DNA from: a virus
Length of the DNA stretch: 64,000 nt
Reading direction: 5' to 3' (one strand)
Virus record (IMG/VR): IMGVR_UViG_3300042514_000542
Coordinates: 124,370-188,369 of that record
Part shown: positions 1 to 64,000 of the stretch, piece after piece
Numbering within the stretch: the first letter of the stretch is position 1
Layout of the letters: the number at the start of each line of letters is the position of its first letter
Notes under the pieces: model-generated
Told to the model about the DNA's origin: nothing
The model's input: only the letters and a program-made list of their open reading frames with translations
The model's database searches: none
Made by a program: the position numbers and the translations under genes

Positions 1-64
1 CCGTAATTTGTTCAGGTTTACTTAATTCTTGATTGTTTTCAAAAAATGTTTTAAATGTTATCAT
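1..64 (-). CDS. Partial gene cut by the window edge; candidate capsid-internal protein
   Basis: Only the first 21 codons are present. The start ATG is at 64 and the frame runs open off the left edge. The N-terminus MITFKTFFENNQEL has the same form (short amphipathic stretch, then F-x-E or F-F-E) as many other proteins in this window that I interpret as capsid-targeted. A late-type box lies at 71-77, overlapping the stop codon of the terminase gene. The function of the missing part cannot be judged. Confidence 0.6.
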   Translation of the reverse strand, partial: MITFKTFFENNQELSKPEQIT

Positions 65-70
65 TGCTGT

Positions 71-77
71 TATTTAT
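71..77 (-). promoter_or_regulatory. Late-type promoter box ATAAATA
   Basis: The minus strand reads ATAAATA, ending 6 nt before the ATG at 64. It contains the terminase stop codon. It resembles the T4 late consensus TATAAATA, and the spacing matches the other boxes in the window. Confidence 0.6.
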
Positions 78-1858
78 CCAAATAGTCTCTCATATGCTCC
101 CCACTGTTCATCCGTGAATGTTCTACTAGGATCTACGTGTGGCATACTACCACCAAGAAGATGCCAACCATCGGCTTGAAGTTGTGATATTTCATTCATT
201 TGTTCAGTTTGTCCACCAAAAGCTATCGGTGCTAGTCTCGATTGCTCAATTCTATGAACCTGTTCATTGGTATATATACTAGTAGCACTTTCGAAATACT
301 GAATACCATAATCCAAGGGTGATATTTTGGATGGTTTACCACAGTTATCAAACTCTTCAATAGTGAACCATCTTTCACATAAATCTTTATCTAGAATCAT
401 CAATGCCCAAATCGTAGCCATGGTTCTGTCATCATGCTTACCGGAAACCGCACCCCAAGTATCATTTGGCAGTTTTACAAAGTCTTTAAAGATTTCCTCA
501 AGGGATTGATCATTTCTAAAAACAACAACACCCCTATCGCTATAATAATAGCGAGCATTGGCACACGCATAGTATTTGGTGTTTCTGCTTGATATCATAC
601 CAAATAATTCCAAACTCTTTCTTCCAGCCAGTTTGGAACCCCAGTTAACTATCTTAGGGTATCCATAATCCATACCTAATCTATCAGCAACTTGACCACC
701 TTGGTTATTTCTCTCAATACATACCAATGGATTTCCCCAATGTTGTAATATCTCATATAACTTGTTGGAGAATTCTGCTACTGGAATTGTATTATCATAA
801 TATTCACCAACTTCAATGATTTCATTGAGATCTGTAATATCTAATATCTTAATAACTGAATAGTCACCCCCAACACCCTCGGATACATCAACACCAGCGA
901 CATATAACTTATCTGGACTTGGTAATTCCCATATCTTATACTTACCATCCATTAAAATCTCTACTGGTTCTCTAACTTCCTTTAATAAATTCTTATATAA
1001 AGTTTCATTTAAAGATGATGTTCCTGTATTAATGAAAACACATTCATATTCCTGTTGCCACTTTTCTTCAGATGCAAGACCACTTTTAATTTTATCAGCC
1101 CATGTCTGGGTTCTACCTGGTACTTCATTCCATAAAATTTTATCATGAACCCACCCATTCTTACCTTCCACTGCACCTGAATATAATGTATGGAAAAGAT
1201 TACCCGTACCATTAGCAGTAGAACAAATGAAAACTTTTGATGTATTGGATGCTGAAACGATGGGGAATACAGATGCCCAGAATGGGTCCATTAAATGTTC
1301 TTCGATGAAAGCACACTCATCAATAACCAGTATAGATACTGCCTGACCACGGGCAGCAGTTCCAGTTGTTGTTGAAATCTGAATTCTACTTCCATTTTCT
1401 AAATCCATTCCCGTCTTACCATAAGTTTCAGCGATTGGGGATTTTAACCAGTTTGGCATTAATTCATACGCCATTCTAATTCTACCAAAAATTTCAATAG
1501 CGGTTGCCTCTTTGTTAGCTACTAGAAGAATACGCTCATCGTTGAAGAATAATGCAACCCATAATAGATAGATTGTCATAAGGGTGGATTTACCGATCTG
1601 ACGACTTGCTAAAAGAATAAAGAATCTATCATTTCTCATCTTCTTCAAAATTCTCTTTTGAGCCTTATAAAGTTTAATTGTCTCTTTACCTTTACCGGGA
1701 ATAAGAATGAAGAAATAATTTTCAGCGAAATATAAAATATCATTTTTACACTTCTCCATTTCCTTAACCATCTCAGGTGTGTATTCAAATTCAGCACCTC
1801 TAGCTGGGACATTTGGATTTCCCATGTAAAATTTATCCTTTTTATCTCTATTTGCCAT
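74..1858 (-). CDS. 17: Terminase large subunit (T4 gp17-like DNA packaging motor)
   Basis: This is the ATPase-nuclease that pumps DNA into the prohead and cuts the concatemer. It has 594 aa against about 610 in T4. A variant Walker A (SRQIGKS, about residues 85-92) and Walker B (LVIDECAF, about 175-182) define the N-terminal ATPase. An RNase H-fold nuclease follows, with acidic motifs GVDVSEG (about 320) and HDDRT (about 473). I chose ATG 1858 (MANRDKKD) over an ATG at 1897: the longer form would overlap the divergent gene and both promoter boxes. The small terminase subunit is not in the window. Confidence 0.95.
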   Translation of the reverse strand: MANRDKKDKFYMGNPNVPARGAEFEYTPEMVKEMEKCKNDILYFAENYFFILIPGKGKETIKLYKAQKRILKKMRNDRFFILLASRQIGKSTLMTIYLLWVALFFNDERILLVANKEATAIEIFGRIRMAYELMPNWLKSPIAETYGKTGMDLENGSRIQISTTTGTAARGQAVSILVIDECAFIEEHLMDPFWASVFPIVSASNTSKVFICSTANGTGNLFHTLYSGAVEGKNGWVHDKILWNEVPGRTQTWADKIKSGLASEEKWQQEYECVFINTGTSSLNETLYKNLLKEVREPVEILMDGKYKIWELPSPDKLYVAGVDVSEGVGGDYSVIKILDITDLNEIIEVGEYYDNTIPVAEFSNKLYEILQHWGNPLVCIERNNQGGQVADRLGMDYGYPKIVNWGSKLAGRKSLELFGMISSRNTKYYACANARYYYSDRGVVVFRNDQSLEEIFKDFVKLPNDTWGAVSGKHDDRTMATIWALMILDKDLCERWFTIEEFDNCGKPSKISPLDYGIQYFESATSIYTNEQVHRIEQSRLAPIAFGGQTEQMNEISQLQADGWHLLGGSMPHVDPSRTFTDEQWGAYERLFG

Positions 1859-1866
1859 ATCATATA

Positions 1867-1874
1867 TATTTACA
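1867..1874 (-). promoter_or_regulatory. Late-type promoter box TGTAAATA for the terminase gene
   Basis: On the minus strand TGTAAATA ends 8 nt before ATG 1858. It lies back to back with the plus-strand box at 1875-1881, forming a compact divergent late promoter. Confidence 0.5.
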
Positions 1875-1881
1875 CTAAATA
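1875..1881 (+). promoter_or_regulatory. Late-type promoter box CTAAATA
   Basis: CTAAATA ends 7 nt before the ATG at 1889 and directly abuts the opposite box for the terminase gene. Confidence 0.6.
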
Positions 1882-1888
1882 ACTGTAT

Positions 1889-2812
1889 ATGAGACACAAC
1901 GATGCCGTAACTATTGGTGATATGTATGGGAAAATGTTAAATCCCTTGAGATATACACTAAAGGAATCAAATAAGAATGCATTTGGTAATCAACCAGAAA
2001 TCGTTGGGGATGGTCCAAAAACCGATGGGTATAATGAGGCACTTAATGATGAGATGCCCAAACCCACAAAACGTCAAGCTATTGTTAAAAAATTAGATTC
2101 TAAACTTAAAGATAGTAAATTGACTGATGCCCAAAAGAAAAAAATTAGAAAACATAGAGATGCAATGACTGCGGAAGAAGCAGAAGAGGAATTATTTGTT
2201 AAAGAAAATAGAAAAAATATTCGTGTAATGGTAAATAATAACATGAGCAAATCAGTGTTCGACAAACTATACAATAAAGTCCTTAAGGAAAACTTCGGCC
2301 AAGAAGATCAAGATATTGATGCCCTTGGGTTAGATGACTCAACACCAGACTCCGATTTTGGAGATGATTTTGGTGATGATGAATTTGGAGATGAAGGTGG
2401 AGACGAGGTTACATTCACACTTCCAAAAGATGTAGCACAACAATTAATCGACGTTCTACAAGCATCCATTGGTGGTGAAGAAGAAGGTTTCGATGATGAA
2501 GGTGATGATCTAGATTTCGGTGACGAAGGTGGAGATGATGATCTAGATTTCGGTGGAGATGATGATGGAATGGACTTTGATGAAGATGAAGAAACTCAAG
2601 GAACCAAACCTGCTGTCGATAAAAAGAAAGCATTCCAAGGAAAATCTAATAAGGTTTCTGGACCACCATCCCCAAAGAGTGGTAAGGCCAAGACTGATGT
2701 GACCGACGAATGTGGAACCAAAGATGGTGCGCCAAGCTTCTCAGCACTACAAGGTAAGAACAACCAAGTTCCCGGTTCAACCCTAAAGAAAGCTACTGAT
2801 TACTTCCGTTAA
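1889..2812 (+). CDS. Acidic, Asp/Gly-rich probable virion or prohead-core protein
   Basis: 307 aa with no family I can name. The N-terminal third is polar, ending in a Lys/Glu-rich helical stretch. About residues 150-245 are extremely acidic, with runs of Asp, Glu and Gly (for example FGDDFGDDEFGDEGG). The C-terminus is basic and polar, with two FQGK/LQGK-type repeats. The acidic block recalls the acidic prohead-core proteins of T4 (gp67), but I see no direct homology. A late box sits upstream and an intrinsic terminator follows, so it is probably a single-gene late unit. ATG 1922 is an alternative start. Confidence 0.7.
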   Translation: MRHNDAVTIGDMYGKMLNPLRYTLKESNKNAFGNQPEIVGDGPKTDGYNEALNDEMPKPTKRQAIVKKLDSKLKDSKLTDAQKKKIRKHRDAMTAEEAEEELFVKENRKNIRVMVNNNMSKSVFDKLYNKVLKENFGQEDQDIDALGLDDSTPDSDFGDDFGDDEFGDEGGDEVTFTLPKDVAQQLIDVLQASIGGEEEGFDDEGDDLDFGDEGGDDDLDFGGDDDGMDFDEDEETQGTKPAVDKKKAFQGKSNKVSGPPSPKSGKAKTDVTDECGTKDGAPSFSALQGKNNQVPGSTLKKATDYFR

Positions 2813-2840
2813 TCTTAGTTAATAAATAATCAACCAACAA

Positions 2841-2868
2841 AAGCCTATCCTAATCGATAGGCTTTTTT
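2841..2868 (+). terminator. Intrinsic terminator after the acidic protein gene
   Basis: A perfect 9-bp stem (2841-2849 with 2856-2864, AAGCCTATC/GATAGGCTT) has a 6-nt loop and runs into six T residues. It sits just downstream of the stop codon at 2812 and immediately before the next late promoter box. Confidence 0.85.
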
Positions 2869-2869
2869 G

Positions 2870-2876
2870 TTAAATA
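2870..2876 (+). promoter_or_regulatory. Late-type promoter box TTAAATA
   Basis: TTAAATA ends 5 nt before ATG 2882. It fixes the start at that ATG rather than at an in-frame TTG at 2867, which lies inside the terminator/promoter junction. Confidence 0.6.
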
Positions 2877-2881
2877 GTATT

Positions 2882-3694
2882 ATGATACCCTTCAAACAGT
2901 TTTTCTTAGAGAATTTCACCAACTCGATAGATAATGAATACTTTGAAGCAATCCATAATGATGACTTATCCAAAGTTCAGAATATGGTAGATATAAAAGC
3001 CAAAAATATGGGGTATAATGTTAAAGCTTGGCATGGGACACCTATTGGAGAGTTCGACACCTTTAAATTGAGTAAATCCTTCGGATCTTTATATTTTTTT
3101 GCTAAGACCGAAGAATACGCAAAGTATTACGCCAATAGATTTAAAGGATCACCTAACCCGACAGTTATGGGAGTTTTTTTAAAAATCGAAAATCCGTTAA
3201 AGGTTGATAAATTTGAACCAGAGGGTGTTAAAACGGCATATGAGTTAAGGAAAAAAGGATACGATTCGGTAGAGACACCTAATGCATATATAGTATTTCT
3301 ACCAGATCAAATAAAATCTGCAAACCCAATCACCAAAAAGGGTGATAAAATCATCCCACTATCTAAAAGGTTTAATGTAGAATCTAATCTACTGTCTGAA
3401 TATCGTCACAATCTTGCTGATGGAACACCATCACAATCTATTCAAGCGCATAATGGTAAAGATCCCAACCGTCTAGATAAAAAGATTCTACACACTGTAG
3501 GTGATTATAAGAAAGAGAATCCTAAGATGAATATTCCGGGTAGTGTTCTAACACCAATGGAATTAGCCGATATGGGAATCACATACGAACATGGTAAAAT
3601 TTTTCAAAATGTTAAGAATAGTGGATTCGGAATTGAGATGACCTCTATTAATGGCAAACCAATGGGTCGAGTATTCAAGTCTCGTATTAAATAA
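2882..3694 (+). CDS. Predicted ADP-ribosyltransferase of the polyvalent-protein (ART-PolyVal) type, probably packaged
   Basis: 270 aa. After a capsid-targeting-like N-terminus (MIPFKQFFLE|NF), residues about 20-160 show the PolyVal ART layout. There is a helix ending MVDIKAKNMGY, then the strand KAWHGTP with the first catalytic-position His at about 51. FGSLYFFAKTEEYAKYYA supplies the Tyr, FLKIENPL follows, and FLPDQIKSANP supplies the third-position Gln, as expected for an H-Y-Q-type ART. Such enzymes transfer ADP-ribose from NAD+ to targets. The C-terminal about 100 aa are unassigned. The late promoter and targeting peptide suggest injection with the DNA, in analogy to T4 Alt, which is an unrelated ART clade. 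The family call comes from motif reading only. Confidence 0.75.
   Translation: MIPFKQFFLENFTNSIDNEYFEAIHNDDLSKVQNMVDIKAKNMGYNVKAWHGTPIGEFDTFKLSKSFGSLYFFAKTEEYAKYYANRFKGSPNPTVMGVFLKIENPLKVDKFEPEGVKTAYELRKKGYDSVETPNAYIVFLPDQIKSANPITKKGDKIIPLSKRFNVESNLLSEYRHNLADGTPSQSIQAHNGKDPNRLDKKILHTVGDYKKENPKMNIPGSVLTPMELADMGITYEHGKIFQNVKNSGFGIEMTSINGKPMGRVFKSRIK
3687..3693 (+). promoter_or_regulatory. Late-type promoter box TTAAATA before gp14
   Basis: TTAAATA ends 6 nt before ATG 3700 and overlaps the stop codon of the ADP-ribosyltransferase gene (3692-3694). Confidence 0.55.
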
Positions 3695-3699
3695 CTTAT

Positions 3700-4482
3700 A
3701 TGGCTTGCCCAACAACACCACTCTCCTGCTTAGAACCTGTTAATATATTCGCAGGTGTTTATAATCCTCGTTGCGGTGGATTTGCAGACCCCTCAAACTT
3801 TCAAGCTGAAAAGGCTGTATTTGCTAGTGGATATCAGGAATTGATTAATAACTATGGTGTGGATGTTAATTATTATGTGAATGGGTTTAATTTATCTGCA
3901 ATGAACCTATTGTATGGTGAACAGCCAACACAAGAATATGCTGGACCATTTGTTATTAAGTCTTATCTAGAATTGGAAGAAATGGTATCCTTATCACAGT
4001 TCGGTATGTCATCAGACGACGAATTGAAAGCTTATATAGCTATTAAAGATTTCACAAATTTATTCGCACTGTCTGCTAACGTTTTTTCCAATAATGGTCA
4101 AAGAGTCGAACCTAAATCTGATGATTTGATGGAAATTACAGCACTTGGTTGTGATAGACCCGGAGATAGAGGTTCTAAGATATTTCGAATAACTGAAGTA
4201 TTAGATCAAAGTGTTCAGGATGGAATTAATCCAATTATGGGTCATTATATCTGGAAAATCACAGCGAAACGCTATGAGACATCTATGGAAACCAATGCGC
4301 CACAAGAATCTGGCAATGATCAGGTGTATGATAATACATTCAGTGGTAAATTATCATCTACACTATTCCCAACACTAACTAGCGATGAGAAGGTGTATGA
4401 TTTCAATATTGATACCATAAGTCAAGAGACTGTGTATGATATGGATAATACATCAAATAACATCTACGGAGACTATTATTAA
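3700..4482 (+). CDS. 14: Neck protein, T4 gp14-like
   Basis: 260 aa, close to the 256 aa of T4 gp14, which helps close the packaged head and forms the collar to which the tail attaches. The order of landmarks matches T4 gp14: a YYV segment followed by LLYGE (T4 LIFGE), a QFGM/NFGM segment, then a G-x-x-x-EPK-x-x-DL segment followed by an E-I hydrophobic stretch, then a region like KITAKRYETS. The C-terminus is Asp/Asn-rich. It converges on the next minus-strand gene, and the two stop codons interleave on a TTAA at 4479-4482. Confidence 0.8.
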   Translation: MACPTTPLSCLEPVNIFAGVYNPRCGGFADPSNFQAEKAVFASGYQELINNYGVDVNYYVNGFNLSAMNLLYGEQPTQEYAGPFVIKSYLELEEMVSLSQFGMSSDDELKAYIAIKDFTNLFALSANVFSNNGQRVEPKSDDLMEITALGCDRPGDRGSKIFRITEVLDQSVQDGINPIMGHYIWKITAKRYETSMETNAPQESGNDQVYDNTFSGKLSSTLFPTLTSDEKVYDFNIDTISQETVYDMDNTSNNIYGDYY

Positions 4483-6518
4483 ATCATAGATAATGATTGA
4501 TATAAGGTATCCAAAATGATATGTTCAAACACCCCATTCGTATTGAATAGTGTGGAACTCGTTGAAGATGATAGAATTGATGTTTTTGTGTTATTGAAGT
4601 CAACAATACCACCAATTGGAGTATTGTCATATACATCGACATAATCAAAGAATAGATAGTATTTTTCAATATCGGAGAAATTAAAAGTTGTGGGTAGGAT
4701 CAAAGCCCAACCCCAATCAGACGAGTATGTTGAGAGAGGATATGTATGACTACCCAAAGCTGATACTGGTTGATATGTATTAAGTAATGAATATGTATTA
4801 CTAAATTTCTCAAGCGCAACAATCGGTCTATTGGAACTAACCGTATATGTCACTGTGTCGATCACATTCCCAATATTTACCCCAAATTTATCTTTAGTTG
4901 TTCTTCCACGAACGTCAAAATTCTCCCTAAATTTATTAAGTTCTCCTATGAGTTTTGATCTATCCATCGACATTAAACCCATTATACGTTTGATTTTATT
5001 TGGATATACATAATTCTCTTCTCCATAATTATTATAACCAATAGATTCCGCTAGAGAATTTAAAAAATCAATCTCAGAATAATCTAAGTCTTGAGTATTA
5101 TTAACCATATTTGCAATCTTCTCATACATTTGCACACCAATAGCATCGTGGTCAGAGTTTTCATCCCCAAATATATCCTTAAAGAACGTCTCAAACAGAA
5201 CAGTCTTATCCTGAAGAGTTTCTTGAAATCTTAGATCCATAAGAGTTTGAGTGGGATTAAAATCTTCATTAATCTTCCATAAATCGTAATAATTTTTATT
5301 ATATACATTGAATTCCGTAGAAATACCACTCAATGTGTAAGAGGATAATTGATCATTTACGAGTGTCGATGAAACTAGAAGTTGAATTGTTTCCAGTTTA
5401 TCGAAATTCGTATATGGGAATGTAATATAACCCCTAAATGCACCGCCATGGTTCTGTGCAGAGAGAGTATAATTAATAGATGATATACTATATTGAGTGG
5501 GATCTAGGATATTTCCTGATGATAAAATAGTAAAAACTATATCAGACTTTTCAACCGGATTAAAGTTTTTAATTGTGAAGTTATATTGATCCTTAACTTT
5601 AACAACAAATGGTATCCTAGTATTGAAGAATTTAATAGGATTAATATCAAAAGATGTTATATGTGTTCCGTCACCATCCAAACCATTGGATGTTACTGAA
5701 AGATATGCTGGAATGTTGTCAACAATATTTGCAGATAGGGAAATTTTAAGAAGATTCTGATAATTTGTCGTAGTTGCGTTTTTGATTGCTACATTAGACT
5801 TATCGAACCAAGTATCTATAACTACTAAATCGGATATAGAATCATCTTTATAGTATACATCCTTAGTTCCCGACATCCCAACAAAACATGAACCTGAATC
5901 ATTATCAGAACAATACTCGATTGTATTATTAACCACCCTAGCGTAAATAGAAACCTTTGATGGGACTATCTTATCAATTTCAACATATTGATATGCAGAA
6001 ATGGAATAATTGTATGTTTTTTCATAAAATGTATGAAAATTCTCAAGATGTTTAAATTTAAAATTCAAGTTCCAATAATTATCGCTATTATTTCCAATTG
6101 ATGAATAAAATATATTAGTGTGTTGTTGATATGGTGGATAGAAACAATCAATAGTCCACGGTCCATATATCTCACCACACTTAATTTCCGACCCGGTTAA
6201 AGTTATAGTGTGGGTAAATGTTATAAAGTCGTATATCGAAACACTTTTAACGACCGTTGATATCATTGCGTTGTTGTTACAGTCATAAACTATAAGAGAT
6301 ACATTGTATATACCCGGATACTCATAATATTTTGTGGCTGATATCGAAGTTGATGTCGTACCATCACCAAAATCCCAGACCACCCTACGATGTCTATCTA
6401 ATTCATTTGAATCTGATATAAATATCATTGGTGTTATGGGTAACGCAAATGATGAGAGCGCATCCACACCTTTATAATCAATAGAACTGAATCCTATATA
6501 TGTTGTTGTATTATTCAT
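4479..6518 (-). CDS. Baseplate/tail protein with an N-terminal PKD domain and a possible gp7 or tail-protein-I-like region
   Basis: 679 aa. About residues 25-95 form a PKD-type immunoglobulin-like domain (VVWDFGDGTTST, then YEYPGIYNVSLIVYD). The middle is beta-rich. About residues 420-560 are helical (FKDIFGDEN, MYEKIANMVNNTQDLD), resembling the tail-protein-I-like part of the wedge. The gene overlaps gp6 by 8 nt in the order gp25, gp6, this gene, where T4 has gp7 next to gp6. It carries no promoter box of its own and is probably translationally coupled to gp6. The gp7 identity is inferred from position. Confidence 0.65.
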   Translation of the reverse strand: MNNTTTYIGFSSIDYKGVDALSSFALPITPMIFISDSNELDRHRRVVWDFGDGTTSTSISATKYYEYPGIYNVSLIVYDCNNNAMISTVVKSVSIYDFITFTHTITLTGSEIKCGEIYGPWTIDCFYPPYQQHTNIFYSSIGNNSDNYWNLNFKFKHLENFHTFYEKTYNYSISAYQYVEIDKIVPSKVSIYARVVNNTIEYCSDNDSGSCFVGMSGTKDVYYKDDSISDLVVIDTWFDKSNVAIKNATTTNYQNLLKISLSANIVDNIPAYLSVTSNGLDGDGTHITSFDINPIKFFNTRIPFVVKVKDQYNFTIKNFNPVEKSDIVFTILSSGNILDPTQYSISSINYTLSAQNHGGAFRGYITFPYTNFDKLETIQLLVSSTLVNDQLSSYTLSGISTEFNVYNKNYYDLWKINEDFNPTQTLMDLRFQETLQDKTVLFETFFKDIFGDENSDHDAIGVQMYEKIANMVNNTQDLDYSEIDFLNSLAESIGYNNYGEENYVYPNKIKRIMGLMSMDRSKLIGELNKFRENFDVRGRTTKDKFGVNIGNVIDTVTYTVSSNRPIVALEKFSNTYSLLNTYQPVSALGSHTYPLSTYSSDWGWALILPTTFNFSDIEKYYLFFDYVDVYDNTPIGGIVDFNNTKTSILSSSTSSTLFNTNGVFEHIILDTLYQSLSMI

Positions 6519-8325
6519 CTATAACGTCGATTCGGTTTGCCATAGAATTTGGCCTATATAAATATGGAAATTTAAAAAATGGAAGGGTGGTTGTTTGGTT
6601 GATGAATTCCTCATCAACACCTTCAAATAATGGTGTCCAAGCGATGAATGACAATCCATTGAATGACACATTCTGAGATGAATTGACGGTTCTAATACCC
6701 TTCACTCCACGTATACTTAAAATTTGTGAGGTGATGTCTGACATGTCAATCTTTTGACCCAATTTTATATTAGAATTTGAAAAATATTCGGTTAACACAG
6801 ATAACACCCTAGTTTTCAAATTCTCTGCATTTAATTTCTCATTCTTCTCTCTAATTATAACAAGTCTAGTATCCAGATATACATTTTTTGATGGATCGGT
6901 ATTACCAAATCCAAAATCCAATGCGACATAAATAGGATCTCTAGGTACGACTTCATTACTAATAATCTTCTTATCATTAGTAATAGTCTTAATTAGAGTT
7001 TTAAAATTATCACTAAGGTAATCGGGGTGGTCGCCATCCGTAGTTAATTCAAAAGTCGGAACACAAAAAACATTAATATTATTAAAATCACATGAATCTG
7101 CGAAATTCACCTGATTTAGAATCACTCTATTCACCTTATTAGGATCTACACATATTTTATAAAAGTAGTCGATATATTCAGATATAAAGGTATTATTATC
7201 AACCACTTTAACATCGGATAAAATGTTCGGGATTGTTTTCTTGAGATATTTTTCGTAATCCGATTCTGTCACCAATCTCAATTGTGAAGCAAGAAATATG
7301 GGAGCATTTTCCCTTATTTGTTCAACATTCTCCGCATCGTGTATGAGTGTCGAATTCGAGGGATTACTGAATGTTAGGTATGTACCTTCAATATCTGTCA
7401 ATTGGGATTCATATATATTTGTGGAAATATCATCATATATTTCGTTAAATCTCAAACTATTGTAAGTGAAAAGTTTATTACCATTTATAGCATTTTTAGA
7501 TATCTGCCCCCTTTGTCCATCACTTAGGATATAGAATACTGCGACCTGATAACCAGACTGTAGACTCTTACCAAATATACCATTACCAAATTTAACTTCA
7601 TAATGACCATTTTCATTTAATCTAAGATCAAATACTCTATCTAGAGGTGACGATAAAAATAAGCTATCGACCTCTTCATATTCAAACCAAGTATCAGTAT
7701 CCGACTCTTTAACATATACTGATATTGAGCCATGTGATATAAATCGAGTATCCGTTGTGGATACTATATTATCTACAACAATAGTGAAATTTTCATATTC
7801 AAGACCTTCCGCCACATAAATCGGATATTCACCCACGACCCCTTGATATAAGGATACATTTTTATTGATACTTTCGATAGATTCGACACCACTTGTCGTT
7901 TTTTCGAAAGATTCATTACTTGGAAATGTGTATTGAATATTATCAATTAAGAAATAGCTATATTTTCTGATTAGGTAATTACCAACACTCAAATTGGAAT
8001 TAGCCACACAATTTATAGGAACTAGAGATGTCTGTTTACCTGTAGGTTTATATCCTATAAGCTTAACAATCTTATTCATGTTCTCATATATAGTAGCCTG
8101 AGAAAACATTGTTTCAGACGATGTTTGGTTCAAATAGAACATTAAAACATGTGTGTAATAAGCCAATATATCCATGATACTGGATATATTGCTACCTTCA
8201 TAATTTTGATCGGTAAACGTCCCACCTTTGTTTAATTGATCAATCATGAATGATTTCAATGATTGAGCATCAAAGTTTAAATATGCATTTTGCGGGAGGT
8301 TGAACTCTAGATTTTGATTATCCAC
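6511..8325 (-). CDS. 6: Baseplate wedge subunit gp6 (baseplate J family)
   Basis: 604 aa (T4 gp6: 660). In T4 this protein forms the inner ring of the baseplate wedge. The N-terminal segment with SSIMDILAYYTHVLMFYLNQ and IVKLIGYKPTGKQTS, and the mid-protein stretch YEVKFGNGIFGKSLQSG, are typical of gp6/baseplate J proteins. The start is GTG at 8325: no better ATG exists, and the late box at 8331-8337 ends 5 nt upstream. It overlaps the following baseplate gene by 8 nt and follows gp25. Confidence 0.9.
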   Translation of the reverse strand: MDNQNLEFNLPQNAYLNFDAQSLKSFMIDQLNKGGTFTDQNYEGSNISSIMDILAYYTHVLMFYLNQTSSETMFSQATIYENMNKIVKLIGYKPTGKQTSLVPINCVANSNLSVGNYLIRKYSYFLIDNIQYTFPSNESFEKTTSGVESIESINKNVSLYQGVVGEYPIYVAEGLEYENFTIVVDNIVSTTDTRFISHGSISVYVKESDTDTWFEYEEVDSLFLSSPLDRVFDLRLNENGHYEVKFGNGIFGKSLQSGYQVAVFYILSDGQRGQISKNAINGNKLFTYNSLRFNEIYDDISTNIYESQLTDIEGTYLTFSNPSNSTLIHDAENVEQIRENAPIFLASQLRLVTESDYEKYLKKTIPNILSDVKVVDNNTFISEYIDYFYKICVDPNKVNRVILNQVNFADSCDFNNINVFCVPTFELTTDGDHPDYLSDNFKTLIKTITNDKKIISNEVVPRDPIYVALDFGFGNTDPSKNVYLDTRLVIIREKNEKLNAENLKTRVLSVLTEYFSNSNIKLGQKIDMSDITSQILSIRGVKGIRTVNSSQNVSFNGLSFIAWTPLFEGVDEEFINQTTTLPFFKFPYLYRPNSMANRIDVIDE

Positions 8326-8330
8326 TATAC

Positions 8331-8337
8331 TATTTAT
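8331..8337 (-). promoter_or_regulatory. Late-type promoter box ATAAATA for gp6
   Basis: ATAAATA on the minus strand ends 5 nt before the GTG start of gp6 at 8325. It supports the GTG start. Confidence 0.55.
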
Positions 8338-8338
8338 G

Positions 8339-8824
8339 TTAAAGTATAGAGTATCCCGTAGAATTTAATTGAGATTTTATAGACACGCCATATATACCCA
8401 AAGATGGAACATTTATTTGCATATTAATGAATATGGTATTTATATCTTCATCACCTGAAACCTCAACATCTACAAGTTCAATCCTTGGCTCAGATCTAGG
8501 CAATTTACTCTCAATATCATCTTTTATAATATCTAAAGTGAAATCATCTAATGGTTCAAATAAATATTGTCTCAAATCAACACCATAAGTGGGAGATAGT
8601 ATTTTATCTCCCGGTGTCGTTAGAAATGCCGTAGCGATACTATTTTTAACTGCCTCTATGTCATATATCGCAGCGACATCATTAAGGGATTCCTTTTTGT
8701 TTAATTGGGAATTGAAATATACAGAACTCTCTAAGTCCAAAGATAAATCTTTATATAGATAATTTTTATCTAAGCTTTTCTTAGATATCTCTGGAACCTT
8801 TAATGTCTTGATCTTAATATTCAC
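8339..8824 (-). CDS. 25: Baseplate wedge subunit gp25 (gpW/gp25 family)
   Basis: 161 aa, somewhat longer than T4 gp25 (132) through an N-terminal extension. The conserved gp25-like core follows: AVKNSIATAFLTTPGDKIL, then SPTYGVDLRQYLFEPLD, then a strand-rich end. It joins gp6 and gp53-type partners in the wedge core, where sheath polymerisation starts. The start is GTG at 8824, placed 6 nt after a perfect TATAAATA. It lies immediately upstream of gp6. Confidence 0.9.
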   Translation of the reverse strand: MNIKIKTLKVPEISKKSLDKNYLYKDLSLDLESSVYFNSQLNKKESLNDVAAIYDIEAVKNSIATAFLTTPGDKILSPTYGVDLRQYLFEPLDDFTLDIIKDDIESKLPRSEPRIELVDVEVSGDEDINTIFINMQINVPSLGIYGVSIKSQLNSTGYSIL

Positions 8825-8829
8825 TACTA

Positions 8830-10782
8830 TTATTTATAGTAAGAAAGAACTTCCATGGTATCAAGTTTAAAATCATCATCATCCCAGACTTTCTCGTTGA
8901 TAAGTTTTTCAAACATTTTGTCGAAGGATTCCTTTACCTTAACCTTTGTCCCATCTATATCAGTTTTTATAGCCGCATATAATCGCATAAATGAATTATA
9001 TCTATTACCTCCGCTAATATCCATCGGTTTAGGACTTGCAAGTACCAATATATGACGCATCTTAAATGATTCGGGTAAGCCTAATTCGTTGATAAGTTCT
9101 CTAATCAAATCTTTACTAAGTTTATTAATCCATACATCTCTAACCTTTAATCCGGTTAATGATGGAACTATCTCCAACAGTCTCGGTGACTTAAATTTCG
9201 CAGCGACACTATCAAATAACTCATCACCCTTCATACCCTTAAACGCTAACAAATATTCACTTAAAGTATCCCAAACATCACTCTTACTTTCGTCATATTC
9301 CTTACTCTTCAATTGAATGGGTTTAGTGGAAACCCCTTTAAATACATTAAGTATAATGGAGAATGGTAACTTCTCAAAATCTCTAACTGATGTTATATTA
9401 GCATTTCTGTCGAGTTGTAAACTCGTCACATATTCTCTATTATCATACGCTCTTTGGAATCTCTCAAGATATCCTATGAATGGGTTAATATTAGGATCTT
9501 CTGATGTTAAGCATAGAAGTTTATCAATTTTATCATTGTTACTTGACGGCATACCAGACCAACTAATTTGAGAAAAATCTTTGACTGTTTTTTCTTTAGG
9601 AACTTGTAGGTCTTTGATTATACGCCTAGCTGAAGAATTAACCTCGTCTATAAATTGAATTTGTGTTTCTTTATCTACTTTTTCGTTAATCGCATTGATT
9701 TGATTTATATGGTCTTCAACATTTTTCAAATCGTTTACAACATCTCGATATTTTTCTTCCATTACTTCAATCTCTTCAATCAAATCTAAGATTTTAGCCT
9801 TTTCTCGAACAATAGCCGAACTACTTAAATTAGCATTTGTGTGCTTATCTTCCAGATTAATCTTTCGTCTAACCGCAGATCTATATCGTTTAACTTCAGG
9901 TAATGCTTTTTCGTATTTTTTACTATTAATTTTCTTCGTTAGGGATGATATATTATCACTAATAGTGGATATATTACTATTCAAATTTTTTACTTTAGTT
10001 ACATCCTTCGTTAAAAGAATTTCATGATTCAAATTCTTCAAAAGTTTTGTTTTGGTTTCAATTTCACGATACATGTCATATATATCAAAGAAATGTGTGT
10101 TTTTACTTTTCTTATTGTTATCCTCTATCGCCTTGACTCTCGCAGATATTTCAGCATATAATTCCCTAAGTTGATTGAATTTAGTTGGTGAGGAATTATA
10201 CTTTTCATAATCGTTTACCCTGACACGATAATGTCGCAGTCGAGTTTGTAATTCTGTGACCTCTTCAGCCCTTTTAACCTTCATGAAATTGAGATTGTCT
10301 AATTTCTTCTCATAATCATACGCTTCTTTGACTTCTCTACCTCTAAAATCTTCAACGGTTCTAGATAGCCCATACGATGCCCTCTGTTTACCAAAACTTG
10401 TAGCAAGTTTGTTAAAATTTGTAATGAATGTTGGATCATTAGCCAATAACCCAAAGCTGGTTGTGAAACTTGCGTACATCATAGATCCAGCAGCAGCACC
10501 TATATCACCACGCTTTTTAATATCCAATTTACCATCCTTTGAAATATTATATTCGTATGGATTGAATTCCCATCTAGAAATCGGAACAACCGCTTCAGGG
10601 TTATCATTTCTACCAACTGAACTCGATCCAACCTTACCTACAAATTTACCATCTCCTGCATTCACCATCTGAGTTGGGTCTGACTCCATAGCATTATGGA
10701 TTCTAGCACCACCCATATTCTTAGGGGCTGATGGTCTAAATCCCGCTTCGGTGACTAAATTGAACAGTTTTTCGAACTTCAT
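8830..10782 (-). CDS. Large coiled-coil protein with capsid-targeting-like N-terminus
   Basis: 650 aa, no recognised family. The start MKFEKLFNLVTE|AG matches the (L/V)-x-E targeting/cleavage pattern seen in other putative internal proteins. About residues 60-160 are mixed. About residues 160-400 are strongly charged and heptad-like (many Lys, Glu, Leu and Ile; LLKNLNHEILLTKDVTKVKNLN), suggesting a long coiled coil. The C-terminal third is helical. It sits upstream of gp25 with its own late box. It could be a prohead-core scaffold or an ejected protein. Confidence 0.7.
   Translation of the reverse strand: MKFEKLFNLVTEAGFRPSAPKNMGGARIHNAMESDPTQMVNAGDGKFVGKVGSSSVGRNDNPEAVVPISRWEFNPYEYNISKDGKLDIKKRGDIGAAAGSMMYASFTTSFGLLANDPTFITNFNKLATSFGKQRASYGLSRTVEDFRGREVKEAYDYEKKLDNLNFMKVKRAEEVTELQTRLRHYRVRVNDYEKYNSSPTKFNQLRELYAEISARVKAIEDNNKKSKNTHFFDIYDMYREIETKTKLLKNLNHEILLTKDVTKVKNLNSNISTISDNISSLTKKINSKKYEKALPEVKRYRSAVRRKINLEDKHTNANLSSSAIVREKAKILDLIEEIEVMEEKYRDVVNDLKNVEDHINQINAINEKVDKETQIQFIDEVNSSARRIIKDLQVPKEKTVKDFSQISWSGMPSSNNDKIDKLLCLTSEDPNINPFIGYLERFQRAYDNREYVTSLQLDRNANITSVRDFEKLPFSIILNVFKGVSTKPIQLKSKEYDESKSDVWDTLSEYLLAFKGMKGDELFDSVAAKFKSPRLLEIVPSLTGLKVRDVWINKLSKDLIRELINELGLPESFKMRHILVLASPKPMDISGGNRYNSFMRLYAAIKTDIDGTKVKVKESFDKMFEKLINEKVWDDDDFKLDTMEVLSYYK
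8831..8838 (-). promoter_or_regulatory. Perfect T4-consensus late promoter TATAAATA for gp25
   Basis: The minus strand reads TATAAATA, ending 6 nt before the GTG start at 8824. The box spans the last codons and stop codon of the upstream 650-aa gene. Confidence 0.75.
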
Positions 10783-10787
10783 ATAGT

Positions 10788-10794
10788 TATTTAT
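10788..10794 (-). promoter_or_regulatory. Late-type promoter box ATAAATA
   Basis: The minus-strand box ends 5 nt before ATG 10782. It forms a divergent pair with the plus-strand box at 10805-10811. Confidence 0.6.
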
Positions 10795-10804
10795 CTCTAA
10801 AATG

Positions 10805-10811
10805 TTAAATA
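10805..10811 (+). promoter_or_regulatory. Late-type promoter box TTAAATA
   Basis: TTAAATA ends 5 nt before ATG 10817. It overlaps an upstream in-frame ATG at 10802, which argues that 10817 is the true start. Confidence 0.55.
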
Positions 10812-10816
10812 AGTCT

Positions 10817-11374
10817 ATGGGAAAGAAATTTGACGCAATTTTTGAAGCAGTAGTATCAAGGTATCAGATTGGCGGGTATTTGCCGGGAGATATCGTGAAG
10901 TTTCGACCAAATTATAAATCAACACCAACATATAAAGCTATGCATTCTGAAATGCAGAGAGAGCTTGACGAATTGGTAAAAAGTGGACTTAATATCAAAG
11001 TTACTCAAGTCGGTTCAAAGACCTACAACCAATCTTCCGCAAATGATCACAAAACCGCCGATAATGTAGTTATTACAATTGCTGGGGATCATGGTGGTGG
11101 TCGCCATTTCGGATCTATTACAGTTTCCCCAGAAATGATTGATATTGTTGGTGCTGGAGATCCCACACCACCTGTTGCATCTCAATTCTATAGAGACGAT
11201 GAGAAGTATCTCAATGGTAAGACCGAAGAATGGAAGGCAGACCAACAAAACATTACTAGAGTCACTGATAAAGGAAATGGTAAGAACACTCCAACCGATC
11301 TTAAATTAGCGGGAGAAGGAACTCGCCTTAAGAGGGATAATGATAATATGGCGATGCTCTATGAAGGACTTTGA
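10817..11374 (+). CDS. Putative capsid-internal protein; C-terminus resembles the targeting motif
   Basis: 185 aa, unrecognised. The start MGKKFDAIFE|AVV fits the targeting/cleavage pattern. The body is polar, with a Gly/His cluster (DHGGGRHFG) near residue 95. The protein ends in NMAMLYEGL, which resembles the N-terminal IAQLYEEGL of the protein encoded at 12492. This last stretch overlaps the start of the next gene by 14 nt. ATG 10802 is a less likely start because it overlaps the late box. Confidence 0.65.
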   Translation: MGKKFDAIFEAVVSRYQIGGYLPGDIVKFRPNYKSTPTYKAMHSEMQRELDELVKSGLNIKVTQVGSKTYNQSSANDHKTADNVVITIAGDHGGGRHFGSITVSPEMIDIVGAGDPTPPVASQFYRDDEKYLNGKTEEWKADQQNITRVTDKGNGKNTPTDLKLAGEGTRLKRDNDNMAMLYEGL

Positions 11375-12488
11375 TAAAAATAATATAGCGAAACTATATT
11401 TAGAAAATGTCAATCCAAACATCTCAGAAGAGGATCAGAAGAAACTTGCTGATTTTTTCGTTCAATTAGTTGTAAAAATTGAACAAGGTGATCAGGAAGC
11501 TCAACAATTACTAAACCTACCACCTGATCAACTATTACAACATATTCAAAACTCTCAACAAGTCCAACAGGAAGCATTTGAAAATATTAGAAGTAGGATT
11601 GGTGGAGCATTTAAAGGAACTGGGCCAGCACAGCAAAGATATGGAATTCTGCTCAAGAATGTTCAAAAGAAGTTGTGGGAGTTGGGACAAGATATCCAAT
11701 CGACACAAGATCAGAATAATATAGCGTCATATCAAGATCTTATATCCCAAGTTCAAGCAGTTGAACCAACAATGGTTCCCACACCGGGATCTCTTCAACA
11801 ATTGGGATATAATATTGGGAAGGGTGTTGGGGCTGTAGGTAAGATAGCGGGAACAGTGGCAGGTGCAGGATTAATAGCCAGCACATTATCCACGGTGGGT
11901 CTTCCCATTGCTGCGGTTGGTGCTGTTGTTGGTGGTGGTATCAGCACACTCAAAAACCTATCAAACACCAACATGACTCCGGGTGAAAAGATTAAAAAAG
12001 CTTTGATAAGCGCAGGACTCGGTGCTGTTACGGCATATGCTCTTAGTGAATTGAGAGATGCTATGTCCGACACATCAATGGATGCGGCAAGAGCAGAAGC
12101 GGATAGAATAGACCTAAATGGGGAAACGCTTAGAAGTTCTGAAGAATTAATAGATCAAGGCGTTGAAGGTGTCCCAGAAACGGGAGTTGCTCAAGGCGTT
12201 GAAGGTGTCCCAGAAACGGGAGTTGCTCAAAACGCATCCGGTGGGATAGATTCTACCGCAAAAGTACGTATTGCGGCTCCAGATCTTCCGAATTCCGAAC
12301 GAATTGCATTCACTAGAGGTAAAATACAAGCATTGCGACAATTGACCGCACATTTAGGGACTGATACAATACGGGGTGTCACATATGATCAAGTTATTGG
12401 TGCAGATGGTAATATGTATGTTACCGCTAAATGGTCACAGGCAATGTCGGATACTGCTGCTAAAATTTCTAGACAGATGGGAAATTAA
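11361..12488 (+). CDS. Putative capsid-internal protein with a hydrophobic glycine-rich segment and a tandem repeat
   Basis: 375 aa, unrecognised. The N-terminus (FDKNNIAKLYLE|NV) shares the IAxLYxE motif with two or three other proteins. Gln-rich helices follow. About residues 155-210 are a Gly/Ala/Val-rich hydrophobic stretch (GVGAVGKIAGTVAGAGL) that could insert into a membrane, as expected of an ejected pore-forming protein. Near residue 270 a 12-residue unit (GVEGVPETGVAQ) is perfectly duplicated. It overlaps the preceding gene by 14 nt and has no box of its own. Confidence 0.65.
   Translation: MKDFDKNNIAKLYLENVNPNISEEDQKKLADFFVQLVVKIEQGDQEAQQLLNLPPDQLLQHIQNSQQVQQEAFENIRSRIGGAFKGTGPAQQRYGILLKNVQKKLWELGQDIQSTQDQNNIASYQDLISQVQAVEPTMVPTPGSLQQLGYNIGKGVGAVGKIAGTVAGAGLIASTLSTVGLPIAAVGAVVGGGISTLKNLSNTNMTPGEKIKKALISAGLGAVTAYALSELRDAMSDTSMDAARAEADRIDLNGETLRSSEELIDQGVEGVPETGVAQGVEGVPETGVAQNASGGIDSTAKVRIAAPDLPNSERIAFTRGKIQALRQLTAHLGTDTIRGVTYDQVIGADGNMYVTAKWSQAMSDTAAKISRQMGN
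12156..12227 (+). repeat. Perfect tandem duplication of 36 bp
   Basis: Units 12156-12191 and 12192-12227 are identical and in frame, encoding two copies of a 12-residue Gly/Val/Pro-rich unit. The absence of any difference suggests recent duplication. Confidence 0.95.
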
Positions 12489-12491
12489 ACA

Positions 12492-12794
12492 ATGAATAAA
12501 CAAGATCAAATAAATATAGCGCAACTCTACGAAGAAGGGTTATGGGATAGGATGAAAGCATCGGCTTCCGGTGTATCTGCTGGAGTCAAAGGGTTCTTGG
12601 GTGGTAATGGTTATGCTAAATCGGCACAATCGGCAAAAAAATCCAGCTTAATGAGGGGTAAACTTTCATCAATATTGCAAGATATTCAAAAATTTGAAAC
12701 TGACATGGGAAGATATAAAAATGATCCGTCTGCATCGACATTCTCACAAAAAACATCTCAAATTAAACAAATAATTAACAATTTCAATAAATAA
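12492..12794 (+). CDS. Small putative capsid-internal protein
   Basis: 100 aa, basic and helical. The N-terminus (QDQINIAQLYEE|GLWDRM) closely resembles those encoded at 11361, 30062 and 56579. The EGLWD stretch after the predicted cleavage site recalls EGFWD in the protein encoded at 59970. The remainder is Ser/Lys/Ala-rich with a C-terminal helix. It starts 3 nt after the previous stop codon, so it is probably translated from the same late message. Function unknown. Confidence 0.65.
   Translation: MNKQDQINIAQLYEEGLWDRMKASASGVSAGVKGFLGGNGYAKSAQSAKKSSLMRGKLSSILQDIQKFETDMGRYKNDPSASTFSQKTSQIKQIINNFNK
12786..12793 (+). promoter_or_regulatory. Late-type promoter box AATAAATA
   Basis: The box ends 5 nt before ATG 12799 and includes part of the stop codon of the preceding gene (12792-12794). 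Confidence 0.55.
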
Positions 12795-12798
12795 TATT

Positions 12799-13452
12799 AT
12801 GTCAGCATACAATCGCAGCGATATGAAACTTCTTGAAGAAGCCTATAACCTTAGACTCCTTAAAGAACAAGCCCCACACATGACAATCAATGATGTAAAG
12901 AACCGTTTACATCTGATGAATGAATCAGAACTGGAATATATTAACACTGTTAACGAAAGAATTCTTAATGAATTCTGGGGTGGACTTAAAAGTGTCGGTC
13001 AAGGAATTAAAAATGCTGGTGGTGCGGCTTTACAAGCTGGTAAGAATGCTGGGAATGCTGCTCTACAGGCTGGAAAGGCTGCTGCTGGGAATGTAGCCAA
13101 TGCTGCTTCTGCGGCTGGACAGGGCGCACTTGCCGCTGGCAAACAAGTCGTAGATAATGCTAAGGACATGTATAGTGCTGGTAATGTCGCATCACAATCC
13201 GATGAAGCAATTACTAAGGCTCAGACATCAATGCAACAACTTATCGACCTTGTAACACAAGCACAAGCAAATGGTCTTATTAAGGCTCAAGGTGATGTTA
13301 CAGACATGACATTAGCTGATATCATCGATGAACTTACAACTGCACAACAATCAGCACAAACATTCAAGCAAGGGGCGCAAACTAAAGGATTTACTGGTGG
13401 TGCTGGACAAGCAGCTAAAGCTGCATATCAAGGAGCGAGACAACCAATTTAA
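12799..13452 (+). CDS. Ala/Gly-rich putative capsid-internal protein
   Basis: 217 aa, unrecognised. The N-terminus contains LLEE|AY, LLKE|QA and ILNE|FWGGL, each a possible (L/I)-x-E cleavage site; the last would leave a mature protein starting FWGGL. About residues 65-125 are an imperfect repeat of Ala-Gly-Lys-Asn units (GNAALQAGK and variants), probably a long amphipathic helix. The C-terminal half is Gln/Ala-rich. Its stop codon interleaves with the convergent gp44 stop at 13449-13452. Confidence 0.65.
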   Translation: MSAYNRSDMKLLEEAYNLRLLKEQAPHMTINDVKNRLHLMNESELEYINTVNERILNEFWGGLKSVGQGIKNAGGAALQAGKNAGNAALQAGKAAAGNVANAASAAGQGALAAGKQVVDNAKDMYSAGNVASQSDEAITKAQTSMQQLIDLVTQAQANGLIKAQGDVTDMTLADIIDELTTAQQSAQTFKQGAQTKGFTGGAGQAAKAAYQGARQPI

Positions 13453-14366
13453 ACGTCCTCTAAATTCAACAAACATGCAAAGAAATTAATCTCTTTGTCA
13501 TTAACACGGGTAGCTTTATCCAAATGGTCGGCAATGGTAATAATCATTGCCTTCTTTTTTGAATCATCTATGGATTGATCGTAAATATAATTCAATAGAT
13601 CTACTAAAAGTTGCTCCCAATCAGAGTTGAACTGTGCATCGTTTGCAATTAGATGCTTTCTAGTCTCCAAGGACTTCTTAGACACTACATTCTTGAAGAC
13701 CATATCACATAATTGTGAATTGTTGATAGATTCTCCAATAGTTAGAACTCCATTCACACAATGCTTCTGTAGTTCACCAATACACTTTCTTAAATCTGGA
13801 AATGATTGCTTAACTAGACGAATTACCTGTTTCTTCTGATCCTGATCAATTTCAACACCTTCAGACTTGAGAATGTTTAAACATCTAATGACTGTATCTC
13901 TCAATGTGGATCTTATGTCAAAACTTTGACAACGAGATTGGACGGCAACACTAATTTTATGTCTTGAGTTACCAGTTAGAATGAATCTAGCTGAATTAGC
14001 ATAAGATTCCATAAGATTTCTCAAACATTTTTGACCATCTATCGTCAAACCATCCGCTTCATCTAAAATGACAAGCTTCAAATTACCATCCAGACTTTTG
14101 GTTTGAACGAATCCGGTGACTTTGTTTCGGATAGTATCGATACCATTCTCATCGGATGCATTGATATAAAGATAGTCACAATCCAATATAGTCTGAGCTA
14201 AAATTCTAGCTAATGTGGTTTTACCCGATCCGGGTTTACCTATAAATAATAAGTGAGGAATTTCATTACCCCAACTTAAAATTATCTCTCGTAATTCATC
14301 TGATATACAGAGATCATCAAGAGTCTGTGGGCGGTATTTTTCAATCCAAAGGTTGTCGTATCTCAT
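13449..14366 (-). CDS. 44: Clamp loader large subunit, T4 gp44-like AAA+ ATPase
   Basis: 305 aa (T4: 319). With a small subunit it opens the gp45 ring and loads it on primed DNA. Walker A is GKPGSGKTT (43-51) and Walker B is LVILDEAD (98-105). The Ser-Arg-Cys motif QSRCQSF (143-149) supplies the arginine finger, and a C-terminal collar domain follows. No gp62-like small subunit is recognisable in the window. It overlaps the following sugar-nucleotide gene by 4 nt, which is an unusual operon partner. Confidence 0.93.
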   Translation of the reverse strand: MRYDNLWIEKYRPQTLDDLCISDELREIILSWGNEIPHLLFIGKPGSGKTTLARILAQTILDCDYLYINASDENGIDTIRNKVTGFVQTKSLDGNLKLVILDEADGLTIDGQKCLRNLMESYANSARFILTGNSRHKISVAVQSRCQSFDIRSTLRDTVIRCLNILKSEGVEIDQDQKKQVIRLVKQSFPDLRKCIGELQKHCVNGVLTIGESINNSQLCDMVFKNVVSKKSLETRKHLIANDAQFNSDWEQLLVDLLNYIYDQSIDDSKKKAMIITIADHLDKATRVNDKEINFFACLLNLEDV

Positions 14367-15097
14367 ATCTCTTTCAGAAAGATATCACGATTGGTTCTTT
14401 TGTCAAGAGCGCGAACAAATTCGGCACACTCCAATAGATCGTCATGTGTGCCACAATCAAACCAAACCCCGTCAAATTCATCAACCCCAACACCCTCTTC
14501 CAAATCCATAGCACGAATAAGATCAACTATTTCCAATTCCCCTCTATGTGATGGTCTGATAGTCTTAGCTAGTTCTACAGCTTTATTGGTGAATACATAT
14601 AATCCTATAACAGCATCATTACTGACAAATGTTGAAGGTTTTTCAACTAAATGTGAAATACATCCAAATTCATCACATTTAACCACACCATACGCTGATG
14701 GATCTTTAACTTTATATGTGAAAATGGTGTTTGGTTGGGAATTTAATGGACTACCACCCAAAAATACATTATCACCCAATATCAAAGTAACATCATCATC
14801 ACCAATAAATTCCTCACCTAGAATAAATGCTTCAGCTAATCCATTAGCCTCTCCTTGTATCACATATTGGATATTGACACCATATTTTTTACCATAATAC
14901 AAATATCCTAGAAATATATCTAATTGTTCTTCTGAAGAAACTATAATTAAAATGTCCTTAATACCCATGTCGATCAAAGTCTTCAATGGGTAAAATATCA
15001 TTGGTTGTTTATACACTGGTAGTAATTGCTTACTAATACCATATGTTAATGGATATAGTCTACTACCCTTACCTCCAGCTAAAATTATTCCTTTCAT
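14363..15097 (-). CDS. Sugar-1-phosphate nucleotidyltransferase (RmlA-like)
   Basis: 244 aa, nucleotidyl transferase fold. The N-terminal pyrophosphorylase loop is LAGGKGSRLYPLT (6-18), followed by KQLLPVYKQPMI and the later metal-binding motif LILGDNVF. These features are typical of glucose-1-phosphate thymidylyltransferase, which makes dTDP-glucose from dTTP. It is shorter than cellular RmlA (about 290 aa). It overlaps the epimerase-like gene upstream by 4 nt, suggesting a joint sugar-nucleotide step. The exact substrate cannot be determined. Confidence 0.85.
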   Translation of the reverse strand: MKGIILAGGKGSRLYPLTYGISKQLLPVYKQPMIFYPLKTLIDMGIKDILIIVSSEEQLDIFLGYLYYGKKYGVNIQYVIQGEANGLAEAFILGEEFIGDDDVTLILGDNVFLGGSPLNSQPNTIFTYKVKDPSAYGVVKCDEFGCISHLVEKPSTFVSNDAVIGLYVFTNKAVELAKTIRPSHRGELEIVDLIRAMDLEEGVGVDEFDGVWFDCGTHDDLLECAEFVRALDKRTNRDIFLKEI

Positions 15098-16002
15098 ACT
15101 CCTCGAACCCCGTTTATACCATTACAAACCATATTCAAAATTTCATCTTCTGTGTGTAGTTTACAAATCTTCGATGCCTTAGTATTATTCAATACACAAT
15201 TACTTCTAGGTGCTGCTATATTGAGTTCATCGACAGACACCCAATTCGGGTCGAGTTTTCTCCAATTACCCCCATTCATATAATTCAACTTATCTATCAC
15301 ATTATATGTATCCATTGGCTCCGAATTAACCACATTGTAAATGTCTTGCCCTAACCAATCCAAACATTTGGTGATGAGAGCTTCTATAAAATTACACAGA
15401 TCTGGAATATATGTCTTAGAATTTGTGTAATTAACAAGATTTGGATATTTCATGATCTTATTAAGATAATTTCTGGGATTATCTAGATCATTACAGATGG
15501 GCATCCTAACTCGAACAATCTTATTGTGTAGGTGGGATGACCCTAACTCAAATGCATGTTTACTTTTACTATAGAAACTGCTATAGTCGAAAAGACCAAA
15601 ATCTGGAGTGTCTTTTTCGGTATATTCCTTCAAATATCCACTATATATACATCCTGAAGAGATGTGGATATATCTAATCCCCAATCTATTACATAATGAA
15701 TTTATCCTAAGCGGCGATAGAACGTTCAACTCCCAACACTCTGGTTTACGTGATTCAGCTTCATCTACATTTGGCTTTCCAGTAAACCCAGAACAATTAA
15801 CCACATAATCAATATTGTGATTTAAAAGGTATTTCGAAAGTTCCGATAAATCGTGGTAGTTGATGTGTTTACTACTAATAATCTCCACATTAAATTTACC
15901 ACTATTCGTAAGATAGTGATGTAGGGCTGATCCGATATATCCCGAACCCAAAATACAAATTTTATCCTTCAATGGACTCTTCAATAAATTCTCTGATGTC
16001 AT
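15094..16002 (-). CDS. NAD-dependent sugar epimerase/reductase (extended SDR, RmlD-like)
   Basis: 302 aa. The Rossmann motif is LGSGYIGSAL (18-27). The SDR active site has an upstream serine pair (HISSGCIYS) and YSKSK (Tyr-x-x-x-Lys). The family reduces or epimerises nucleotide sugars; RmlD makes dTDP-rhamnose. It is coupled by a 4-nt overlap to the RmlA-like gene. No RmlB or RmlC partner is seen here. It overlaps the small gene upstream by 41 nt because no later start lies before the nucleotide-binding motif. Confidence 0.8.
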   Translation of the reverse strand: MTSENLLKSPLKDKICILGSGYIGSALHHYLTNSGKFNVEIISSKHINYHDLSELSKYLLNHNIDYVVNCSGFTGKPNVDEAESRKPECWELNVLSPLRINSLCNRLGIRYIHISSGCIYSGYLKEYTEKDTPDFGLFDYSSFYSKSKHAFELGSSHLHNKIVRVRMPICNDLDNPRNYLNKIMKYPNLVNYTNSKTYIPDLCNFIEALITKCLDWLGQDIYNVVNSEPMDTYNVIDKLNYMNGGNWRKLDPNWVSVDELNIAAPRSNCVLNNTKASKICKLHTEDEILNMVCNGINGVRGV

Positions 16003-16177
16003 TTAGAGACATCGTATCATTTGATTGAATGATGTCAAGCATCATTTCCGAAAATTGATCACCCATTGAGCTTAGTTCTGAATCTTCAGTGGAATCGAGC
16101 AATTCCTGAATTTCATAAATAGCATCTAACAGTTTATCTTCCTTATCCTTCAGTTTTTTTAGCAATTTTCTAGTCAT
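15962..16177 (-). CDS. Small helical acidic protein, late promoter
   Basis: 71 aa with no recognised family. The N-terminus is very basic (MTRKLLKKLKDKEDKLL) and the rest is acidic and helical, likely one or two coiled helices. It has a perfect TATAAATA box 6 nt upstream, so it should be a late gene despite preceding sugar-metabolism genes. It overlaps the epimerase gene start by 41 nt. Confidence 0.6.
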   Translation of the reverse strand: MTRKLLKKLKDKEDKLLDAIYEIQELLDSTEDSELSSMGDQFSEMMLDIIQSNDTMSLNDIREFIEESIEG

Positions 16178-16183
16178 TTGTTG

Positions 16184-16191
16184 TATTTATA
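16184..16191 (-). promoter_or_regulatory. Perfect T4-consensus late promoter TATAAATA
   Basis: The minus strand reads TATAAATA, ending 6 nt before ATG 16177. It diverges from the plus-strand box at 16240-16246. Confidence 0.75.
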
Positions 16192-16239
16192 CTCCACGCA
16201 AGAATATCAAGCATATAATTGTATAATGATGTTAAATCT

Positions 16240-16246
16240 CTAAATA
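16240..16246 (+). promoter_or_regulatory. Late-type promoter box CTAAATA, head of the tail gene run
   Basis: CTAAATA ends 6 nt before ATG 16253, the first of the plus-strand tail and fibre genes. Confidence 0.65.
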
Positions 16247-16252
16247 ATTAGG

Positions 16253-18925
16253 ATGGCACTATCAATTCAACTTGGATATCCAGATGTCCCTAAGTCAATA
16301 ACAAATCCGAACGTTAAATTACATGACGCTTTGGATGTTGACGGACCGATATCATTTTTGGAGTTCATCAAAACAATTAATACATCATTTGAACCCGACA
16401 CCCTACAAAAATATTATAATTTTTATTTGACGACTTGGAGTAATAAAAATTCTAATAAGAATACTGACGCTCAAGATCTAATTGTAGAGAATTATAGGAC
16501 ATTTATAAAAGAGGTCGCCATAAACTATACAACCAACGAAGAGAAACAATTCCTTAAGTCTATTGATTTCGATGATGAGTTTGATATGGATGTGATTTTA
16601 GGTTTCTATAGCAAAAAACTATTGGAATTATCATCACTGTATAATAAGAAGAGAACGGATGTTAAGTTTGGCATAACTAGGAATAAACTTAGAGGAACAA
16701 ATATCGGAATCAGTAAGGAAATTATTGAAACCACACTATCGTATCTAAAAAACTTAGAGGGTGGTAAAATTTTATTCGACTATGATTTGATAAAATCTAG
16801 ATTAGAGGTTGAAATAAGTGAATTATACGACGGATATGCCTATTACTTCAATCAAATTCCAAATACGGCAATTTACGACAATAAAGACTTGGATTATGGT
16901 TATGATATTTTCTTAAAGGATAATACCACCCTAATTTCAGAAATTTTTAGTGGATTGTCTGAAGAAATGAGAGATCTGAAAGAGGTTAATGACCTATTTG
17001 ATAATAAAAGGAAACTCACAGAAAAATACATATCTACAGATTTTTATTACTTATCGACTGGAAATACCACTTCGGAATTTCTATCAGGTAAATTATTTTC
17101 ATCAGATAATCAATCAGCCAATTTTAAAAATCGCAAATTTCCAACTACTGCATCGACACCCAGAACTGAAAACTTAGTAGATAAGAGAGATGTTGGGTTC
17201 TTTAAGCCTTGTAAACACGCTATTATAACTCTTGATGGAACTTCCAAGGGGTTCGCATTCAATTTTGAAAATCTAGAACCAAACTCTCTATATTATTTTC
17301 CAGATCCCACAATAACAGGGGATAATGGAGATGTAATAACATTTATTATAGATGATAGTCAAATTAAAAAGAACTACTCTTCAGGAATCGCAGCGAATCA
17401 ACCGAATAGTTCAGATAGAGACACTCAATATTTCGGATATGTCACAAAGACACCACCAGTGCCTCAAAAATATCTCGACTATGTGTTCAACTCAGGGTTT
17501 GTTCAAGACTTAAAGTATGATATTTTTGGTAACACATTTGGTTTATTTAAAGATGATCATAGACATAAGAAAACTATAAAATTTTTACCGGACACCGATA
17601 TCTACAATGTAGTGTTTAATGGGTATCAATTTTACGATGGTCTATATAATGAATATCTATCATTCAACTATCAAACAAGTGATAGTGTAACTTATAATGA
17701 AACCATTAGAAGTGGATTATCTTCCAATACATCAGGATTTACGAACTTCCAATCGGATGTAGTGGCATCATTCGGAGTATTCTCACCTTATAATGAGATA
17801 GTAGAATCAACTGAAAATGTAACTACATATAGAATACTTGAAGGCGCATTTATATCTAAAGATGATTTTTCACTATACCCAGAAGTATCGTCAGATTTAT
17901 CGGCTTTTGAAATATCAACAACTCCAATGTATTACACTGTCTTGATTGAAGGTGGTATAGCGGATATCAACCCTCTTCAACGAGCATTAAACGACCCCCT
18001 ATACCCAAATCTGAGTGCTGATTTAACAGAATTCATACAAACATCGGCTATATCTATCGTTGATGGTGGGTTTTTCGAAGACGGTTCGGATTTCAATATA
18101 TCTATAACACCCAACGACTATGTATTTTTTCCCGATGTTGAAAATACCACAACATATACCCTAACCACAACGCCATACGATTCGGATTATGATTTAAATG
18201 GTCAAATTTACGTTAAAAATTACTCAAATAAGACCATTTATACATTATCTGAAATGCTTCCATATTTATCCAATAAATACTCCTCTGGTGTATTGGATGA
18301 ATTGAATACTAATGTGATTAGGTTCGATATTGCCAACGATGTAATGTTTTTCGAAACCCCATCATACCTTATAATTGATAGGGTACTTATGAATGATGGA
18401 GTGTTTGTAGACCCCAGAACTGCTCCGATAACGATAGTTACGGGTGATGAATATAGTAAAATATCCAATAGATTCAGAGTCAACCAAACAGTCTATTACT
18501 GTAATACTAAAACTCAAACACCCGCCATATCATCTAATAATTTTATAGTATATCCAGAGATATACGCATTCGATCTAGTTAATTTTAGAAATAATAAAAT
18601 ATTCCCACTCGATGAAGCCGATATAACTACCTTCTTTAGTATATCTGGTGATGGTGTTAGATATACCTATCTGGATAGTCCAATACTGACCTATAGTAGT
18701 AAAAACAATATCTTTAACCTCTCATTTTTAATGAAAGACCAAAACGATATGCCTAGATTGCATCAGTTGGATTTCTATCTTAACCCAAACATATCATTTA
18801 GTTCCCATACTATTCACAATTTTTCACCCTTCTCAAAGTCATACACCCTATCGTCTATAAACAATCTATCCCTATACTTATCTGGGGGTAATATAACATA
18901 TGTTGGGGAAGAACTTATACTATGA
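16253..18925 (+). CDS. Large tail or baseplate structural protein
   Basis: 890 aa, the largest protein in the window. The N-terminal about 250 aa are helical and charged (TTNEEKQFLKSIDFDDEFD, FYSKKLLELSSLYNKKRTDVKF). The remainder is beta-rich, with many Ser, Thr, Asn, Asp and Tyr, as in phage adhesion and baseplate proteins. It heads a run of tail genes and overlaps the next gene by 4 nt. Position and composition indicate a virion component; I cannot assign a T4 equivalent. Candidates are a wedge protein or a fibre attachment protein. Confidence 0.75.
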   Translation: MALSIQLGYPDVPKSITNPNVKLHDALDVDGPISFLEFIKTINTSFEPDTLQKYYNFYLTTWSNKNSNKNTDAQDLIVENYRTFIKEVAINYTTNEEKQFLKSIDFDDEFDMDVILGFYSKKLLELSSLYNKKRTDVKFGITRNKLRGTNIGISKEIIETTLSYLKNLEGGKILFDYDLIKSRLEVEISELYDGYAYYFNQIPNTAIYDNKDLDYGYDIFLKDNTTLISEIFSGLSEEMRDLKEVNDLFDNKRKLTEKYISTDFYYLSTGNTTSEFLSGKLFSSDNQSANFKNRKFPTTASTPRTENLVDKRDVGFFKPCKHAIITLDGTSKGFAFNFENLEPNSLYYFPDPTITGDNGDVITFIIDDSQIKKNYSSGIAANQPNSSDRDTQYFGYVTKTPPVPQKYLDYVFNSGFVQDLKYDIFGNTFGLFKDDHRHKKTIKFLPDTDIYNVVFNGYQFYDGLYNEYLSFNYQTSDSVTYNETIRSGLSSNTSGFTNFQSDVVASFGVFSPYNEIVESTENVTTYRILEGAFISKDDFSLYPEVSSDLSAFEISTTPMYYTVLIEGGIADINPLQRALNDPLYPNLSADLTEFIQTSAISIVDGGFFEDGSDFNISITPNDYVFFPDVENTTTYTLTTTPYDSDYDLNGQIYVKNYSNKTIYTLSEMLPYLSNKYSSGVLDELNTNVIRFDIANDVMFFETPSYLIIDRVLMNDGVFVDPRTAPITIVTGDEYSKISNRFRVNQTVYYCNTKTQTPAISSNNFIVYPEIYAFDLVNFRNNKIFPLDEADITTFFSISGDGVRYTYLDSPILTYSSKNNIFNLSFLMKDQNDMPRLHQLDFYLNPNISFSSHTIHNFSPFSKSYTLSSINNLSLYLSGGNITYVGEELIL

Positions 18926-19416
18926 ATACATATACGATAAATTTATCCTCGAATTCATCCAATTATAGTCAAAAACTATCAACCACACATTTTGATGATA
19001 TTTCGAAACTTGAAATAATCCCCCATAATCTTTTTAGTGGGTCAATTCCACTATATATAGTGATTGATTGGGGTGACGGTGTATCTGAGACTATAAATAA
19101 TTCTATAGAATCTGATAGATTGGCTGCAACAGTGTCCACCACTCATGATATGTTTTATAAAACATATAGCCATGAATATTATCCATCGACTAATTCACTA
19201 TACAAACAATTAAGCGCACAAATACTGGTCTTCTATATGAATGGTGAGTTTTCTTTTTTTGTAATACCTATTCAAATCAGAACATACGATTATTTCGAAT
19301 CGATGTATGACATACATCTGAAACACACGAATATTCTACCCCTTGAATACAATCCAAAGGAACATTATTTCTCAACTGAGAGAGATGGTTACTTAATAGA
19401 ACTACGAGGTAATTAA
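18922..19416 (+). CDS. Small tail protein with PKD-like fold
   Basis: 164 aa, beta-rich. A PKD-type signature is visible: VIDWGDGVSETI at about residues 48-59, then YSHEYYPS about 35 residues later. PKD domains are immunoglobulin-like modules of surface proteins, here probably a structural or adhesive part of the tail. It is translationally coupled to the 890-aa gene by an ATGA overlap. It echoes the PKD domain in the baseplate protein encoded at 4479-6518. Confidence 0.65.
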   Translation: MNTYTINLSSNSSNYSQKLSTTHFDDISKLEIIPHNLFSGSIPLYIVIDWGDGVSETINNSIESDRLAATVSTTHDMFYKTYSHEYYPSTNSLYKQLSAQILVFYMNGEFSFFVIPIQIRTYDYFESMYDIHLKHTNILPLEYNPKEHYFSTERDGYLIELRGN

Positions 19417-19419
19417 ATA
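19413..19419 (+). promoter_or_regulatory. Late-type promoter box TTAAATA
   Basis: TTAAATA ends 5 nt before the GTG at 19425 and contains the stop codon of the previous gene (19414-19416). Its spacing supports the GTG start. Confidence 0.5.
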
Positions 19420-19424
19420 ATATT

Positions 19425-21794
19425 GTGGTATCTGTAGTCAACATATCTGCGATGAATTCCAATAGTTTAAGTTCTAACTTAAACGGATTTACATTTAAGC
19501 AATTTAAAAGAAACTATCCGGGAAATTATACTATAAATTTTGCCCATAGTTTATCGTCGTTTAATGATTTCCAAATTAAAAACTATACTAATTTCTACCT
19601 AACCAACGATTATAAAATTAGTGATATATTTGATTTCGATACAACTCCCCTAAAAGCATCTTCTATTCACACGCCCATATTATGGGGAAGTGGGTATTTA
19701 TCATTTTCAGGTATAGACTCGGAAGCATATGCCTTAGCCAACAGATACCATGAGAGTAAGAATTACGGTGTTGCCATTATCGGTGAAACCGAATCTTCGC
19801 TCTCCATAGATATACTTGATAATAATATATGTAATATTTATCACACCAAAAATTATCAAAAGTTTTTTCTTGTAGTTGATGATACAAATTCTTTGGTTTT
19901 TGTGAAACAGAATTTGTTATCAACTGACCCAATGGTGGTTAAACCTCAAGATTTTCATTATCTATTTTCTGAAAATGGTAATTTATTCTATCTGTTTAAA
20001 AAAACCTCAACTGGGACAAATATTGTGACCGTTGTTGATGGAGAACCGTTAGTCACTCCTGTTCTCAACAATAATACATCCTATATTAATTGGTTTTTTA
20101 AAATCGAAAAAAGTATCTACTCATACCCCACCAAAAATCTAAACACATCATTCATAACCTATGATACGAATAATATGTTGGATAAGGATAAGAGTGATTT
20201 CGAATTATCAAATAACCTACTATTACATAAAAAAATATCTAGCGATGTTACAGACGTTATCATTCTAAAAAATCAATTATTACAGAATAATATATATTCA
20301 TCTTCAAACAATCTATTATCTGGATTTAATAAGAATATATTTGTAAATGAGTTGAGAGAATATACCTCTATTGGAAATTCTATAGATTCAGAGACATCTG
20401 AGGCATTAGATTTGAATTATGTATTTTACAATAAACCTTATAAAATTGTAACTGGTAGTAATATATTTTATAGTTCGTCAAGCATAGAACCATTCACACA
20501 GTTGAATATAAATGATACAAAATTTATAGAGGCTGGTGCATTTCCATACCTAACACCGGAATTTTCAGATAGAGTCTATCATCTATCAAATGATACCAAT
20601 AACTATGATAATGGTCAACATTTACTATGTACTTGGCTTTCTGGTTCACCCTTCCTCAATAATAGTGTATGGGTTGATAGGTATTATTATCCGAATCTAA
20701 TCGAGAAATCCGAAGCATTAGCTGGATCGTCCACTCTATCTATAACGTATGATGATTATATTGAGGTTCTGGTGAATAGTAATTCACAGAAAAAGGAAAA
20801 TATAAAAATACAGAAATTTTTTGACAAGAAAAGCGATCTAGTCTTTACCCCAAATCAAAAATACAACTATGAGAGAATCTCACAAATAGGTGTCGAATCG
20901 TTGTCGTCAAATTATTCATATTGTCAGACAACTTTGAGTGCATACCCAACAAACTATTTCAAAGATATAAACACCAGTGGTGAAGTGAGTGTTGCATTTA
21001 CGTTCTTTGGCGATGATTCAAGTTGGACAATTCAAAGTGATAGAGGATATATAGACTCTGGAATATCTATAATCAAAACTAATAACAAGATTACAATAAC
21101 TTGTAAATTCTATGATGCCACAACAAGAGATTTTAGCGGAGAATGGTTTTCCTTTAGTAAGACCCTAGATATCAAGAGCTTAAAGACTAATAATTTATGC
21201 GTATCGGTAGATGTTAAGTTGGGTATTGGATATTTCTTCTTTAATAATGAAATTGTCTACAATTTTACGCTACCCCAATATCAATTACTAGGTAAAGATA
21301 TCATTCATGGAGACTTTAAATATATTAAAGAACAAACTTATGATTTATTATATGATGAAATAAATGGAATTTCAAATGTTTTTATAAATGATCTATACAT
21401 AACCCCCGAACGAGCATTTTTAATTTTTACTCTTAATAGTAACGGGATTGACGATATTTATATAACACTACCATGTGGAATGAGGAACAGTGTTGATGAT
21501 ATAGCATACCTGAACAGTGTATGTGGAACATCAACATTTAAATCAAACTATATTGATATTGAACTAAAAAATATTGGTATAACCGATGACTCAATCATAA
21601 ATGATTTAAAATTAATTATCTCAGATATTGGTGAGAAGAATCTACCAGCATCAACGACCATCAATGATATAAAATTCAATGATTATAGGAAAATGAAACC
21701 CAATGCTGATACTATTACGGTTCCACCATATGCACTAGTGTATAATGGAAACCTTATTACATATAATGGTATTGTCATTATATCAACACCTTAA
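19425..21794 (+). CDS. Large tail fibre or baseplate protein, possible lectin-like domain
   Basis: 789 aa, beta-rich, high in Asn, Ser, Tyr and Ile. About residues 510-640 have alternating strands with a concanavalin/LamG-like flavour (VAFTFFGDDSSWTI, ITCKFYDATTRDF, VSVDVKLGIGYFFFNNEIV), suggesting carbohydrate binding; this is a reading of pattern, not a firm match. The start is GTG at 19425, placed 5 nt after a late box; ATG 19452 is the alternative. It is part of the tail gene run, with no T4 counterpart assigned. Confidence 0.7.
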   Translation: MVSVVNISAMNSNSLSSNLNGFTFKQFKRNYPGNYTINFAHSLSSFNDFQIKNYTNFYLTNDYKISDIFDFDTTPLKASSIHTPILWGSGYLSFSGIDSEAYALANRYHESKNYGVAIIGETESSLSIDILDNNICNIYHTKNYQKFFLVVDDTNSLVFVKQNLLSTDPMVVKPQDFHYLFSENGNLFYLFKKTSTGTNIVTVVDGEPLVTPVLNNNTSYINWFFKIEKSIYSYPTKNLNTSFITYDTNNMLDKDKSDFELSNNLLLHKKISSDVTDVIILKNQLLQNNIYSSSNNLLSGFNKNIFVNELREYTSIGNSIDSETSEALDLNYVFYNKPYKIVTGSNIFYSSSSIEPFTQLNINDTKFIEAGAFPYLTPEFSDRVYHLSNDTNNYDNGQHLLCTWLSGSPFLNNSVWVDRYYYPNLIEKSEALAGSSTLSITYDDYIEVLVNSNSQKKENIKIQKFFDKKSDLVFTPNQKYNYERISQIGVESLSSNYSYCQTTLSAYPTNYFKDINTSGEVSVAFTFFGDDSSWTIQSDRGYIDSGISIIKTNNKITITCKFYDATTRDFSGEWFSFSKTLDIKSLKTNNLCVSVDVKLGIGYFFFNNEIVYNFTLPQYQLLGKDIIHGDFKYIKEQTYDLLYDEINGISNVFINDLYITPERAFLIFTLNSNGIDDIYITLPCGMRNSVDDIAYLNSVCGTSTFKSNYIDIELKNIGITDDSIINDLKLIISDIGEKNLPASTTINDIKFNDYRKMKPNADTITVPPYALVYNGNLITYNGIVIISTP

Positions 21795-21797
21795 ATA
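21791..21797 (+). promoter_or_regulatory. Possible late-type box TTAAATA with an atypically long leader
   Basis: TTAAATA overlaps the stop codon of the preceding gene but lies 66 nt before ATG 21864, unlike the 5-8 nt spacing of most other boxes. If it is active, the 588-aa gene would have a real 5' leader. The leader contains a four-codon mini-ORF whose stop abuts the start at 21864. Confidence 0.35.
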
Positions 21798-21863
21798 AAT
21801 AATATCATATCGAATATATCTAGGTCAGGTAAGCACCGCCAACTAATAATGAAAAGAATTTAA

Positions 21864-23630
21864 ATGAGCTACTTAAAATATACATCAGGTGAGTCTTTCA
21901 CTCTAAATTCCGAAGATTATTCTGGTTATTTTAGAGTAGTTGGTGATACTGCATTTTCCGGTAGAATTGGTGGGCTTGAACTAACACCAAAAGATACTTT
22001 TATGTCTAAATTATATATTGATTTATATAATTTAGATACTACCTATAAAAATATACAAAATCTCAATAATGTATATGCAAATACCCTAGACACTCTAGAT
22101 AAGTTGGGTATAGATAGAATATTAGAATCCCTTCATAATAATAATAAAATTTGTTATAAATCATTAGTATTATCAAATCCAACGGTATTCAAATACGATG
22201 AAACTGGGGGATTCTTCTATGGTTTATCTGCGACTGATGAATATAATGATAAAATATATCCGAAAAGGGGTGTTGTTAATATCAATACGTTGTCTGACTC
22301 TGATTATTGGTCGTTTTTAGATAAAATTACAACAGGACACCATTTAGTTGATACATATGAAAACTTTAAATATATTTGCACTGATGGATTTGTCACGTAT
22401 ACTCTATCCGGTAATTTTAATGGGAATATTCCTCTAACAAAAATTTCAGAATACCCCAACGTTCCATATTACGATAAAATTTACCATATTCATCACGATA
22501 TCGATGATGGTAGAATGTTTTTCGTGAAAAATGATTATATTGAAATTTATGACGCATCTAATTTTGAATTATGCGATAATCTAATACTAGTTGATAGAAT
22601 TAGTCTTATTCCGACAACAACAACTGAGCATATTTGGAACACTTTAGACGTTAACTGGAATGATTTCCAACAACTTTGGAATGTTCTATTCGATACTATC
22701 AATAATAATACTCCTGAAACTATTAAAATCGGTAAAAATCTAAGAACTGGTATAAGTAGTGATCTAACAACACTTAACCTGTATAACAAATACTCGAATA
22801 AAATTCATAGGCAAATTAGTTTAGCTGAATTGGATATACAATCCGTGATTGATGTAGATATCAACTCCAATAGTGACGATATTTTGATTCTATACCAGAA
22901 TAAAAATTCTGATGTAATGATATGCTTTATTGATATCACCACACCCAATGTGAAAAAACTATCTAAGTTGGAATCACTTTTTGGAACTACTTATAATATT
23001 AAATTCACAGAGTTTGATTCCAATGTATTCTATATTTGGAATAGTAATGGATATCAAACTAGAAATATATCGAATTCTACATACCCATCCGGTAGATTGG
23101 AGTTAAATGATTTAAAATATCCAAAGGATTACATCTGGAACACCACCGATGAAATTTGGAATTTCCTAAATCTTAGATGGGATGTTAATGGATCTCTGGC
23201 GAACAGATACAATAATTTAAATACATCGGTGACTATATCAAATAATAAAATGTATATGTTACTGCACAATATTGGCAGATTATATGTTATGAATCAAACA
23301 ATGGATGATAGATTCTACTCCAATATACCCCTAAATTTACAATCATTCTTCACAGAATCTACATGTTCTGAATCATCCATTGGTATATATCTAAATACAA
23401 ATATTGCGAATATCGCAAAAGATACATTGAACATACTGAGCAAATCTAATGGGAGTTTCGATATATACGAGAGATCCGTATTCTTGAAACAAATTGATGA
23501 CTTTATTCTGGACACTAATAACTTATACCTAAATGGTAATGAAAACATCAATATCACAAGCATTCAAAGGATTTTACTCTCTATCCTAAATATACAGAGT
23601 AAAATCTTACCCGTATCTATTGAAAATTAA
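21864..23630 (+). CDS. Tail structural protein with two Trp-rich repeats
   Basis: 588 aa, no recognised family. It contains two similar segments of the form (H/Y)-I-W-N-T-x-D-x-x-W-N followed by a third Trp, at about residues 255-270 (HIWNTLDVNWNDFQQLW) and 424-440 (YIWNTTDEIWNFLNLRW). Between them are repeated short beta motifs suggestive of a propeller or solenoid. The C-terminal region is helical. It belongs to the tail run and is preceded by a 69-nt spacer, the longest in the run up to this point. Confidence 0.7.
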   Translation: MSYLKYTSGESFTLNSEDYSGYFRVVGDTAFSGRIGGLELTPKDTFMSKLYIDLYNLDTTYKNIQNLNNVYANTLDTLDKLGIDRILESLHNNNKICYKSLVLSNPTVFKYDETGGFFYGLSATDEYNDKIYPKRGVVNINTLSDSDYWSFLDKITTGHHLVDTYENFKYICTDGFVTYTLSGNFNGNIPLTKISEYPNVPYYDKIYHIHHDIDDGRMFFVKNDYIEIYDASNFELCDNLILVDRISLIPTTTTEHIWNTLDVNWNDFQQLWNVLFDTINNNTPETIKIGKNLRTGISSDLTTLNLYNKYSNKIHRQISLAELDIQSVIDVDINSNSDDILILYQNKNSDVMICFIDITTPNVKKLSKLESLFGTTYNIKFTEFDSNVFYIWNSNGYQTRNISNSTYPSGRLELNDLKYPKDYIWNTTDEIWNFLNLRWDVNGSLANRYNNLNTSVTISNNKMYMLLHNIGRLYVMNQTMDDRFYSNIPLNLQSFFTESTCSESSIGIYLNTNIANIAKDTLNILSKSNGSFDIYERSVFLKQIDDFILDTNNLYLNGNENINITSIQRILLSILNIQSKILPVSIEN

Positions 23631-23639
23631 ACAATCACG

Positions 23640-23646
23640 TTAAATA
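23640..23646 (+). promoter_or_regulatory. Late-type promoter box TTAAATA
   Basis: The box ends 6 nt before ATG 23653 and lies wholly in the 22-nt intergenic space. Confidence 0.65.
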
Positions 23647-23652
23647 AACATA

Positions 23653-24474
23653 ATGAGTACTTTCACTAATCAATTCATTTTAAACACATACGGTGGTATA
23701 TTACACTCAGATGGAGAGTTGAATATTTCCCAGAAATCGATCATGTATGACGGATTCGGTAACGAATCCGCATTAACATTGGGTCGAAAAAATAATGGGG
23801 CTAGTGTTAGTGGTAATTTATCATCAACATCTTTAAATGTCGGACAATTAACTTTCCCGTCTCTTTCAAGTGATGTCAATAACGTGTTGATACAAAAGGC
23901 CGATGGAATTGTGGATTTTTCTGACACCATACCATCATCTCTACTCGCAGATCTAAACCCAAATCCAGAAAATGTATATAATACTATAAAGTCCATTACT
24001 GTAAATTCTAAAGGTCTTACGACAAAAGTTGATACTTGGGGGAGTTCAAATAATACCATAACATCCACAACCTATAAAGAAAATGCTGGAACACCATTTT
24101 CAGTAGTCACCGTAACTGCCGATGTATGGACAAAGGTGTTTTTAACGGACGCTATACCACCAGAAGATGTTTCTAGCGTTAAAGCTGTTATACTATACGT
24201 TGAACCTACAGGTAATTTAGCCGCATATAGAAAATCATATACGCTAGTTGCATCTCCAAATCAAAGTGATGTGTATCCAATATATCAAGTCATTGGTGGT
24301 GAAGATGCGGGGGGTGGAAACGATACTTACGGTATAGGTGTTCAATGTTCCGTCCGTATTGGAGGAATTGGAACAAATTCAATATACATATACCTTAAAA
24401 ACCCCATCACAAAAAGTAACTCCGATAATGCGACTTACTCATTTAATGTTCATTTAATAGCTTATCAACGATAA
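23653..24474 (+). CDS. Tail fibre-type protein
   Basis: 273 aa, beta-rich. The N-terminal 100 residues (FTNQFILNTYGGILHSDGEL, later LTFPSLSSDVNNVLIQKADG) resemble the shaft repeats of phage fibre proteins. The C-terminal half (VTVTADVWTKVFLTDAIPP onward) reads as a compact beta domain, possibly the tip. It begins a set of four fibre or adhesin genes joined by 1-3 nt spacers (TAATATG junctions), so they are probably co-translated. Confidence 0.7.
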   Translation: MSTFTNQFILNTYGGILHSDGELNISQKSIMYDGFGNESALTLGRKNNGASVSGNLSSTSLNVGQLTFPSLSSDVNNVLIQKADGIVDFSDTIPSSLLADLNPNPENVYNTIKSITVNSKGLTTKVDTWGSSNNTITSTTYKENAGTPFSVVTVTADVWTKVFLTDAIPPEDVSSVKAVILYVEPTGNLAAYRKSYTLVASPNQSDVYPIYQVIGGEDAGGGNDTYGIGVQCSVRIGGIGTNSIYIYLKNPITKSNSDNATYSFNVHLIAYQR

Positions 24475-24475
24475 T

Positions 24476-25498
24476 ATGCCAAATATAGAAATAGCTAAGT
24501 TAAAAACAAGAAGAGGCACGAATAATCAAAGAAAACGTGTCATCTTTGACCAAGGGGAAATTGTATCTACCGTTGATACTAATAGATTATTCCTTGGAAC
24601 CGGAACGTTGAGTGGCGGTGTTGTGATAGGTTCGAAAGTTCATCAACCTATCACTAATTATTCATCATTATCAAATATCGCAGCCGAAGTTGGTGATTTA
24701 GCATATGCTAATAATATATTTTACCAGTTAACGGCATCACCACCATCAAATATCAACAATTGGATGTCTACTGGAATTAAACTAGACAGTGGATTATTCT
24801 CGTATGATTCAGATAATACACTTAGATTAAATCTATCCTCTCTATCGGCAGTGCATATCAATCCACTAACCGTATCGAATGGAATTAAGATATCTGGTGG
24901 GATTCTTCAAAGCAATTTTAATACAAAATCTTTAGAAATTTCATCATATCAATTATCCCTAAAGGCTAATGGTATAGATGAAAGAGAGCTAAACTCGACA
25001 ACTTTTGGTTACGGAATTAGTGGGGGATCAGGAACTAAAGTAGTTCTGGACGTAAATCCATCACAGTTTCGTTTCAATGGTGATACCCTAAATCTCACGA
25101 ATTCTACATCCATATCCGCAGTAGATAATTCATCATTAATTCTAAGCTCTGGTGTAATATCAGTAAATAATAATGGGGCTTCTGGTAGTTATCAATGGCC
25201 AAGAATTGTAGTGGATACTTTCGGTAGAGTGACTACAGCAGAATCATCAATATTAGATGTTTTAACAGGTAATGCATCTCTATCAAGCTATAACCGTAAT
25301 AATTCACTCTCCGCAATATATAATGGTGATTCTATGGGATTATCATCTATAGCAATAACGAGATTTACTGCACTATCATCCGATGGAACAAGCATTATAC
25401 ATCTTTCATCTGCTGGGTTTATAACATTCGAAGGAGGGACCACAACAAGGAGTGGAACTTCCGTTGGAAGATTCGCAATCCCAATTTATAGATATTAA
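24476..25498 (+). CDS. Tail fibre/receptor-binding protein with Mtd-N-like domain
   Basis: 340 aa. Residues about 3-55 match the N-terminal domain pattern of major-tropism-determinant-like fibre proteins: KLKTRRGT near residue 8, then FDQGEIVSTVDTNRLFLGTG. This domain typically anchors fibres to the baseplate. The remainder is Ser/Asn/Leu-rich shaft with short hydrophobic repeats. It starts 1 nt after the previous stop (TAATATG). It is paralogous to the next gene, with a strongly similar N-terminus and divergent C-terminus. Confidence 0.75.
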   Translation: MPNIEIAKLKTRRGTNNQRKRVIFDQGEIVSTVDTNRLFLGTGTLSGGVVIGSKVHQPITNYSSLSNIAAEVGDLAYANNIFYQLTASPPSNINNWMSTGIKLDSGLFSYDSDNTLRLNLSSLSAVHINPLTVSNGIKISGGILQSNFNTKSLEISSYQLSLKANGIDERELNSTTFGYGISGGSGTKVVLDVNPSQFRFNGDTLNLTNSTSISAVDNSSLILSSGVISVNNNGASGSYQWPRIVVDTFGRVTTAESSILDVLTGNASLSSYNRNNSLSAIYNGDSMGLSSIAITRFTALSSDGTSIIHLSSAGFITFEGGTTTRSGTSVGRFAIPIYRY

Positions 25499-25501
25499 TA
25501 T

Positions 25502-26362
25502 ATGGAAATTCTCAACAATACAATTATTAAATTAATAGTCCGTCAAGGTGCAAATACTGATCGAAAGTATATTCTTTTGAATTCTGGCGAACCCGCATTT
25601 ACGACAGATACTCATAGATTTTATGTAGGGACTGGTATATTGAGTGGTGGTGTTGTTGTTGGAAATAAATACCAAGGGTCTTCCACAGATGTTACTGGAT
25701 TTACATCTGCTGTAAATGGAGATGATGCATATGATTCCGATAAACACAAACTTTATAAAGTAATTAATGATACTGACACCACTCAACTCTCGAATTGGGA
25801 GTATGTTGGGGGTGTTTACTCTTCTGGTGATAATTATATTGAAATAAGTAGCGATAATCAGATATCTCTGAATGCGTTATCCGCCAATGCCTTATCTAAT
25901 GACTTAGTGAAAGGTCCAATTATCTTAGATTCTGGAAGAATCTCATTATCTGCGACAATTCCTTATCAATCAGTATCTACAAAAACTATAACTATATCTA
26001 ATGGTTTAAAAGCCACTATTAATGGATTAAGTGTTACTGGAAACGCAGTTAATGTGTTATCATCCAATCTAGTAGTATCAACCAAGCAATTATTTGCGAG
26101 ATATAATGGTGTAACCCAAACACTGACAAACTATCAGAATATTTCTTCTGTTAACTGGTTATCAGCAGGTCATTATGTGTTCAATTTCGAACCAGTTCTC
26201 AGTAATTCCAATTATGTCCCCTTAACGCAAATAATTGGAATTAACGGTCTAGGATATCATTCTAGAGTTATATCAACAACCATTTCATCATGTCATGTGG
26301 TGATATTGAGTACTAATGAGGCAAAAACCGATGTAGATTTATCTCTATTGATTAATTATTAA
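25502..26362 (+). CDS. Second Mtd-N-like tail fibre protein, paralogue of its neighbour
   Basis: 286 aa. The N-terminal 55 residues parallel the previous protein: IKLIVRQGAN, then LNSGEPAFTTDTHRFYVGTG and ILSGGVVVGNK. The rest diverges and is shorter. The pair probably arose by tandem duplication, followed by change of the receptor-binding part. It is separated from its neighbours by 3 nt and 1 nt. Role inferred: fibre tip or alternative receptor binding. Confidence 0.75.
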   Translation: MEILNNTIIKLIVRQGANTDRKYILLNSGEPAFTTDTHRFYVGTGILSGGVVVGNKYQGSSTDVTGFTSAVNGDDAYDSDKHKLYKVINDTDTTQLSNWEYVGGVYSSGDNYIEISSDNQISLNALSANALSNDLVKGPIILDSGRISLSATIPYQSVSTKTITISNGLKATINGLSVTGNAVNVLSSNLVVSTKQLFARYNGVTQTLTNYQNISSVNWLSAGHYVFNFEPVLSNSNYVPLTQIIGINGLGYHSRVISTTISSCHVVILSTNEAKTDVDLSLLINY

Positions 26363-26363
26363 T

Positions 26364-27083
26364 ATGTCATTCCCTTCCGATGTTTTATTACCAGTAAATG
26401 CGAAATATTTTGGAATTATAGAACCTGATTACGCATTCAACCCACATTGGGACTTAACTTGGAGTTTTTCATATGCATTGACTGGAACTGAGCATGGTAT
26501 CTGTACTTTTCTCTGTGATAATTCAACTGTAACATCACCACCCGGACACTATATTGGTTATGGTGGGCTAAGTGCGTCTAAATTTGTATTAGGTGTTGCG
26601 TTGGATTCAACTGGGCTTTTCGCATTATCTACTAATTACTCTTCAGGTGTCCCCCGTTCGCAAATAAAAAGAGATAGTCTCATTATAAGAGATCAAACCA
26701 ATAATGTAATTTTTAATCAGTCGCTTTCTACACTGGACTCAACCTTTAACATAGCTACATCAGCGAAAGAATATAAGACAATTCGAATTCGCTACTCCAA
26801 TGTGGGTAGGAAGATCTATATAGACTATAAAATTGGCGATACTAAGTATATAAATCTCACTAGTATTAGTCATATTTCACTAGACACATCAACATACGAA
26901 AATCTTTATGTTGGTTTATCATATTCGTCACCTATTTCAAGTAGTTCCATAACACCATCAAAAATATGGGTCAAGAACTTCCACATTCAAGGTAATATCG
27001 AAAACCCTACATATAATACATTGGCATACACACCGATTTCATCAAATGTAGTTAATTCATTCTCGTCAATTAACATATTCTAA
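26364..27083 (+). CDS. Lectin-like tail protein
   Basis: 239 aa. The strand pattern fits a legume-lectin/concanavalin-type jelly roll: HGICTFLCDN, YGGLSASKFVLGVALDSTG, KTIRIRYSNVGRKIYIDYKIG, NLYVGLSYSSP. Such folds bind glycans, consistent with a receptor-binding role at the end of the fibre cluster. Annotated here to the first stop at 27081-27083. A coding-like continuation exists in the -1 frame directly after this stop (27080-27184). Confidence 0.7.
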   Translation: MSFPSDVLLPVNAKYFGIIEPDYAFNPHWDLTWSFSYALTGTEHGICTFLCDNSTVTSPPGHYIGYGGLSASKFVLGVALDSTGLFALSTNYSSGVPRSQIKRDSLIIRDQTNNVIFNQSLSTLDSTFNIATSAKEYKTIRIRYSNVGRKIYIDYKIGDTKYINLTSISHISLDTSTYENLYVGLSYSSPISSSSITPSKIWVKNFHIQGNIENPTYNTLAYTPISSNVVNSFSSINIF

Positions 27084-27184
27084 CACTTTCGGGATTTGTT
27101 CAAGGTATAACTAGTCAATCATTTTATAATAATTTAATTCACTCTGATGCTTTCGTCACTAGACAAGCATTAAATAACAGAAAT
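27080..27184 (+). pseudogene. Coding-like -1 frame continuation of the lectin-like gene
   Basis: In the -1 frame relative to the lectin-like gene, the interval after its stop reads as plausible fibre protein: LTLSGFVQGITSQSFYNN, then LIHSDAFVTRQALNNRN. After that it runs into a Phe stretch opposite the next gene's poly-Ser codons. No start codon opens this frame. It may be a frameshifted C-terminus (indel or recoding) or chance. No clear slippery heptamer is visible at the junction. Confidence 0.35.
27170..27176 (+). promoter_or_regulatory. Late-type promoter box TTAAATA
   Basis: The box ends 6 nt before ATG 27183, within the otherwise gene-free 99-nt interval after the lectin-like gene. Confidence 0.6.
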
Positions 27185-27530
27185 GTCTTCTTCTTCTTCT
27201 TCGTCTTCCAGTTCTTCCACACCTCCAGTAACATTACCACCACCGGTAACACCACCACCGGTAAATTTTGAGTGTACTCCGTGTTATCCACCTATTCCAT
27301 CCACACCAGAATTCCCACCGAATTTTACACTACCGACAACCAAAACAGCACAGCCAGAATTTATTATAACAACACCACCCCCACCAGTTAACCCTCTAAC
27401 TATAAGTATAAACATAACTACTACTTCAACTACAACAACTCAAATAGTGACACCACCAGTGACACTACCACCACTGATAACCCCATCAGTGAAAGAATGT
27501 AATGATGGTTGCAATGCTCTAAATTTTTAG
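27183..27530 (+). CDS. Low-complexity Ser/Pro/Thr-rich protein
   Basis: 115 aa. It opens with Met plus an 11-residue Ser run, encoded largely by TCT repeats. Proline/threonine-rich stretches follow (PPVTLPPPVTPPPV; later TTTSTTTTQIVTPPVTLPP). Four Cys lie in two pairs (ECTPC near residue 30; ECNDGC near the C-terminus) that could form disulphides. It resembles flexible mucin-like linkers. Its place after the fibre genes and its late box suggest a surface virion protein. No family recognised. Confidence 0.65.
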   Translation: MSSSSSSSSSSSTPPVTLPPPVTPPPVNFECTPCYPPIPSTPEFPPNFTLPTTKTAQPEFIITTPPPPVNPLTISINITTTSTTTTQIVTPPVTLPPLITPSVKECNDGCNALNF

Positions 27531-27540
27531 TAATTACTCC

Positions 27541-28371
27541 ATGAGGAATCTAACAATTGGAATGGCAACGCATGATGATTTCGATGGGTTGTATTTCACA
27601 ATTCAAAATATACGTTTGAATCATAAAGAAATCTTAGATAAGATAGAATTTGTTATTATTGATAATAATCCAAATAGTAAACATGGTAAGAGTATTCGAA
27701 ACTTTATGCAATGGATAAAGGAACCCGTCCAATATCTTCCCTTCACTAAGTTTCAATCCACTACAGTTAAAAACAAAGTATTCGAACTGGCAGATACGCC
27801 ATATGTTCTATGTATAGATTCCCATGTTCTATTAGAACAAGGTTCTTTGAAAAAACTCATAAATTTCTACGAAAGTGGTAAAGATTATGGTAATTTACTA
27901 CAAGGTCCATTAGTATATGATGATATGGAAAATATTAGCAGTCACTTCGATCTAACTAAATGGGGTGGCAATATGTGGGGTCAATGGGGGTCAGATGATA
28001 GGGCTAAAAATCCAAATAATGAACCCTTTGAAATCCCAGCACAAGGTATGGGTCTTTTTTCCTGCCGTAAAGATGCTTGGTTAGGTTTTAATAAGGAATT
28101 TAGAGGATTTGGTGGTGAAGAAGGTTATATTCACGAAAAATATCGTAAAAATGGTAAAAAAGTTATATGTTTACCCTTTTTACGATGGGTTCATAGGTTT
28201 GATCGACCAAATGGAACCACGTATCCAAACATTTTGGAGGATAGGTTTCGAAATTATTACATAGGGTTTAAAGAACTTGGTCTTGATACCACAGAACTCT
28301 TTGAAAACTTTCCAGAGTTTTCTAATACCGAAAATCTCAATAAATTAGACTTAGAAATATCCAAATTTTAG
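27541..28371 (+). CDS. Family 2-type glycosyltransferase
   Basis: 276 aa, GT-A fold. The N-terminal nucleotide-sugar-binding strand is LTIGMATHDDFDGLYFTI, and FVIIDNNPNS follows. The metal-binding DxH/DxD-type motif is CIDSHVLLEQ (about residue 95). Later FRGFGGEEGYIHEKYRKNG provides the acceptor-side acidic motif, as in polypeptide GalNAc-transferase-like enzymes. It could modify tail glycoproteins, host surface or DNA; the target is unknown. Its stop interleaves with the opposing gene at 28368-28371. Confidence 0.85.
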   Translation: MRNLTIGMATHDDFDGLYFTIQNIRLNHKEILDKIEFVIIDNNPNSKHGKSIRNFMQWIKEPVQYLPFTKFQSTTVKNKVFELADTPYVLCIDSHVLLEQGSLKKLINFYESGKDYGNLLQGPLVYDDMENISSHFDLTKWGGNMWGQWGSDDRAKNPNNEPFEIPAQGMGLFSCRKDAWLGFNKEFRGFGGEEGYIHEKYRKNGKKVICLPFLRWVHRFDRPNGTTYPNILEDRFRNYYIGFKELGLDTTELFENFPEFSNTENLNKLDLEISKF

Positions 28372-28598
28372 ATATTTCCCAAGGAAGCTTCACACTCTAC
28401 ATCGTGTAACATAGCTGGAAATCTATCTTTGATGTATGATTCGATGGCTAATGGCTTAATCATATCAATAGGATCGACATTTAGATCCTTCGCCTTCTCT
28501 TCAATGAAGTGAAATGCCTCAACCAAACACATCCATCTGGTAAATTCACCAGTTGTCATTTCTTCCACTATCCCATCACCTCGTTTTATTGTAATCAT
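28368..28598 (-). CDS. Small conserved-looking hypothetical protein
   Basis: 76 aa, acidic, helical. It opens with a short beta-like segment (MITIKRGDGIVEEM), followed by an amphipathic helix with FTRWMCLVEAFHFIEEKAKDL. No recognised domain. It is first in a set of minus-strand genes with 28625-29098 and 29130-29507, and has no late box, consistent with early expression. Confidence 0.6.
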   Translation of the reverse strand: MITIKRGDGIVEEMTTGEFTRWMCLVEAFHFIEEKAKDLNVDPIDMIKPLAIESYIKDRFPAMLHDVECEASLGNI

Positions 28599-28624
28599 AA
28601 GTCCCTATTGTAGTTCGGTTTTAA

Positions 28625-29098
28625 TTAATTATTTTTACCAACTAATTCATCAAAGGTCTGCTCAATATTCAATGGTTCCGAAACCAAAACAGTGTTATAG
28701 TTGATGTCAACCTTATAATACTGTTTACATTTTTCACACTGGACTACGTTATCGGTATTTGGTGAAAATAAGCCTTGGAACGTATTACCACCACATACAC
28801 AAGGAAGTTCTACTAGCAAAGAATCGAAAATGTCCTCATAATCGAGGATAACTTTCCTCTGTTCTTCGTCTTTCAGAGAGTGTTCAGCGATAATTAGATC
28901 TTGCGTCTTAATAATCTCTTGAGATTCTAAATCTGGGCTGTTTTTCTTAAGTAAGAAAGCGCAAACACCCCAAGATATAGGCAAAACAATTGATAATGAT
29001 CTAACGTAATCATCCAGACCAATTCCATAAGAGATTAATACCGAAATTGCCGTAGCGATGACAAAATATTGCCAGTTTTGTTTAAGATACTCTGTCAT
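28625..29098 (-). CDS. Predicted membrane protein with C-terminal zinc ribbon
   Basis: 157 aa from ATG 29098. Two hydrophobic segments lie near residues 9-27 (WQYFVIATAISVLISYGIG) and 34-50. A charged helical linker follows, then a Cys4 motif (CVCGG, about 25 residues, CEKC) typical of a zinc ribbon. This implies an inner-membrane protein with a cytoplasmic metal-binding domain. A GTG at 29164 would add 22 residues and overlap the upstream gene by 35 nt. Function unknown; host-membrane or superinfection functions are possible but unproven. Confidence 0.65.
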   Translation of the reverse strand: MTEYLKQNWQYFVIATAISVLISYGIGLDDYVRSLSIVLPISWGVCAFLLKKNSPDLESQEIIKTQDLIIAEHSLKDEEQRKVILDYEDIFDSLLVELPCVCGGNTFQGLFSPNTDNVVQCEKCKQYYKVDINYNTVLVSEPLNIEQTFDELVGKNN

Positions 29099-29129
29099 TT
29101 GAATGAGTCTATCAGATTTTCTAAGATTG

Positions 29130-29507
29130 TCAATCCATTTCTTCGAAATCGAGGTCACGATCACCTAAATGTCTCGCTCCAATGGTATATTTTTCCAATG
29201 TGGAGTCCACGTTTTGTAAAAGATATACGACCATCTTCTCTGTATTCTTCTTAAGCTTTAGTAATTGCTTCTTATTCTTAAATTCTTTGGTTTTTAAAGC
29301 AACTTCAATGGCCTTACAAGCCTGAATACCATTATCTACCATATTTCCATAATATTCTGGAATTTCTGCCATTTCATATGGTAAAACATTCGGACCATAA
29401 TGGGTTTCTTTTTCTTCAGCTTTCCATTTTCTCATCTGGGTTCTTGGATCGTGATCGTGATCGATCTCTCCAGATGCAAATTTTGTGGAATATGGTGACT
29501 CAGGCAT
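29130..29507 (-). CDS. Hypothetical acidic protein with late promoter
   Basis: 125 aa from ATG 29507 (MPESPYSTKF). The N-terminus is polar with an Asp/His cluster (DHDHDP near residue 17). A Lys-rich amphipathic helix lies near residues 70-95. I recognise no domain. The start is fixed by a CTAAATA box 5 nt upstream; the frame remains open further upstream, but that part lies antisense to the next gene. It shares a divergent promoter region with the gene at 29545. Confidence 0.6.
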   Translation of the reverse strand: MPESPYSTKFASGEIDHDHDPRTQMRKWKAEEKETHYGPNVLPYEMAEIPEYYGNMVDNGIQACKAIEVALKTKEFKNKKQLLKLKKNTEKMVVYLLQNVDSTLEKYTIGARHLGDRDLDFEEMD

Positions 29508-29512
29508 ACATA

Positions 29513-29519
29513 TATTTAG
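29513..29519 (-). promoter_or_regulatory. Late-type promoter box CTAAATA
   Basis: The minus-strand box ends 5 nt before ATG 29507. With 29530-29536 it forms a divergent late promoter pair spanning only 24 bp. Confidence 0.6.
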
Positions 29520-29529
29520 TTGCCAATGA

Positions 29530-29536
29530 CTAAATA
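29530..29536 (+). promoter_or_regulatory. Late-type promoter box CTAAATA
   Basis: CTAAATA ends 8 nt before ATG 29545, back to back with the minus-strand box at 29513-29519. Confidence 0.6.
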
Positions 29537-29544
29537 TATAAAGT

Positions 29545-29985
29545 ATGAGTAAATTCGCAAAAAACTTCCTTGAAGTATTAAAAGAAGCAGATCTTGATAG
29601 AGATCTTGAGAGACAAGCTATGGAAGGTTCTCTTGATGACGGTATCGATCCTTCTGAATTCGATACCGATATGGAGATGTCCCCTGAAGAAGCACAAGCC
29701 ACTGATGAAGTTGCCGATGCTATGTCGAAACGTAACCAACAAATCATTTCAGAACTCCAAGGTTGGATTGATCAAGTCGAAGAGTTCCTTAGCTTTCTTA
29801 ACAGTGAAGATCCTAATAGTGTCCAATCACGTTTGGCTGCTGCTGAACCAGATACCGTTATGGATAAGATGAAACAGTCTCAACAAACTAAAATTAGTCG
29901 TGTTGCATCTGACTTAGCGAGTTTACATCAAAACTTCCTTGGATTCATGGCTCAAACTTCCAACGCAAGATTTAAATATGTGTGA
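29545..29985 (+). CDS. Putative prohead-core or capsid-internal protein
   Basis: 146 aa. The start MSKFAKNFLEVLKE|AD gives a classic gp21-type L-x-E|A site. The middle is acidic (DGIDPSEFDTDMEMSPEEA) and the C-terminal half is helical (IISELQGWIDQVEEFLSFLN). Size, acidity and N-terminus suit a prohead-core protein, but no direct T4 equivalent is evident. It has its own late box and is isolated between early minus-strand genes. Confidence 0.65.
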   Translation: MSKFAKNFLEVLKEADLDRDLERQAMEGSLDDGIDPSEFDTDMEMSPEEAQATDEVADAMSKRNQQIISELQGWIDQVEEFLSFLNSEDPNSVQSRLAAAEPDTVMDKMKQSQQTKISRVASDLASLHQNFLGFMAQTSNARFKYV

Positions 29986-30041
29986 TTTTTGTTGATAATC
30001 AACGAGTTATAACTTTCATTAAGAAAACTTCAACACTTTAG

Positions 30042-30048
30042 ATAAATA
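30042..30048 (+). promoter_or_regulatory. Late-type promoter box ATAAATA
   Basis: ATAAATA lies 13 nt before ATG 30062, longer than the usual 5-8 nt. It is the only candidate box for the interrupted gene. Confidence 0.45.
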
Positions 30049-30061
30049 ATAGTATAATTTT

Positions 30062-30133
30062 ATGAAAAAGAAAGATCAAGAAGCAATTACCAAGTTATAT
30101 ACAGAGGGAGATCATTCCAATGACTATAGATGA
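30062..30133 (+). pseudogene. Targeting-peptide leader ending in an in-frame TGA
   Basis: An ATG at 30062 encodes 23 residues beginning MKKKDQEAITKLYTE|GD, a clear member of the IAxLYxE targeting-peptide family. It stops at TGA 30131-30133. The very next codon is ATG (30134), in the same frame, continuing into the 87-aa protein. This looks like one gene broken by a nonsense codon or read through it. A sequencing error is also possible. Confidence 0.6.
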
Positions 30134-30397
30134 ATGGATGATGATTCTTCGGAGTATGATTCATCCAATTTATATTATCCCTCGGATGAGGAAGAACAAT
30201 TAAAACGTGGATTGATACCAGTTGGAGGGATAATTAGAGCTTTGAAAGCTGCGAACTTACCTAACAAAAATATTTTGAATTATTTTATAGATATTACATC
30301 CGATGATTATGATGATGGTATGATTAATAGAATAGCAGAGGTTATCCTATCAACTGGGAAGTTCAATTTATCCATTGAAGATCTTGAAAATTTTTAA
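30134..30397 (+). CDS. Acidic hypothetical protein, probably the body of an interrupted capsid-internal protein
   Basis: 87 aa if started at ATG 30134. It begins with an Asp/Ser/Glu-rich stretch (MDDDSSEYDSSNLYYPSDEE). A helical domain follows that resembles small helical modules (GGIIRALKAANLPNKNILN; MINRIAEVILSTG). It is in frame with the leader at 30062-30133; together they would give a 111-residue protein apart from the TGA. It could be translated by reinitiation at the adjacent ATG, which would lose the targeting peptide. A hairpin terminator follows. Confidence 0.55.
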   Translation: MDDDSSEYDSSNLYYPSDEEEQLKRGLIPVGGIIRALKAANLPNKNILNYFIDITSDDYDDGMINRIAEVILSTGKFNLSIEDLENF

Positions 30398-30398
30398 C

Positions 30399-31475
30399 TC
30401 ATAACTTTCCAAACAAAATCTTAAATTTAACAATAGCACCTTTACCACAGGTGCTATTTGCTTTTAGAAACCCATGTTTAATCTCATCAAGTCCACAATG
30501 AATACACAATTCATTAAAGTCTTTAAACTCTTTAAACTTCTCGGGCCAAATAAAGACACACTCTCCCATCTCTAGAAGAACTTGAGTCTTTAATCGAGAT
30601 GCTTTATCAATCCATTGGTTATCTAATACCCAAATCTTATTAAAAAGCTTCAGTTCTTCTAGTTGATCTAACTGAATTGGTGTGAACTTGTGGTGTCCTT
30701 CATTGATACCTGCCACAGCCACTCCATTTCGCACAAAACAGGCATCTAGGGGGCCTTCAAAGATGAAAACGTCATCTAGTGCTGAATCGATCCTATCTAT
30801 CCCAAAAATCGATTTGTCGGAGTTGAATTTAGATATGTAATTGGGTTTCTCATCCCATTCAAACAATCTTCTCGACTGATAGTGAATAAAATTACCGGAA
30901 GTGTCTAAAAATGGTATCGTTAACCTATTCTTATGACTATAATCCTTAAGAGATATGTAAAAATTACATCTATTGATTGCCGTATCTAATCTACGACTCT
31001 TAATATAAGTCAAAGCTGTCTGAACTATGTGATTATCCTTATAAAACTCCCTCTGAGTGGGATCACTAAGGTTAATACTATCGTCAGGTAGAGATGGCTG
31101 CTTCTTTCGTTGAATTGGCTCATCAAAATTCAATTCAACTGACACTTCATTGTTACCAACGTCCTTACGGATCTGTTCATCTGTCATTCCAGAGACTTTT
31201 CGTATCCAATTATAGGGTTTTAGACTTGAACCGCAGTTATGACAGAAAATATTGTCATCTTTGGGAATATAGAAACATCTTTTCTTATTCCCCCAACTCT
31301 TACCCTCTTTACAGATGGGACAACAAGAGTTATATACGTTCGTATAGTTATTATAGGATACTTTATACCCCAATTCGTAAAATTTAGCTACAACATAATC
31401 ATTCGGAAGATCGAACGACTTCTTTGTTGTGGATGAATTGAGCTTTGGAAGTTTTTTTAACAGGCTTGGGTGCAT
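30399..31475 (-). CDS. 61: DNA primase, T4 gp61-like
   Basis: 358 aa (T4: 342). It makes RNA primers for lagging-strand synthesis with the gp41 helicase. An N-terminal zinc finger is visible at Cys52, Cys55, Cys78 and Cys81 (CPIC...CHNC). A TOPRIM domain follows with FIFEGPLDACFV (about 235-246) and WVLDNQWIDKA (about 280). It overlaps the upstream 92-aa gene by 77 nt; no internal Met lies before the zinc finger, so M1 is retained. It is part of the replication block with gp45 and gp32. Confidence 0.88.
   Translation of the reverse strand: MHPSLLKKLPKLNSSTTKKSFDLPNDYVVAKFYELGYKVSYNNYTNVYNSCCPICKEGKSWGNKKRCFYIPKDDNIFCHNCGSSLKPYNWIRKVSGMTDEQIRKDVGNNEVSVELNFDEPIQRKKQPSLPDDSINLSDPTQREFYKDNHIVQTALTYIKSRRLDTAINRCNFYISLKDYSHKNRLTIPFLDTSGNFIHYQSRRLFEWDEKPNYISKFNSDKSIFGIDRIDSALDDVFIFEGPLDACFVRNGVAVAGINEGHHKFTPIQLDQLEELKLFNKIWVLDNQWIDKASRLKTQVLLEMGECVFIWPEKFKEFKDFNELCIHCGLDEIKHGFLKANSTCGKGAIVKFKILFGKL
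30432..30465 (+). terminator. Probable intrinsic terminator inside the 3' end of the primase gene
   Basis: A perfect 10-bp stem (30432-30441 with 30449-30458, AATAGCACCT/AGGTGCTATT) with a 7-nt loop precedes a short T-run (30462-30465). It lies 34 nt after the stop codon at 30397 and is embedded in the antisense primase coding sequence. Confidence 0.6.
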
Positions 31476-31677
31476 TTTCTACAAATTCTAAAATATCATT
31501 CGTCAATCCAAAGTCAAACTCATCTTTCGGAACCCATAAATTCTCCATAACGGGAATAGCTAAAAATCCATGCTGAGAAGAATTGGATTCAATATATACC
31601 AACATTTTACCTGCATGTTTTCCTGTAGTGCAAGCGTATATATTACCAAACTTTATTTTATTCTTGAAAAATAGCAT
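31399..31677 (-). CDS. Hypothetical protein upstream of primase
   Basis: 92 aa. The first 60 residues look like a small beta barrel (IKFGNIYACTTGKHAGKMLV, then a Trp-containing strand). The last 30 are basic and unstructured (PKPVKKTSKAQF). It overlaps primase by 77 nt, one of the longest overlaps in the window. No family recognised. Position suggests an early replication-linked role. Confidence 0.6.
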   Translation of the reverse strand: MLFFKNKIKFGNIYACTTGKHAGKMLVYIESNSSQHGFLAIPVMENLWVPKDEFDFGLTNDILEFVENAPKPVKKTSKAQFIHNKEVVRSSE

Positions 31678-31678
31678 A

Positions 31679-31981
31679 TTAATTTATACGTGAATTCATA
31701 AAGCGACCAATTTCTTCCATGAAAGCGTTATCCAGAGCAGATTTTTCAATCTTTTCTTTGTATACTGTCATATTAATCGGATTACCATCTAGATCATAAC
31801 CTATGAGCTTGAAGCATGATAGAAATTCTCCTATAGTTCCAATCAAGGCATTGTTCAGTATATTCTTTTTAGGAATCTTTCTTTTATCTTTTAACTGTAA
31901 GGATAAAGCTTCCTTAAGAATATTTTTTATCTCGTCATCACTAAACTCTTTAAAGTCTGGTTGTTCTGGAGTATCTTCCAT
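31679..31981 (-). CDS. Hypothetical helical protein in the replication block
   Basis: 100 aa, all helical by composition. It has an acidic N-terminus (MEDTPEQPDFKEFSDDEIKN), a Lys-rich middle and a hydrophobic segment (LIGTIGEFLSCFKLIG). It is placed between the clamp-associated gene and primase genes, 1 nt from its downstream neighbour. In size and helical content it could be a transcription co-activator like T4 gp33, but no sequence similarity is apparent. A TTAAATA box lies 5 nt upstream. Confidence 0.55.
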   Translation of the reverse strand: MEDTPEQPDFKEFSDDEIKNILKEALSLQLKDKRKIPKKNILNNALIGTIGEFLSCFKLIGYDLDGNPINMTVYKEKIEKSALDNAFMEEIGRFMNSRIN

Positions 31982-31986
31982 GAAGA

Positions 31987-31993
31987 TATTTAA
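31987..31993 (-). promoter_or_regulatory. Possible late-type box TTAAATA in the replication block
   Basis: The minus-strand box ends 5 nt before ATG 31981 and overlaps the stop region of the upstream gene. It is the only such box among the genes between gp32 and primase, so it may be chance. Confidence 0.35.
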
Positions 31994-32496
31994 CTATCAA
32001 CTTCAACTTTACTAGTGTATTGATTATCTTCGGTTTTTTGAGGGACACCCTTCTCGATTAGAGTAGTGATAATGATTTCCATTGATTGTGTTTTAAGGGA
32101 ATAGTTCTTAAACCTGTTACCACCATCATTAAATTCAAAGTGAACTTCACCCGGAGATTCTTTATTTACATAACATGTAATAATTAAACAATGACCACCT
32201 GGATCTACCATGATAGTCCATTTACGTGGATCTGAAATTGGATAATCTTTAAATAAACGAATCGCAATGAATCCACTGTCCCTCAATCTATTTAAAAAAT
32301 AGCCACCTGTTGTAATCGAATTTTTTTTCTTGTTCATTGGTTTAAATTTGTATTGGAAGTAGTCTTTAGTTATTCCCATCTTTTCATAATCTATTGTAAG
32401 TGATCTACCGGTGTAATCTGGTGCAGGTATGTCCACAGATATAAGTTCTGGAAACTCAAATGGTTGTTCTTGGTTTATATTGAATCCACTTAACAT
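31990..32496 (-). CDS. Hypothetical protein downstream of the sliding clamp
   Basis: 168 aa, mixed alpha/beta, no recognised motif. Landmarks are a YFQYKFKPMNKKK stretch, a GGYFLNRLRDSGFIAIRLF segment and a strand-rich end (HCLIITCYVNKE). It sits 1 nt after gp45, so it is likely co-expressed with the replisome. It is not RegA-like and not gp62-like by my reading. Confidence 0.6.
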   Translation of the reverse strand: MLSGFNINQEQPFEFPELISVDIPAPDYTGRSLTIDYEKMGITKDYFQYKFKPMNKKKNSITTGGYFLNRLRDSGFIAIRLFKDYPISDPRKWTIMVDPGGHCLIITCYVNKESPGEVHFEFNDGGNRFKNYSLKTQSMEIIITTLIEKGVPQKTEDNQYTSKVEVDS

Positions 32497-32497
32497 A

Positions 32498-33214
32498 TTA
32501 CTTACTAAGGCTGCTTAGGATATAATTTAGTTCAACATTACCATTTTTCAAGCTAATGCTACCGATTCCCATCTTATTAATTCTAAGAGTGAATACTTTT
32601 GAATCACCGAATGATAATAGACGAATGTTATCAAGATTTAAAATGAATTCATCCATTTCAAAATCGACATCATCTCCTTCAATGGTTAGAACATCGGTGT
32701 TCATCATTGTTCTATCACCCAATGACCAATATAACTTCTCATCTTCTGTAAAGATGTATAATTTATTAGTGTCTTTGAAAATTGAGGACTGTTTAATAAC
32801 AGTGTCCAGAAAAGATTTACTTACATCGAATTCATATTCGTATTGCAGACTCTCAATCTTTGAAAGAGTCAATTTAGGGGCGACCAAAATTCCATCACCA
32901 TAAAGATGGTATTTGAATTTGATTTTCTTACCTTTATATTCTAAATTATTTGAATTTAGAATGAACTCTACCTCCTTATCTGGTATAAGATCCAAGGACT
33001 TGGATAACTTCTTAACAGATGGTAGATTTAAAACTTGTGGATCATCATAATCACTGTCTAACGTAGACCATAGAAACATGCTTCGATCTTCGGATGAAGA
33101 GATTGCATATATTCTATCTGTTTCTACATTGAGGATCGAGGAATCACTTACTTTGGACAATCCTTCGAGAAAATTCTTAAAATCGTCCTTATTAAACTTA
33201 ATTGTTTTTTGCAT
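32498..33214 (-). CDS. 45: DNA polymerase sliding clamp, T4 gp45-like
   Basis: 238 aa (T4: 228). It forms the trimeric ring that tethers gp43 and, in T4, activates late transcription with gp55 and gp33. The protein shows the two-domain repeated strand pattern with FKNFLEGLSKVSDSSIL near the N-terminus and YILSSLSK at the C-terminus, as in gp45-type clamps. Position between gp32 and primase supports the call. Its start overlaps the upstream gene by 17 nt. Confidence 0.85.
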   Translation of the reverse strand: MQKTIKFNKDDFKNFLEGLSKVSDSSILNVETDRIYAISSSEDRSMFLWSTLDSDYDDPQVLNLPSVKKLSKSLDLIPDKEVEFILNSNNLEYKGKKIKFKYHLYGDGILVAPKLTLSKIESLQYEYEFDVSKSFLDTVIKQSSIFKDTNKLYIFTEDEKLYWSLGDRTMMNTDVLTIEGDDVDFEMDEFILNLDNIRLLSFGDSKVFTLRINKMGIGSISLKNGNVELNYILSSLSK

Positions 33215-33692
33215 TTTGTTTCAACTTTGGGACAATTGTATCTTCCTTTGTTGATTTTTCAAGCAACGAAATAACTTTTGTCAACTTTTTCGAAATATCT
33301 CTCAAAAGGTCATTAGTAATTGTTTGCTCGGATGTATTGAAAGAAAACTCCAACTGATCACCAGGATCGGGTGTTGGTAATTGCGGGTTATGTTGCGGTT
33401 GCACATATGGCGTGTATGACGCAGTTCCCATAATTGGATCTGGTTGATCCAAGGGTATTGCTGGTGGTACATACATGGGTTGTGGACGAACAACAGAGTT
33501 CAGAGCAAGATTTTGCGCTTGCTCTAAACCCTGTTTAATAGACATACTACCATTATCCTTATGTGTTCCCGGCATGGGATTATTCGAGATAAAAGATTCG
33601 ACAACTCTCGACTCTTGATATAAGGGTCCAGCAAATGCCGCCAAAGCAGCAAAATCATCGGGTGTCATTGGTGGTATGTATCCGTCGTCCAT
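33198..33692 (-). CDS. Hypothetical Pro/Gln-rich protein with a possible clamp-binding motif
   Basis: 164 aa. The N-terminal half is low-complexity and Pro/Met/Gln-rich (PPMTPDDFAALAAFAGP, later VRPQPMYVPPAIPLDQPDP). Near residue 112 is DQLEFSF, similar to the QL-x-(L/F)-F clamp-binding consensus. A C-terminal helix follows (LLRDISKKLTKVISLLE). It lies between gp32 and gp45 and overlaps gp45 by 17 nt. A clamp-interaction role is my inference only. Confidence 0.6.
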   Translation of the reverse strand: MDDGYIPPMTPDDFAALAAFAGPLYQESRVVESFISNNPMPGTHKDNGSMSIKQGLEQAQNLALNSVVRPQPMYVPPAIPLDQPDPIMGTASYTPYVQPQHNPQLPTPDPGDQLEFSFNTSEQTITNDLLRDISKKLTKVISLLEKSTKEDTIVPKLKQNAKNN

Positions 33693-33717
33693 ATGATTAA
33701 TTAATCATTGGTTTCGT

Positions 33718-34635
33718 TTAGTCAATATCTAATTCTTTAAGTAGATCATCTACATCAGTATCAGCACTGCTACGAAGACTATCGGTGTCAAAATCCATAG
33801 GAATCTCATCCTCTGGTTCTTCGCTAACCTTTTTATCAGCCTTTGGTTTGGTTTCCTTCTTAGGAATAGACTTACGTTCTTCCTTTTTAGGTTCAACTAC
33901 ACCATCAGTATCGAAATGTTCTTCAAGTAGTGCTTGAAGTTCTTCGACTGTCTTCACAGGATAGACTTGGGTAAGATCATGCACGCTCGCATAAACTTCA
34001 TCGATTTCCTTATCAGTAAGGTCTAACTTAGTCTTAGAAGAGAATCTTGAAGATTTATAAGTTGTATAAATTCCTTGTTCCTCTGCTTTGATTTTGAAAT
34101 CGCAACCATCTTTTGATAAATCAAAGATAGCAGCACCGAATTCATCGGCATCCTCACCTGTCATTGCAGCATCTACAATCGTCTTAAGTTGTGGACCCAT
34201 GTTAAGAATCTTAACGGTTCCATTATTTTCTGGATTTGCAGGATCATCGATAACATAAACGTTAACGAACCATGCTTCCTTCTCCTTAATCGGATTTTCA
34301 AACTTCTCATCCTTAGCGGGTTCAGTATCTTTCCAACCCTTATAGAGTTTCCAACGGACTTCATTGATAGGATCTCTTTCCCCAAAAGACTTTAGGGAAA
34401 TTGCATTAACAAATGATCCATCTTTCTTAGAAGTCCACTGATTTAAATAGTGATGGAAGAATGTCTTGTCATCACCACTTTCAAGTCCATCAACGTCTGG
34501 AATCAACCTAAGTGTATAGGTATGTCCTGCTGGGAACTTGATGATATTTGCGAAAGATCCACTAGGGGTTCTTTCCGTCTTTTTAAGAGCATCTTTGATC
34601 TTGTCAAACATACTCGCATTGTATTTTTTTGCCAT
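33718..34635 (-). CDS. 32: Single-stranded DNA-binding protein, T4 gp32-like
   Basis: 305 aa (T4: 301). It coats ssDNA and coordinates replication and recombination. The basic N-terminus (MAKKYNASMFDKIKDALKK) corresponds to the cooperativity domain. The OB-fold core includes HTYTLRLIPDV and EVRWKLYKGWKD. The C-terminus is Lys/Glu-rich, then acidic (DTDVDDLLKELDID), as needed for partner binding. The zinc-binding His/Cys cluster of T4 gp32 is not conserved: the corresponding region (HHYLNQWTSKKDGSF) has no cysteine. Confidence 0.92.
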   Translation of the reverse strand: MAKKYNASMFDKIKDALKKTERTPSGSFANIIKFPAGHTYTLRLIPDVDGLESGDDKTFFHHYLNQWTSKKDGSFVNAISLKSFGERDPINEVRWKLYKGWKDTEPAKDEKFENPIKEKEAWFVNVYVIDDPANPENNGTVKILNMGPQLKTIVDAAMTGEDADEFGAAIFDLSKDGCDFKIKAEEQGIYTTYKSSRFSSKTKLDLTDKEIDEVYASVHDLTQVYPVKTVEELQALLEEHFDTDGVVEPKKEERKSIPKKETKPKADKKVSEEPEDEIPMDFDTDSLRSSADTDVDDLLKELDID

Positions 34636-34642
34636 ATTCTTA

Positions 34643-35401
34643 TTATTGTTTTAGTTTATTTTCTAGTTTTGTTTGTTTTGTTTGAAGGTTTTCACCTTCA
34701 AAAGTATTTAACGTAAGTTTTAAATTATTCAATCTCGCTTCTCTCATTTTTTGTTTTGTCTCTTCAGAATGCTTATAACCTAATCTGGCAGTTCTTGCAT
34801 TTTCTTTATGCTCTTCCGACAAAGGTTTTCCTATTTTCGATTCTCTAATTTTAATCTTTGTTTCTTCCGACATTTGTTTTCCCATTTTCGAGATTCTCAT
34901 CTTTTCTTTCGACTCTTCGGTATGTTTCCGTCTTCGACACTTTTCTTTGAAAGAATCAGATTTTGGTTTTTTCATTTTATTTTTTGTATATTCCGAATGT
35001 TTCTTACCCCTTTGACCTTCACTCATTCTTTTCCGAACTTCTTCAGAGCATTTATATCCAGTTCTATCAGTTGAATATTTACAGATATTATATCCTATAT
35101 TTCTATCGGTGGAATTATAGATTCCAATATAATGAGCCTCTCTATCAAAAAGTTTTTCTTTATCTAAATTTTTATTAAAATTTTCAAATATTTCTAGTAT
35201 ATCTATTTCAAAATTTTCCCACCCATATTTAATCAATGCATTTTCAAAATGAAATCGTCCAAATTTTCTATTACAACACGATTTATGATACGACAATCTA
35301 TTATAGATATTTACGGATTTACCTATATATATTTTACCACTTACTATACAGACAAGTTTATATATTCCCGCCTTCTTTGGTATTTCCATTGTTTGATTCA
35401 T
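34643..35401 (-). CDS. GIY-YIG homing endonuclease with NUMOD3-type repeats
   Basis: 252 aa. The N-terminal GIY-YIG nuclease domain has GIYKLVCIVSGKIYIGKS (residues 13-30). From about 115 on, there are five or more repeats of the SEETKxKxRxxxxGK type, the NUMOD3 DNA-binding modules of Seg-like endonucleases. It is inserted immediately upstream of gp32 (7 nt) and overlaps the 3' end of the 227-aa gene by 44 nt. It has its own late-type box, as homing genes in T4 often do. Confidence 0.93.
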   Translation of the reverse strand: MNQTMEIPKKAGIYKLVCIVSGKIYIGKSVNIYNRLSYHKSCCNRKFGRFHFENALIKYGWENFEIDILEIFENFNKNLDKEKLFDREAHYIGIYNSTDRNIGYNICKYSTDRTGYKCSEEVRKRMSEGQRGKKHSEYTKNKMKKPKSDSFKEKCRRRKHTEESKEKMRISKMGKQMSEETKIKIRESKIGKPLSEEHKENARTARLGYKHSEETKQKMREARLNNLKLTLNTFEGENLQTKQTKLENKLKQ

Positions 35402-36041
35402 TTATATATTTAATCAAATTATTAGAAATTTTTGTTTTTGCTTGTTTTGCAAATTCTTTCATCTTTTTGGATGTGTAGAACTTGTTTTTTGTTTGTTGAA
35501 ACACCAAGTAAAAATCAGGGAATATGAATTCCAATATTTCTGATTCTATCTGGGGTTTTTTGAAAGTCAATGCCTGAAGCGTGTAATAATTGATCTTGTG
35601 ATCTTTTAAATGTTGCACGAAACATGGCATTGTTCCTTCTATATTTAGTTCATAATCAGATAATTGCAAAGACTGCTCCTTACAATATTTCGCTACAAAC
35701 TTAAGACTTTCTGCCAGTCTTCTAAGGCTATCGGAAGAGTCTGGATCTTGTAATTCCAGTTGCTTCATATAATCACTATAACACTTAATTGCTTTAGGTT
35801 TAGTGTAAAAATCCAGAGGATAGTAATCATCATCTGAATAAATTTTGTGGGGGGCTAAAAAGAAATCTTCTTGAATGAGATTGGGATATGAATTGAAAAG
35901 TCTGGATAGTTTTTGAAGAACCATCACTTGATCTTCATCAAGTTTAGAAAAATCCTTTTTGAGTTTGAATGGTTCATTCTTAGCCTTTCTTGAAGCAACC
36001 AAATGGTTGTTATAGATCTGCTTTTCAAATTCAGTTATCAT
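35358..36041 (-). CDS. Phage hypothetical protein, possible helicase-loader position
   Basis: 227 aa. Landmarks are DEDQVMVLQKLSRLFNSYP, DFFLAPHKIYSDDDYYPLDFYTKPKAI (read in two parts) and a helical middle. It sits upstream of gp32, where T4 carries gp59 (217 aa), and is helical like gp59. However, I do not see convincing gp59 motifs, and the segment resembles a hypothetical protein I associate with many phages. The C-terminal 15 residues are overlapped by the homing endonuclease and may be altered by its insertion. Confidence 0.65.
   Translation of the reverse strand: MITEFEKQIYNNHLVASRKAKNEPFKLKKDFSKLDEDQVMVLQKLSRLFNSYPNLIQEDFFLAPHKIYSDDDYYPLDFYTKPKAIKCYSDYMKQLELQDPDSSDSLRRLAESLKFVAKYCKEQSLQLSDYELNIEGTMPCFVQHLKDHKINYYTLQALTFKKPQIESEILEFIFPDFYLVFQQTKNKFYTSKKMKEFAKQAKTKISNNLIKYINESNNGNTKEGGNI
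35407..35413 (-). promoter_or_regulatory. Late-type box TTAAATA for the homing endonuclease
   Basis: The minus-strand box ends 5 nt before ATG 35401. It lies inside the 3' coding region of the upstream 227-aa gene. Confidence 0.6.
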
Positions 36042-36310
36042 TTCTTATTACTATTCAAAAATTTTGTGACGTATTTGCTTTTTGCAATCGTCGGATCGAA
36101 ATCTAAGAACACCCTAACAAGCTCATAGTCAGTGTCAAGGTTTAGAATCTCCTTTAAAATTGTTTTTAACTTTTCACTTGAGAGTGTTTGAATGAAAACG
36201 TTCTGAATAGAAAGCTTTTTACCTTTCAAGTTCATGACGAATGTGCAAAAACATAAGAAAAGGTGAGTTGATTCCTCATCCTCGATATTTTGTGAAGGAT
36301 CAGTTATCAT
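36038..36310 (-). CDS. Small hypothetical protein between homing endonuclease and the 227-aa gene
   Basis: 90 aa from ATG 36310 (MITDPSQNIEDEES). It is helical, with a Cys/Phe-rich hydrophobic segment (THLFLCFCTFVMNLKG). The start overlaps the end of the endonuclease gene by 11 nt, and the end overlaps the next gene by 4 nt. Its frame stays open upstream but only antisense to nothing and out of phase with the endonuclease, so the extension is rejected. T4 gp33 occupies this relative position, but no similarity is evident. Confidence 0.55.
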   Translation of the reverse strand: MITDPSQNIEDEESTHLFLCFCTFVMNLKGKKLSIQNVFIQTLSSEKLKTILKEILNLDTDYELVRVFLDFDPTIAKSKYVTKFLNSNKK

Positions 36311-37148
36311 TTTTAATTTCCAACCTTTCTCTTTTAGATTGTCTAATTTTCTCTTTGGTTTCTTCCGAACATTTTTTTCCAGTATTAGCGATTGAAATCT
36401 TCGCCTTTGCTTCCTCTGAACACGGAACACCTTTTTTAAGATTACTCATATTTGATTTCCATTCATCTGTTCTTTTTTTACCTTTATTTTTCATACTAAT
36501 TTTTTTTCTGGTTTCTTCAGAACAAAGTCTACCTAGTCTAGCCGCACTCATTTTTTTCCTAGTTTCTTCGGATACTATATGAGTAGTTATTCTACCTTTT
36601 CTCTGTATACTCATTTTTTCCTTCGAATTTTCTGAATGTTTTTTACCCAATCTATGATTTCTTATTTTTTCCTTTGCATCGTCGGACATTTTCTTACCTA
36701 ATCTACATTGTCTAAGTTGTTCTCGTTTCTCGTCGTCAAAAATCCTTATTACTTTTTTCTGTGCTTGACTCATTTTCAGTTTAGATTCTTCTGAACAAAT
36801 ATGTCCAGTTCTATCCGTTGAATGTTTACAAATATTATAACCCTTTTCATTATTAGTGGTATCAAACATCTCAATAAATTTGGTTTCCGTGTCGAGAAGT
36901 TGTTGATTATGTTCTGGATTTGATTTAATAAAATTTTCAAAAACATCTAAAATTTCAACGGTAAATGAATCCCATCCATATTTTACAATGGCGTGTGCTA
37001 TTTTATATTTTTTATTGGGTATAATCTTAGATTTTCTATGATCATTTATTCTACGTTTAATGTTGATGGTCTTTCCTATGTATACTTTATTGTTTGTCAA
37101 ACATGTCAATTTATAAATTCCTGCCGCTTTTGGATATTCTAATATCAT
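36300..37148 (-). CDS. GIY-YIG homing endonuclease with NUMOD3-type repeats
   Basis: 282 aa from ATG 37148 (MILEYPKAAG). The GIY-YIG motif is GIYKLTCLTNNKVYIGKT at about residues 10-27. About seven SEE-x-(K/R) NUMOD3-type repeats fill the C-terminal half. The start is fixed by a CTAAATA box 5 nt upstream; an upstream in-frame ATG (37184) would swallow the promoter. It lies between two small genes and overlaps both, suggesting an intergenic insertion. Confidence 0.93.
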   Translation of the reverse strand: MILEYPKAAGIYKLTCLTNNKVYIGKTINIKRRINDHRKSKIIPNKKYKIAHAIVKYGWDSFTVEILDVFENFIKSNPEHNQQLLDTETKFIEMFDTTNNEKGYNICKHSTDRTGHICSEESKLKMSQAQKKVIRIFDDEKREQLRQCRLGKKMSDDAKEKIRNHRLGKKHSENSKEKMSIQRKGRITTHIVSEETRKKMSAARLGRLCSEETRKKISMKNKGKKRTDEWKSNMSNLKKGVPCSEEAKAKISIANTGKKCSEETKEKIRQSKRERLEIKNDN

Positions 37149-37233
37149 GTATATATTTAGTAATCCGAGTCGTTTCTTCTTCAATTAAATTTGTTAATAG
37201 GTCAATAAGATCTGATGACGGGTCGTAATTCAT
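37111..37233 (-). CDS. Tiny open frame, possibly a gene remnant cut by the homing endonuclease
   Basis: 40 aa, ATG 37233 to TAA 37111. Its start overlaps the TGA of the 74-aa gene in an ATGA junction, as real genes here do. The first 27 residues (DPSSDLIDLLTNLIEEET region) look like a helical protein start. The last dozen are encoded on the endonuclease's own 5' end and are probably artefactual. It may be the 5' fragment of a longer gene displaced by the insertion. Confidence 0.4.
   Translation of the reverse strand: MNYDPSSDLIDLLTNLIEEETTRITKYIHDIRISKSGRNL
37154..37160 (-). promoter_or_regulatory. Late-type box CTAAATA for the second homing endonuclease
   Basis: The minus-strand box ends 5 nt before ATG 37148. 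It lies inside the coding sequence of the small open frame at 37111-37233. Confidence 0.65.
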
Positions 37234-37454
37234 AAACTAAAAATTTCATCTAACCATAACCCCTCAACATAAAAACATGTTCCTGAATGCATTTGAATCA
37301 TTGATAAATCATGGTCATTCTTTCTAATCATAAATGCTATTGACTTTTTATTCACATATAATTTTTCTTTATGTAAATCATATTGAAAATTTTTACCCAA
37401 AGTGTAATAATAGTCAAATTCAATAAGTTTGTTTTTCCATCTATTTGCGCTCAT
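37230..37454 (-). CDS. Small hypothetical protein
   Basis: 74 aa, mixed beta, with alternating basic and aromatic residues (NKLIEFDYYYTLGKNFQYDL) and a C-terminal strand (GTCFYVEGLWLDEIF). It overlaps the DHH protein gene by 4 nt upstream and the tiny frame downstream by 4 nt, so it belongs to the same early transcript. No family recognised. Confidence 0.6.
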   Translation of the reverse strand: MSANRWKNKLIEFDYYYTLGKNFQYDLHKEKLYVNKKSIAFMIRKNDHDLSMIQMHSGTCFYVEGLWLDEIFSL

Positions 37455-38317
37455 ATCTGTATAAGTTTTTGTGTAAAGTCCAAGAACTTTTGGGATATCT
37501 TCCCACCACTAGCCCATTCTCCACCCCCTCCATTACAAAGATTTTCAGCCATGAATGTGATGTTCGCTATTGATCCTTCGGGTTTTCTAAAGGAAACGAA
37601 CTGAGTATCTGGATTCACAACGATAATGACATCCTTTTTGTGATTGTCAATCAGCTTTTTGGCGATTTCGTTCACGGAGAACTTGGAAAACACCGCTACA
37701 ACTGACCATTCTTTAAAAGTTCCTTCGTAAAGTTCTAAATTTTTATATTCTGTATCAATAGCATCGAAGAATGATTCAGCTAATACCATTTCCTTATCAG
37801 TAAGACCATCATAACCATTCCAGAACCTATTAACGAACACTTTGAAACGATTGAAGCGTGTATTCCTGAATAATCCATTCAAATACTCCGATTCTTTGTG
37901 TTTTAGAGAGTATACGTTGTAATCATCGACATAAAGTATTAGTTTCTTAAGATCGTTTGGTATATCGAACTTATCCTTGAACTTTTTATACAATAACTTA
38001 CAACAAGATGATGTTTCTTCGGAAATCATAGTGGAATCAAAGACGTTTAACTTCTCACCACGATCAGAAACGAATACTACCTTATAATCATCGATCTTAT
38101 TGATCAGAGATTGATCCAAAACCATTCCAATTATGAATACTTTGTCATAATTCTCAAGATTATGCTCCCATTCAGCATATTGATTGGCGAAATCACCAAA
38201 GAATGCTGATTTATACTCCATATCTGGAAATATATTACCCAAAAGGATGGTGGAACACGCCCCATCTAGATCAGAATTAGCCCATACAAAAATCTTACTC
38301 ACGTTATAATTACTCAT
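37451..38317 (-). CDS. DHH-family phosphoesterase-like protein with degenerate motifs
   Basis: 288 aa. Residues 14-22 (NSDLDGACS) match DHH motif I. VDDYNVYS near residue 133 and CNGGGGEWASGGK near 260 match the later motifs, the last corresponding to the DHHA1 GGGH motif. The family includes RecJ exonucleases and oligonucleotide/c-di-nucleotide phosphatases. The signature DHH triad is SDR here (84-86), and the His of GGGH is Glu, so activity may be lost or altered. It is adjacent to gp41 (start directly after gp41's stop), implying a replication-linked role. Confidence 0.75.
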   Translation of the reverse strand: MSNYNVSKIFVWANSDLDGACSTILLGNIFPDMEYKSAFFGDFANQYAEWEHNLENYDKVFIIGMVLDQSLINKIDDYKVVFVSDRGEKLNVFDSTMISEETSSCCKLLYKKFKDKFDIPNDLKKLILYVDDYNVYSLKHKESEYLNGLFRNTRFNRFKVFVNRFWNGYDGLTDKEMVLAESFFDAIDTEYKNLELYEGTFKEWSVVAVFSKFSVNEIAKKLIDNHKKDVIIVVNPDTQFVSFRKPEGSIANITFMAENLCNGGGGEWASGGKISQKFLDFTQKLIQI

Positions 38318-39634
38318 TTACGATGCTTTTGCAAGTCTTTCTAAAAAGTTTAAATCTTCCTCACCCATACATTCCTCTTCTTCGTCACTCTGGACAATAG
38401 TGAGTGTCGTATATGTAATTTTCATAGCCTGAACGATTTTTTTAGGTCCATATCTATTCTTAGCTAGACCAAATCTAATTATTCCCATCTCTTGATCTTC
38501 TTCTTCTTGGAAAAGTGATATAATTACATCGGCTACAGCCGCAATTGCTATACTTTCCCCAATACTATCCATTCCGGGGGCTGTTTGCTTACCATAAGCT
38601 GAACGTGTAAACTGAACTGCTGAAATAAATGGAATCTTAAAGACATATGACAATGCCCTCACTTGCTCACAGATGTATTTCCCACGCTCGTAGGAGTTAG
38701 TTCCTCTATCAGTGTGTAGAAGCGTTAGATAATCGATTACAACGGCATCTAAATGGACACCACCATCAATAAGTTTCTTAATAAATGCCGAAATTTGATT
38801 CGGAGACATCGTGGAAGGTGGAAATTCCTTGATATAAATCTTTCCACTTTTCTTTTCTTCCTCTTCTAGAGCAAATCTTAGTGTGTGAACATCTTCCTTG
38901 AAATTACTTAAGGGAATTTTGGTCACATTGGATGCAATTCTCTTAGCATACAACATTTCAGACATTTCCAAGGTAATAACAAGAACATTCTTACCTTGTT
39001 CAGCTATATTCTTGGCTGCATTTCCAAGAACTATACTTTTACCAATATTTGCCTCGCCACCATAGATATATAAGGCTTTTCCATCTCTTCTATATCCACC
39101 ACCAAGGTTTTTATCCACCCACTCCCATCCAGAAGAGATGTGAATGTCTTCATTTAGAACATCTTCGATGATTTTCTCTTTATCACCAAATAATTCGATA
39201 CCTCTATCAGAATCTAGGCAAATTTTACATATATCCTCAAATGCTTCTAATACTTCAGAAGGATTCTTAACTTTCTTCTCCGAATTCTCTGCAATATCTA
39301 GAATATTGCACCAAGTAGCACGTTCTTTAAGGAATCTTTCAGTATTTTCATACAATTCATCCTTATCATAGAGCTTATCCATCGTTTTGAATGACTCTAC
39401 AAGCTTTTTAAAGTCATTTCTTTGCCCCTCGGTCGTCAAATAGGGCTTTATTTCGGTTATTGTTGGTAATTTTTGACGTTTATCGTAAAAATCCTTAACA
39501 ATTTGGAAATAATTAGCAATATTTGGCTGCTCAAAGTATTCAGGTTTGACATAATCAGCAATAGAAGTCAAATATGTGGAGTCCGTCATAGCTTTATAGG
39601 CTATGATTTGCTCATATTCAGTTAGGTCGATCAT
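38318..39634 (-). CDS. 41: Replicative DNA helicase, T4 gp41-like (DnaB family)
   Basis: 438 aa (T4: 475). A hexameric 5'-3' helicase that unwinds the fork with primase gp61. The N-terminal helical domain precedes a RecA-type core with Walker A GGEANIGKS (about 190-198), Walker B VVIDYLTLLH and a later QFTRSAYGK segment near DnaB motif 4. The acidic tail (SDEEEECMGEED) is near the end. It overlaps the small gene upstream by 4 nt. Confidence 0.93.
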   Translation of the reverse strand: MIDLTEYEQIIAYKAMTDSTYLTSIADYVKPEYFEQPNIANYFQIVKDFYDKRQKLPTITEIKPYLTTEGQRNDFKKLVESFKTMDKLYDKDELYENTERFLKERATWCNILDIAENSEKKVKNPSEVLEAFEDICKICLDSDRGIELFGDKEKIIEDVLNEDIHISSGWEWVDKNLGGGYRRDGKALYIYGGEANIGKSIVLGNAAKNIAEQGKNVLVITLEMSEMLYAKRIASNVTKIPLSNFKEDVHTLRFALEEEEKKSGKIYIKEFPPSTMSPNQISAFIKKLIDGGVHLDAVVIDYLTLLHTDRGTNSYERGKYICEQVRALSYVFKIPFISAVQFTRSAYGKQTAPGMDSIGESIAIAAVADVIISLFQEEEDQEMGIIRFGLAKNRYGPKKIVQAMKITYTTLTIVQSDEEEECMGEEDLNFLERLAKAS

Positions 39635-39792
39635 TTACGAACAGCTAATATAATTTTACCACCTCTAGTCAACTCAATTGCTATATGTTTTATATCTTTA
39701 CTATAATAATTAGGATGGATTAATATCATTTTATCGTTATAAATTACATATTGATAACCCACCTCTTCGATAATCTCATATTCTTTTATCAT
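39631..39792 (-). CDS. Very small hypothetical protein upstream of gp41
   Basis: 53 aa from ATG 39792 (MIKEYEIIEEVGYQYVIYND). Alternating hydrophobic residues suggest a small beta sheet. It overlaps the glycosyltransferase gene by 4 nt (ATGA) and gp41 by 4 nt, which supports it as a real coupled gene. Function unknown. Confidence 0.6.
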   Translation of the reverse strand: MIKEYEIIEEVGYQYVIYNDKMILIHPNYYSKDIKHIAIELTRGGKIILAVRK

Positions 39793-40487
39793 TTGTATTT
39801 TTCTAAAAAGTATTTTTCTCCAGCTTTCCACTCATCGGTGAACTCTCGCAACCCCGGAGACTCATGTGTGATCAAAATATCACCAACGCCAACTCTACCA
39901 CCCTTTAAATGGAAGTCAAGCGATGCCAGCAAGTCATAAAAATGGAATTTTGATGGACAATCCTCATCAAACCTCATTTCTTCCATAGCCTTTCTATTAA
40001 GTGCCATGAAAACACCATCAATCATAACAACTTTGTGTGGATATTTTCCAAAAGTTGATGCAGGTTTTACCACTTCTTCATATTGACATCCATAAAAAGC
40101 AGTATCGTTTTTAACTAAATGTTGAACACATCCATGTAAGTGACCACCTTGGAATCCTCCACCCATCAAATGCCACAAAGCAGGACTCTTAAGTTCAATT
40201 TTGGATGCTCCAGCAACCCCAACCAAATCATAATCATCAAATAACTTCTCAAGTTTTGGAATTGGGTCTTCCTCAAGGATAACATCGTCGTGAACTAGAA
40301 TTAAACAGTCTCTATTCTCTTCCAATGCTTCGTCAATAGCCTGATTATATCTTTTAGCTAAGGATTCTGTATTATTTAAATGTGTCTGGCAAAGTAATTC
40401 ATATCTCCAAATACTTTCATTCAATGTATAGTCTTTAAATTTGGATTTTTGAGTGCAACACACCACTTTTGCGTTTTTGATCTCCAT
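39789..40487 (-). CDS. Glycosyltransferase, GT2/StrF-like
   Basis: 232 aa from ATG 40487 (MEIKNAKVVCC). GT-A type: metal-binding motif LVHDDVILEED (about 80-90), then DLVGVAGA and VMIDGVFMALNRKAMEEM, as in StrF-type transferases. The upstream TTG at 40520 would overlap the late promoter region and is rejected. It begins the minus-strand helicase operon, coupled to the small gene by ATGA. Target unknown. Confidence 0.8.
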   Translation of the reverse strand: MEIKNAKVVCCTQKSKFKDYTLNESIWRYELLCQTHLNNTESLAKRYNQAIDEALEENRDCLILVHDDVILEEDPIPKLEKLFDDYDLVGVAGASKIELKSPALWHLMGGGFQGGHLHGCVQHLVKNDTAFYGCQYEEVVKPASTFGKYPHKVVMIDGVFMALNRKAMEEMRFDEDCPSKFHFYDLLASLDFHLKGGRVGVGDILITHESPGLREFTDEWKAGEKYFLEKYK

Positions 40488-40523
40488 ATCTGACAGTATC
40501 ACAGATAAATCCACAGTCAACAG

Positions 40524-40530
40524 ATAAATA
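40524..40530 (+). promoter_or_regulatory. Late-type promoter box ATAAATA
   Basis: ATAAATA ends 5 nt before ATG 40536. Confidence 0.65.
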
Positions 40531-40535
40531 TAGTT

Positions 40536-42527
40536 ATGACTAAATATGGATTTGACTATTTTACCAAACGTGCAGAACTCTTAACAGAGATGGCTAGAAC
40601 GACTACCCGCTATAATGGGTTGAATGTTGGAGGTGAATATGATTATGATTTCGTTGCTCTTAGAGCGAAAGTGTTGAATGCTATTAAAAGTGGAATGTCC
40701 CCGCATAATGCGTCAGATCCGTTGGTAGATGAAGACGGGAAAACTGCAACAGGTGTGGTTGATGGATCTCAATATAGATCATTGATATACATGTTTTCTA
40801 AAGTGTATAATACGATATTAGATAATGAAGAGTTTGATATCGATGCCGATGTTGAATTTGAAAATGCTAAGGGTTTACTATCATCGGACATATCCAAACT
40901 GCCAGTTAGCGAAGATGTTCACGCGATTATATATGAAATACAAAATCAAATCAAGGAAAATGGTATTAAATTAGATAAACCTACATTAGATAATGTAACT
41001 AGAGAAATTATATCAAAATACGTTCCAAATATTGCGGAAATTTTAAAGGCTCATGATAGTGGAGATAAGAATTCGGGAATAGAAGAGCTTCCTGTAATTC
41101 CCGTTGATATTTATCGAGATCCCTCAAGGTTCTTATCATCTTTATTTGAAATCCGTAATTCTAAAACCACTAGTGGTAGAAAAGTAGTCGATGACCCCAA
41201 TAAAAAACCCGGAAAACAACCCACTCTTATAGAAGAATATACTAAAAAAATGCAATCTTTGGCAAGGAAAATATATAAACAATATGTCGAAAACCCCAAA
41301 AAAGCACCAAGCGGTCCAGAAATTTTTGAAGCTGCCACTATCGTCCTCATAAAAAAGCATCCGGAATTAATTTTCGATAAATCATTTGTAAATTCCGTAT
41401 TAGATCCTGTAAATATTGCCACTTTTATCAATAAAGGGGAGTCAGGTGAGGGGATTGTCGTACTGGATCATGAAACATCAAAACTGGCAGCAAGAAATAT
41501 TGGTGAAATGTATGGTATAAACGCTAAATCTTATAATGAGTTGATGTCGAAGTCTAGAAAGGTCAGAACACAATTAAGTTATCTATCTCGCGCAGATGCA
41601 AAGAGAAAAGTGAAAACTTCCCCGACTGTAGAAAAAAAATCAAGTCCCGATAAATTAGATAATTTACATACCCAAAACGTAGATAACATTCTTACTATAT
41701 TACTAGCTTTAAAAGAAGACAAGATCGACTTGGATGAACAGATTGAAATTAAGAGTGAATTATTTAAGGACCCTTACGATGTGATCCTAACAATACATGA
41801 CGAAACAGACGTTCCAATAAAGTGGATAACATCAATGATGAAGCTCAAGGGTACACAAGTTATCGACAGATTATACGATGTTTTTCTTACATTAGAAAAT
41901 GTAGGAATTGATATTGACACTTTTAATGAAAATATGGAGGAGTTAAAATCAAAAAAACCAGAATTGGTGGGGTTTATCGATATTTTCACTAAAGACGTTT
42001 CACTAAAAATAAAAGCAGATACTCCAAAGTCGAATGTCCTTAGTTTTCCGGGATTCGCCCAAGAACATATTGAAAAAGTTCTCGATACTCCAGAAAAGAA
42101 AAACATCTTCTCCACTTATTATAATTATATCTATGTTAAAGATTTGAAGCGAGCAGCCGCAGAAGTTCAGCAAAAATTAGACGTTGATGCAGGTAAAGAA
42201 GTTGTGGGAAAACCAGTTACCCTATATGCTATGCGTCAAGCTGAAAAGAATTTCCAAAAGAGTAGTGGTAAGTTTGGTAATAGGGGTGAAAATATGGAAC
42301 GTGAGGCAGAACTAGCTAAACGTGAGAAGGACAAAGAATTTAAAAAGGATCAAAATAAACTAAGCAAGGGGATACAAGATATAATCGGTAAACCTCTACG
42401 CAACGAATCATATGTTATGAATTATATGACAGAACAATTCCAAAAAGATAGGTTCAAAACCAAAGGTGAATTTAAAGATCGTGGATACAAAAAACCAACC
42501 AATTACTGGCAAGGTAGAAACCTATGA
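40536..42527 (+). CDS. Large putative capsid-internal or virion protein
   Basis: 663 aa, no recognised family. The N-terminus (FDYFTKRAELLTE|MART) ends in an L-T-E site and the EMAR motif shared with the next protein. The body is helical and highly charged, with Lys-rich stretches (NPKKAPSGPEIFEAATIVLI) and a basic C-terminus (KEFKKDQNKLSKGIQD). It overlaps the next gene by 4 nt. A late, DNA-associated virion protein is the likely role. Confidence 0.7.
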   Translation: MTKYGFDYFTKRAELLTEMARTTTRYNGLNVGGEYDYDFVALRAKVLNAIKSGMSPHNASDPLVDEDGKTATGVVDGSQYRSLIYMFSKVYNTILDNEEFDIDADVEFENAKGLLSSDISKLPVSEDVHAIIYEIQNQIKENGIKLDKPTLDNVTREIISKYVPNIAEILKAHDSGDKNSGIEELPVIPVDIYRDPSRFLSSLFEIRNSKTTSGRKVVDDPNKKPGKQPTLIEEYTKKMQSLARKIYKQYVENPKKAPSGPEIFEAATIVLIKKHPELIFDKSFVNSVLDPVNIATFINKGESGEGIVVLDHETSKLAARNIGEMYGINAKSYNELMSKSRKVRTQLSYLSRADAKRKVKTSPTVEKKSSPDKLDNLHTQNVDNILTILLALKEDKIDLDEQIEIKSELFKDPYDVILTIHDETDVPIKWITSMMKLKGTQVIDRLYDVFLTLENVGIDIDTFNENMEELKSKKPELVGFIDIFTKDVSLKIKADTPKSNVLSFPGFAQEHIEKVLDTPEKKNIFSTYYNYIYVKDLKRAAAEVQQKLDVDAGKEVVGKPVTLYAMRQAEKNFQKSSGKFGNRGENMEREAELAKREKDKEFKKDQNKLSKGIQDIIGKPLRNESYVMNYMTEQFQKDRFKTKGEFKDRGYKKPTNYWQGRNL

Positions 42528-43291
42528 ACGAATTCATAAATTTATATAAATCTCTAATGTTGGAGATGGCTAGACCCTCATCACTTGGGCCAAAAATGTT
42601 GGGTGATGAATTATTCAAAAAATTCAACACATTATTAGCTGAAGTTAATGATAGGTTCAAGTATGGCGTTCACAAATATCCAGAACTAGTAGACTTTAAA
42701 GGGGAAGAAGCATATGGTCTACACGATAAAGTTTTACAAGAGAGGAAACTTAGATATTTCTTTTTTTGTTTAAACAAAAACTATAAAAATTTAGATTATA
42801 AAGAAGAAATTACCATGGATAATGAGAGAGCTAGATCCATAGGCGAAATGACACAATACTGTAAACAAAAAGGAATACATTATAGTCTCGGATCAATTAG
42901 AATGACCACTTCTGCTATTTTTGAAAAAATAAAAGACGATGAGAAGTGGTTTTTGTCAAAAAACTTCCAAAAGATATTATTAGATCCTAAACTTATGGCT
43001 AGTTATATGAATGCTTCGAGGGAGACATTTAACCAATCATCTATAAATGCCGCAGCAAAACGTGAGAAAGAGGGTGGAATGGGTATACGAGATCTAGATA
43101 AATTCAGGGCAGAATACCGTGATGTAGATAAAGCATTAAGTTACAAGGAGAGGGGTACGGGTCTTAAACAAAAAGCCGCAGAAAAAAGAGAAAAGATTGA
43201 AACTCTTCGTAAGAAAAAAGAGATGGCTAATGCGAAGCGTAAACAGACATGGGCTAATAAGAAACTAAACAAAAAAACCCAAGGAATTTAA
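42524..43291 (+). CDS. Basic putative capsid-internal protein
   Basis: 255 aa. The N-terminus (MNEFINLYKSLMLE|MARP) has the same L-x-EMAR form as the previous protein. The middle is mixed, with NFQKILLDPKLMASYMNASR. The C-terminal 60 residues are strongly basic and helical (KRKQTWANKKLNKK), suited to binding packaged DNA. It is coupled to the previous gene by ATGA and ends at a hairpin terminator shared with the convergent UvsX gene. Confidence 0.68.
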   Translation: MNEFINLYKSLMLEMARPSSLGPKMLGDELFKKFNTLLAEVNDRFKYGVHKYPELVDFKGEEAYGLHDKVLQERKLRYFFFCLNKNYKNLDYKEEITMDNERARSIGEMTQYCKQKGIHYSLGSIRMTTSAIFEKIKDDEKWFLSKNFQKILLDPKLMASYMNASRETFNQSSINAAAKREKEGGMGIRDLDKFRAEYRDVDKALSYKERGTGLKQKAAEKREKIETLRKKKEMANAKRKQTWANKKLNKKTQGI

Positions 43292-43304
43292 TCCTTGGGT
43301 TTTC
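43275..43304. terminator. Bidirectional hairpin terminator between convergent genes
   Basis: An 11-bp perfect stem (43275-43285 with 43292-43302, AAACCCAAGGA/TCCTTGGGTTT) with a 6-nt loop. It overlaps the 3' end of the basic protein gene (stop 43289-43291). A/T runs on both sides allow termination of both this gene and uvsX (stop at 43318). Confidence 0.85.
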
Positions 43305-43317
43305 TCTATTTTAAAGA

Positions 43318-44526
43318 TTAAGACTCATCGTCATCTTCTTCCTCGATCTCATCAATCTTCTTAGAAACCTTTTTCTTAAGATTTTTTAAAGCATCCAAAG
43401 GGTTGTCACATTGAACTTCTTCATCAGGGGAATCCTCTTCGTCATCATCTTCGGGTGGTGCTTCCTCATTGGAATACTTCCACTCATCCTGAATACGGTT
43501 CTCAAGTTCTGGTAGAAGTTTTTTCCAGACAGCTTTATCCTTTCTCCAAGACTTATAATATCCAAGAGATTCACCGTTCCAATCCTTATATGTTTTACCA
43601 TCAAGAACAACAACACCAAGACCTCTCATAATCTCAAGAAGACCATAATACTTATCTAGTCCAGTCGCAAAGGATAGGTATAGTTCAGCTTCAAGGAATT
43701 GTTTGATGAAGCGATTCTTAACAGTTAAGCATCGTAGGATAACACCAGAGAAACTTTTCTGACCAGCAGCAAGAGTATTATCTACTGTTTTACCATCATC
43801 ATCCTTCATAGGCTTCCTAGCCAATTGAACAGTTACAGACGGTTTGTAAATTGCAGCACGACCTCCAGGCATGTTCTTCTCAAGAGAAGGATACATCGCA
43901 CTAGGATCATCATATACCTCATTGGTTAGAACAATAGTAGTCTTGGTGATTTTACCCCAGTTAACACATGTCTTAAGGAATGACTTAATAGACTTAGCAA
44001 ATGTCCCCATGTCGGCAGCAGTAGAATCTTTTTCCATTCTAGCTTCTCCAAGTTCTGATTCCATTTGCGCCATTGAATCAACCACGATAAGGAATTCACC
44101 TTGTCTACCAGTTTCGGCAACTTTCTTAAGAAACTTATTGATGGCATTTCGAGTGTTCTCAATAGTGGTTGTTGGAACATACTTAACTTTAGTTGGATCA
44201 ATTCCAAACCCAATAGCACCTTCCGCATCAATAGCATTCTCACTATCAAAAACCACAACATACTTACCCATCTTTTGAGCAGATGCGATTATCTTCTGAA
44301 TAAAGAATGTTTTACCAGTCATAGATGGTCCAGCAAATTGAATCACTCGACCACAAGGCACACCCTTATACATAGAACCGGAAATAATAGCATTGAGTGC
44401 TAGTGATCCAGTGTCAATCCATTCATCAACATTAGAAAATGTTGACTCGCTCAAGTAAGTCGAATAGGGATTGACCGAATCGATCTCATCCATCAGCTTA
44501 CGCATATCTTTTTCGTTTTTATTCAT
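43318..44526 (-). CDS. uvsX: Recombinase UvsX (RecA family)
   Basis: 402 aa from ATG 44526 (MNKNEKDMRKLMDEID); T4 UvsX is about 391. It forms filaments on ssDNA and drives strand exchange and recombination-dependent replication. Walker A is GPSMTGKT (about 66-73) and Walker B is FLIVVDSMAQM (about 145). The RecA loop region contains NMPGGRAAIYKPS. The C-terminus is extremely acidic (EEEDDDES). Upstream in-frame codons to 44592 are rejected because they overlap the 67-aa gene. Confidence 0.93.
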   Translation of the reverse strand: MNKNEKDMRKLMDEIDSVNPYSTYLSESTFSNVDEWIDTGSLALNAIISGSMYKGVPCGRVIQFAGPSMTGKTFFIQKIIASAQKMGKYVVVFDSENAIDAEGAIGFGIDPTKVKYVPTTTIENTRNAINKFLKKVAETGRQGEFLIVVDSMAQMESELGEARMEKDSTAADMGTFAKSIKSFLKTCVNWGKITKTTIVLTNEVYDDPSAMYPSLEKNMPGGRAAIYKPSVTVQLARKPMKDDDGKTVDNTLAAGQKSFSGVILRCLTVKNRFIKQFLEAELYLSFATGLDKYYGLLEIMRGLGVVVLDGKTYKDWNGESLGYYKSWRKDKAVWKKLLPELENRIQDEWKYSNEEAPPEDDDEEDSPDEEVQCDNPLDALKNLKKKVSKKIDEIEEEDDDES

Positions 44527-44531
44527 AAATT

Positions 44532-44735
44532 TTAGCAAAGGTATTGTGAGTGTGTTGAAAGTCCTGTGAATTTGGTATCTAGAAATTGCCACCCCAAATC
44601 TACATTGGGTGTAACTTTTTTCATAACTAAGCCAATATGTTGTTTAATAACTATTACCTGTTCTTCCGTTAAAGTATCGCTATGGGTCAGTTCGAAATAG
44701 CCTTGTAACCAGTATACAAAATTTTCAGGTGTCAT
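44532..44735 (-). CDS. Small phage protein (FVYWLQGYFEL motif)
   Basis: 67 aa. It has a pattern I associate with widespread small phage proteins: MTPENFVYWLQGYFEL, then LTEEQVIVIKQHIGLVM, then KVTP. Probably a compact helical protein. Function not known. It sits 5 nt upstream of uvsX and overlaps the next upstream gene by 4 nt, as part of the polymerase-to-recombinase transcript. Confidence 0.7.
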   Translation of the reverse strand: MTPENFVYWLQGYFELTHSDTLTEEQVIVIKQHIGLVMKKVTPNVDLGWQFLDTKFTGLSTHSQYLC

Positions 44736-45031
44736 AATACAATTGTTGCAATGATTGTTTCAAGTTTTTGATTACGTCCTATAACTCTATTCTCAATCTC
44801 AGACAATGCACCACATAGCTCGGTTCTATATCCCACTGGTTGGGCTATTTTAGCATTACAATCGGTAGATATAGGTAGGGATTCCAAAATTGGTCCAAGT
44901 TTATATTCGAGTTTCGTCAAAAGATCTTCATTGCGAGCCAATAGCTCATAGATAATTTCAATTTTATAAAAGACTTCGGACTCGGATTTGGGGATGCCTT
45001 TCGCACACTCATCATAAGTATAATCTTTCAT
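44732..45031 (-). CDS. Hypothetical helical protein
   Basis: 99 aa, helical throughout (VFYKIEIIYELLARNEDLLTKLEYKL-type heptads, then LSEIENRVIGRNQKLETII). Probably a coiled-coil dimer. It is coupled to the 67-aa gene by a 4-nt overlap. No recognised family. Confidence 0.6.
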   Translation of the reverse strand: MKDYTYDECAKGIPKSESEVFYKIEIIYELLARNEDLLTKLEYKLGPILESLPISTDCNAKIAQPVGYRTELCGALSEIENRVIGRNQKLETIIATIVL

Positions 45032-45032
45032 A

Positions 45033-45386
45033 TTAAAGGTCGTTGATTGAAATTACTTTAGGGTTGTTTTGAACCTCTACTTTAGGTTCAGGTGGTGTGT
45101 TAATAGCAGCATATCTACTAAGAATATCCGCATTTAGCTCAATATTACTAACCGTGATAGCCGACTTATTATAAGTCCAAGAATTTTTCTCTCTACTACC
45201 CTTTTCTAATAGTTCGAAGAAGAACAGAGGGTATAGTTGTAGTTCCAACTGACCAGTCTGAGAAGGTTGGAAATGGACAATAATTGGATTATCCAATGTG
45301 AGTTCGGCTGAAGTGTTGGAGGTTTCAATTCCAAGAATGGTTCTACCGATTTGATCGATGATTACAGTGTGTTTTACGTCTTGCAT
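45033..45386 (-). CDS. Phage hypothetical protein with beta-rich fold
   Basis: 117 aa from ATG 45386 (MQDVKHTVIIDQIGRTILG). Beta-rich, with HFQPSQTGQLELQLYPLFFFELL; the end is proline-rich and polar. The ATG at 45386 leaves a 4-nt gap to the upstream stop, whereas the longer frame to 45422 would overlap it by 32 nt. Position between DNA polymerase and UvsX genes suggests early expression. Function unknown. Confidence 0.62.
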   Translation of the reverse strand: MQDVKHTVIIDQIGRTILGIETSNTSAELTLDNPIIVHFQPSQTGQLELQLYPLFFFELLEKGSREKNSWTYNKSAITVSNIELNADILSRYAAINTPPEPKVEVQNNPKVISINDL

Positions 45387-45390
45387 ACAG

Positions 45391-45768
45391 TTATAATTTA
45401 TCATCATATGAGATAATGTCAACCTTTAAATTCCTTAAAAATTCCTTAGCCTTCTTTGCAATTCTACTTCTAGCCTTCGCACCAACTAGCCCTTTGTTGA
45501 ACTCCACTATCTCCAAAATGGATTTATCAATTTCTGTCATAGACTCAATATCCACTTCGTCTCCTCTCAAGAAATCTAAAACGAAATCATAATTTCTAGA
45601 TGTTGTAATTGGTGTCGATTGAATTGTCAAAATCCTTTGTCTAATTTCTTCCATTGCTGGATTATTAAATGGTGGTGTGTCATTACCATCCAATGCACTG
45701 GTTAGTTTTTCGATTGCTTCTTTCTCCGCAACATCCAACCCTTTAATATAAGCCTCCTGTATATTCAT
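45391..45768 (-). CDS. Hypothetical helical protein downstream of DNA polymerase
   Basis: 125 aa, helical, with Lys/Arg-rich C-terminal helix (GAKARSRIAKKAKEFLRNLK). It starts 2 nt after the gp43 stop codon, so it is probably translated from the polymerase message. No recognised motif. Confidence 0.6.
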   Translation of the reverse strand: MNIQEAYIKGLDVAEKEAIEKLTSALDGNDTPPFNNPAMEEIRQRILTIQSTPITTSRNYDFVLDFLRGDEVDIESMTEIDKSILEIVEFNKGLVGAKARSRIAKKAKEFLRNLKVDIISYDDKL

Positions 45769-45770
45769 AA

Positions 45771-48341
45771 TTAACTAAAAAAATCTTCAAGTTCAATCTT
45801 TACATTCTCATTAGGTTTGCGTAACTTCCAATTAACAGCTTTATAAAAAACCTCAATCGATTTATACAATAGATTACCAAACATTTTCTCATAGTCAATC
45901 TCAAATATTTCGGAGAATTCGTGTGGATATTTACCCTTAAATCCGATAACACTTATCCCATATTTATTTGGCGTTTTCAAATAAAGCCTTTTAACTTTAT
46001 CACCAGATTTAAATTTTTCATACTTATTAGATATACCCAATTCATCCACTAAGGTATCGTGAAAATGTGCAGCCCCAACATGGTTTGGAACTGATGGTTT
46101 ACCTTTGGTGAGGACATATCCATTCATTCTAGGTTTATGTTTATCATAATCACTCATGGAACAGTTCATATAAATTGAATCAATATCAAGACCTTTGAAA
46201 ATCTCATAGGCATCCATGAATTTAGCATTAGTGGTGGCCATTGATTGAGACATTACCATAGTCTCCATGATCGCTTTGACATATGGTTTAATTGCCTTGG
46301 GCATGGTTGTCTTAACAACCGACACACCTTTATATTTGAACTTGTTGACTGCCATACCTTCATCATCAAGAATATGTAGCACATAATTCTTACCACTCAC
46401 GAAAATAACATTATCACAAATCGATTCGCGCTTGAATACAAATCGAGAATCCTTACTTAATAAAGATTTCACCGACCACAAATTCATACCATCATTCAGA
46501 TAATTTTCGAACTTATCACACAACTGAAAGAAATCGTCTGATATTTTCTCACCATCCTTTAGGACAATTCCAGCATCCTCAAATAATTTCATAGAGATGT
46601 AGATGGAATCAGTATCATTATAAATCAATGCATTATCACATTTACCAGATAAATCTGGATAAAATTCCCCAACAAACCTCTCAAATAATTCATTACTCTT
46701 TTTGATGACAGCTTGACCCGTTAATGTTACTGAGCTACCAATTTCATCATCACCCAATGGTGCATACTTATTAGCACAATAGCCATAAGTGGAGTTGAGA
46801 GTAATTTTATAGGCATTTTGGAATGTATCGAACTTCTTAACTTGTGTTTTAAGTTCGGATATTTCTTTTTTGGAAAGCTTAGGATTTTCTAGGGCTTTCT
46901 TAGCTTGGAACATTTTACCCTTCATTTCTTTTCTCTTAGTATATAAGAAATCCAAGAATTCTGGCATAATTCCAACTTTCTTTTGTGAGAATAATACATT
47001 GGCTTTGGATAAGGATGCCTTTTCTTCCTTTAGAAAAGTTACAAAATTCTCCTTCGATAAATCAAAAGTTTTTCCTGATACATGTTTGATACTATAGATA
47101 TCTCCAATTTTCTCCAAAGAGCCAAGTTTGGTTTCTGGTGACATGTTTAAAGATATCATAACACTTGGATACAGAGAGTTGGCATCAAAGCTCACTACAT
47201 TTTGAGAAAATCCCAACTTGGGTTTAGCAACGTATCCACCGGGAATCTTTCCTTCGGTTTTTGGTCTAACAAAAGTTGGAATCTTCTCATCTCTATGTCT
47301 CGCACGTATCGCAACAGCACCATTAATAACTGGAACTGTTTTAATGGCATTCTCAAGATTACATAACCCAAGGTATGCAATGAATCGTAATAGATCCAGA
47401 TACTTCAACTCTTCATCCAAATCGACAACTAGTTTAACGTCCTGAATGTTATAATCCACATAAGTTTCCCAATCCTTAACAGATAAATCCCAAAGTGACC
47501 CCTCATAAGAAACTTTCTGATCATCCAATTCAACTTCACCAATATAATCAAGTTTATATGACTCTTGTGGTTCAAGTGCGAATTTTTTATAAAGAACCAT
47601 GTAATCGATACATGAAATTCCTTCAATTACATACTCTGTAGTTGGCATTCCAAACTTTCCCGTAGAATTAACCTTTTCATAAATTCTCTCAATCGGAGAT
47701 AACTTATCAGCCCACTCTTTTCCCAATTGAAAAGTAATTCTATTAACTAGATATGGTATATCGAACCCACTCGTATTCCATCCAACCAAACAGTCGGGAA
47801 AATCTGAAGAAAAGTGATTAATAAATCTCTTTAGAAGATCTTCTTCTGACTTACAGTGATGATATTTTACGTTTTTTTCCTTCGGTTCGTAATTCTTTAA
47901 CCCAAAAACTGTATATTTTTTAGATAATGAGTCATAACATGTCAATAAATTTATAACATTTTCTGCAAGTTTGGGTTCTGGAAACGCACCAACACCCGGA
48001 CACTCAATGTCAAAATACATAATCTTGAGAGGATGGGCAGCGAAGTCTTCATCTTCATTACAGTGATAGTAATTATCAATTAGGAATTGTTGGTATGGTG
48101 GAAGATTCTCAAAAATTCTTCTAATACCACTCTCATTAACGAATTTATCACGATCCCACTTAGTATTGAACTCGCGTTTGAGAATTGCGGTTCCATAAAT
48201 GGATGTAGCATCCCCAACCTTGCTCTCCAAATACAAATATGGAAGGAAGTCCAACTCTTGAAAGACCCTGTTTCCAGAGGCATCCCAAGTCCAAAGATGC
48301 ACACTTTTGGTTTTGTTGTTATAGACGCAGTTACGATACAT
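45771..48341 (-). CDS. 43: DNA polymerase, family B, T4 gp43-like
   Basis: 856 aa (T4: 898), intact and unsplit. The 3'-5' exonuclease motifs are Exo I YFDIECP (DIE at 111-113) and Exo II GWNTSGFDIPYL (near 190). The polymerase motifs are A (SFDANSLYPSVM, about 389), B (KITLNSTYGYCANKYAPLG, about 515) and C (YNDTDSIY, about 578). It replicates the phage genome with gp45, gp44 and gp41. No inserted intein or homing gene. It heads a transcript running through four small genes to uvsX. Confidence 0.97.
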   Translation of the reverse strand: MYRNCVYNNKTKSVHLWTWDASGNRVFQELDFLPYLYLESKVGDATSIYGTAILKREFNTKWDRDKFVNESGIRRIFENLPPYQQFLIDNYYHCNEDEDFAAHPLKIMYFDIECPGVGAFPEPKLAENVINLLTCYDSLSKKYTVFGLKNYEPKEKNVKYHHCKSEEDLLKRFINHFSSDFPDCLVGWNTSGFDIPYLVNRITFQLGKEWADKLSPIERIYEKVNSTGKFGMPTTEYVIEGISCIDYMVLYKKFALEPQESYKLDYIGEVELDDQKVSYEGSLWDLSVKDWETYVDYNIQDVKLVVDLDEELKYLDLLRFIAYLGLCNLENAIKTVPVINGAVAIRARHRDEKIPTFVRPKTEGKIPGGYVAKPKLGFSQNVVSFDANSLYPSVMISLNMSPETKLGSLEKIGDIYSIKHVSGKTFDLSKENFVTFLKEEKASLSKANVLFSQKKVGIMPEFLDFLYTKRKEMKGKMFQAKKALENPKLSKKEISELKTQVKKFDTFQNAYKITLNSTYGYCANKYAPLGDDEIGSSVTLTGQAVIKKSNELFERFVGEFYPDLSGKCDNALIYNDTDSIYISMKLFEDAGIVLKDGEKISDDFFQLCDKFENYLNDGMNLWSVKSLLSKDSRFVFKRESICDNVIFVSGKNYVLHILDDEGMAVNKFKYKGVSVVKTTMPKAIKPYVKAIMETMVMSQSMATTNAKFMDAYEIFKGLDIDSIYMNCSMSDYDKHKPRMNGYVLTKGKPSVPNHVGAAHFHDTLVDELGISNKYEKFKSGDKVKRLYLKTPNKYGISVIGFKGKYPHEFSEIFEIDYEKMFGNLLYKSIEVFYKAVNWKLRKPNENVKIELEDFFS

Positions 48342-48374
48342 TACGAATTGAGAATATCACCACCAAGCAGGATG

Positions 48375-48620
48375 TCAACCAACCTGATCCTGAATATAGC
48401 TTAAATGTGCTGTGTCTCCATTAACTCTACAGTTTAATTTCATACTACCTCTAATTCCTCGATCAACTTCGGCTACATTTTCACCAATAATTAATTTATA
48501 CCCACGGTGAGTCGCTATATGTTCCCCATTCGGTAATACCCCATTAACTATTTTAACTTCCCACTCACCACTATACATTTCAAGTAATAGGTTTTGAATA
48601 TTCGCAACATCCTTTTTCAT
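48375..48620 (-). CDS. Small late protein with capsid-targeting-like N-terminus
   Basis: 81 aa. MKKDVANIQNLLLE|MYSGEW has the (L)-x-E-Met form seen in the proteins encoded at 40536 and 42524. The rest is beta-rich (WEVKIVNGVLPNGEHIATHR, then a strand pair with Gly-rich turns). It has its own late box 5 nt upstream although it lies upstream of gp43 in the replication block, so it is probably a late virion gene inserted among early genes. Function unknown. Confidence 0.6.
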   Translation of the reverse strand: MKKDVANIQNLLLEMYSGEWEVKIVNGVLPNGEHIATHRGYKLIIGENVAEVDRGIRGSMKLNCRVNGDTAHLSYIQDQVG

Positions 48621-48625
48621 AACAT

Positions 48626-48632
48626 TATTTAT
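48626..48632 (-). promoter_or_regulatory. Late-type promoter box ATAAATA
   Basis: The minus-strand box ends 5 nt before ATG 48620. Confidence 0.6.
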
Positions 48633-48652
48633 TCCACTTTTTCAAATAATGT

Positions 48653-48826
48653 TTATTTAATTGTCTGATTTGGTAAAAGCTCGATAATTGCTTTAAAGTC
48701 TTCTTTAAAATTTGGCAAATGTGCATATCCCTTTAATTCTCTATTATCGAATTCTTCATCCATTATACGTTGACCAATCTCAGCACGATCATCCATCTCT
48801 TTTAACAATTTCTCTATTTCAGTCAT
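48653..48826 (-). CDS. Very small late protein
   Basis: 57 aa from ATG 48826 (MTEIEKLLKE|MDDRAEIGQ). Helical, acidic, with a possible L-K-E cleavage site at residue 10. The late box 5 nt upstream supports this start over an in-frame ATG at 48850, which lies inside the preceding gene. Function unknown; it could be a small internal virion protein. Confidence 0.5.
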   Translation of the reverse strand: MTEIEKLLKEMDDRAEIGQRIMDEEFDNRELKGYAHLPNFKEDFKAIIELLPNQTIK

Positions 48827-48831
48827 AATGA

Positions 48832-48838
48832 TATTTAT
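48832..48838 (-). promoter_or_regulatory. Late-type promoter box ATAAATA
   Basis: The minus-strand box ends 5 nt before ATG 48826 and touches the stop codon of the upstream glycosyltransferase gene (48838-48840). Confidence 0.55.
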
Positions 48839-50046
48839 TAAGGGTTCCACTTTTTCAAAAATGGTCGTTTATCAGATCCCCATTCCGTATTGAACGCTTC
48901 AAGATAACATCCAATGTTCTGTGGATGTTCTAGGAATCGTGTTTCTCCAAGTTTTCTAAGTTCTGGAACCAGACTATAATATTTAGAACGGTTTTTCCAA
49001 TTAGTCATCATCTCGATTTTATGTTCTAATTCGTCAGCAGTCTTAAACCTAAGCATATCGGGAGCGGAACTATATGTAACCATGTCTTGGCATAGACATG
49101 GGATTCCAAGTTGTGCCGCTTCGATAAATTTGATGTCGGATTTACTACGATTGAATGGAATATCCATCAATGGGGCAATAAACAGTTGTGCATTTAATGA
49201 TGCTAGGAAATTAGGATAGTTTAAGAATGATTGCCATCCATGAACCTCGATTTCCTTGGAATCAACGTAAGGTTTTAGTGCTGGTGGATATGCACCAATA
49301 AATACAAACTGGTATTTGTGTCGATTGTCAATGATAAATTCATTAACGTGGGTAAAATCATCCTGACCACCAGCTAAGTTCTTAACATCAAAGTGTGCGC
49401 CAGATCCAGCATAGATAATACGAGGCTTTTTCTTGAATGTTTCAAAATTATTACAGATTTTTCTATAATCATATTGATGACCACTCCACCAATGAGGCAT
49501 AAAGTTAGGAACCACTGTTATTTTTTGTTGTCCAGTCTTCTCAATATATAAATCTTTCATATATTGGCATGTAACTGTAACCTCATCAACCATATTGATC
49601 ATATCGATACAGTTTTGGCGAATCTCTTCGGTGTCGAATCCATGTTTTGAAGCATTGTGATCAGGAATTTCCTCGCGAAACACAACGTCATCCACCTCAT
49701 AAATCAATTTAAATCCCATTTCTGGTTGAATTGATTTCAGATAAGCAATAAAATCTTTTTGATGGGATGCTGCTTGCCTTTGCAGAGTTACACTTTTAAT
49801 ATTATGGTAGAAACCCTTCTCTAAGACCATCTTAGTGATGTCAACAGAATCACCATAACCACTCATATTGATGTGATTTGTGATAAAAGATCTACGGAAC
49901 TGTGCGCAGCCATCCCTTCCTGCAAGAAAATTGATATAACGATTTTCTAGTTGTGGAGGCATTTCCACTCTAGGTTGCTTTACATAAGTATTGCCACCAT
50001 AAGGAGATTTTGGAAATGGGCTTGCGAACGGACTATTCTGAAACAT
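48838..50046 (-). CDS. GT-B type glycosyltransferase
   Basis: 402 aa. The C-terminal donor-binding half is typical of GT4-like enzymes: PRIIYAGSGAHFDVKNLAGG, EVHGWQSFLNYP, then SDIKFIEAAQLGIPCLCQDM. The N-terminal half contains KLIYEVDDVVFREEIPDHN, a motif I associate with phage GT-B proteins. It lies between gp46 and gp43 genes. The target (DNA base, virion glycoprotein or host glycan) cannot be decided from the sequence. Confidence 0.85.
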   Translation of the reverse strand: MFQNSPFASPFPKSPYGGNTYVKQPRVEMPPQLENRYINFLAGRDGCAQFRRSFITNHINMSGYGDSVDITKMVLEKGFYHNIKSVTLQRQAASHQKDFIAYLKSIQPEMGFKLIYEVDDVVFREEIPDHNASKHGFDTEEIRQNCIDMINMVDEVTVTCQYMKDLYIEKTGQQKITVVPNFMPHWWSGHQYDYRKICNNFETFKKKPRIIYAGSGAHFDVKNLAGGQDDFTHVNEFIIDNRHKYQFVFIGAYPPALKPYVDSKEIEVHGWQSFLNYPNFLASLNAQLFIAPLMDIPFNRSKSDIKFIEAAQLGIPCLCQDMVTYSSAPDMLRFKTADELEHKIEMMTNWKNRSKYYSLVPELRKLGETRFLEHPQNIGCYLEAFNTEWGSDKRPFLKKWNP

Positions 50047-50073
50047 ACAATAATTAGTATGTTTTTTGACAAG

Positions 50074-51870
50074 TCAACTCACAATTCTTCTAGTAATCTT
50101 ATTTTCTTTCTCAAGATTAACTGTTTCTCCATCAATATGCTTTAATGTCTCCTGTCTATGAGAAATTGCATAACATGATAATGAATGTTTATCAATTCTT
50201 TCCTTCAAAACTTCTATCAGTTTATCAAATCCGACAGGATCGAAGGCCGCATCGAAAATCTCATCAAAAAATTCAACATTGGATGATACCCCAGAAATCT
50301 TTCTCTTAATATCCTTGAATGCCCATGAACAAGCAATATCAACAGTTCTACGTTCCCCACCAGAGAAATTCCAATAAGTAGTAGCCTTTCCTGTATCAGT
50401 CGTTATATGTTCATCAAAATATTCATCAAACTTACATCTCATGGTCATACCCAAAGAAATAATATATTTCTGAATAGACGCATTCAACATATCCAAAAGT
50501 CTCTTAATGATGAATGACTTAATACCTTCTTCTCCAAGAATAAACTTACACATCTCCAAATCACTTTGGGACTGTTGTAATTCTTCGACAATTTTTGATT
50601 CCTTCTCAAGCCTATCCTGAACTTCTTTGATCTTCTCTTCAAAAGAAATATTATCGAGTTCCTCAACAACCATATTTTTTAATATGTCCTTCTGAAGTTC
50701 TATCGTTGATAAAATGGTATCCTTATCATATTCGATTTGTTTCGCATCCTTCAAAATTCTAGAATTCTCCCATATTTTAGTTTGGATCTTGGACTTCTTA
50801 TCTATCCAACTAACCTCCTCATCATTTAATTTTTCGATGTTATTTTCCAATTGGTTTATGATATTCACCATTTCAACCTTCATGGACTTAATATGTTCTA
50901 TATGAGTTTCTGGAATGTTCTGTAAACACTTATCACATGTAGATCCATCAACACCATCGGCTTTGGACAACTTACCCTTCTCTACTTTTAATGCAGCAGA
51001 CTCCTCTGATCTTTTGAAAACAATTCTACTAAGTTTACCGTCAATATTTTCCCACACCTTATGTAATTTAACATTTTCTTCTTCTATTCCATCAATTGGA
51101 ATAGATTTCATGGAATCATATCTGACTTGAAGAAGGTCTATCTTATCCTGTAACTCTTTACGGGCTTTCTTTTCACGTTCACCCCTTTCGTCGTTTTTCT
51201 TCCTTTGTTCTTCGGATAATCTAATCAGTGGGTCGATTGAATTGGATATTTCCGAAACTTTAGTCAAACCAATTGTTAATTCAGCCTTATTATCCTTAAT
51301 CTGTTCCTTCAGATCCTTCAACATCTTACCAAAAATTTCCAATGCAAAGATATCCTCAATAAACTTGCGTTTTTCTTCTGGCTTTTTCGCCATGAATGGT
51401 GTGTTATCACTCAACGAAAGGATGTCACATGATTTACATATGACTGGATTAGATCCAATCAGATCACAAATATATTTGTTGGTATTTGCTATGGAATCTT
51501 TGGAAATATCTTCATCTTGATCGCCAAGTTTCCACAATTCTACTGTTGATGGCTTTAGTTGTCTAACAACTTTATAAGAACTTGTTCCAGTATCAGTCTG
51601 AACATCAAACCATAAAGTAATACAACCCTTACCTTTCGTAACATTATTAACTACGAACTCTTTTTTAATCTCTCTGATGGTAGTTCCAAACAGAGCATAA
51701 TAGAACGATTCAATGATAACAGATTTTCCTGCACCATTTCTACGTTCTGGATTATCAATATCGACACCAGTTATGAGATTCAGACCATTCTGAAAATCAA
51801 TAACCAAAGTATCGTTTCCAACACTTAGGAAATTCTGAACAGACAATCTGGAGTATTTAATTTTTCTCAT
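50074..51870 (-). CDS. 46: Recombination endonuclease subunit gp46 (Rad50/SbcC-like)
   Basis: 598 aa (T4: 560). An SMC-type ATPase that with gp47 resects DNA ends for recombination-dependent replication. Walker A is RRNGAGKSVII (about 40-50). A long coiled coil is interrupted by a zinc hook CDKC (about 311). The ABC signature is FSGGERRTVD (about 500) and Walker B is VEFFDEIFD. The start overlaps the end of the 99-aa gene by 14 nt. Confidence 0.95.
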   Translation of the reverse strand: MRKIKYSRLSVQNFLSVGNDTLVIDFQNGLNLITGVDIDNPERRNGAGKSVIIESFYYALFGTTIREIKKEFVVNNVTKGKGCITLWFDVQTDTGTSSYKVVRQLKPSTVELWKLGDQDEDISKDSIANTNKYICDLIGSNPVICKSCDILSLSDNTPFMAKKPEEKRKFIEDIFALEIFGKMLKDLKEQIKDNKAELTIGLTKVSEISNSIDPLIRLSEEQRKKNDERGEREKKARKELQDKIDLLQVRYDSMKSIPIDGIEEENVKLHKVWENIDGKLSRIVFKRSEESAALKVEKGKLSKADGVDGSTCDKCLQNIPETHIEHIKSMKVEMVNIINQLENNIEKLNDEEVSWIDKKSKIQTKIWENSRILKDAKQIEYDKDTILSTIELQKDILKNMVVEELDNISFEEKIKEVQDRLEKESKIVEELQQSQSDLEMCKFILGEEGIKSFIIKRLLDMLNASIQKYIISLGMTMRCKFDEYFDEHITTDTGKATTYWNFSGGERRTVDIACSWAFKDIKRKISGVSSNVEFFDEIFDAAFDPVGFDKLIEVLKERIDKHSLSCYAISHRQETLKHIDGETVNLEKENKITRRIVS

Positions 51871-52156
51871 TCAAGTCTTCCCTTTCAGTTTTACATATAG
51901 CAAAGACACGATCAAGCATCCTATTGGCATTAGCAAGCATCTTACATGTTTTAAACGCACTTAATAAATCATATAATTTAGACATTCGGATATACTCACC
52001 GTCAGATTTTTCATCATTTAAACGAATTATGAAATCTTCAACAGATTCCAATTTTCCCCAATCTAATGAGTATGGAATTTGTGTAAATTTGGATTGGTGT
52101 CGTATCCAATGTTCAACTCTATCCTTTTTAATTACGAAAATTGGCTGTTTTTTCAT
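51857..52156 (-). CDS. Hypothetical protein between gp46 and gp47
   Basis: 99 aa, basic N-terminus (MKKQPIFVIKKDRVEHWIRH) followed by helices. T4 also carries small genes between 46 and 47. It overlaps gp46 by 14 nt and lies 6 nt after the 55-aa gene. No recognised family; co-expression with the nuclease complex is likely. Confidence 0.6.
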   Translation of the reverse strand: MKKQPIFVIKKDRVEHWIRHQSKFTQIPYSLDWGKLESVEDFIIRLNDEKSDGEYIRMSKLYDLLSAFKTCKMLANANRMLDRVFAICKTEREDLNEKN

Positions 52157-52162
52157 ATAATA

Positions 52163-52330
52163 TTATTGCGCCCATTCCGGTAAGAGTTCACATTGAGATT
52201 TAGGAAAAAGGAATCCAAAAGTCATATTACCTAAATATTCACCGTCTTCGAAATTACATTTGAAGAAACCAATTTTTCCATCTGTGAAAAATACCTTAAA
52301 ATTTTTACCTATATTATTTGTGTCGTTCAT
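52163..52330 (-). CDS. Very small hypothetical protein between gp46 and gp47
   Basis: 55 aa, ATG 52330 to TAA 52163. Compact and aromatic-rich (GKNFKVFFTDGKIGFFKCN, later YLGNMTFGFLFPKSQ), suggesting a small beta barrel or sheet. The start overlaps the end of gp47 by 17 nt, and the gap to the next gene is 6 nt, so it fills an otherwise unexplained 157-bp interval. No family recognised. Confidence 0.6.
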   Translation of the reverse strand: MNDTNNIGKNFKVFFTDGKIGFFKCNFEDGEYLGNMTFGFLFPKSQCELLPEWAQ

Positions 52331-53333
52331 ATAATTCTTTCATTATTTTTTCCACACGTTTTTCTTTTTCATCTTCCATTTTCAACTGCTCAATAAACTC
52401 ATCAATCGAATCCAGAAGATCCACACTATCAAGTTCTTCAACATCATCAACTGTTTTAGTGGATGTGTTATATTCGGTATGGAATTGAAATGGTTTGTAT
52501 TTGGAAATGTAGGTTTGAATCTTTTCAACTTGCTTTTCCGTAGCCTCAACGTCAACAATGAGTTTAACAATGTTATTTTCAAAGTCAACCTTTGTATATG
52601 ACTTCAATTTCGACAATGTGATCTTCTTAAACTTCGGTGAAACCGTATTTTCAAAGAATTCCAATGATCCGTCTTCAATATCCAAAATATGATAACCTTT
52701 AATATTACCAGCATCGGCAAAATCCATTGGAAACGTGTTACCAATATAATGAATTGAACCCTCATTATACTTCTTGGTGTTTCTATGGTGGAAATGACCA
52801 GAGAATACGGTATCGGTTCTTGATGCTAGAAAGTCCATCGATGATAATCCATGATCACAAACCTTAAAGTTATTCATCTTGAAGTTCTGGATTTCAAAGT
52901 GACCAAAAATATAGTCAAATTTCCCTTCTGGTAATTCACTATTCCATGGAACGAATAACAAATCCTTATCGAATGCGTTTATTTCAATGTTTTGATCAAC
53001 GATTGTTAGGTTTTTATGACCACGTAGTAATCCAAGACTATGAACATCTGCTCTATTCTTGTAAAAAGCATCGTGATTTCCAACAATGATTATCATATTG
53101 AATTCTGAGAACATATCTAGAATTTCAGATGCAACGTGGATAGTTTGAACACTGATTTCAGAACGATTATGAAAAAAGTCACCAAGGAATAATATATCCT
53201 TAATCTTCTTTTTCTTCAATTCTTTCACCATCCACCTAGCCCACACTTTAGCGACTTCGTGCCAAGATTCAGAGTTTCCATAAAGACCTAAATGTAGGTC
53301 AGAAAATAGTGCTACTTTTGATTTCTTAATCAT
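52314..53333 (-). CDS. 47: Recombination endonuclease subunit gp47 (Mre11/SbcD-like)
   Basis: 339 aa, the same length as T4 gp47. The metallophosphoesterase motifs are in order: FSDLHLG (10-16), LGDFFHNRS, IIVGNHDAF, FGHFEIQN and FSGHFHHRN. It pairs with gp46 to process DNA ends. The small genes between 47 and 46, and the overlap with the 69-aa gene upstream (8 nt), match a single recombination transcript. Confidence 0.95.
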   Translation of the reverse strand: MIKKSKVALFSDLHLGLYGNSESWHEVAKVWARWMVKELKKKKIKDILFLGDFFHNRSEISVQTIHVASEILDMFSEFNMIIIVGNHDAFYKNRADVHSLGLLRGHKNLTIVDQNIEINAFDKDLLFVPWNSELPEGKFDYIFGHFEIQNFKMNNFKVCDHGLSSMDFLASRTDTVFSGHFHHRNTKKYNEGSIHYIGNTFPMDFADAGNIKGYHILDIEDGSLEFFENTVSPKFKKITLSKLKSYTKVDFENNIVKLIVDVEATEKQVEKIQTYISKYKPFQFHTEYNTSTKTVDDVEELDSVDLLDSIDEFIEQLKMEDEKEKRVEKIMKELYERHK

Positions 53334-53535
53334 GTTTCCAATTTCGATCTAAAAATTTAGACATCTCAGCTAATGCAGGTTTGAATAAATTATTATATGA
53401 ATAATCCGAGTAGTTAGCGCATTTATATTCGAATACATCTTCAGAATATCCATTAAGATGGCATCGGATAATCCACTTACCATCTTCATATCTACCATCT
53501 ATTTTATCAACTCTCCTATGTTTCATATTAGTCAT
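53326..53535 (-). CDS. Small hypothetical protein between gp55 and gp47
   Basis: 69 aa from ATG 53535 (MTNMKHRRVDKIDGRYEDG). A basic start, a beta-hairpin-like section with a Trp (GKWIIRCHLNGY) and a helical end. It overlaps gp55 by 8 nt and gp47 by 8 nt. The longer frame to 53598 would sit inside gp55 and is rejected. Function unknown. Confidence 0.58.
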   Translation of the reverse strand: MTNMKHRRVDKIDGRYEDGKWIIRCHLNGYSEDVFEYKCANYSDYSYNNLFKPALAEMSKFLDRNWKHD

Positions 53536-53974
53536 AACATCCGTCCTCTGAATCATGTTCCAACATCGGTCTAACATAAACCGACCCTTGTGATGCATCG
53601 CTCATTTCATTTTCATAAACCATCTGTTTATATTCTTCCAGACCTTCGTGTTGTCTATTCTCTTTCTTGATACGATTGGAAAATGCATTCCATGCAATCT
53701 GATTGAAGTATGAGAATGGATTGAATTCTGATTCAATCTTAAATTTCTTATCTTCCAATGCTGAATACATCTTCAAAATGGCATCACCCACCATCTCATC
53801 TTTCCATGTGTAATTGATAAACCTATAATTATAACTAAGACCTTCAGCAATCTTAACTATGTTCAAGGCTAGTTCATTCGACATTACATCATCCTCGTAG
53901 TATTTCTCCAATTGCTGGCGAAATAGTTTTGATGACACATAATACTTCTCTTTAACGTCTTTATTTGTTATCAT
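53528..53974 (-). CDS. 55: Late-transcription sigma factor, T4 gp55-like
   Basis: 148 aa (T4: 185). It directs host RNA polymerase to late promoters (TATAAATA), helped in T4 by gp33 and the gp45 clamp. The sigma region 2-like core is visible at about 45-105: YRFINYTWKDEMVGDAILKM, then FNPFSYFNQIAWNAFSNRI. Its presence gives a natural reader for the many late boxes here. The homing endonuclease upstream overlaps its start by 4 nt. Confidence 0.9.
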   Translation of the reverse strand: MITNKDVKEKYYVSSKLFRQQLEKYYEDDVMSNELALNIVKIAEGLSYNYRFINYTWKDEMVGDAILKMYSALEDKKFKIESEFNPFSYFNQIAWNAFSNRIKKENRQHEGLEEYKQMVYENEMSDASQGSVYVRPMLEHDSEDGCYD

Positions 53975-54708
53975 AATTCTTTATTCTTTCTTGGTCGTTT
54001 ACTTCCACTATTTCTTAACCTGCTCGCCTCACCTATTCTTTTTCTAGTTTCTTCTGAATGGGTGTATGTAGAATTTTTTCTTGATTCTCTCATCTTTTCC
54101 TTTGTCTCTTCTGATAGAGGGATTCCCACCTTAAGTTGTCTCAATTTTTCTTTAGTTTCTTCACTCGTCTTATACCCCAATCTTACATTTCTCATTTTTT
54201 CCTTGGTTTCATCCGATACTTTCCTCCCCAAATTAGACTTTCTATTTTTTTCATTAGATTCTTTTGAATGGTGTTTACCTATTCTCGAAAGCCTTATTTT
54301 TTCTCTAGTTTCTTCGGATTTTGGTTTCCTCATTTTTTCTTTAGATTCTTCTGAATGATAATATCCGGTTCTATCTCGGGAATATTTGCATATATTATAA
54401 CCTATATCATTATTTGTAGAATCTAGTAGTGATATATAATGAGATTCTAGTTCTAATAGATCCGTATTATCTTTAAATTTATCAAAATTTTCATAGATCT
54501 CTAATATCTCAATAGTGAATGAATTCCATCCATATTTTTTAATAACGTGTTGTAAATAACACTTGCCTTGCTTTTTATTTTCACAATATTTATGAGATAT
54601 AAATCTATTTTTCAGGTTTATCGATTTTCCCACATATATCTTATTTGTCACACCACATGTTAATTTATATACTCCAGCAACATTTTTATATTCAGAATAA
54701 TTATTCAT
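53971..54708 (-). CDS. GIY-YIG homing endonuclease with NUMOD3-type repeats
   Basis: 245 aa. The motif is a GVY-YVG variant: GVYKLTCGVTNKIYVGKS (11-28). At least six SEE/SDE-T-K-E-K-(M/I)-R NUMOD3-type repeats follow, and the end is basic. It sits exactly between uvsW and gp55, overlapping gp55's ATG by 4 nt. A CTAAATA box 5 nt upstream of ATG 54708 overlaps uvsW's stop codon. Clearly paralogous to the endonucleases at 34643 and 36300. Confidence 0.93.
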   Translation of the reverse strand: MNNYSEYKNVAGVYKLTCGVTNKIYVGKSINLKNRFISHKYCENKKQGKCYLQHVIKKYGWNSFTIEILEIYENFDKFKDNTDLLELESHYISLLDSTNNDIGYNICKYSRDRTGYYHSEESKEKMRKPKSEETREKIRLSRIGKHHSKESNEKNRKSNLGRKVSDETKEKMRNVRLGYKTSEETKEKLRQLKVGIPLSEETKEKMRESRKNSTYTHSEETRKRIGEASRLRNSGSKRPRKNKEL

Positions 54709-54712
54709 ATAA

Positions 54713-56161
54713 TTATTTAGATGAAAGGTTTAGTTCAGTCTCCTTCCACGGTATCTGTTCGTCGTCATAAAATGTCTTTCTAAGATCTGCATGTTCAGTG
54801 GATGATTTCATATTATCATACAAATCGAAAATTGTAAGTAAATCTTTACTATGATGTAATCTTAATCCACGACCGATTGACTGAACTATTCGAACGAATG
54901 ATTTACCATTACCAGCGAACATGACATAATGTAAATTCTTAACATTGATACCAGTTGAGAAAATGGATGCCATGGCAACACATACGATATTATCCTGCGA
55001 TTCCATTCTCTCGATTATAGCCATTCTCTCTAATACGGGCATCGCACCACTAACAAAATAAAATTCCTTGTCGTCAAATTTTAGATGTTCTGATAAATGC
55101 TCACCATGTTCCAGTCTATTGACTAGTATAAGAATATTCTTATTCAATTTAGATACTATTTTTCGTATGGTATTATTACGAGTCTCATCAGTATGAATAA
55201 ATTCCAATTCTTTCTTATATCCTCTTGGTGGATGTTTATGGATTAGTTTTATAACTCTGATCGTAGCATGGGCTAAAAACTTAGCATCCCTAAGTTCCTT
55301 TGAATTTTTCTCGTATATAATCGGACCGAATGTTCCTATGATTTTCCACACATCAATTTTCTCTTTCGGTAAAGTTCCAGTAAACCCGAACTTGTTGGGA
55401 GTTTTTATCTTGGATAGGATTTTTGTCATCACATTTCCAAGTTTGGTCTGGTGACACTCATCCCTCAATACCAGATCGACATCCAATAAATTTGTAAAGT
55501 TCCCGAATTGGGAACACAAACATTCAGTATTGACTATAATGACTTCCGTATCCGTTAAAGGTAACTTATAATTTCCCTTGGTATCAGTCTCGCCTGTCCA
55601 TCCAGAGAAAGTAAACGAAACTTCGTATTCCTTAAAGTCATTCAACAACTGATGAACCAATCCTGTGCCGGGAACAACGAGTAAACATTTCACATTCCCT
55701 TTGATTTTTTTCCAATTCTCGATAAGAGATGCTTGAATCAAAGACTTACCACCACCTGTTGCCACCACAACAGTCCCACGACCCACTTTTAGGCAAGTTT
55801 CAACTGTTTCCACCTGATAGTCCCTCAAAGGATACTTAAGCCCGTCAAATAGCTCATAGTCCTTAAAACCGCACATCAGACATTCCTTAAAATTATCTGT
55901 ATAAGTTATTTCTGATATAGATTCGGATATAAGAAATTTTCGAATATCAACAAACAATCCAAAATCAAATAATCCACTGGCTTGAATAGCATACTTTCTA
56001 TCAGGAATTTTGGATTTCTTACCAAGACTCTTAGCTTTATGATTTACAAAAGAGGCAGATGCATCCTTTTCTGAGAAATGGTTACGAACAAACGTCAAGA
56101 TTGAATCATCACAGATCAATCTTCCTTTTCTATAGGATTTGTCGTAGTCGAATGTGATCAT
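54713..56161 (-). CDS. uvsW: DNA helicase UvsW (SF2)
   Basis: 482 aa. It remodels forks and R-loops and drives branch migration. Helicase motif I is VATGGGKSLI (about 133-142). Motif II is RDECH, a DECH rather than DEAH box. Motif III is GFTGTLPK and motif VI is QSIGRGLRLHH. An N-terminal domain of about 110 aa precedes the motor, as in T4 UvsW. The start overlaps uvsY by 4 nt, so the pair is co-translated. Confidence 0.93.
   Translation of the reverse strand: MITFDYDKSYRKGRLICDDSILTFVRNHFSEKDASASFVNHKAKSLGKKSKIPDRKYAIQASGLFDFGLFVDIRKFLISESISEITYTDNFKECLMCGFKDYELFDGLKYPLRDYQVETVETCLKVGRGTVVVATGGGKSLIQASLIENWKKIKGNVKCLLVVPGTGLVHQLLNDFKEYEVSFTFSGWTGETDTKGNYKLPLTDTEVIIVNTECLCSQFGNFTNLLDVDLVLRDECHQTKLGNVMTKILSKIKTPNKFGFTGTLPKEKIDVWKIIGTFGPIIYEKNSKELRDAKFLAHATIRVIKLIHKHPPRGYKKELEFIHTDETRNNTIRKIVSKLNKNILILVNRLEHGEHLSEHLKFDDKEFYFVSGAMPVLERMAIIERMESQDNIVCVAMASIFSTGINVKNLHYVMFAGNGKSFVRIVQSIGRGLRLHHSKDLLTIFDLYDNMKSSTEHADLRKTFYDDEQIPWKETELNLSSK
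54714..54720 (-). promoter_or_regulatory. Late-type box CTAAATA for the third homing endonuclease
   Basis: The minus-strand box ends 5 nt before ATG 54708. Its last bases overlap the UvsW stop codon (54713-54715). Confidence 0.65.
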
Positions 56162-56550
56162 TCCATTTCTAATTTTTTATGATCAATTCGATTTTTCATA
56201 TCTTGATGAATCCAAGAAATCATATTCACTACACGATCCAGATATTCTATCAGGAATTCCAGTTCAGCAAGTCTTTCGTTGATATCTTCCAACTTGGAAT
56301 CATTCTCAATGCCATCCAATGTAGTTTTTGATAAGTTGACAACACCTGACGCAACTCGACTTTCGATAAGAGCGTCTTTAATCTTCTTCTTAGCCTTGAT
56401 AAGTTTTGATTTATCAATCTTTGCTAAGATCAAACGATAAATCCATGAATGTTTTACCGCTGGAATTCTTCTCAAGCGATCATCCATGTTAAAATCATCA
56501 AATTTTAGGAACTCGATTATCTCCTGTTGGTATTCTTCAAGTTTACTCAT
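56158..56550 (-). CDS. uvsY: Recombination mediator UvsY
   Basis: 130 aa (T4: 137). In T4 it loads UvsX on gp32-coated ssDNA. The protein is all-helical. KHSWIYRLILAKIDKSK followed by AKKKIKDALIESR corresponds to the Trp/Lys-rich centre of T4 UvsY. A late helix (LEFLIEYLDRVVNMISWIH) is at the position where T4 has its C-terminal hexamerisation helix. The 4-nt overlap with uvsW supports the identity. Confidence 0.8.
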   Translation of the reverse strand: MSKLEEYQQEIIEFLKFDDFNMDDRLRRIPAVKHSWIYRLILAKIDKSKLIKAKKKIKDALIESRVASGVVNLSKTTLDGIENDSKLEDINERLAELEFLIEYLDRVVNMISWIHQDMKNRIDHKKLEME

Positions 56551-56565
56551 CTCGTATCTTGATAG

Positions 56566-56573
56566 TATAAATA
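56566..56573 (+). promoter_or_regulatory. Perfect T4-consensus late promoter TATAAATA
   Basis: TATAAATA ends 5 nt before ATG 56579 on the plus strand. Confidence 0.75.
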
Positions 56574-56578
56574 CATAT

Positions 56579-56827
56579 ATGAGATTGTCAATAGAAGAAC
56601 AAACAAAACTTGCAAATATTTACGAAACTAAGGTGTTAGTTGAAATGGATGTAGCGGGAATTATGGGTGGTGCGCCAACTTCTGGTGGTAGTCTTGAGAA
56701 TGTTGATGGTTATGCCGCTGGGGATAATAGGATTCCTAAAATCTTAGGTGGTATTCAGACTCGTAGGGGTCTTGCGAAGAAAAATGGTAAGAAAAAGAGG
56801 AAAGTTGGCACGAAATCTGCGTCCTAA
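56579..56827 (+). CDS. Small basic late protein with IAxLYxE-type N-terminus
   Basis: 82 aa from ATG 56579 (MRLSIEEQTKLANIYE); it belongs to the targeting-peptide family, with a possible V-L-V-E|M site at about 22. The middle is Gly-rich. The C-terminus (RRGLAKKNGKKKRKVGTK) is strongly basic, suited to DNA binding and by chance similar to a eukaryotic nuclear signal. An upstream in-frame ATG at 56486 lies antisense to uvsY and is rejected. Confidence 0.65.
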   Translation: MRLSIEEQTKLANIYETKVLVEMDVAGIMGGAPTSGGSLENVDGYAAGDNRIPKILGGIQTRRGLAKKNGKKKRKVGTKSAS

Positions 56828-57069
56828 TAAGTTATTATAATTGTTATAACTACTTTATAACTATTTCTTATTCTTTATTGTACATTAATATATAATAACT
56901 ATAACTATATTAATAGTACCTAGCCCGCCCACCACCCCTTAAGTATAACTACAATAACAGAAAGTCAATAGGGTAAATTGAAAATAGTTGAAAAAAGAAA
57001 ATTTACTACTAATTAGTAGTAGTTAGTATAGTAAGTTATAGTTATTGTACAATAATAGAAAGAAACAAA
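56828..57069. other. Non-coding AT-rich repeat region (candidate origin or regulatory region)
   Basis: A 242-bp stretch without a credible gene. It contains five direct ATAACTA units (56846, 56857, 56895, 56901, 56945) and an inverted copy (57039-57045). An imperfect inverted repeat has its left arm at 56875-56906 and its right arm at 57034-57055; the left arm carries a 10-nt insertion. There is a 16-bp perfect palindrome (57005-57020) and a GC-rich island (56919-56938). It may be an origin, an early promoter region or an mRNA structure. Confidence 0.6.
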
Positions 57070-57513
57070 ATGGACAACACAACATGGAAAAACCTACCAG
57101 AAGATTACAGTGACATTTTCGGCTTCGTTTACATAATTAAAAATCATCACCCAGAAGCGATTAAAAAATACTACATAGGTTGTAAACAGTGTCAGAAAAG
57201 AGTGAAGAAGAAACCATTAAAGGGTAAAACAAGGAATAGAATACAGTTCAAGGATAATGATGTTCTAAAGTATTGGGGATCGTCAAAAGAATTACTAGCA
57301 GACATTGAGAATTATGGTATAGAACATTTCACAAGAGAAGTTATACAACTATGTGATTCAAAGTTTGATATGAAGTATTCTGAACTTCATTGGCAGTTAC
57401 TCACAAATGCTTTATTGGATAGTAGGTTTTACAATGGGATCATTAACATTCGTCTAGTAGCACCGAAAAATTACGTTGACAAACCAAGAAGTCTCGATAC
57501 ACTCAATTTATGA
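57070..57513 (+). CDS. GIY-YIG nuclease superfamily protein (single-domain)
   Basis: 147 aa. FGFVYIIKNHHPEAIKKYYIG (read across about residues 18-37) gives the VYI...YIG version of the GIY-YIG fold. Later YWGSSKELLADIENYG and the acidic YSELHWQLL fit the catalytic region. Unlike the three Seg-like proteins it lacks NUMOD3 repeats. It could be a small homing or repair nuclease. It follows the repeat region directly and overlaps the next gene by 4 nt. Confidence 0.75.
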   Translation: MDNTTWKNLPEDYSDIFGFVYIIKNHHPEAIKKYYIGCKQCQKRVKKKPLKGKTRNRIQFKDNDVLKYWGSSKELLADIENYGIEHFTREVIQLCDSKFDMKYSELHWQLLTNALLDSRFYNGIINIRLVAPKNYVDKPRSLDTLNL

Positions 57514-58004
57514 TTTTCATAAAAGAGTATAACGGTGTTGTTTTTGAAGACTTGGAATCCGTTTTTAAAAAAACCAATATAGATTTTTACAATTATATAA
57601 CAGAAATGGGTATAGAAATAGATCTTTCCAAAAAGGATCAACAAAAAATATATCTACATCATTTTATAATTTATCTATGTAATGTTTTAAAGACCCATAA
57701 TGATAAAATAATATTCCATATTAATTCATTTAATATTTGCGATATTCAGAAAAAAATAATTAAAAAGATTAAGAGAATATTTGGAATACGCATATGGGTG
57801 TCTCCCTATACTATTGATACGTTTTTGGAAAATTTGAAGAATCGTGATGTTACCATAACGGATTCTTTCGAATTATACTTAAACATCAAATCTAAACCAA
57901 AATCATTTAGACATATTAAAAAATATTTAGATAAGGAAGGCTTTACCAGTCTTTCAGATAGTTATTTCCAAGACATAGCAAACAAAATGGTTATTCTTTG
58001 TTAA
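57510..58004 (+). CDS. Hypothetical protein downstream of GIY-YIG nuclease
   Basis: 164 aa, helical and Lys/Ile-rich (IQKKIIKKIKRIFGIRIWV, later KSFRHIKKYLDKEGF). It is translationally coupled to the nuclease by an ATGA overlap. The stop codon lies inside the late box of the next gene (58001-58007). No recognised family; possibly an accessory factor of the nuclease. Confidence 0.55.
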   Translation: MIFIKEYNGVVFEDLESVFKKTNIDFYNYITEMGIEIDLSKKDQQKIYLHHFIIYLCNVLKTHNDKIIFHINSFNICDIQKKIIKKIKRIFGIRIWVSPYTIDTFLENLKNRDVTITDSFELYLNIKSKPKSFRHIKKYLDKEGFTSLSDSYFQDIANKMVILC

Positions 58005-58007
58005 ATA
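58001..58007 (+). promoter_or_regulatory. Late-type promoter box TTAAATA, head of a virion gene run
   Basis: The box ends 6 nt before ATG 58014 and includes the stop codon of the previous gene. Confidence 0.6.
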
Positions 58008-58013
58008 ATCAAT

Positions 58014-58454
58014 ATGAGTAAATTCCTTAATCTTATAGAACAGTTCGATCCACAAAACACTGAAGATCCCAAGTGGAAACTGATTGATTATCTTAAATCC
58101 AAAGGTGTTCATGTAGAACTTGTAAGGGATACCGATATGGTTCATATCCATACAGATGGTGATGTCATTGCGGTTAATGTTTCCATTCCAGAAGAAGAGG
58201 CTGAAAGTATTAATGCTGGAACTGGAACCTATGAAGTAGATCAAGAGGTTGAAAATCTTGGAAATAAGGCTAATAGCGGATTAAGAGGATTGGCAGCAAA
58301 AGCTTGGGGAACTCCAGCACAAAAAGCTAAAACAGCGGTGAAAGAGCGTCAACAAGTTGCTGGACAAGCTGTAGATGCATATAAAAAAGGAACCGAAAGA
58401 ATCCAAAAAGGATTACAAGCGGTTAAAAAATCAGCAATCGGCAGAACATACTAA
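58014..58454 (+). CDS. Small putative capsid-internal protein
   Basis: 146 aa. The start MSKFLNLIE|QF has an L-I-E site at residue 9. A small alpha/beta domain follows (DYLKSKGVHVELVRDTDMVH). The C-terminal half is Ala/Lys-rich and helical, with a basic end (KGTERIQKGLQAVKKSAIG). It begins a plus-strand set of six closely packed genes to 60470. Function unknown. Confidence 0.65.
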   Translation: MSKFLNLIEQFDPQNTEDPKWKLIDYLKSKGVHVELVRDTDMVHIHTDGDVIAVNVSIPEEEAESINAGTGTYEVDQEVENLGNKANSGLRGLAAKAWGTPAQKAKTAVKERQQVAGQAVDAYKKGTERIQKGLQAVKKSAIGRTY

Positions 58455-58828
58455 TGAAATCTAAAACTTTACAACTAATCAATCGTTATCACCGTCTTAT
58501 TAGAGAGCAAGGTGAAGACCCATCTATGGAACAAGACCCTAATGCTATGGAACAACCACAAGATGCTGTTGATCCAAATGCTGGAGGTGCTGGAGAAGAG
58601 GAATTACCATTAACGTCTCAAGGTGAAGATAAGTATATTGCTGATCTTATTGATGCAGCATTATTCGAGCCATCAGCAGAAGACGCTAGAACACTTTTAA
58701 ATCTCCAAAACGTAATGCAAATGAAGCGTTACAAAAATGCTAGAGAAGAAGTTCTACCATTAGTATTATCTCTTATTAGTTCTGAAACCCAAGGTGGGGA
58801 TCTTAAAAAGAGCTTGAATTCAATTTAA
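58454..58828 (+). CDS. Acidic putative prohead-core or internal protein
   Basis: 124 aa. The N-terminus (TLQLINRYHRLIRE|QGED) fits the targeting pattern. The middle is acidic and Pro/Asn-rich (MEQDPNAMEQPQDAVDPNAG), and the last 60 residues are helical (DKYIADLIDAALFEPSAED). Starts within the previous stop (1-nt overlap, TAATG). Acidity recalls prohead-core proteins. Confidence 0.6.
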   Translation: MKSKTLQLINRYHRLIREQGEDPSMEQDPNAMEQPQDAVDPNAGGAGEEELPLTSQGEDKYIADLIDAALFEPSAEDARTLLNLQNVMQMKRYKNAREEVLPLVLSLISSETQGGDLKKSLNSI

Positions 58829-58841
58829 CCTAAACATTTTA

Positions 58842-58848
58842 ATAAATA
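58842..58848 (+). promoter_or_regulatory. Late-type promoter box ATAAATA
   Basis: ATAAATA ends 5 nt before ATG 58854. Confidence 0.65.
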
Positions 58849-58853
58849 ATACT

Positions 58854-59252
58854 ATGAAGTTCCGCGATAGAGAAAATGCTTTAATTTGGGAGAGATATGT
58901 TGATCCATACACCCAATTAGAAATGGATGGAGATGAATCATTGAATGATCCTACAGTTGAAGACCCTATGATGGGTGAAGAGGATCTTGAGGTTCTGGCA
59001 TTTGAACCAGAAATGGATATTGAAACCGAAGAACATGAAGCGTGTAATGAAGTTATATATTCTGATATCAAAAAACTTGCCGAATATTCAAAAAGAATTC
59101 TTGGAATTTGTCAAGAAAAAGAAATGGAACCTTGGATGCAAGCAAAACTTATAAAAGCTTCTGATTATGTTTCTGAAGTATGGCATAGACTTGATTCGGA
59201 AGCAGATTTTGCAAATACTGGATTTGAACAGTCCGACAACATTAGTTTCTAA
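58854..59252 (+). CDS. Small virion-type protein (EPWMQAKLIKASDYV motif)
   Basis: 132 aa. The middle is very acidic (DGDESLNDPTVEDPMMGEED). The C-terminal segment DIKKLAEYSKRILGICQEKE, then EPWMQAKLIKASDYVSEVWH, resembles a conserved small protein of marine T4-like phages as I remember it. Its role there is unknown or structural. It has its own late box. The N-terminus does not clearly match the targeting pattern. Confidence 0.65.
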   Translation: MKFRDRENALIWERYVDPYTQLEMDGDESLNDPTVEDPMMGEEDLEVLAFEPEMDIETEEHEACNEVIYSDIKKLAEYSKRILGICQEKEMEPWMQAKLIKASDYVSEVWHRLDSEADFANTGFEQSDNISF

Positions 59253-59253
59253 T

Positions 59254-59529
59254 ATGAGTAAGTTTTTGACGAAGAGCGAGGAATATCAATTGATGTGGGA
59301 AAAAACCCAAATCAAAGAGTCCAATGTTCAACCAATAAATGTATTATTGGAATCAAAACATATGTTAGAAAACATAGTAAAAACTATTAATATCAACTCT
59401 GGTTCGATGAAACCTATAAAAGAGAATAAAAATCAACCATCGGTTGATGATGTGGTGAAAGTATATGATACATTACTCAAAATAACCAAACAGATGGGTG
59501 TTGATACAACACTTCAACCAGTGATTTAA
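59254..59529 (+). CDS. Small putative internal protein
   Basis: 91 aa from ATG 59254 (MSKFLTKSEEYQLMWEKT). Possible cleavage sites are QIKE|SN and VLLE|SK. Helical and polar throughout, ending PSVDDVVKVYDTLLKITKQ. It starts 1 nt after the previous stop (TAATATG junction). The longer frame from 59167 lies inside the preceding gene and is rejected. Function unknown. Confidence 0.6.
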   Translation: MSKFLTKSEEYQLMWEKTQIKESNVQPINVLLESKHMLENIVKTININSGSMKPIKENKNQPSVDDVVKVYDTLLKITKQMGVDTTLQPVI

Positions 59530-59532
59530 TGA

Positions 59533-59973
59533 ATGAGAAGTTTCAAGCAATATTTTGTAGAGAAAACCGTTTTAGGTTTGGAAGAAACTATCTACGTTGA
59601 TGGTGTTGGACAACTACGTGCGAAATTAGACACGGGAAATGGAGCGTTTAATGTTCTACATGGACAGAAAATTCAAATAGATGGTGATATGGTTAGGTTC
59701 ACCACTGAAAATGGTGTGGTATTAGAGAAACCTATTTCAGATCATATAACAATTAACTTGGGTGCTGGTAATACCGAAGATCGTCCAGTGGTATTATTAA
59801 ATATAAAAATGGGTGATAAGATTTTCAAGGATATCCCATTCTCAATCGGAAACAGATCACAAAATACCCATAAAGTTTTAATTGGTAAGAGCTTCATACA
59901 AAATGAATTAGATGCATTAATTGATGTGGGTCTTGTAGATGTAGCTAAAAGAAATATAGAAGTTAATATATGA
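59533..59973 (+). CDS. Retropepsin-like aspartic protease domain protein with capsid-targeting-like N-terminus
   Basis: 146 aa. After MRSFKQYFVE|KT, the protein shows a single-domain retropepsin-like pattern: GQLRAKLDTGNGAFNVLHG (catalytic-type Asp33-Thr34-Gly35), then RPVVLLNIKMGDKIFKDIPF (60-100 region), then HKVLIGKSFIQNELDALIDV. This order resembles the retropepsin-like proteins that accompany RimK-type genes. Such folds act as homodimers. It starts 3 nt after the previous stop and overlaps the next gene by 4 nt, within the putative internal-protein run. Activity is inferred from motif only. Confidence 0.7.
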   Translation: MRSFKQYFVEKTVLGLEETIYVDGVGQLRAKLDTGNGAFNVLHGQKIQIDGDMVRFTTENGVVLEKPISDHITINLGAGNTEDRPVVLLNIKMGDKIFKDIPFSIGNRSQNTHKVLIGKSFIQNELDALIDVGLVDVAKRNIEVNI

Positions 59974-60470
59974 AAAAGTTTACTCAAAAAGAATTGTTGA
60001 ATGAGGGGTTTTGGGACAGTTTTCCAGCTAGAGTTCTTAAGGGTGCTGCTGTTGTTGGTAAATTTGCGACTAAGACACTCGCACCTGAAATATACAACCC
60101 TATCTCCAGTGTGGTGTCGGGAATTAAAGATCTAAATCAACAATTGATTAAAGCTACCACACCAGAGGCTTCATATATAATAAATAAATTGGCGAATCAA
60201 GGATATTCAATAGTTGGTGATATTGGTAAGATTAAAATGAGACAAGGGGATGATAAACAATTGTATAAAGTATCAGTTGTAATAAGACAAAATTTTATCA
60301 GTTCTGGAGAACCCAATCCTCAAAAAATATTCTTAGTGGACAAAGATGGTAATATAGTAAGAGATTTAAGTGCTAAAAACGCCGCAAAGGGTGGGAAAAA
60401 ACCACAAAAACAAAGAGTTTCACCAGTTGTAACAAATCCACAAACCAAAAAAGTTCCACCGAAACCTTGA
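59970..60470 (+). CDS. Putative capsid-internal protein (LNE|GFWD type)
   Basis: 166 aa. The N-terminus MKKFTQKELLNE|GFWDSF has a clear L-N-E|G site. GFWDSFPARVLKGAAVVG parallels GLWDRM (12492 gene) and FWGGLKSV (12799 gene). The middle is a small alpha/beta domain (IINKLANQGYSIVGDIGKIK). The C-terminal 40 residues are Lys/Pro/Gln-rich and basic. It is coupled to the protease-like gene by a 4-nt overlap. Last gene of the run. Confidence 0.65.
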   Translation: MKKFTQKELLNEGFWDSFPARVLKGAAVVGKFATKTLAPEIYNPISSVVSGIKDLNQQLIKATTPEASYIINKLANQGYSIVGDIGKIKMRQGDDKQLYKVSVVIRQNFISSGEPNPQKIFLVDKDGNIVRDLSAKNAAKGGKKPQKQRVSPVVTNPQTKKVPPKP

Positions 60471-60494
60471 CATAATAGACCTGTCTGATATTGT
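60467..60494 (+). promoter_or_regulatory. Possible sigma70-type promoter (TTGACA, 16-nt spacer, TATTGT)
   Basis: A perfect -35 hexamer at 60467-60472 and a 4/6 -10 match at 60489-60494. The predicted start would be only a few nt before ATG 60505. It overlaps the stop of the preceding gene. It suggests early host-polymerase transcription of the 82-aa gene. Confidence 0.45.
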
Positions 60495-60504
60495 TCTAGT
60501 TGTT

Positions 60505-60753
60505 ATGAACAAAATTGAAGCTAAAAAGTTTGGTGAAGTGTATGTTGCTACCGATGGTGAGAGATCTGCAATTGGTAAGACCGAGGAAGACGCAATTAAA
60601 GCTATTGAGGATATGCAAGCACTAGCACAGGCCGCTATTGATGAGCAAACATCTAAGAGCAATGCCGCCCCCCTAGAAAATTCTAAGGAGGGACATCCGT
60701 TCGATCCATTTGGTGGAACTTCTTGGTCTGGAAAACGTAATAGTTTTGACTAA
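60505..60753 (+). CDS. Small hypothetical protein, probably early
   Basis: 82 aa. The first 55 residues (FGEVYVATDGERSAIGKTEE, then AIKAIEDMQALAQAAI) look like a small beta-alpha unit. The end is Gly/Pro/Ser-rich (GHPFDPFGGTSW). It lacks the late box and targeting peptide of the genes before it, but has a sigma70-like promoter. Its stop interleaves with the convergent phoH stop on CTAA at 60750-60753. Confidence 0.6.
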   Translation: MNKIEAKKFGEVYVATDGERSAIGKTEEDAIKAIEDMQALAQAAIDEQTSKSNAAPLENSKEGHPFDPFGGTSWSGKRNSFD

Positions 60754-61487
60754 ACGCCCAAAACTTGGGTGATATGTTTGAGCAACGGTGATCTAACAAT
60801 ATCTGTCACATCAAATTCGACACAATGGATGTTATTTTTTCTTGAAAACTCTGTATCGAATAAATCGAAGACATCCGAGAAACCTGAATCTCTAATATCC
60901 TTTTGCTTACCATCACCACAAATAATATATTTGGTTCCTCTACCAAATCTTGTTAAGATTGTGGTTAATTCAGATCTGGTGGCATTTTGAGCTTCATCAA
61001 ATATGACAATAGAATTGTTGAATGTTAAACCACGGGCAAAGTTAACAGGTATAGCTTTGATATATTCCTGTTCAATCATAGCATTGTAAGATGCTTTATC
61101 AGTGGTTTCCAAACATTTTTCATTTAGAACCATTGTATATGCTGCAAACTTTTCGTTTTCATCACCCTTTAGATATCCCATAGAACGGGAAGCACTCTCA
61201 ATGACAGTTCTGATATAAATGATCTTATCAGCCTTACGTTCCTTTAACATTTCCAAGGCAGAAAACACGGCACAATATGATTTTGCGGAACCTGCTGGTC
61301 CATCTAGAAGAACCATATTCGTCTTATCATTTTTCACCAAATCTATAAAAGATTTTTGACGATCTGTTAGGGGAAATTGCTTTTTAATAGTTATATTAGA
61401 ACAATCAAAGTTCTGTTTATAGTTTTTATTGAATTCATCGGTTATATCCACTTCCTTCCTCTTGCGAGGTGCGCTTTTCTTTTGCAT
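60750..61487 (-). CDS. phoH: PhoH-like P-loop ATPase
   Basis: 245 aa. Walker A is DGPAGSAKS (62-70), Walker B is SIVIFDEAQNA (about 160), and a late CGDGKQKDI motif follows, as in PhoH/SF1-like ATPases. PhoH genes are common in marine phages; the biochemical role is unresolved (RNA-related ATPase activity has been proposed for the family). A TTAAATA box lies 7 nt before ATG 61487. Confidence 0.9.
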   Translation of the reverse strand: MQKKSAPRKRKEVDITDEFNKNYKQNFDCSNITIKKQFPLTDRQKSFIDLVKNDKTNMVLLDGPAGSAKSYCAVFSALEMLKERKADKIIYIRTVIESASRSMGYLKGDENEKFAAYTMVLNEKCLETTDKASYNAMIEQEYIKAIPVNFARGLTFNNSIVIFDEAQNATRSELTTILTRFGRGTKYIICGDGKQKDIRDSGFSDVFDLFDTEFSRKNNIHCVEFDVTDIVRSPLLKHITQVLGV

Positions 61488-61494
61488 TCATTAT

Positions 61495-61501
61495 TATTTA
61501 A
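61495..61501 (-). promoter_or_regulatory. Late-type box TTAAATA for phoH
   Basis: The minus-strand box ends 7 nt before ATG 61487. It diverges from the sigma70-like signal at 61516-61543. Confidence 0.5.
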
Positions 61502-61515
61502 TATATTTTAGTGAA

Positions 61516-61543
61516 TTGACAAATTAAAAATAAATGTTAAATT
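61516..61543 (+). promoter_or_regulatory. Possible sigma70-type promoter (TTGACA, 16-nt spacer, TAAATT)
   Basis: A perfect -35 at 61516-61521 and a -10-like TAAATT at 61538-61543. The expected start point coincides with or lies close to ATG 61550, so this message would also be nearly leaderless. Confidence 0.45.
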
Positions 61544-61549
61544 ATTAAC

Positions 61550-62278
61550 ATGAGGATAGCAATATCAGGCACGGCAAATTCCGGTAAAACTACATTAATC
61601 GATGCATTTAAAAATCGATGGCCGATGTATACAACACCATCGAAGACATATAGAGATGTAATTAAGGAGAATAATTTAGAACATTCATCCAATACAAATG
61701 ACGATTCACAATTGTTAATTCTAAATTGGATGATGGAGGAGCAGAAAAAGTATAATAAAGATTCGTATGTCATCTATGATAGATGTCCATGGGATAATTT
61801 AGCATATACATTACAGGGAAATGCATTAGATAAAATTTCAGATACAGTTACAGCCGCAACTATTTCCTTTGTTAAGGAATCCATGAAGGATCTTGATATT
61901 ATTTTCTGGCTGAAGTATAATCCAGCTATTAAAGTCGTAGAAGATGGGCTTAGAGATGCTAATGAAGCATATATCAAACAAACAGATCAGGTATTCCAAG
62001 GATTATTTGATCAGTATATGGATAATCTTGAAGAGGACGTATTCTACCCGAAAGATGACTGCCCTGCAATCGTTTGTATCGATGAACACTTTTCTACAGT
62101 TGATGATAGATTAATGTTTATTGGTGAATTTTTAGACCGTAAAGGTGATTTGATTGATGGGGAGAGTATGCTATCCGAAGAAAACCTGTCGATCTTAGAA
62201 GGAATTTTAGGTGATCAAGGTCGTGAAAAGGAAAACGAAGATAGAATTAATAAAATCATTAAAGAATTTAAGAAATGA
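61550..62278 (+). CDS. P-loop kinase-like protein (NadR/thymidylate kinase type AAA_28)
   Basis: 242 aa. Walker A is ISGTANSGKTTLI (5-17) and a Walker B-like acidic stretch is YVIYDRCPWDNLAY (about 75-88). This arrangement (P-loop, then a YDR motif) is typical of small nucleotide or NMN kinases. The substrate is unknown. It begins a plus-strand operon with three glycosyltransferases and overlaps the next gene by 4 nt, so a role in sugar or nucleotide modification is plausible. Confidence 0.8.
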   Translation: MRIAISGTANSGKTTLIDAFKNRWPMYTTPSKTYRDVIKENNLEHSSNTNDDSQLLILNWMMEEQKKYNKDSYVIYDRCPWDNLAYTLQGNALDKISDTVTAATISFVKESMKDLDIIFWLKYNPAIKVVEDGLRDANEAYIKQTDQVFQGLFDQYMDNLEEDVFYPKDDCPAIVCIDEHFSTVDDRLMFIGEFLDRKGDLIDGESMLSEENLSILEGILGDQGREKENEDRINKIIKEFKK

Positions 62279-63102
62279 TTAACAAAAAAGAAACCATTGG
62301 TGTTGGTATTATAACCAAAGACCGTCAACACCTTTTAAAAACTCTCATAAAAAGTCTCAAAGAGTGCGATTGGGATGAAATTGTCATTATAAACGATGGA
62401 AATAAAATTGAAGTAGATGGGTGGAATCATTGGTGTTATCATTATATTCAGAGAAATGATACAAATTTGGGGGTTGGTATATCAAAAAATAAAGCATTGA
62501 AATATCTTCTAGATATGGGATGTGATCATATCTTTTTAATTGAAGATGACATCTTTATTAAAGATGGATCAGTTTTTGAAAAATATATTGAGACATCTAA
62601 AAAGACTGGTATTCAACATTTAAATTTCTCTCAACATGGGAGAATGAACAAAAAATGGCCAAATACAACACCAAATCCAAGAGTAGTCATAGATTATGGT
62701 GATGTTAAATTACCACTATACCCTCATTGTGTTGGTGCATTCTCATATTATTCTAGAAAATGTTTGGAGATTGCTGGACTTATGGACGAGCGATATTTCA
62801 ATGCTTGTGAACACGTTGATCACACTTTAGAAATTATCAAAGCTGGGATACATCCACCATTTTGGTATTTTGCCGATATTGAAAATTCTTGGGAATATTT
62901 GGGTGATGAGGAATGGTCTATTGAAAAATCAACCATATCATCTAATCCAAATCATAAACAAATGATGAAAGATGCCGATGTAATTTTTAGAGAGAAACAT
63001 GGTTGCGTTCCGGGTGAGATTAAACTACTTGGAATTGATGAGGTTGGTAAAACTTTAAAACGTATTAAAAATGGGTATGGATCTGACAATAGTAACATGT
63101 AA
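62275..63102 (+). CDS. Family 2 glycosyltransferase
   Basis: 275 aa. A GT-A fold: the N-terminal GVGIITKDRQHLLKTLIKSL, DEIVIINDGN, and the metal-binding acidic motif IFLIEDDIFIKDG (about 95-107). Later ACEHVDHTLEIIKAG provides the acceptor-side His/Asp region. It overlaps the kinase gene by 4 nt and the next transferase by about 30 nt. It may decorate DNA, virion proteins or host surface glycans. Confidence 0.87.
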   Translation: MINKKETIGVGIITKDRQHLLKTLIKSLKECDWDEIVIINDGNKIEVDGWNHWCYHYIQRNDTNLGVGISKNKALKYLLDMGCDHIFLIEDDIFIKDGSVFEKYIETSKKTGIQHLNFSQHGRMNKKWPNTTPNPRVVIDYGDVKLPLYPHCVGAFSYYSRKCLEIAGLMDERYFNACEHVDHTLEIIKAGIHPPFWYFADIENSWEYLGDEEWSIEKSTISSNPNHKQMMKDADVIFREKHGCVPGEIKLLGIDEVGKTLKRIKNGYGSDNSNM

Positions 63103-63778
63103 TTATGATACACCTGATTTAATTACCAATTTAATGGTGTCTCTCGCTAATACTTGTGATGATATTCCTTATATGTTGGTTATAAGCACAGGAAAATATC
63201 CGCTTTTAAACCCAATGAAACCGTTATGGCACAACCATAACATTCCACACACATCTCATGGAGATGCTGTTAATGAGGCTTTCAGTTTAGTAAAAACTAG
63301 ATATATGTTGTTGGTCGATTCTGATGTTTTATTTCTCAAGGACTTCTATGAGCCATATGAAAAATTCAAAGAGGGTAGATTTGCATTGATGGGTGAAGTT
63401 GTTGGTGATCGTGGCGGAAAGTTAATATATCCTAGAGTTAATCCATGGTTCTGTTTTATTGATTTGGAGCAACTCAAAGAACACAACATTAAATTCTATG
63501 ACCATTACCGAACCAAAGAAATCAAATCTGAAAAGATATATGATATTGGATCTACAATGTTTGAGGATGTTATAAACGCTGGACTAACAATCGGCAATGC
63601 CAATATGGAAAATAAATATTTTAAACACTATGAGGGTATGTCGTGGAGGGTTCAGAAATACAACCCAAACGATGTGGATACTGACATCGATATCGGAGGA
63701 ACCCACAATAACAAAGCGTTATATGATTATGGTCTGAAAGTCAGAGAACAATATGAAAGGGATGTGGTTAAATTATGA
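63071..63778 (+). CDS. Family 2-type glycosyltransferase
   Basis: 235 aa (or 233 from ATG 63077, MDLTIVTCNYDTP). GT-A signature: LTIVTCNYDTPDLITNLMVS, then RYMLLVDSDVLFLKD with DxD motif (about 75-90). It overlaps the previous gene by 32 nt (26 nt from the inner ATG). It overlaps the next gene by 4 nt. Acceptor unknown. Confidence 0.85.
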   Translation: MGMDLTIVTCNYDTPDLITNLMVSLANTCDDIPYMLVISTGKYPLLNPMKPLWHNHNIPHTSHGDAVNEAFSLVKTRYMLLVDSDVLFLKDFYEPYEKFKEGRFALMGEVVGDRGGKLIYPRVNPWFCFIDLEQLKEHNIKFYDHYRTKEIKSEKIYDIGSTMFEDVINAGLTIGNANMENKYFKHYEGMSWRVQKYNPNDVDTDIDIGGTHNNKALYDYGLKVREQYERDVVKL

Positions 63779-64000
63779 AGAATACAACATTTATTATTCA
63801 CTTTAGACGAGATTGCGAGGATAGAATTTTCAATTTAAAAACTATTTTAAAATATTTATATTCCAATAATCCTCTTGAAATAATTGTCATCAACGATGAT
63901 AATGTTGTAGACCCAATCATGAAATGGGTAAAGACCGAGTATCCAACAATAAAATTGTTGTTTTGTGAAAATGAAGATGAATTTAAAAAATCTTATTGTT
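63775..64000 (+). CDS. Family 2-type glycosyltransferase, cut by the window edge
   Basis: 75 codons visible from ATG 63775, which overlaps the previous TGA by 4 nt. TTFIIHFRRDCEDRIFNLKT, then EIIVINDDN, is the typical first strand and acidic loop of family 2 transferases. Third consecutive transferase gene after the kinase. The 3' end lies outside the window. Confidence 0.75.
   Translation, partial: MKNTTFIIHFRRDCEDRIFNLKTILKYLYSNNPLEIIVINDDNVVDPIMKWVKTEYPTIKLLFCENEDEFKKSYC

Follow-up and report, generated by a model that had tools for sequence, protein, structure and literature searches.

We find that 15-25 otherwise unrelated late proteins of an uncultured, deeply diverged T4-like phage, several of them enzymes, seem to bear a short, removable head-targeting tag of the T4 kind, which suggests an unusually varied protein cargo in the phage head. 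The proteins were studied in a window of 64 kb, the whole stretch analysed here, out of a 207-kb record, and we consider their shared N-terminal stretches to be very probably T4-type capsid-targeting propeptides. The sequences show the motif, which is specific for glutamate, confined to late genes, conserved and in agreement with the gp23 junction, and they show that the phage has the protease.

Results

Tagged proteins of the window

An earlier note on this DNA had counted about twenty such proteins in the window and quoted twelve N-termini. The pattern is real, and 11 of the 12 N-termini lie at their given starts as quoted; the count was somewhat high, since about 17 intact candidates are present (Table 1), roughly 12 of them with homologue support, and about 12 more lie outside the window. 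The twelfth, at 30062, is broken: its 23 codons end in an in-frame TGA after MKKKDQEAITKLYTEGDHSNDYR, which makes it a stub or a decayed gene and rules it out as an intact tagged protein. The proteins at 42524 and 48620 were among the note's examples, those at 48826 and 59254 are additions to its list, and for these four no homologues were found, so that their leaders stay candidates. From sequence we estimate 14-16 tagged proteins among the late-box genes and up to about 25 genome-wide. As the note had also held, the mature parts are mutually unrelated, with 0 BLAST pairs at E<1e-3 among them.

Table 1. Large terminase and tagged or candidate tagged proteins of the window (a slash marks the predicted cut, here and in the text; proteins are named in the text by a coordinate of their row)
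Positions	Strand	Protein	Leader or sites	Basis
1..64	-	243 aa, N-terminal codons only in window (record 123702-124433)	MITFKTFFENNQE/L	late box
74..1897	-	large terminase (gp17)		PF03237 E=6.9e-13, PF17289 E=4.7e-9; context T4-like
2882..3694	+	ADP-ribosyltransferase (ART-PolyVal)	MIPFKQFFLE/N at 2882-2911	PF18760 E=1.5e-12, aa 49-153
8830..10782	-	650 aa	MKFEKLFNLVTE/A at 10747-10782	late box
10817..11374	+	185 aa	MGKKFDAIFE/A at 10817-10846	late box
11361..12488	+	375 aa	MKDFDKNNIAKLYLE/N at 11361-11405	late operon
12492..12794	+	100 aa	MNKQDQINIAQLYEE/GLWDR at 12492-12536	homologues
12799..13452	+	217 aa	LLEE/A (residue 14), LLKE/Q (residue 23)	late box
29545..29985	+	146 aa, acidic	MSKFAKNFLEVLKE/A at 29545-29586	TAAATA 8 nt upstream of ATG
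30062..30133	+	23 codons, then in-frame TGA	AITKLYTE/G	example of the earlier note
40536..42527	+	663 aa	MTKYGFDYFTKRAELLTE/M at 40536-40589	late box
42524..43291	+	255 aa	candidate MNEFINLYKSLMLE/MARP	sequence; operon shared with 40536
48375..48620	-	81 aa	candidate MKKDVANIQNLLLE/M	late box
48653..48826	-	57 aa	candidate MTEIEKLLKE/M	late box
58014..58454	+	146 aa	MSKFLNLIE/Q	late box
58454..58828	+	124 aa, acidic	MKSKTLQLINRYHRLIRE/Q	late operon
58854..59252	+	132 aa, very acidic (27%)	MKFRDRENALIWE/R	late box
59254..59529	+	91 aa	candidate MSKFLTKSEEYQLMWE/K	sequence only
59533..59973	+	ATP-dependent zinc protease / aspartyl-protease-like domain	MRSFKQYFVE/K at 59533-59562	PF05618
59970..60470	+	166 aa, basic	MKKFTQKELLNE/GFWD	homologues

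The genes of the tagged proteins have a predicted TAAATA late box or stand in a predicted late operon; in the ADP-ribosyltransferase (ART) gene the box occupies 2871-2876, 5 nt upstream of the ATG. Shine-Dalgarno start calling failed, the signal being weak in this phage, and starts were taken from the first ATG together with the late box.

Many of the leader sites are conserved. In the 185-aa protein at 10817, E10 is invariant and I8 is present in 96% of 25 sequences; the protein has a further LYE site close to its C-terminus, and in its AF2 model (pLDDT 63) the leader is disordered and a fold search gave no significant match. The protein at 8830 sits among baseplate genes despite its conserved leader, whose site reads IVTE/A, ILSE/A and LALE/A in three sister genomes, and that at 11361 reads IFQLYVE/S and IGAILQE/M in two homologues. 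The pattern I..LYEE/G[FL]WDR of 12492 is conserved in three genomes, with a similar LEELLEE/GFLDR on a different family, and both sites of 12799 are conserved in three genomes. We found F..[FR]F..[VIL]L.E/[AD] in 5/5 homologues of 29545 (acidic 20%), FF......[ILF].E/[MG] in two homologues of 40536, FL.[LIMV].E/[QE] in six genomes for 58014, [LI]-x-E/[QED] in eight contigs for 58454, [LV][IM]WE/[SR][YF] in six genomes for 58854, and [KR][ED]LL.E/G[FL]W in six genomes for 59970 at a mean identity of 29%. In 15 sequences of the 59533 protein F4, F8 and E10 are invariant. The ART (270 aa) has a single Pfam domain, and leaders like its own stand on proteins of relatives (MKLFKEFF, MKSFKAFFYE); peptide patterns retrieved no IMG/VR relatives of the ART or of the 663-aa protein, and a PHROGs search with the tagged window proteins returned nothing informative.

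Glutamate-specific enrichment at late N-termini

Across nine genomes, ΦΦxE ending at residue 8-20 occurred in 45 of 152 unrelated late-gene families, compared with 8.1% of windows from the interior of these proteins (p=6.6e-13). At late N-termini only Glu was enriched after ΦΦx, and the values for other residues came nowhere near it (Asp 0.8x, Gln 0.8x, Lys 1.3x). In the phage's own genome 32% of late-box genes carried ΦΦxE, compared with 7% of non-late genes and 9% of interior windows; its excess is restricted to late-promoter genes, and the same pattern was seen in five sister genomes (six genomes in total). A fully conserved N-terminal ΦΦxE was present in 14 of 132 diverged families, compared with 2.7% of interior windows. 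An unbiased triplet search, redone on late genes since an earlier run on all ORFs had been noisy because spurious ORFs were included, gave LLxE as its best pattern and placed FxxxFE, FxxYF and IxxLxxE high in the ranking. Aromatic residues at both 4 and 7 were found in 9 proteins (2.5 expected), and together with a hydrophobic residue at 8 and Glu at 9-11 in 6 (0.22 expected, p=1e-7); the latter pattern was found in none of SPO1, S-CAM1 and HTVC008M. Some leader patterns were picked only after examples had been seen, and the motif is weak in any single protein. In T4, used as positive control, three of the four late-box matches were gp22, gp24 and Alt, all of which are listed as processed (PMC9026906).

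Depletion of internal ΦxE sites was absent from the mature cargo (observed/expected 0.99-1.27, not different from untagged late proteins), and it must therefore be folding that lets the cargo survive in the prohead.

The tag sites and the gp23 junction

The phage genome has its own gp20, S77 prohead protease gp21 (PF03420 E=3e-30 in Pfam, record 4909-5364), gp22 and gp23; the portal and capsid of the clade are 26-33% identical to those of cultured phages. In 80 aligned gp23 homologues, P3 of the junction is I29 F20 L13 Y12 M5 V1 and P1 is Glu in 75/80, followed by S or A, which gives a clade consensus of [ILFYMV]-x-E/[AS] that the tag sites match. To the T4-type leader of about 10-19 residues ending in L/I-x-E corresponds here the ΦΦxE excess at residues 8-20, with a P3 that is broader than L/I (F/Y/M/V), like that of the gp23 junction. 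In the T4 capsid-targeting sequence (CTS), residues 4 and 7 serve targeting and residues 8 and 10 processing (P7, P4, P3 and P1; PMC9026906); most tags have hydrophobics in this register, with exceptions including P7 in 59970 and 58854. The earlier note had proposed a T4-type propeptide cut by gp21, to be given up should the gp21/gp23 consensus differ; at the sequence level the proposal stands, because the S77 protease is present and the gp23 junction consensus is that of the tags.

Cargo, and swapped or added leaders

Tagged cargo includes the ART, the zinc/aspartyl-protease-like domain, two HExxH proteins and a PolyA/CCA-type nucleotidyltransferase with an HD domain, and in relatives Nudix proteins. 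Ahead of a common mature start, FSDLGKLSP, we found either MQSFYKFFWE or MRPFYDFYLE versus ..SEIANLYSEILVE. Matches of the PolyA/HD enzyme in other phages begin at residue 51-53, and its leader is an added piece. In the 59533 protein, the PF05618 match (E=2.9e-11) starts from residue 13, and residue 4 of the solved homologue 9g58, where that chain begins, corresponds to residue 10; the leader is therefore an added piece on this domain as well. Leaders are thus exchanged between homologues, or stand before domains that have no leader elsewhere.

Discussion

The binding, cleavage, packaging and injection that we infer would proceed as follows. Made late in infection from TAAATA late promoters, the tagged proteins would bind the prohead's core of gp22 scaffold through an amphipathic leader with hydrophobics at P7 and P4; gp21 (S77) would then cut after the Glu of hydrophobic-x-Glu, the kind of site that it would also use in gp23 and gp22 maturation, freeing the mature protein within the head. 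Core-type proteins would be digested, and enzyme-type proteins would remain with the DNA and be injected. In T4, core parts are digested and not injected. Some tagged proteins here are probably core parts, not injected, among them probably 29545, as part of the prohead core, and 58854; as these two have the look of core parts and gp21/gp22 carry sites, not every tagged protein need belong to the large injected payload of which the earlier note had spoken.

A larger share for the core has to be weighed: most tagged proteins could be prohead core (scaffold, gp67/gp68-like) that is cut up and lost, with few or none injected. The tag-type sites of gp21 and gp22, the number of ΦxE sites in gp22 (twice that expected), the small size and acidity of 29545, 58454 and 58854, and the 58014-60470 block, in which both the order and the set of genes are conserved as in a structural module, all fit this, and yet we hold it unlikely, if well worth keeping in mind, as intact enzyme domains with a tag (ART, the PF05618 protease-like domain, PolyA_pol with HD, HExxH and, in relatives, Nudix) are unexpected in a scaffold and in T4 Alt an enzyme is known that bears a tag, is packaged and is injected (PMC9026906, PMC9503650). 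It is improbable that the leader merely docks its protein to the scaffold, or to another late machine, and stays uncleaved in most cases. P7 and P4 by themselves would suffice for docking, and in T4 an Asp at position 10 is reported to permit targeting without processing (PMC9026906); however, P1 Glu is enriched specifically and Asp is not, and P3 agrees with the gp23 junction.

That the pattern arose by chance, or is simply what N-terminal helices generally look like, we consider very improbable. Loose searches lend it some colour: Φ..ΦΦ.E in the first 24 residues matched 13 of 76 window ORFs (about 4 expected), several of these matches, e.g. the clamp loader, being plainly accidental, its genome-wide excess was weak (23 of 301 ORFs, 16-18 expected) and many of those ORFs match by chance, and BLOSUM scoring with three T4 leaders as templates left the phage's own genome indistinct from background. 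Against this, the signal is specific to Glu over Asp, Gln and Lys, is absent from non-late genes and from SPO1, and lies at sites conserved across diverged homologues; for the complete set this reading is refuted, and it may still apply to the single cases 42524, 48620, 48826 and 59254.

The capsid-targeting propeptide reading places these proteins beside IPI-III and Alt of T4 (Straboviridae), with which they share a short N-terminal leader with hydrophobics at residues 4, 7 and 8 and Glu at the cut, an S77 protease, late expression (here predicted from late boxes) and mature parts that are unrelated; the first residues are MKTFKEF in T4 ipI and MKSFKEFY in one tagged protein of this phage. 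In T4 itself gp61.1 (MKTFKEFIKE/D) bears this leader too. Unlike in the T4 CTS, P3 is often Phe or Tyr, and there is another type of leader, I..L[YL].E, which in many cases runs on into G[FL]W and is not bound to residues 4-10. The tagged proteins are also more numerous than in T4, with HExxH, Nudix and PolyA-type enzymes in the cargo, and 0 of the mature proteins matched any T4 IP. Like the Alt family, the 2882 protein has an ART domain behind a CTS; Alt homology was not found, Pfam at E<0.05 giving ART-PolyVal only, and we suggest that it may work like Alt, with no assignment as an Alt orthologue. Its family (PF18760) is that of the polyvalent-protein ARTs; unlike polyvalent/MuF proteins, the ART and Nudix cargo here is stand-alone with an explicit head-targeting leader, not part of a fused multidomain chain. 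Packaged ARTs and Nudix proteins of myoviruses have been predicted from gene context (PMC9503650, PMC5512222). In the phiKZ-like giant phages (phiKZ, 201phi2-1, SPN3US) a gp21-like protease processes many head proteins by cutting them after Glu (PMC9026906, PMC5694885); the sites in their inner-body/ejection proteins are S/A-x-E or A-x-E, and the propeptides are mostly long, in contrast to the hydrophobic-x-E sites and leaders of 9-20 residues seen here.

It is quite possible, although we stop short of calling it probable, that a single removable tag, whose two forms Mx[STP]FxxF[FY]xE and I..L[LY].E/G[FL]W are interchangeable, loads, clade-wide, a modular arsenal of 15-25 proteins (ADP-ribosyltransferases, Nudix, metallopeptidases, aspartyl-protease-like and PolyA/CCA-type proteins), cargo being gained by adding or swapping the tag. 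If this is true, reading the tag would list injected effectors from sequence alone. T4-type internal proteins are recognised through their leader. Those of T4 itself, IPI, IPII and IPIII, all block host restriction systems (PMC12373910). The cargo described here, namely the ART, the HExxH proteins, the protease-like domain, the nucleotidyltransferase with HD and, in relatives, Nudix, are candidates for early takeover or counter-defence, and if the same address code works at 26-33% portal/capsid identity, it would pick out the injected first-response proteins of metagenomic phages without recognisable relatives.

Head genes, late boxes and the late-gene set

The 206,590-base record (window, 124370-188369) belongs to a T4-like phage with a prohead protease of the gp21 type (see table) and, at the window's left edge, a gene for the large terminase. 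Its portal shares 26-28% and its capsid protein 32-33% identity with the best-ranked phage records; judged by sequence, the phage is distant from all cultured relatives. IMG/VR relatives were collected by a gp23 search, from which 80 loci were kept and most of 8 such contigs fetched for comparison. The record's two ends (L004:17816-18221 and L005:1-406) overlap by ~400 bases at roughly 95% identity, which points to a genome that is probably complete and circularly permuted, despite the linear-looking record.

Late promoters of T4 carry the box TATAAATA, with TAAATA at its core. This hexamer lies within 14 bases of the start codon in 74 of 305 called ORFs, and at exactly 5 or 6 bases in 61 of those 74, where 3 were expected. 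The 5-6-base spacing recurs in 9/9 genomes of the clade, while in T4 and cyanophage S-CAM1 the box lies mostly 13-34 bases upstream. With TAAATA so near the ATG, transcripts would begin at or beside the start codon, giving leaderless late mRNAs. Pelagibacter phage HTVC008M also has 12 genes with such close spacing. In the window, three ORFs with late boxes (34643-35401, 36300-37184, 53971-54708) share a GIY-YIG-like start (AGIYKL.C....KIYIGKS.N). We took the TAAATA-box genes as the late-gene set, a selection with reliable starts and blind to protein sequence.

Features of the phage and its relatives (slash, predicted gp21 cut)
Feature	Location	Match or leader
gp21-type S77 prohead protease	record 4909-5364	PF03420, 3e-30
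gp22	5969-6853	assigned by place between gp21 and gp23
gp23		PF07068, 2.5e-85
gp20		PF07230, 5.5e-91
Example TAAATA boxes before ATG	window 2871-2876, 40525-40530, 58843-58848	
ART-PolyVal protein	window 2882	
Zinc/aspartyl-protease-like protein	window 59533	PF05618
PolyA_pol plus HD	own genome, outside window	MITFSKFFKE/S
HEYAH protein	own genome, outside window	weak M90 similarity; MMPFKLFYE/R
HEWAH protein	own genome, outside window	MITFKHYIIRE/G
Two Nudix proteins	relatives	MMRFSNFF, MITFKKYF
Proteins with shared post-cut residues	window 12492, 59970; L151:12864-13625; L005:18761	

N-terminal leaders match the phage's own cleavage site

An earlier note had proposed that about twenty window proteins carry a T4-internal-protein-like capsid-targeting peptide, ending in hydrophobic-x-Glu. 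The N-termini it quoted read as written in 11 of 12 cases, the exception being 30062, where a TGA follows 23 codons. This TGA interrupts a leader-like ORF (30062-30397) whose frame then stays open for a further 87 aa; the locus may be a tagged gene that has decayed. Its statement that the mature parts are mutually unrelated holds, with no BLAST similarity within the tagged set. The bare pattern occurs in 13/76 window ORFs (4.1 expected) and in 23/301 ORFs genome-wide (16-18 expected); it is a poor classifier, and therefore stricter tests, independent of that list, were needed.

In 80 homologues the gp23 junction, located by aligning the T4-like start of the mature protein, reads WC-[I29 F20 L13 Y12 M5 V1]-x-E(75)/[S37 A35 N5]. 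Whereas T4 prefers L/I at P3, three residues back from the cut, Phe and Tyr are common there in our clade's gp23, and likewise in the tags (FFLE, YFVE, LYTE). Hydrophobic-x-Glu sites are also present in gp21 (LIAE/N) and gp22 (LFSE/D, LLNE/E). Because the gp23 junction in these homologues resembles the tags, the phage's own sites show no differing consensus of the kind that would speak against the proposal. No depletion of PhixE sites (Phi, hydrophobic) is seen within the mature tagged proteins.

The residue following hydrophobic-hydrophobic-x at residues 8-20 was scored in 152 unrelated late-gene families. Glu occupied this position (P1) in 45/152 families versus 120/1485 interior windows (p=6.6e-13), and no other residue was comparable (Asp 0.8x, Gln 0.8x, Lys 1.3x). 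A generic amphipathic helix would have no reason to prefer Glu over Asp; in T4, Asp in place of the P1 Glu prevents processing (PMC9026906). In our genome 32% of late-box genes have the motif, compared with 9% for interior windows and 7% for genes that are not late; the corresponding figures in five other genomes are 23-38%, 7.5-11% and 8-14%. Above background, our genome has ~14 such proteins among its late-box genes; for late operons the excess is 16 with the two-hydrophobic form of the motif and 23 with the one-hydrophobic form. An unbiased gapped-triplet search of late N-termini ranked LLxE top (9 vs 0.7 expected), and FxxxFE, FxxYF and IxxLxxE also ranked high. Applied to T4, the same late-box screen returned four matches, three of them the gp21-processed gp22, gp24 and Alt (PMC9026906), and class A patterns recovered IP-type leaders; the T4-derived pattern was not enriched in SPO1, S-CAM1 or HTVC008M. 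Throughout, starts are computed and relatives metagenomic, and some tests use patterns sharpened on examples.

Leaders are conserved and modular

A fully conserved N-terminal PhiPhixE was present in 14/132 families (mean identity up to 60%) versus 2.7% of interior windows. The protease-like protein 59533 keeps M..F..[FY]F.EK in 15/15 sequences, and the window protein 10817 keeps E10 in 25/25 and I8 in 96%. The 10817-11374 family has a second conserved LYE site near its C-terminus, whose Tyr182 never varies; this recalls T4, where gp21 also cuts Alt and itself at the C-terminal end. All 14 sequences of the PolyA/HD enzyme have F4, and in most a Glu comes soon after an aromatic stretch; leader-to-domain spacing varies, one relative having a 120-residue insert between them, and matches in other phages start at residue 51-53. 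Since the solved homologue 9g58 starts at its own residue 4, which corresponds to residue 10 of the query, and the PF05618 match at residue 13, the 59533 leader is, by this comparison, an added piece. Different leaders stand before one and the same mature start, FSDLGKLSP: two phages have MQSFYKFFWE or MRPFYDFYLE there, a third has MKLTQKDQSEIANLYSEILVE. Similar leader swaps occur in other families. Unrelated tagged proteins have post-cut residues in common, either E/G[FL]W[DS]xxK or E/[SG]WG; the N-terminus created by cleavage may have a function of its own.

Predicted cargo and proposed pathway

That myoviruses package ARTs and Nudix proteins had been suggested on the basis of gene context (PMC9503650); our clade adds an accompanying predicted leader. 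The HExxH of the HEYAH protein and its downstream E.FA both recur in a relative of 36% identity. For acidic proteins, 29545 and 58854 among them, a role as core parts seems likelier, and 8830, which has a conserved leader within a baseplate cluster, may be something other than head-tagged. As tagged proteins, 42524, 48620, 48826 and 59254, which have no homologues, are candidates only. Two large tagged proteins (L005:8468-10486, L010:5686-7464) contain the cysteine motifs DRSWTSCMDL and GGAMGHCGNTA, the latter kept in a relative. In T4 itself, the uncharacterised 54-aa gp61.1 (gene 61.1, NC_000866 18966-19130) begins MKTFKEFIKE/D, which makes it a possible internal protein that has so far gone unrecognised.

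Of the proposed pathway, three elements have in silico support: late expression, the agreement of cleavage sites and a protease encoded by the phage. We infer docking, cleavage, packaging and injection: tagged proteins would be synthesised late, the leader would dock cargo onto the gp22 core, gp21 would cleave after Glu, and the folded cargo would be retained in the head and injected along with the DNA. On sequence evidence, the tag set is a well-supported new form of T4-type capsid targeting, enlarged relative to that of T4 itself, with injection as its prediction.
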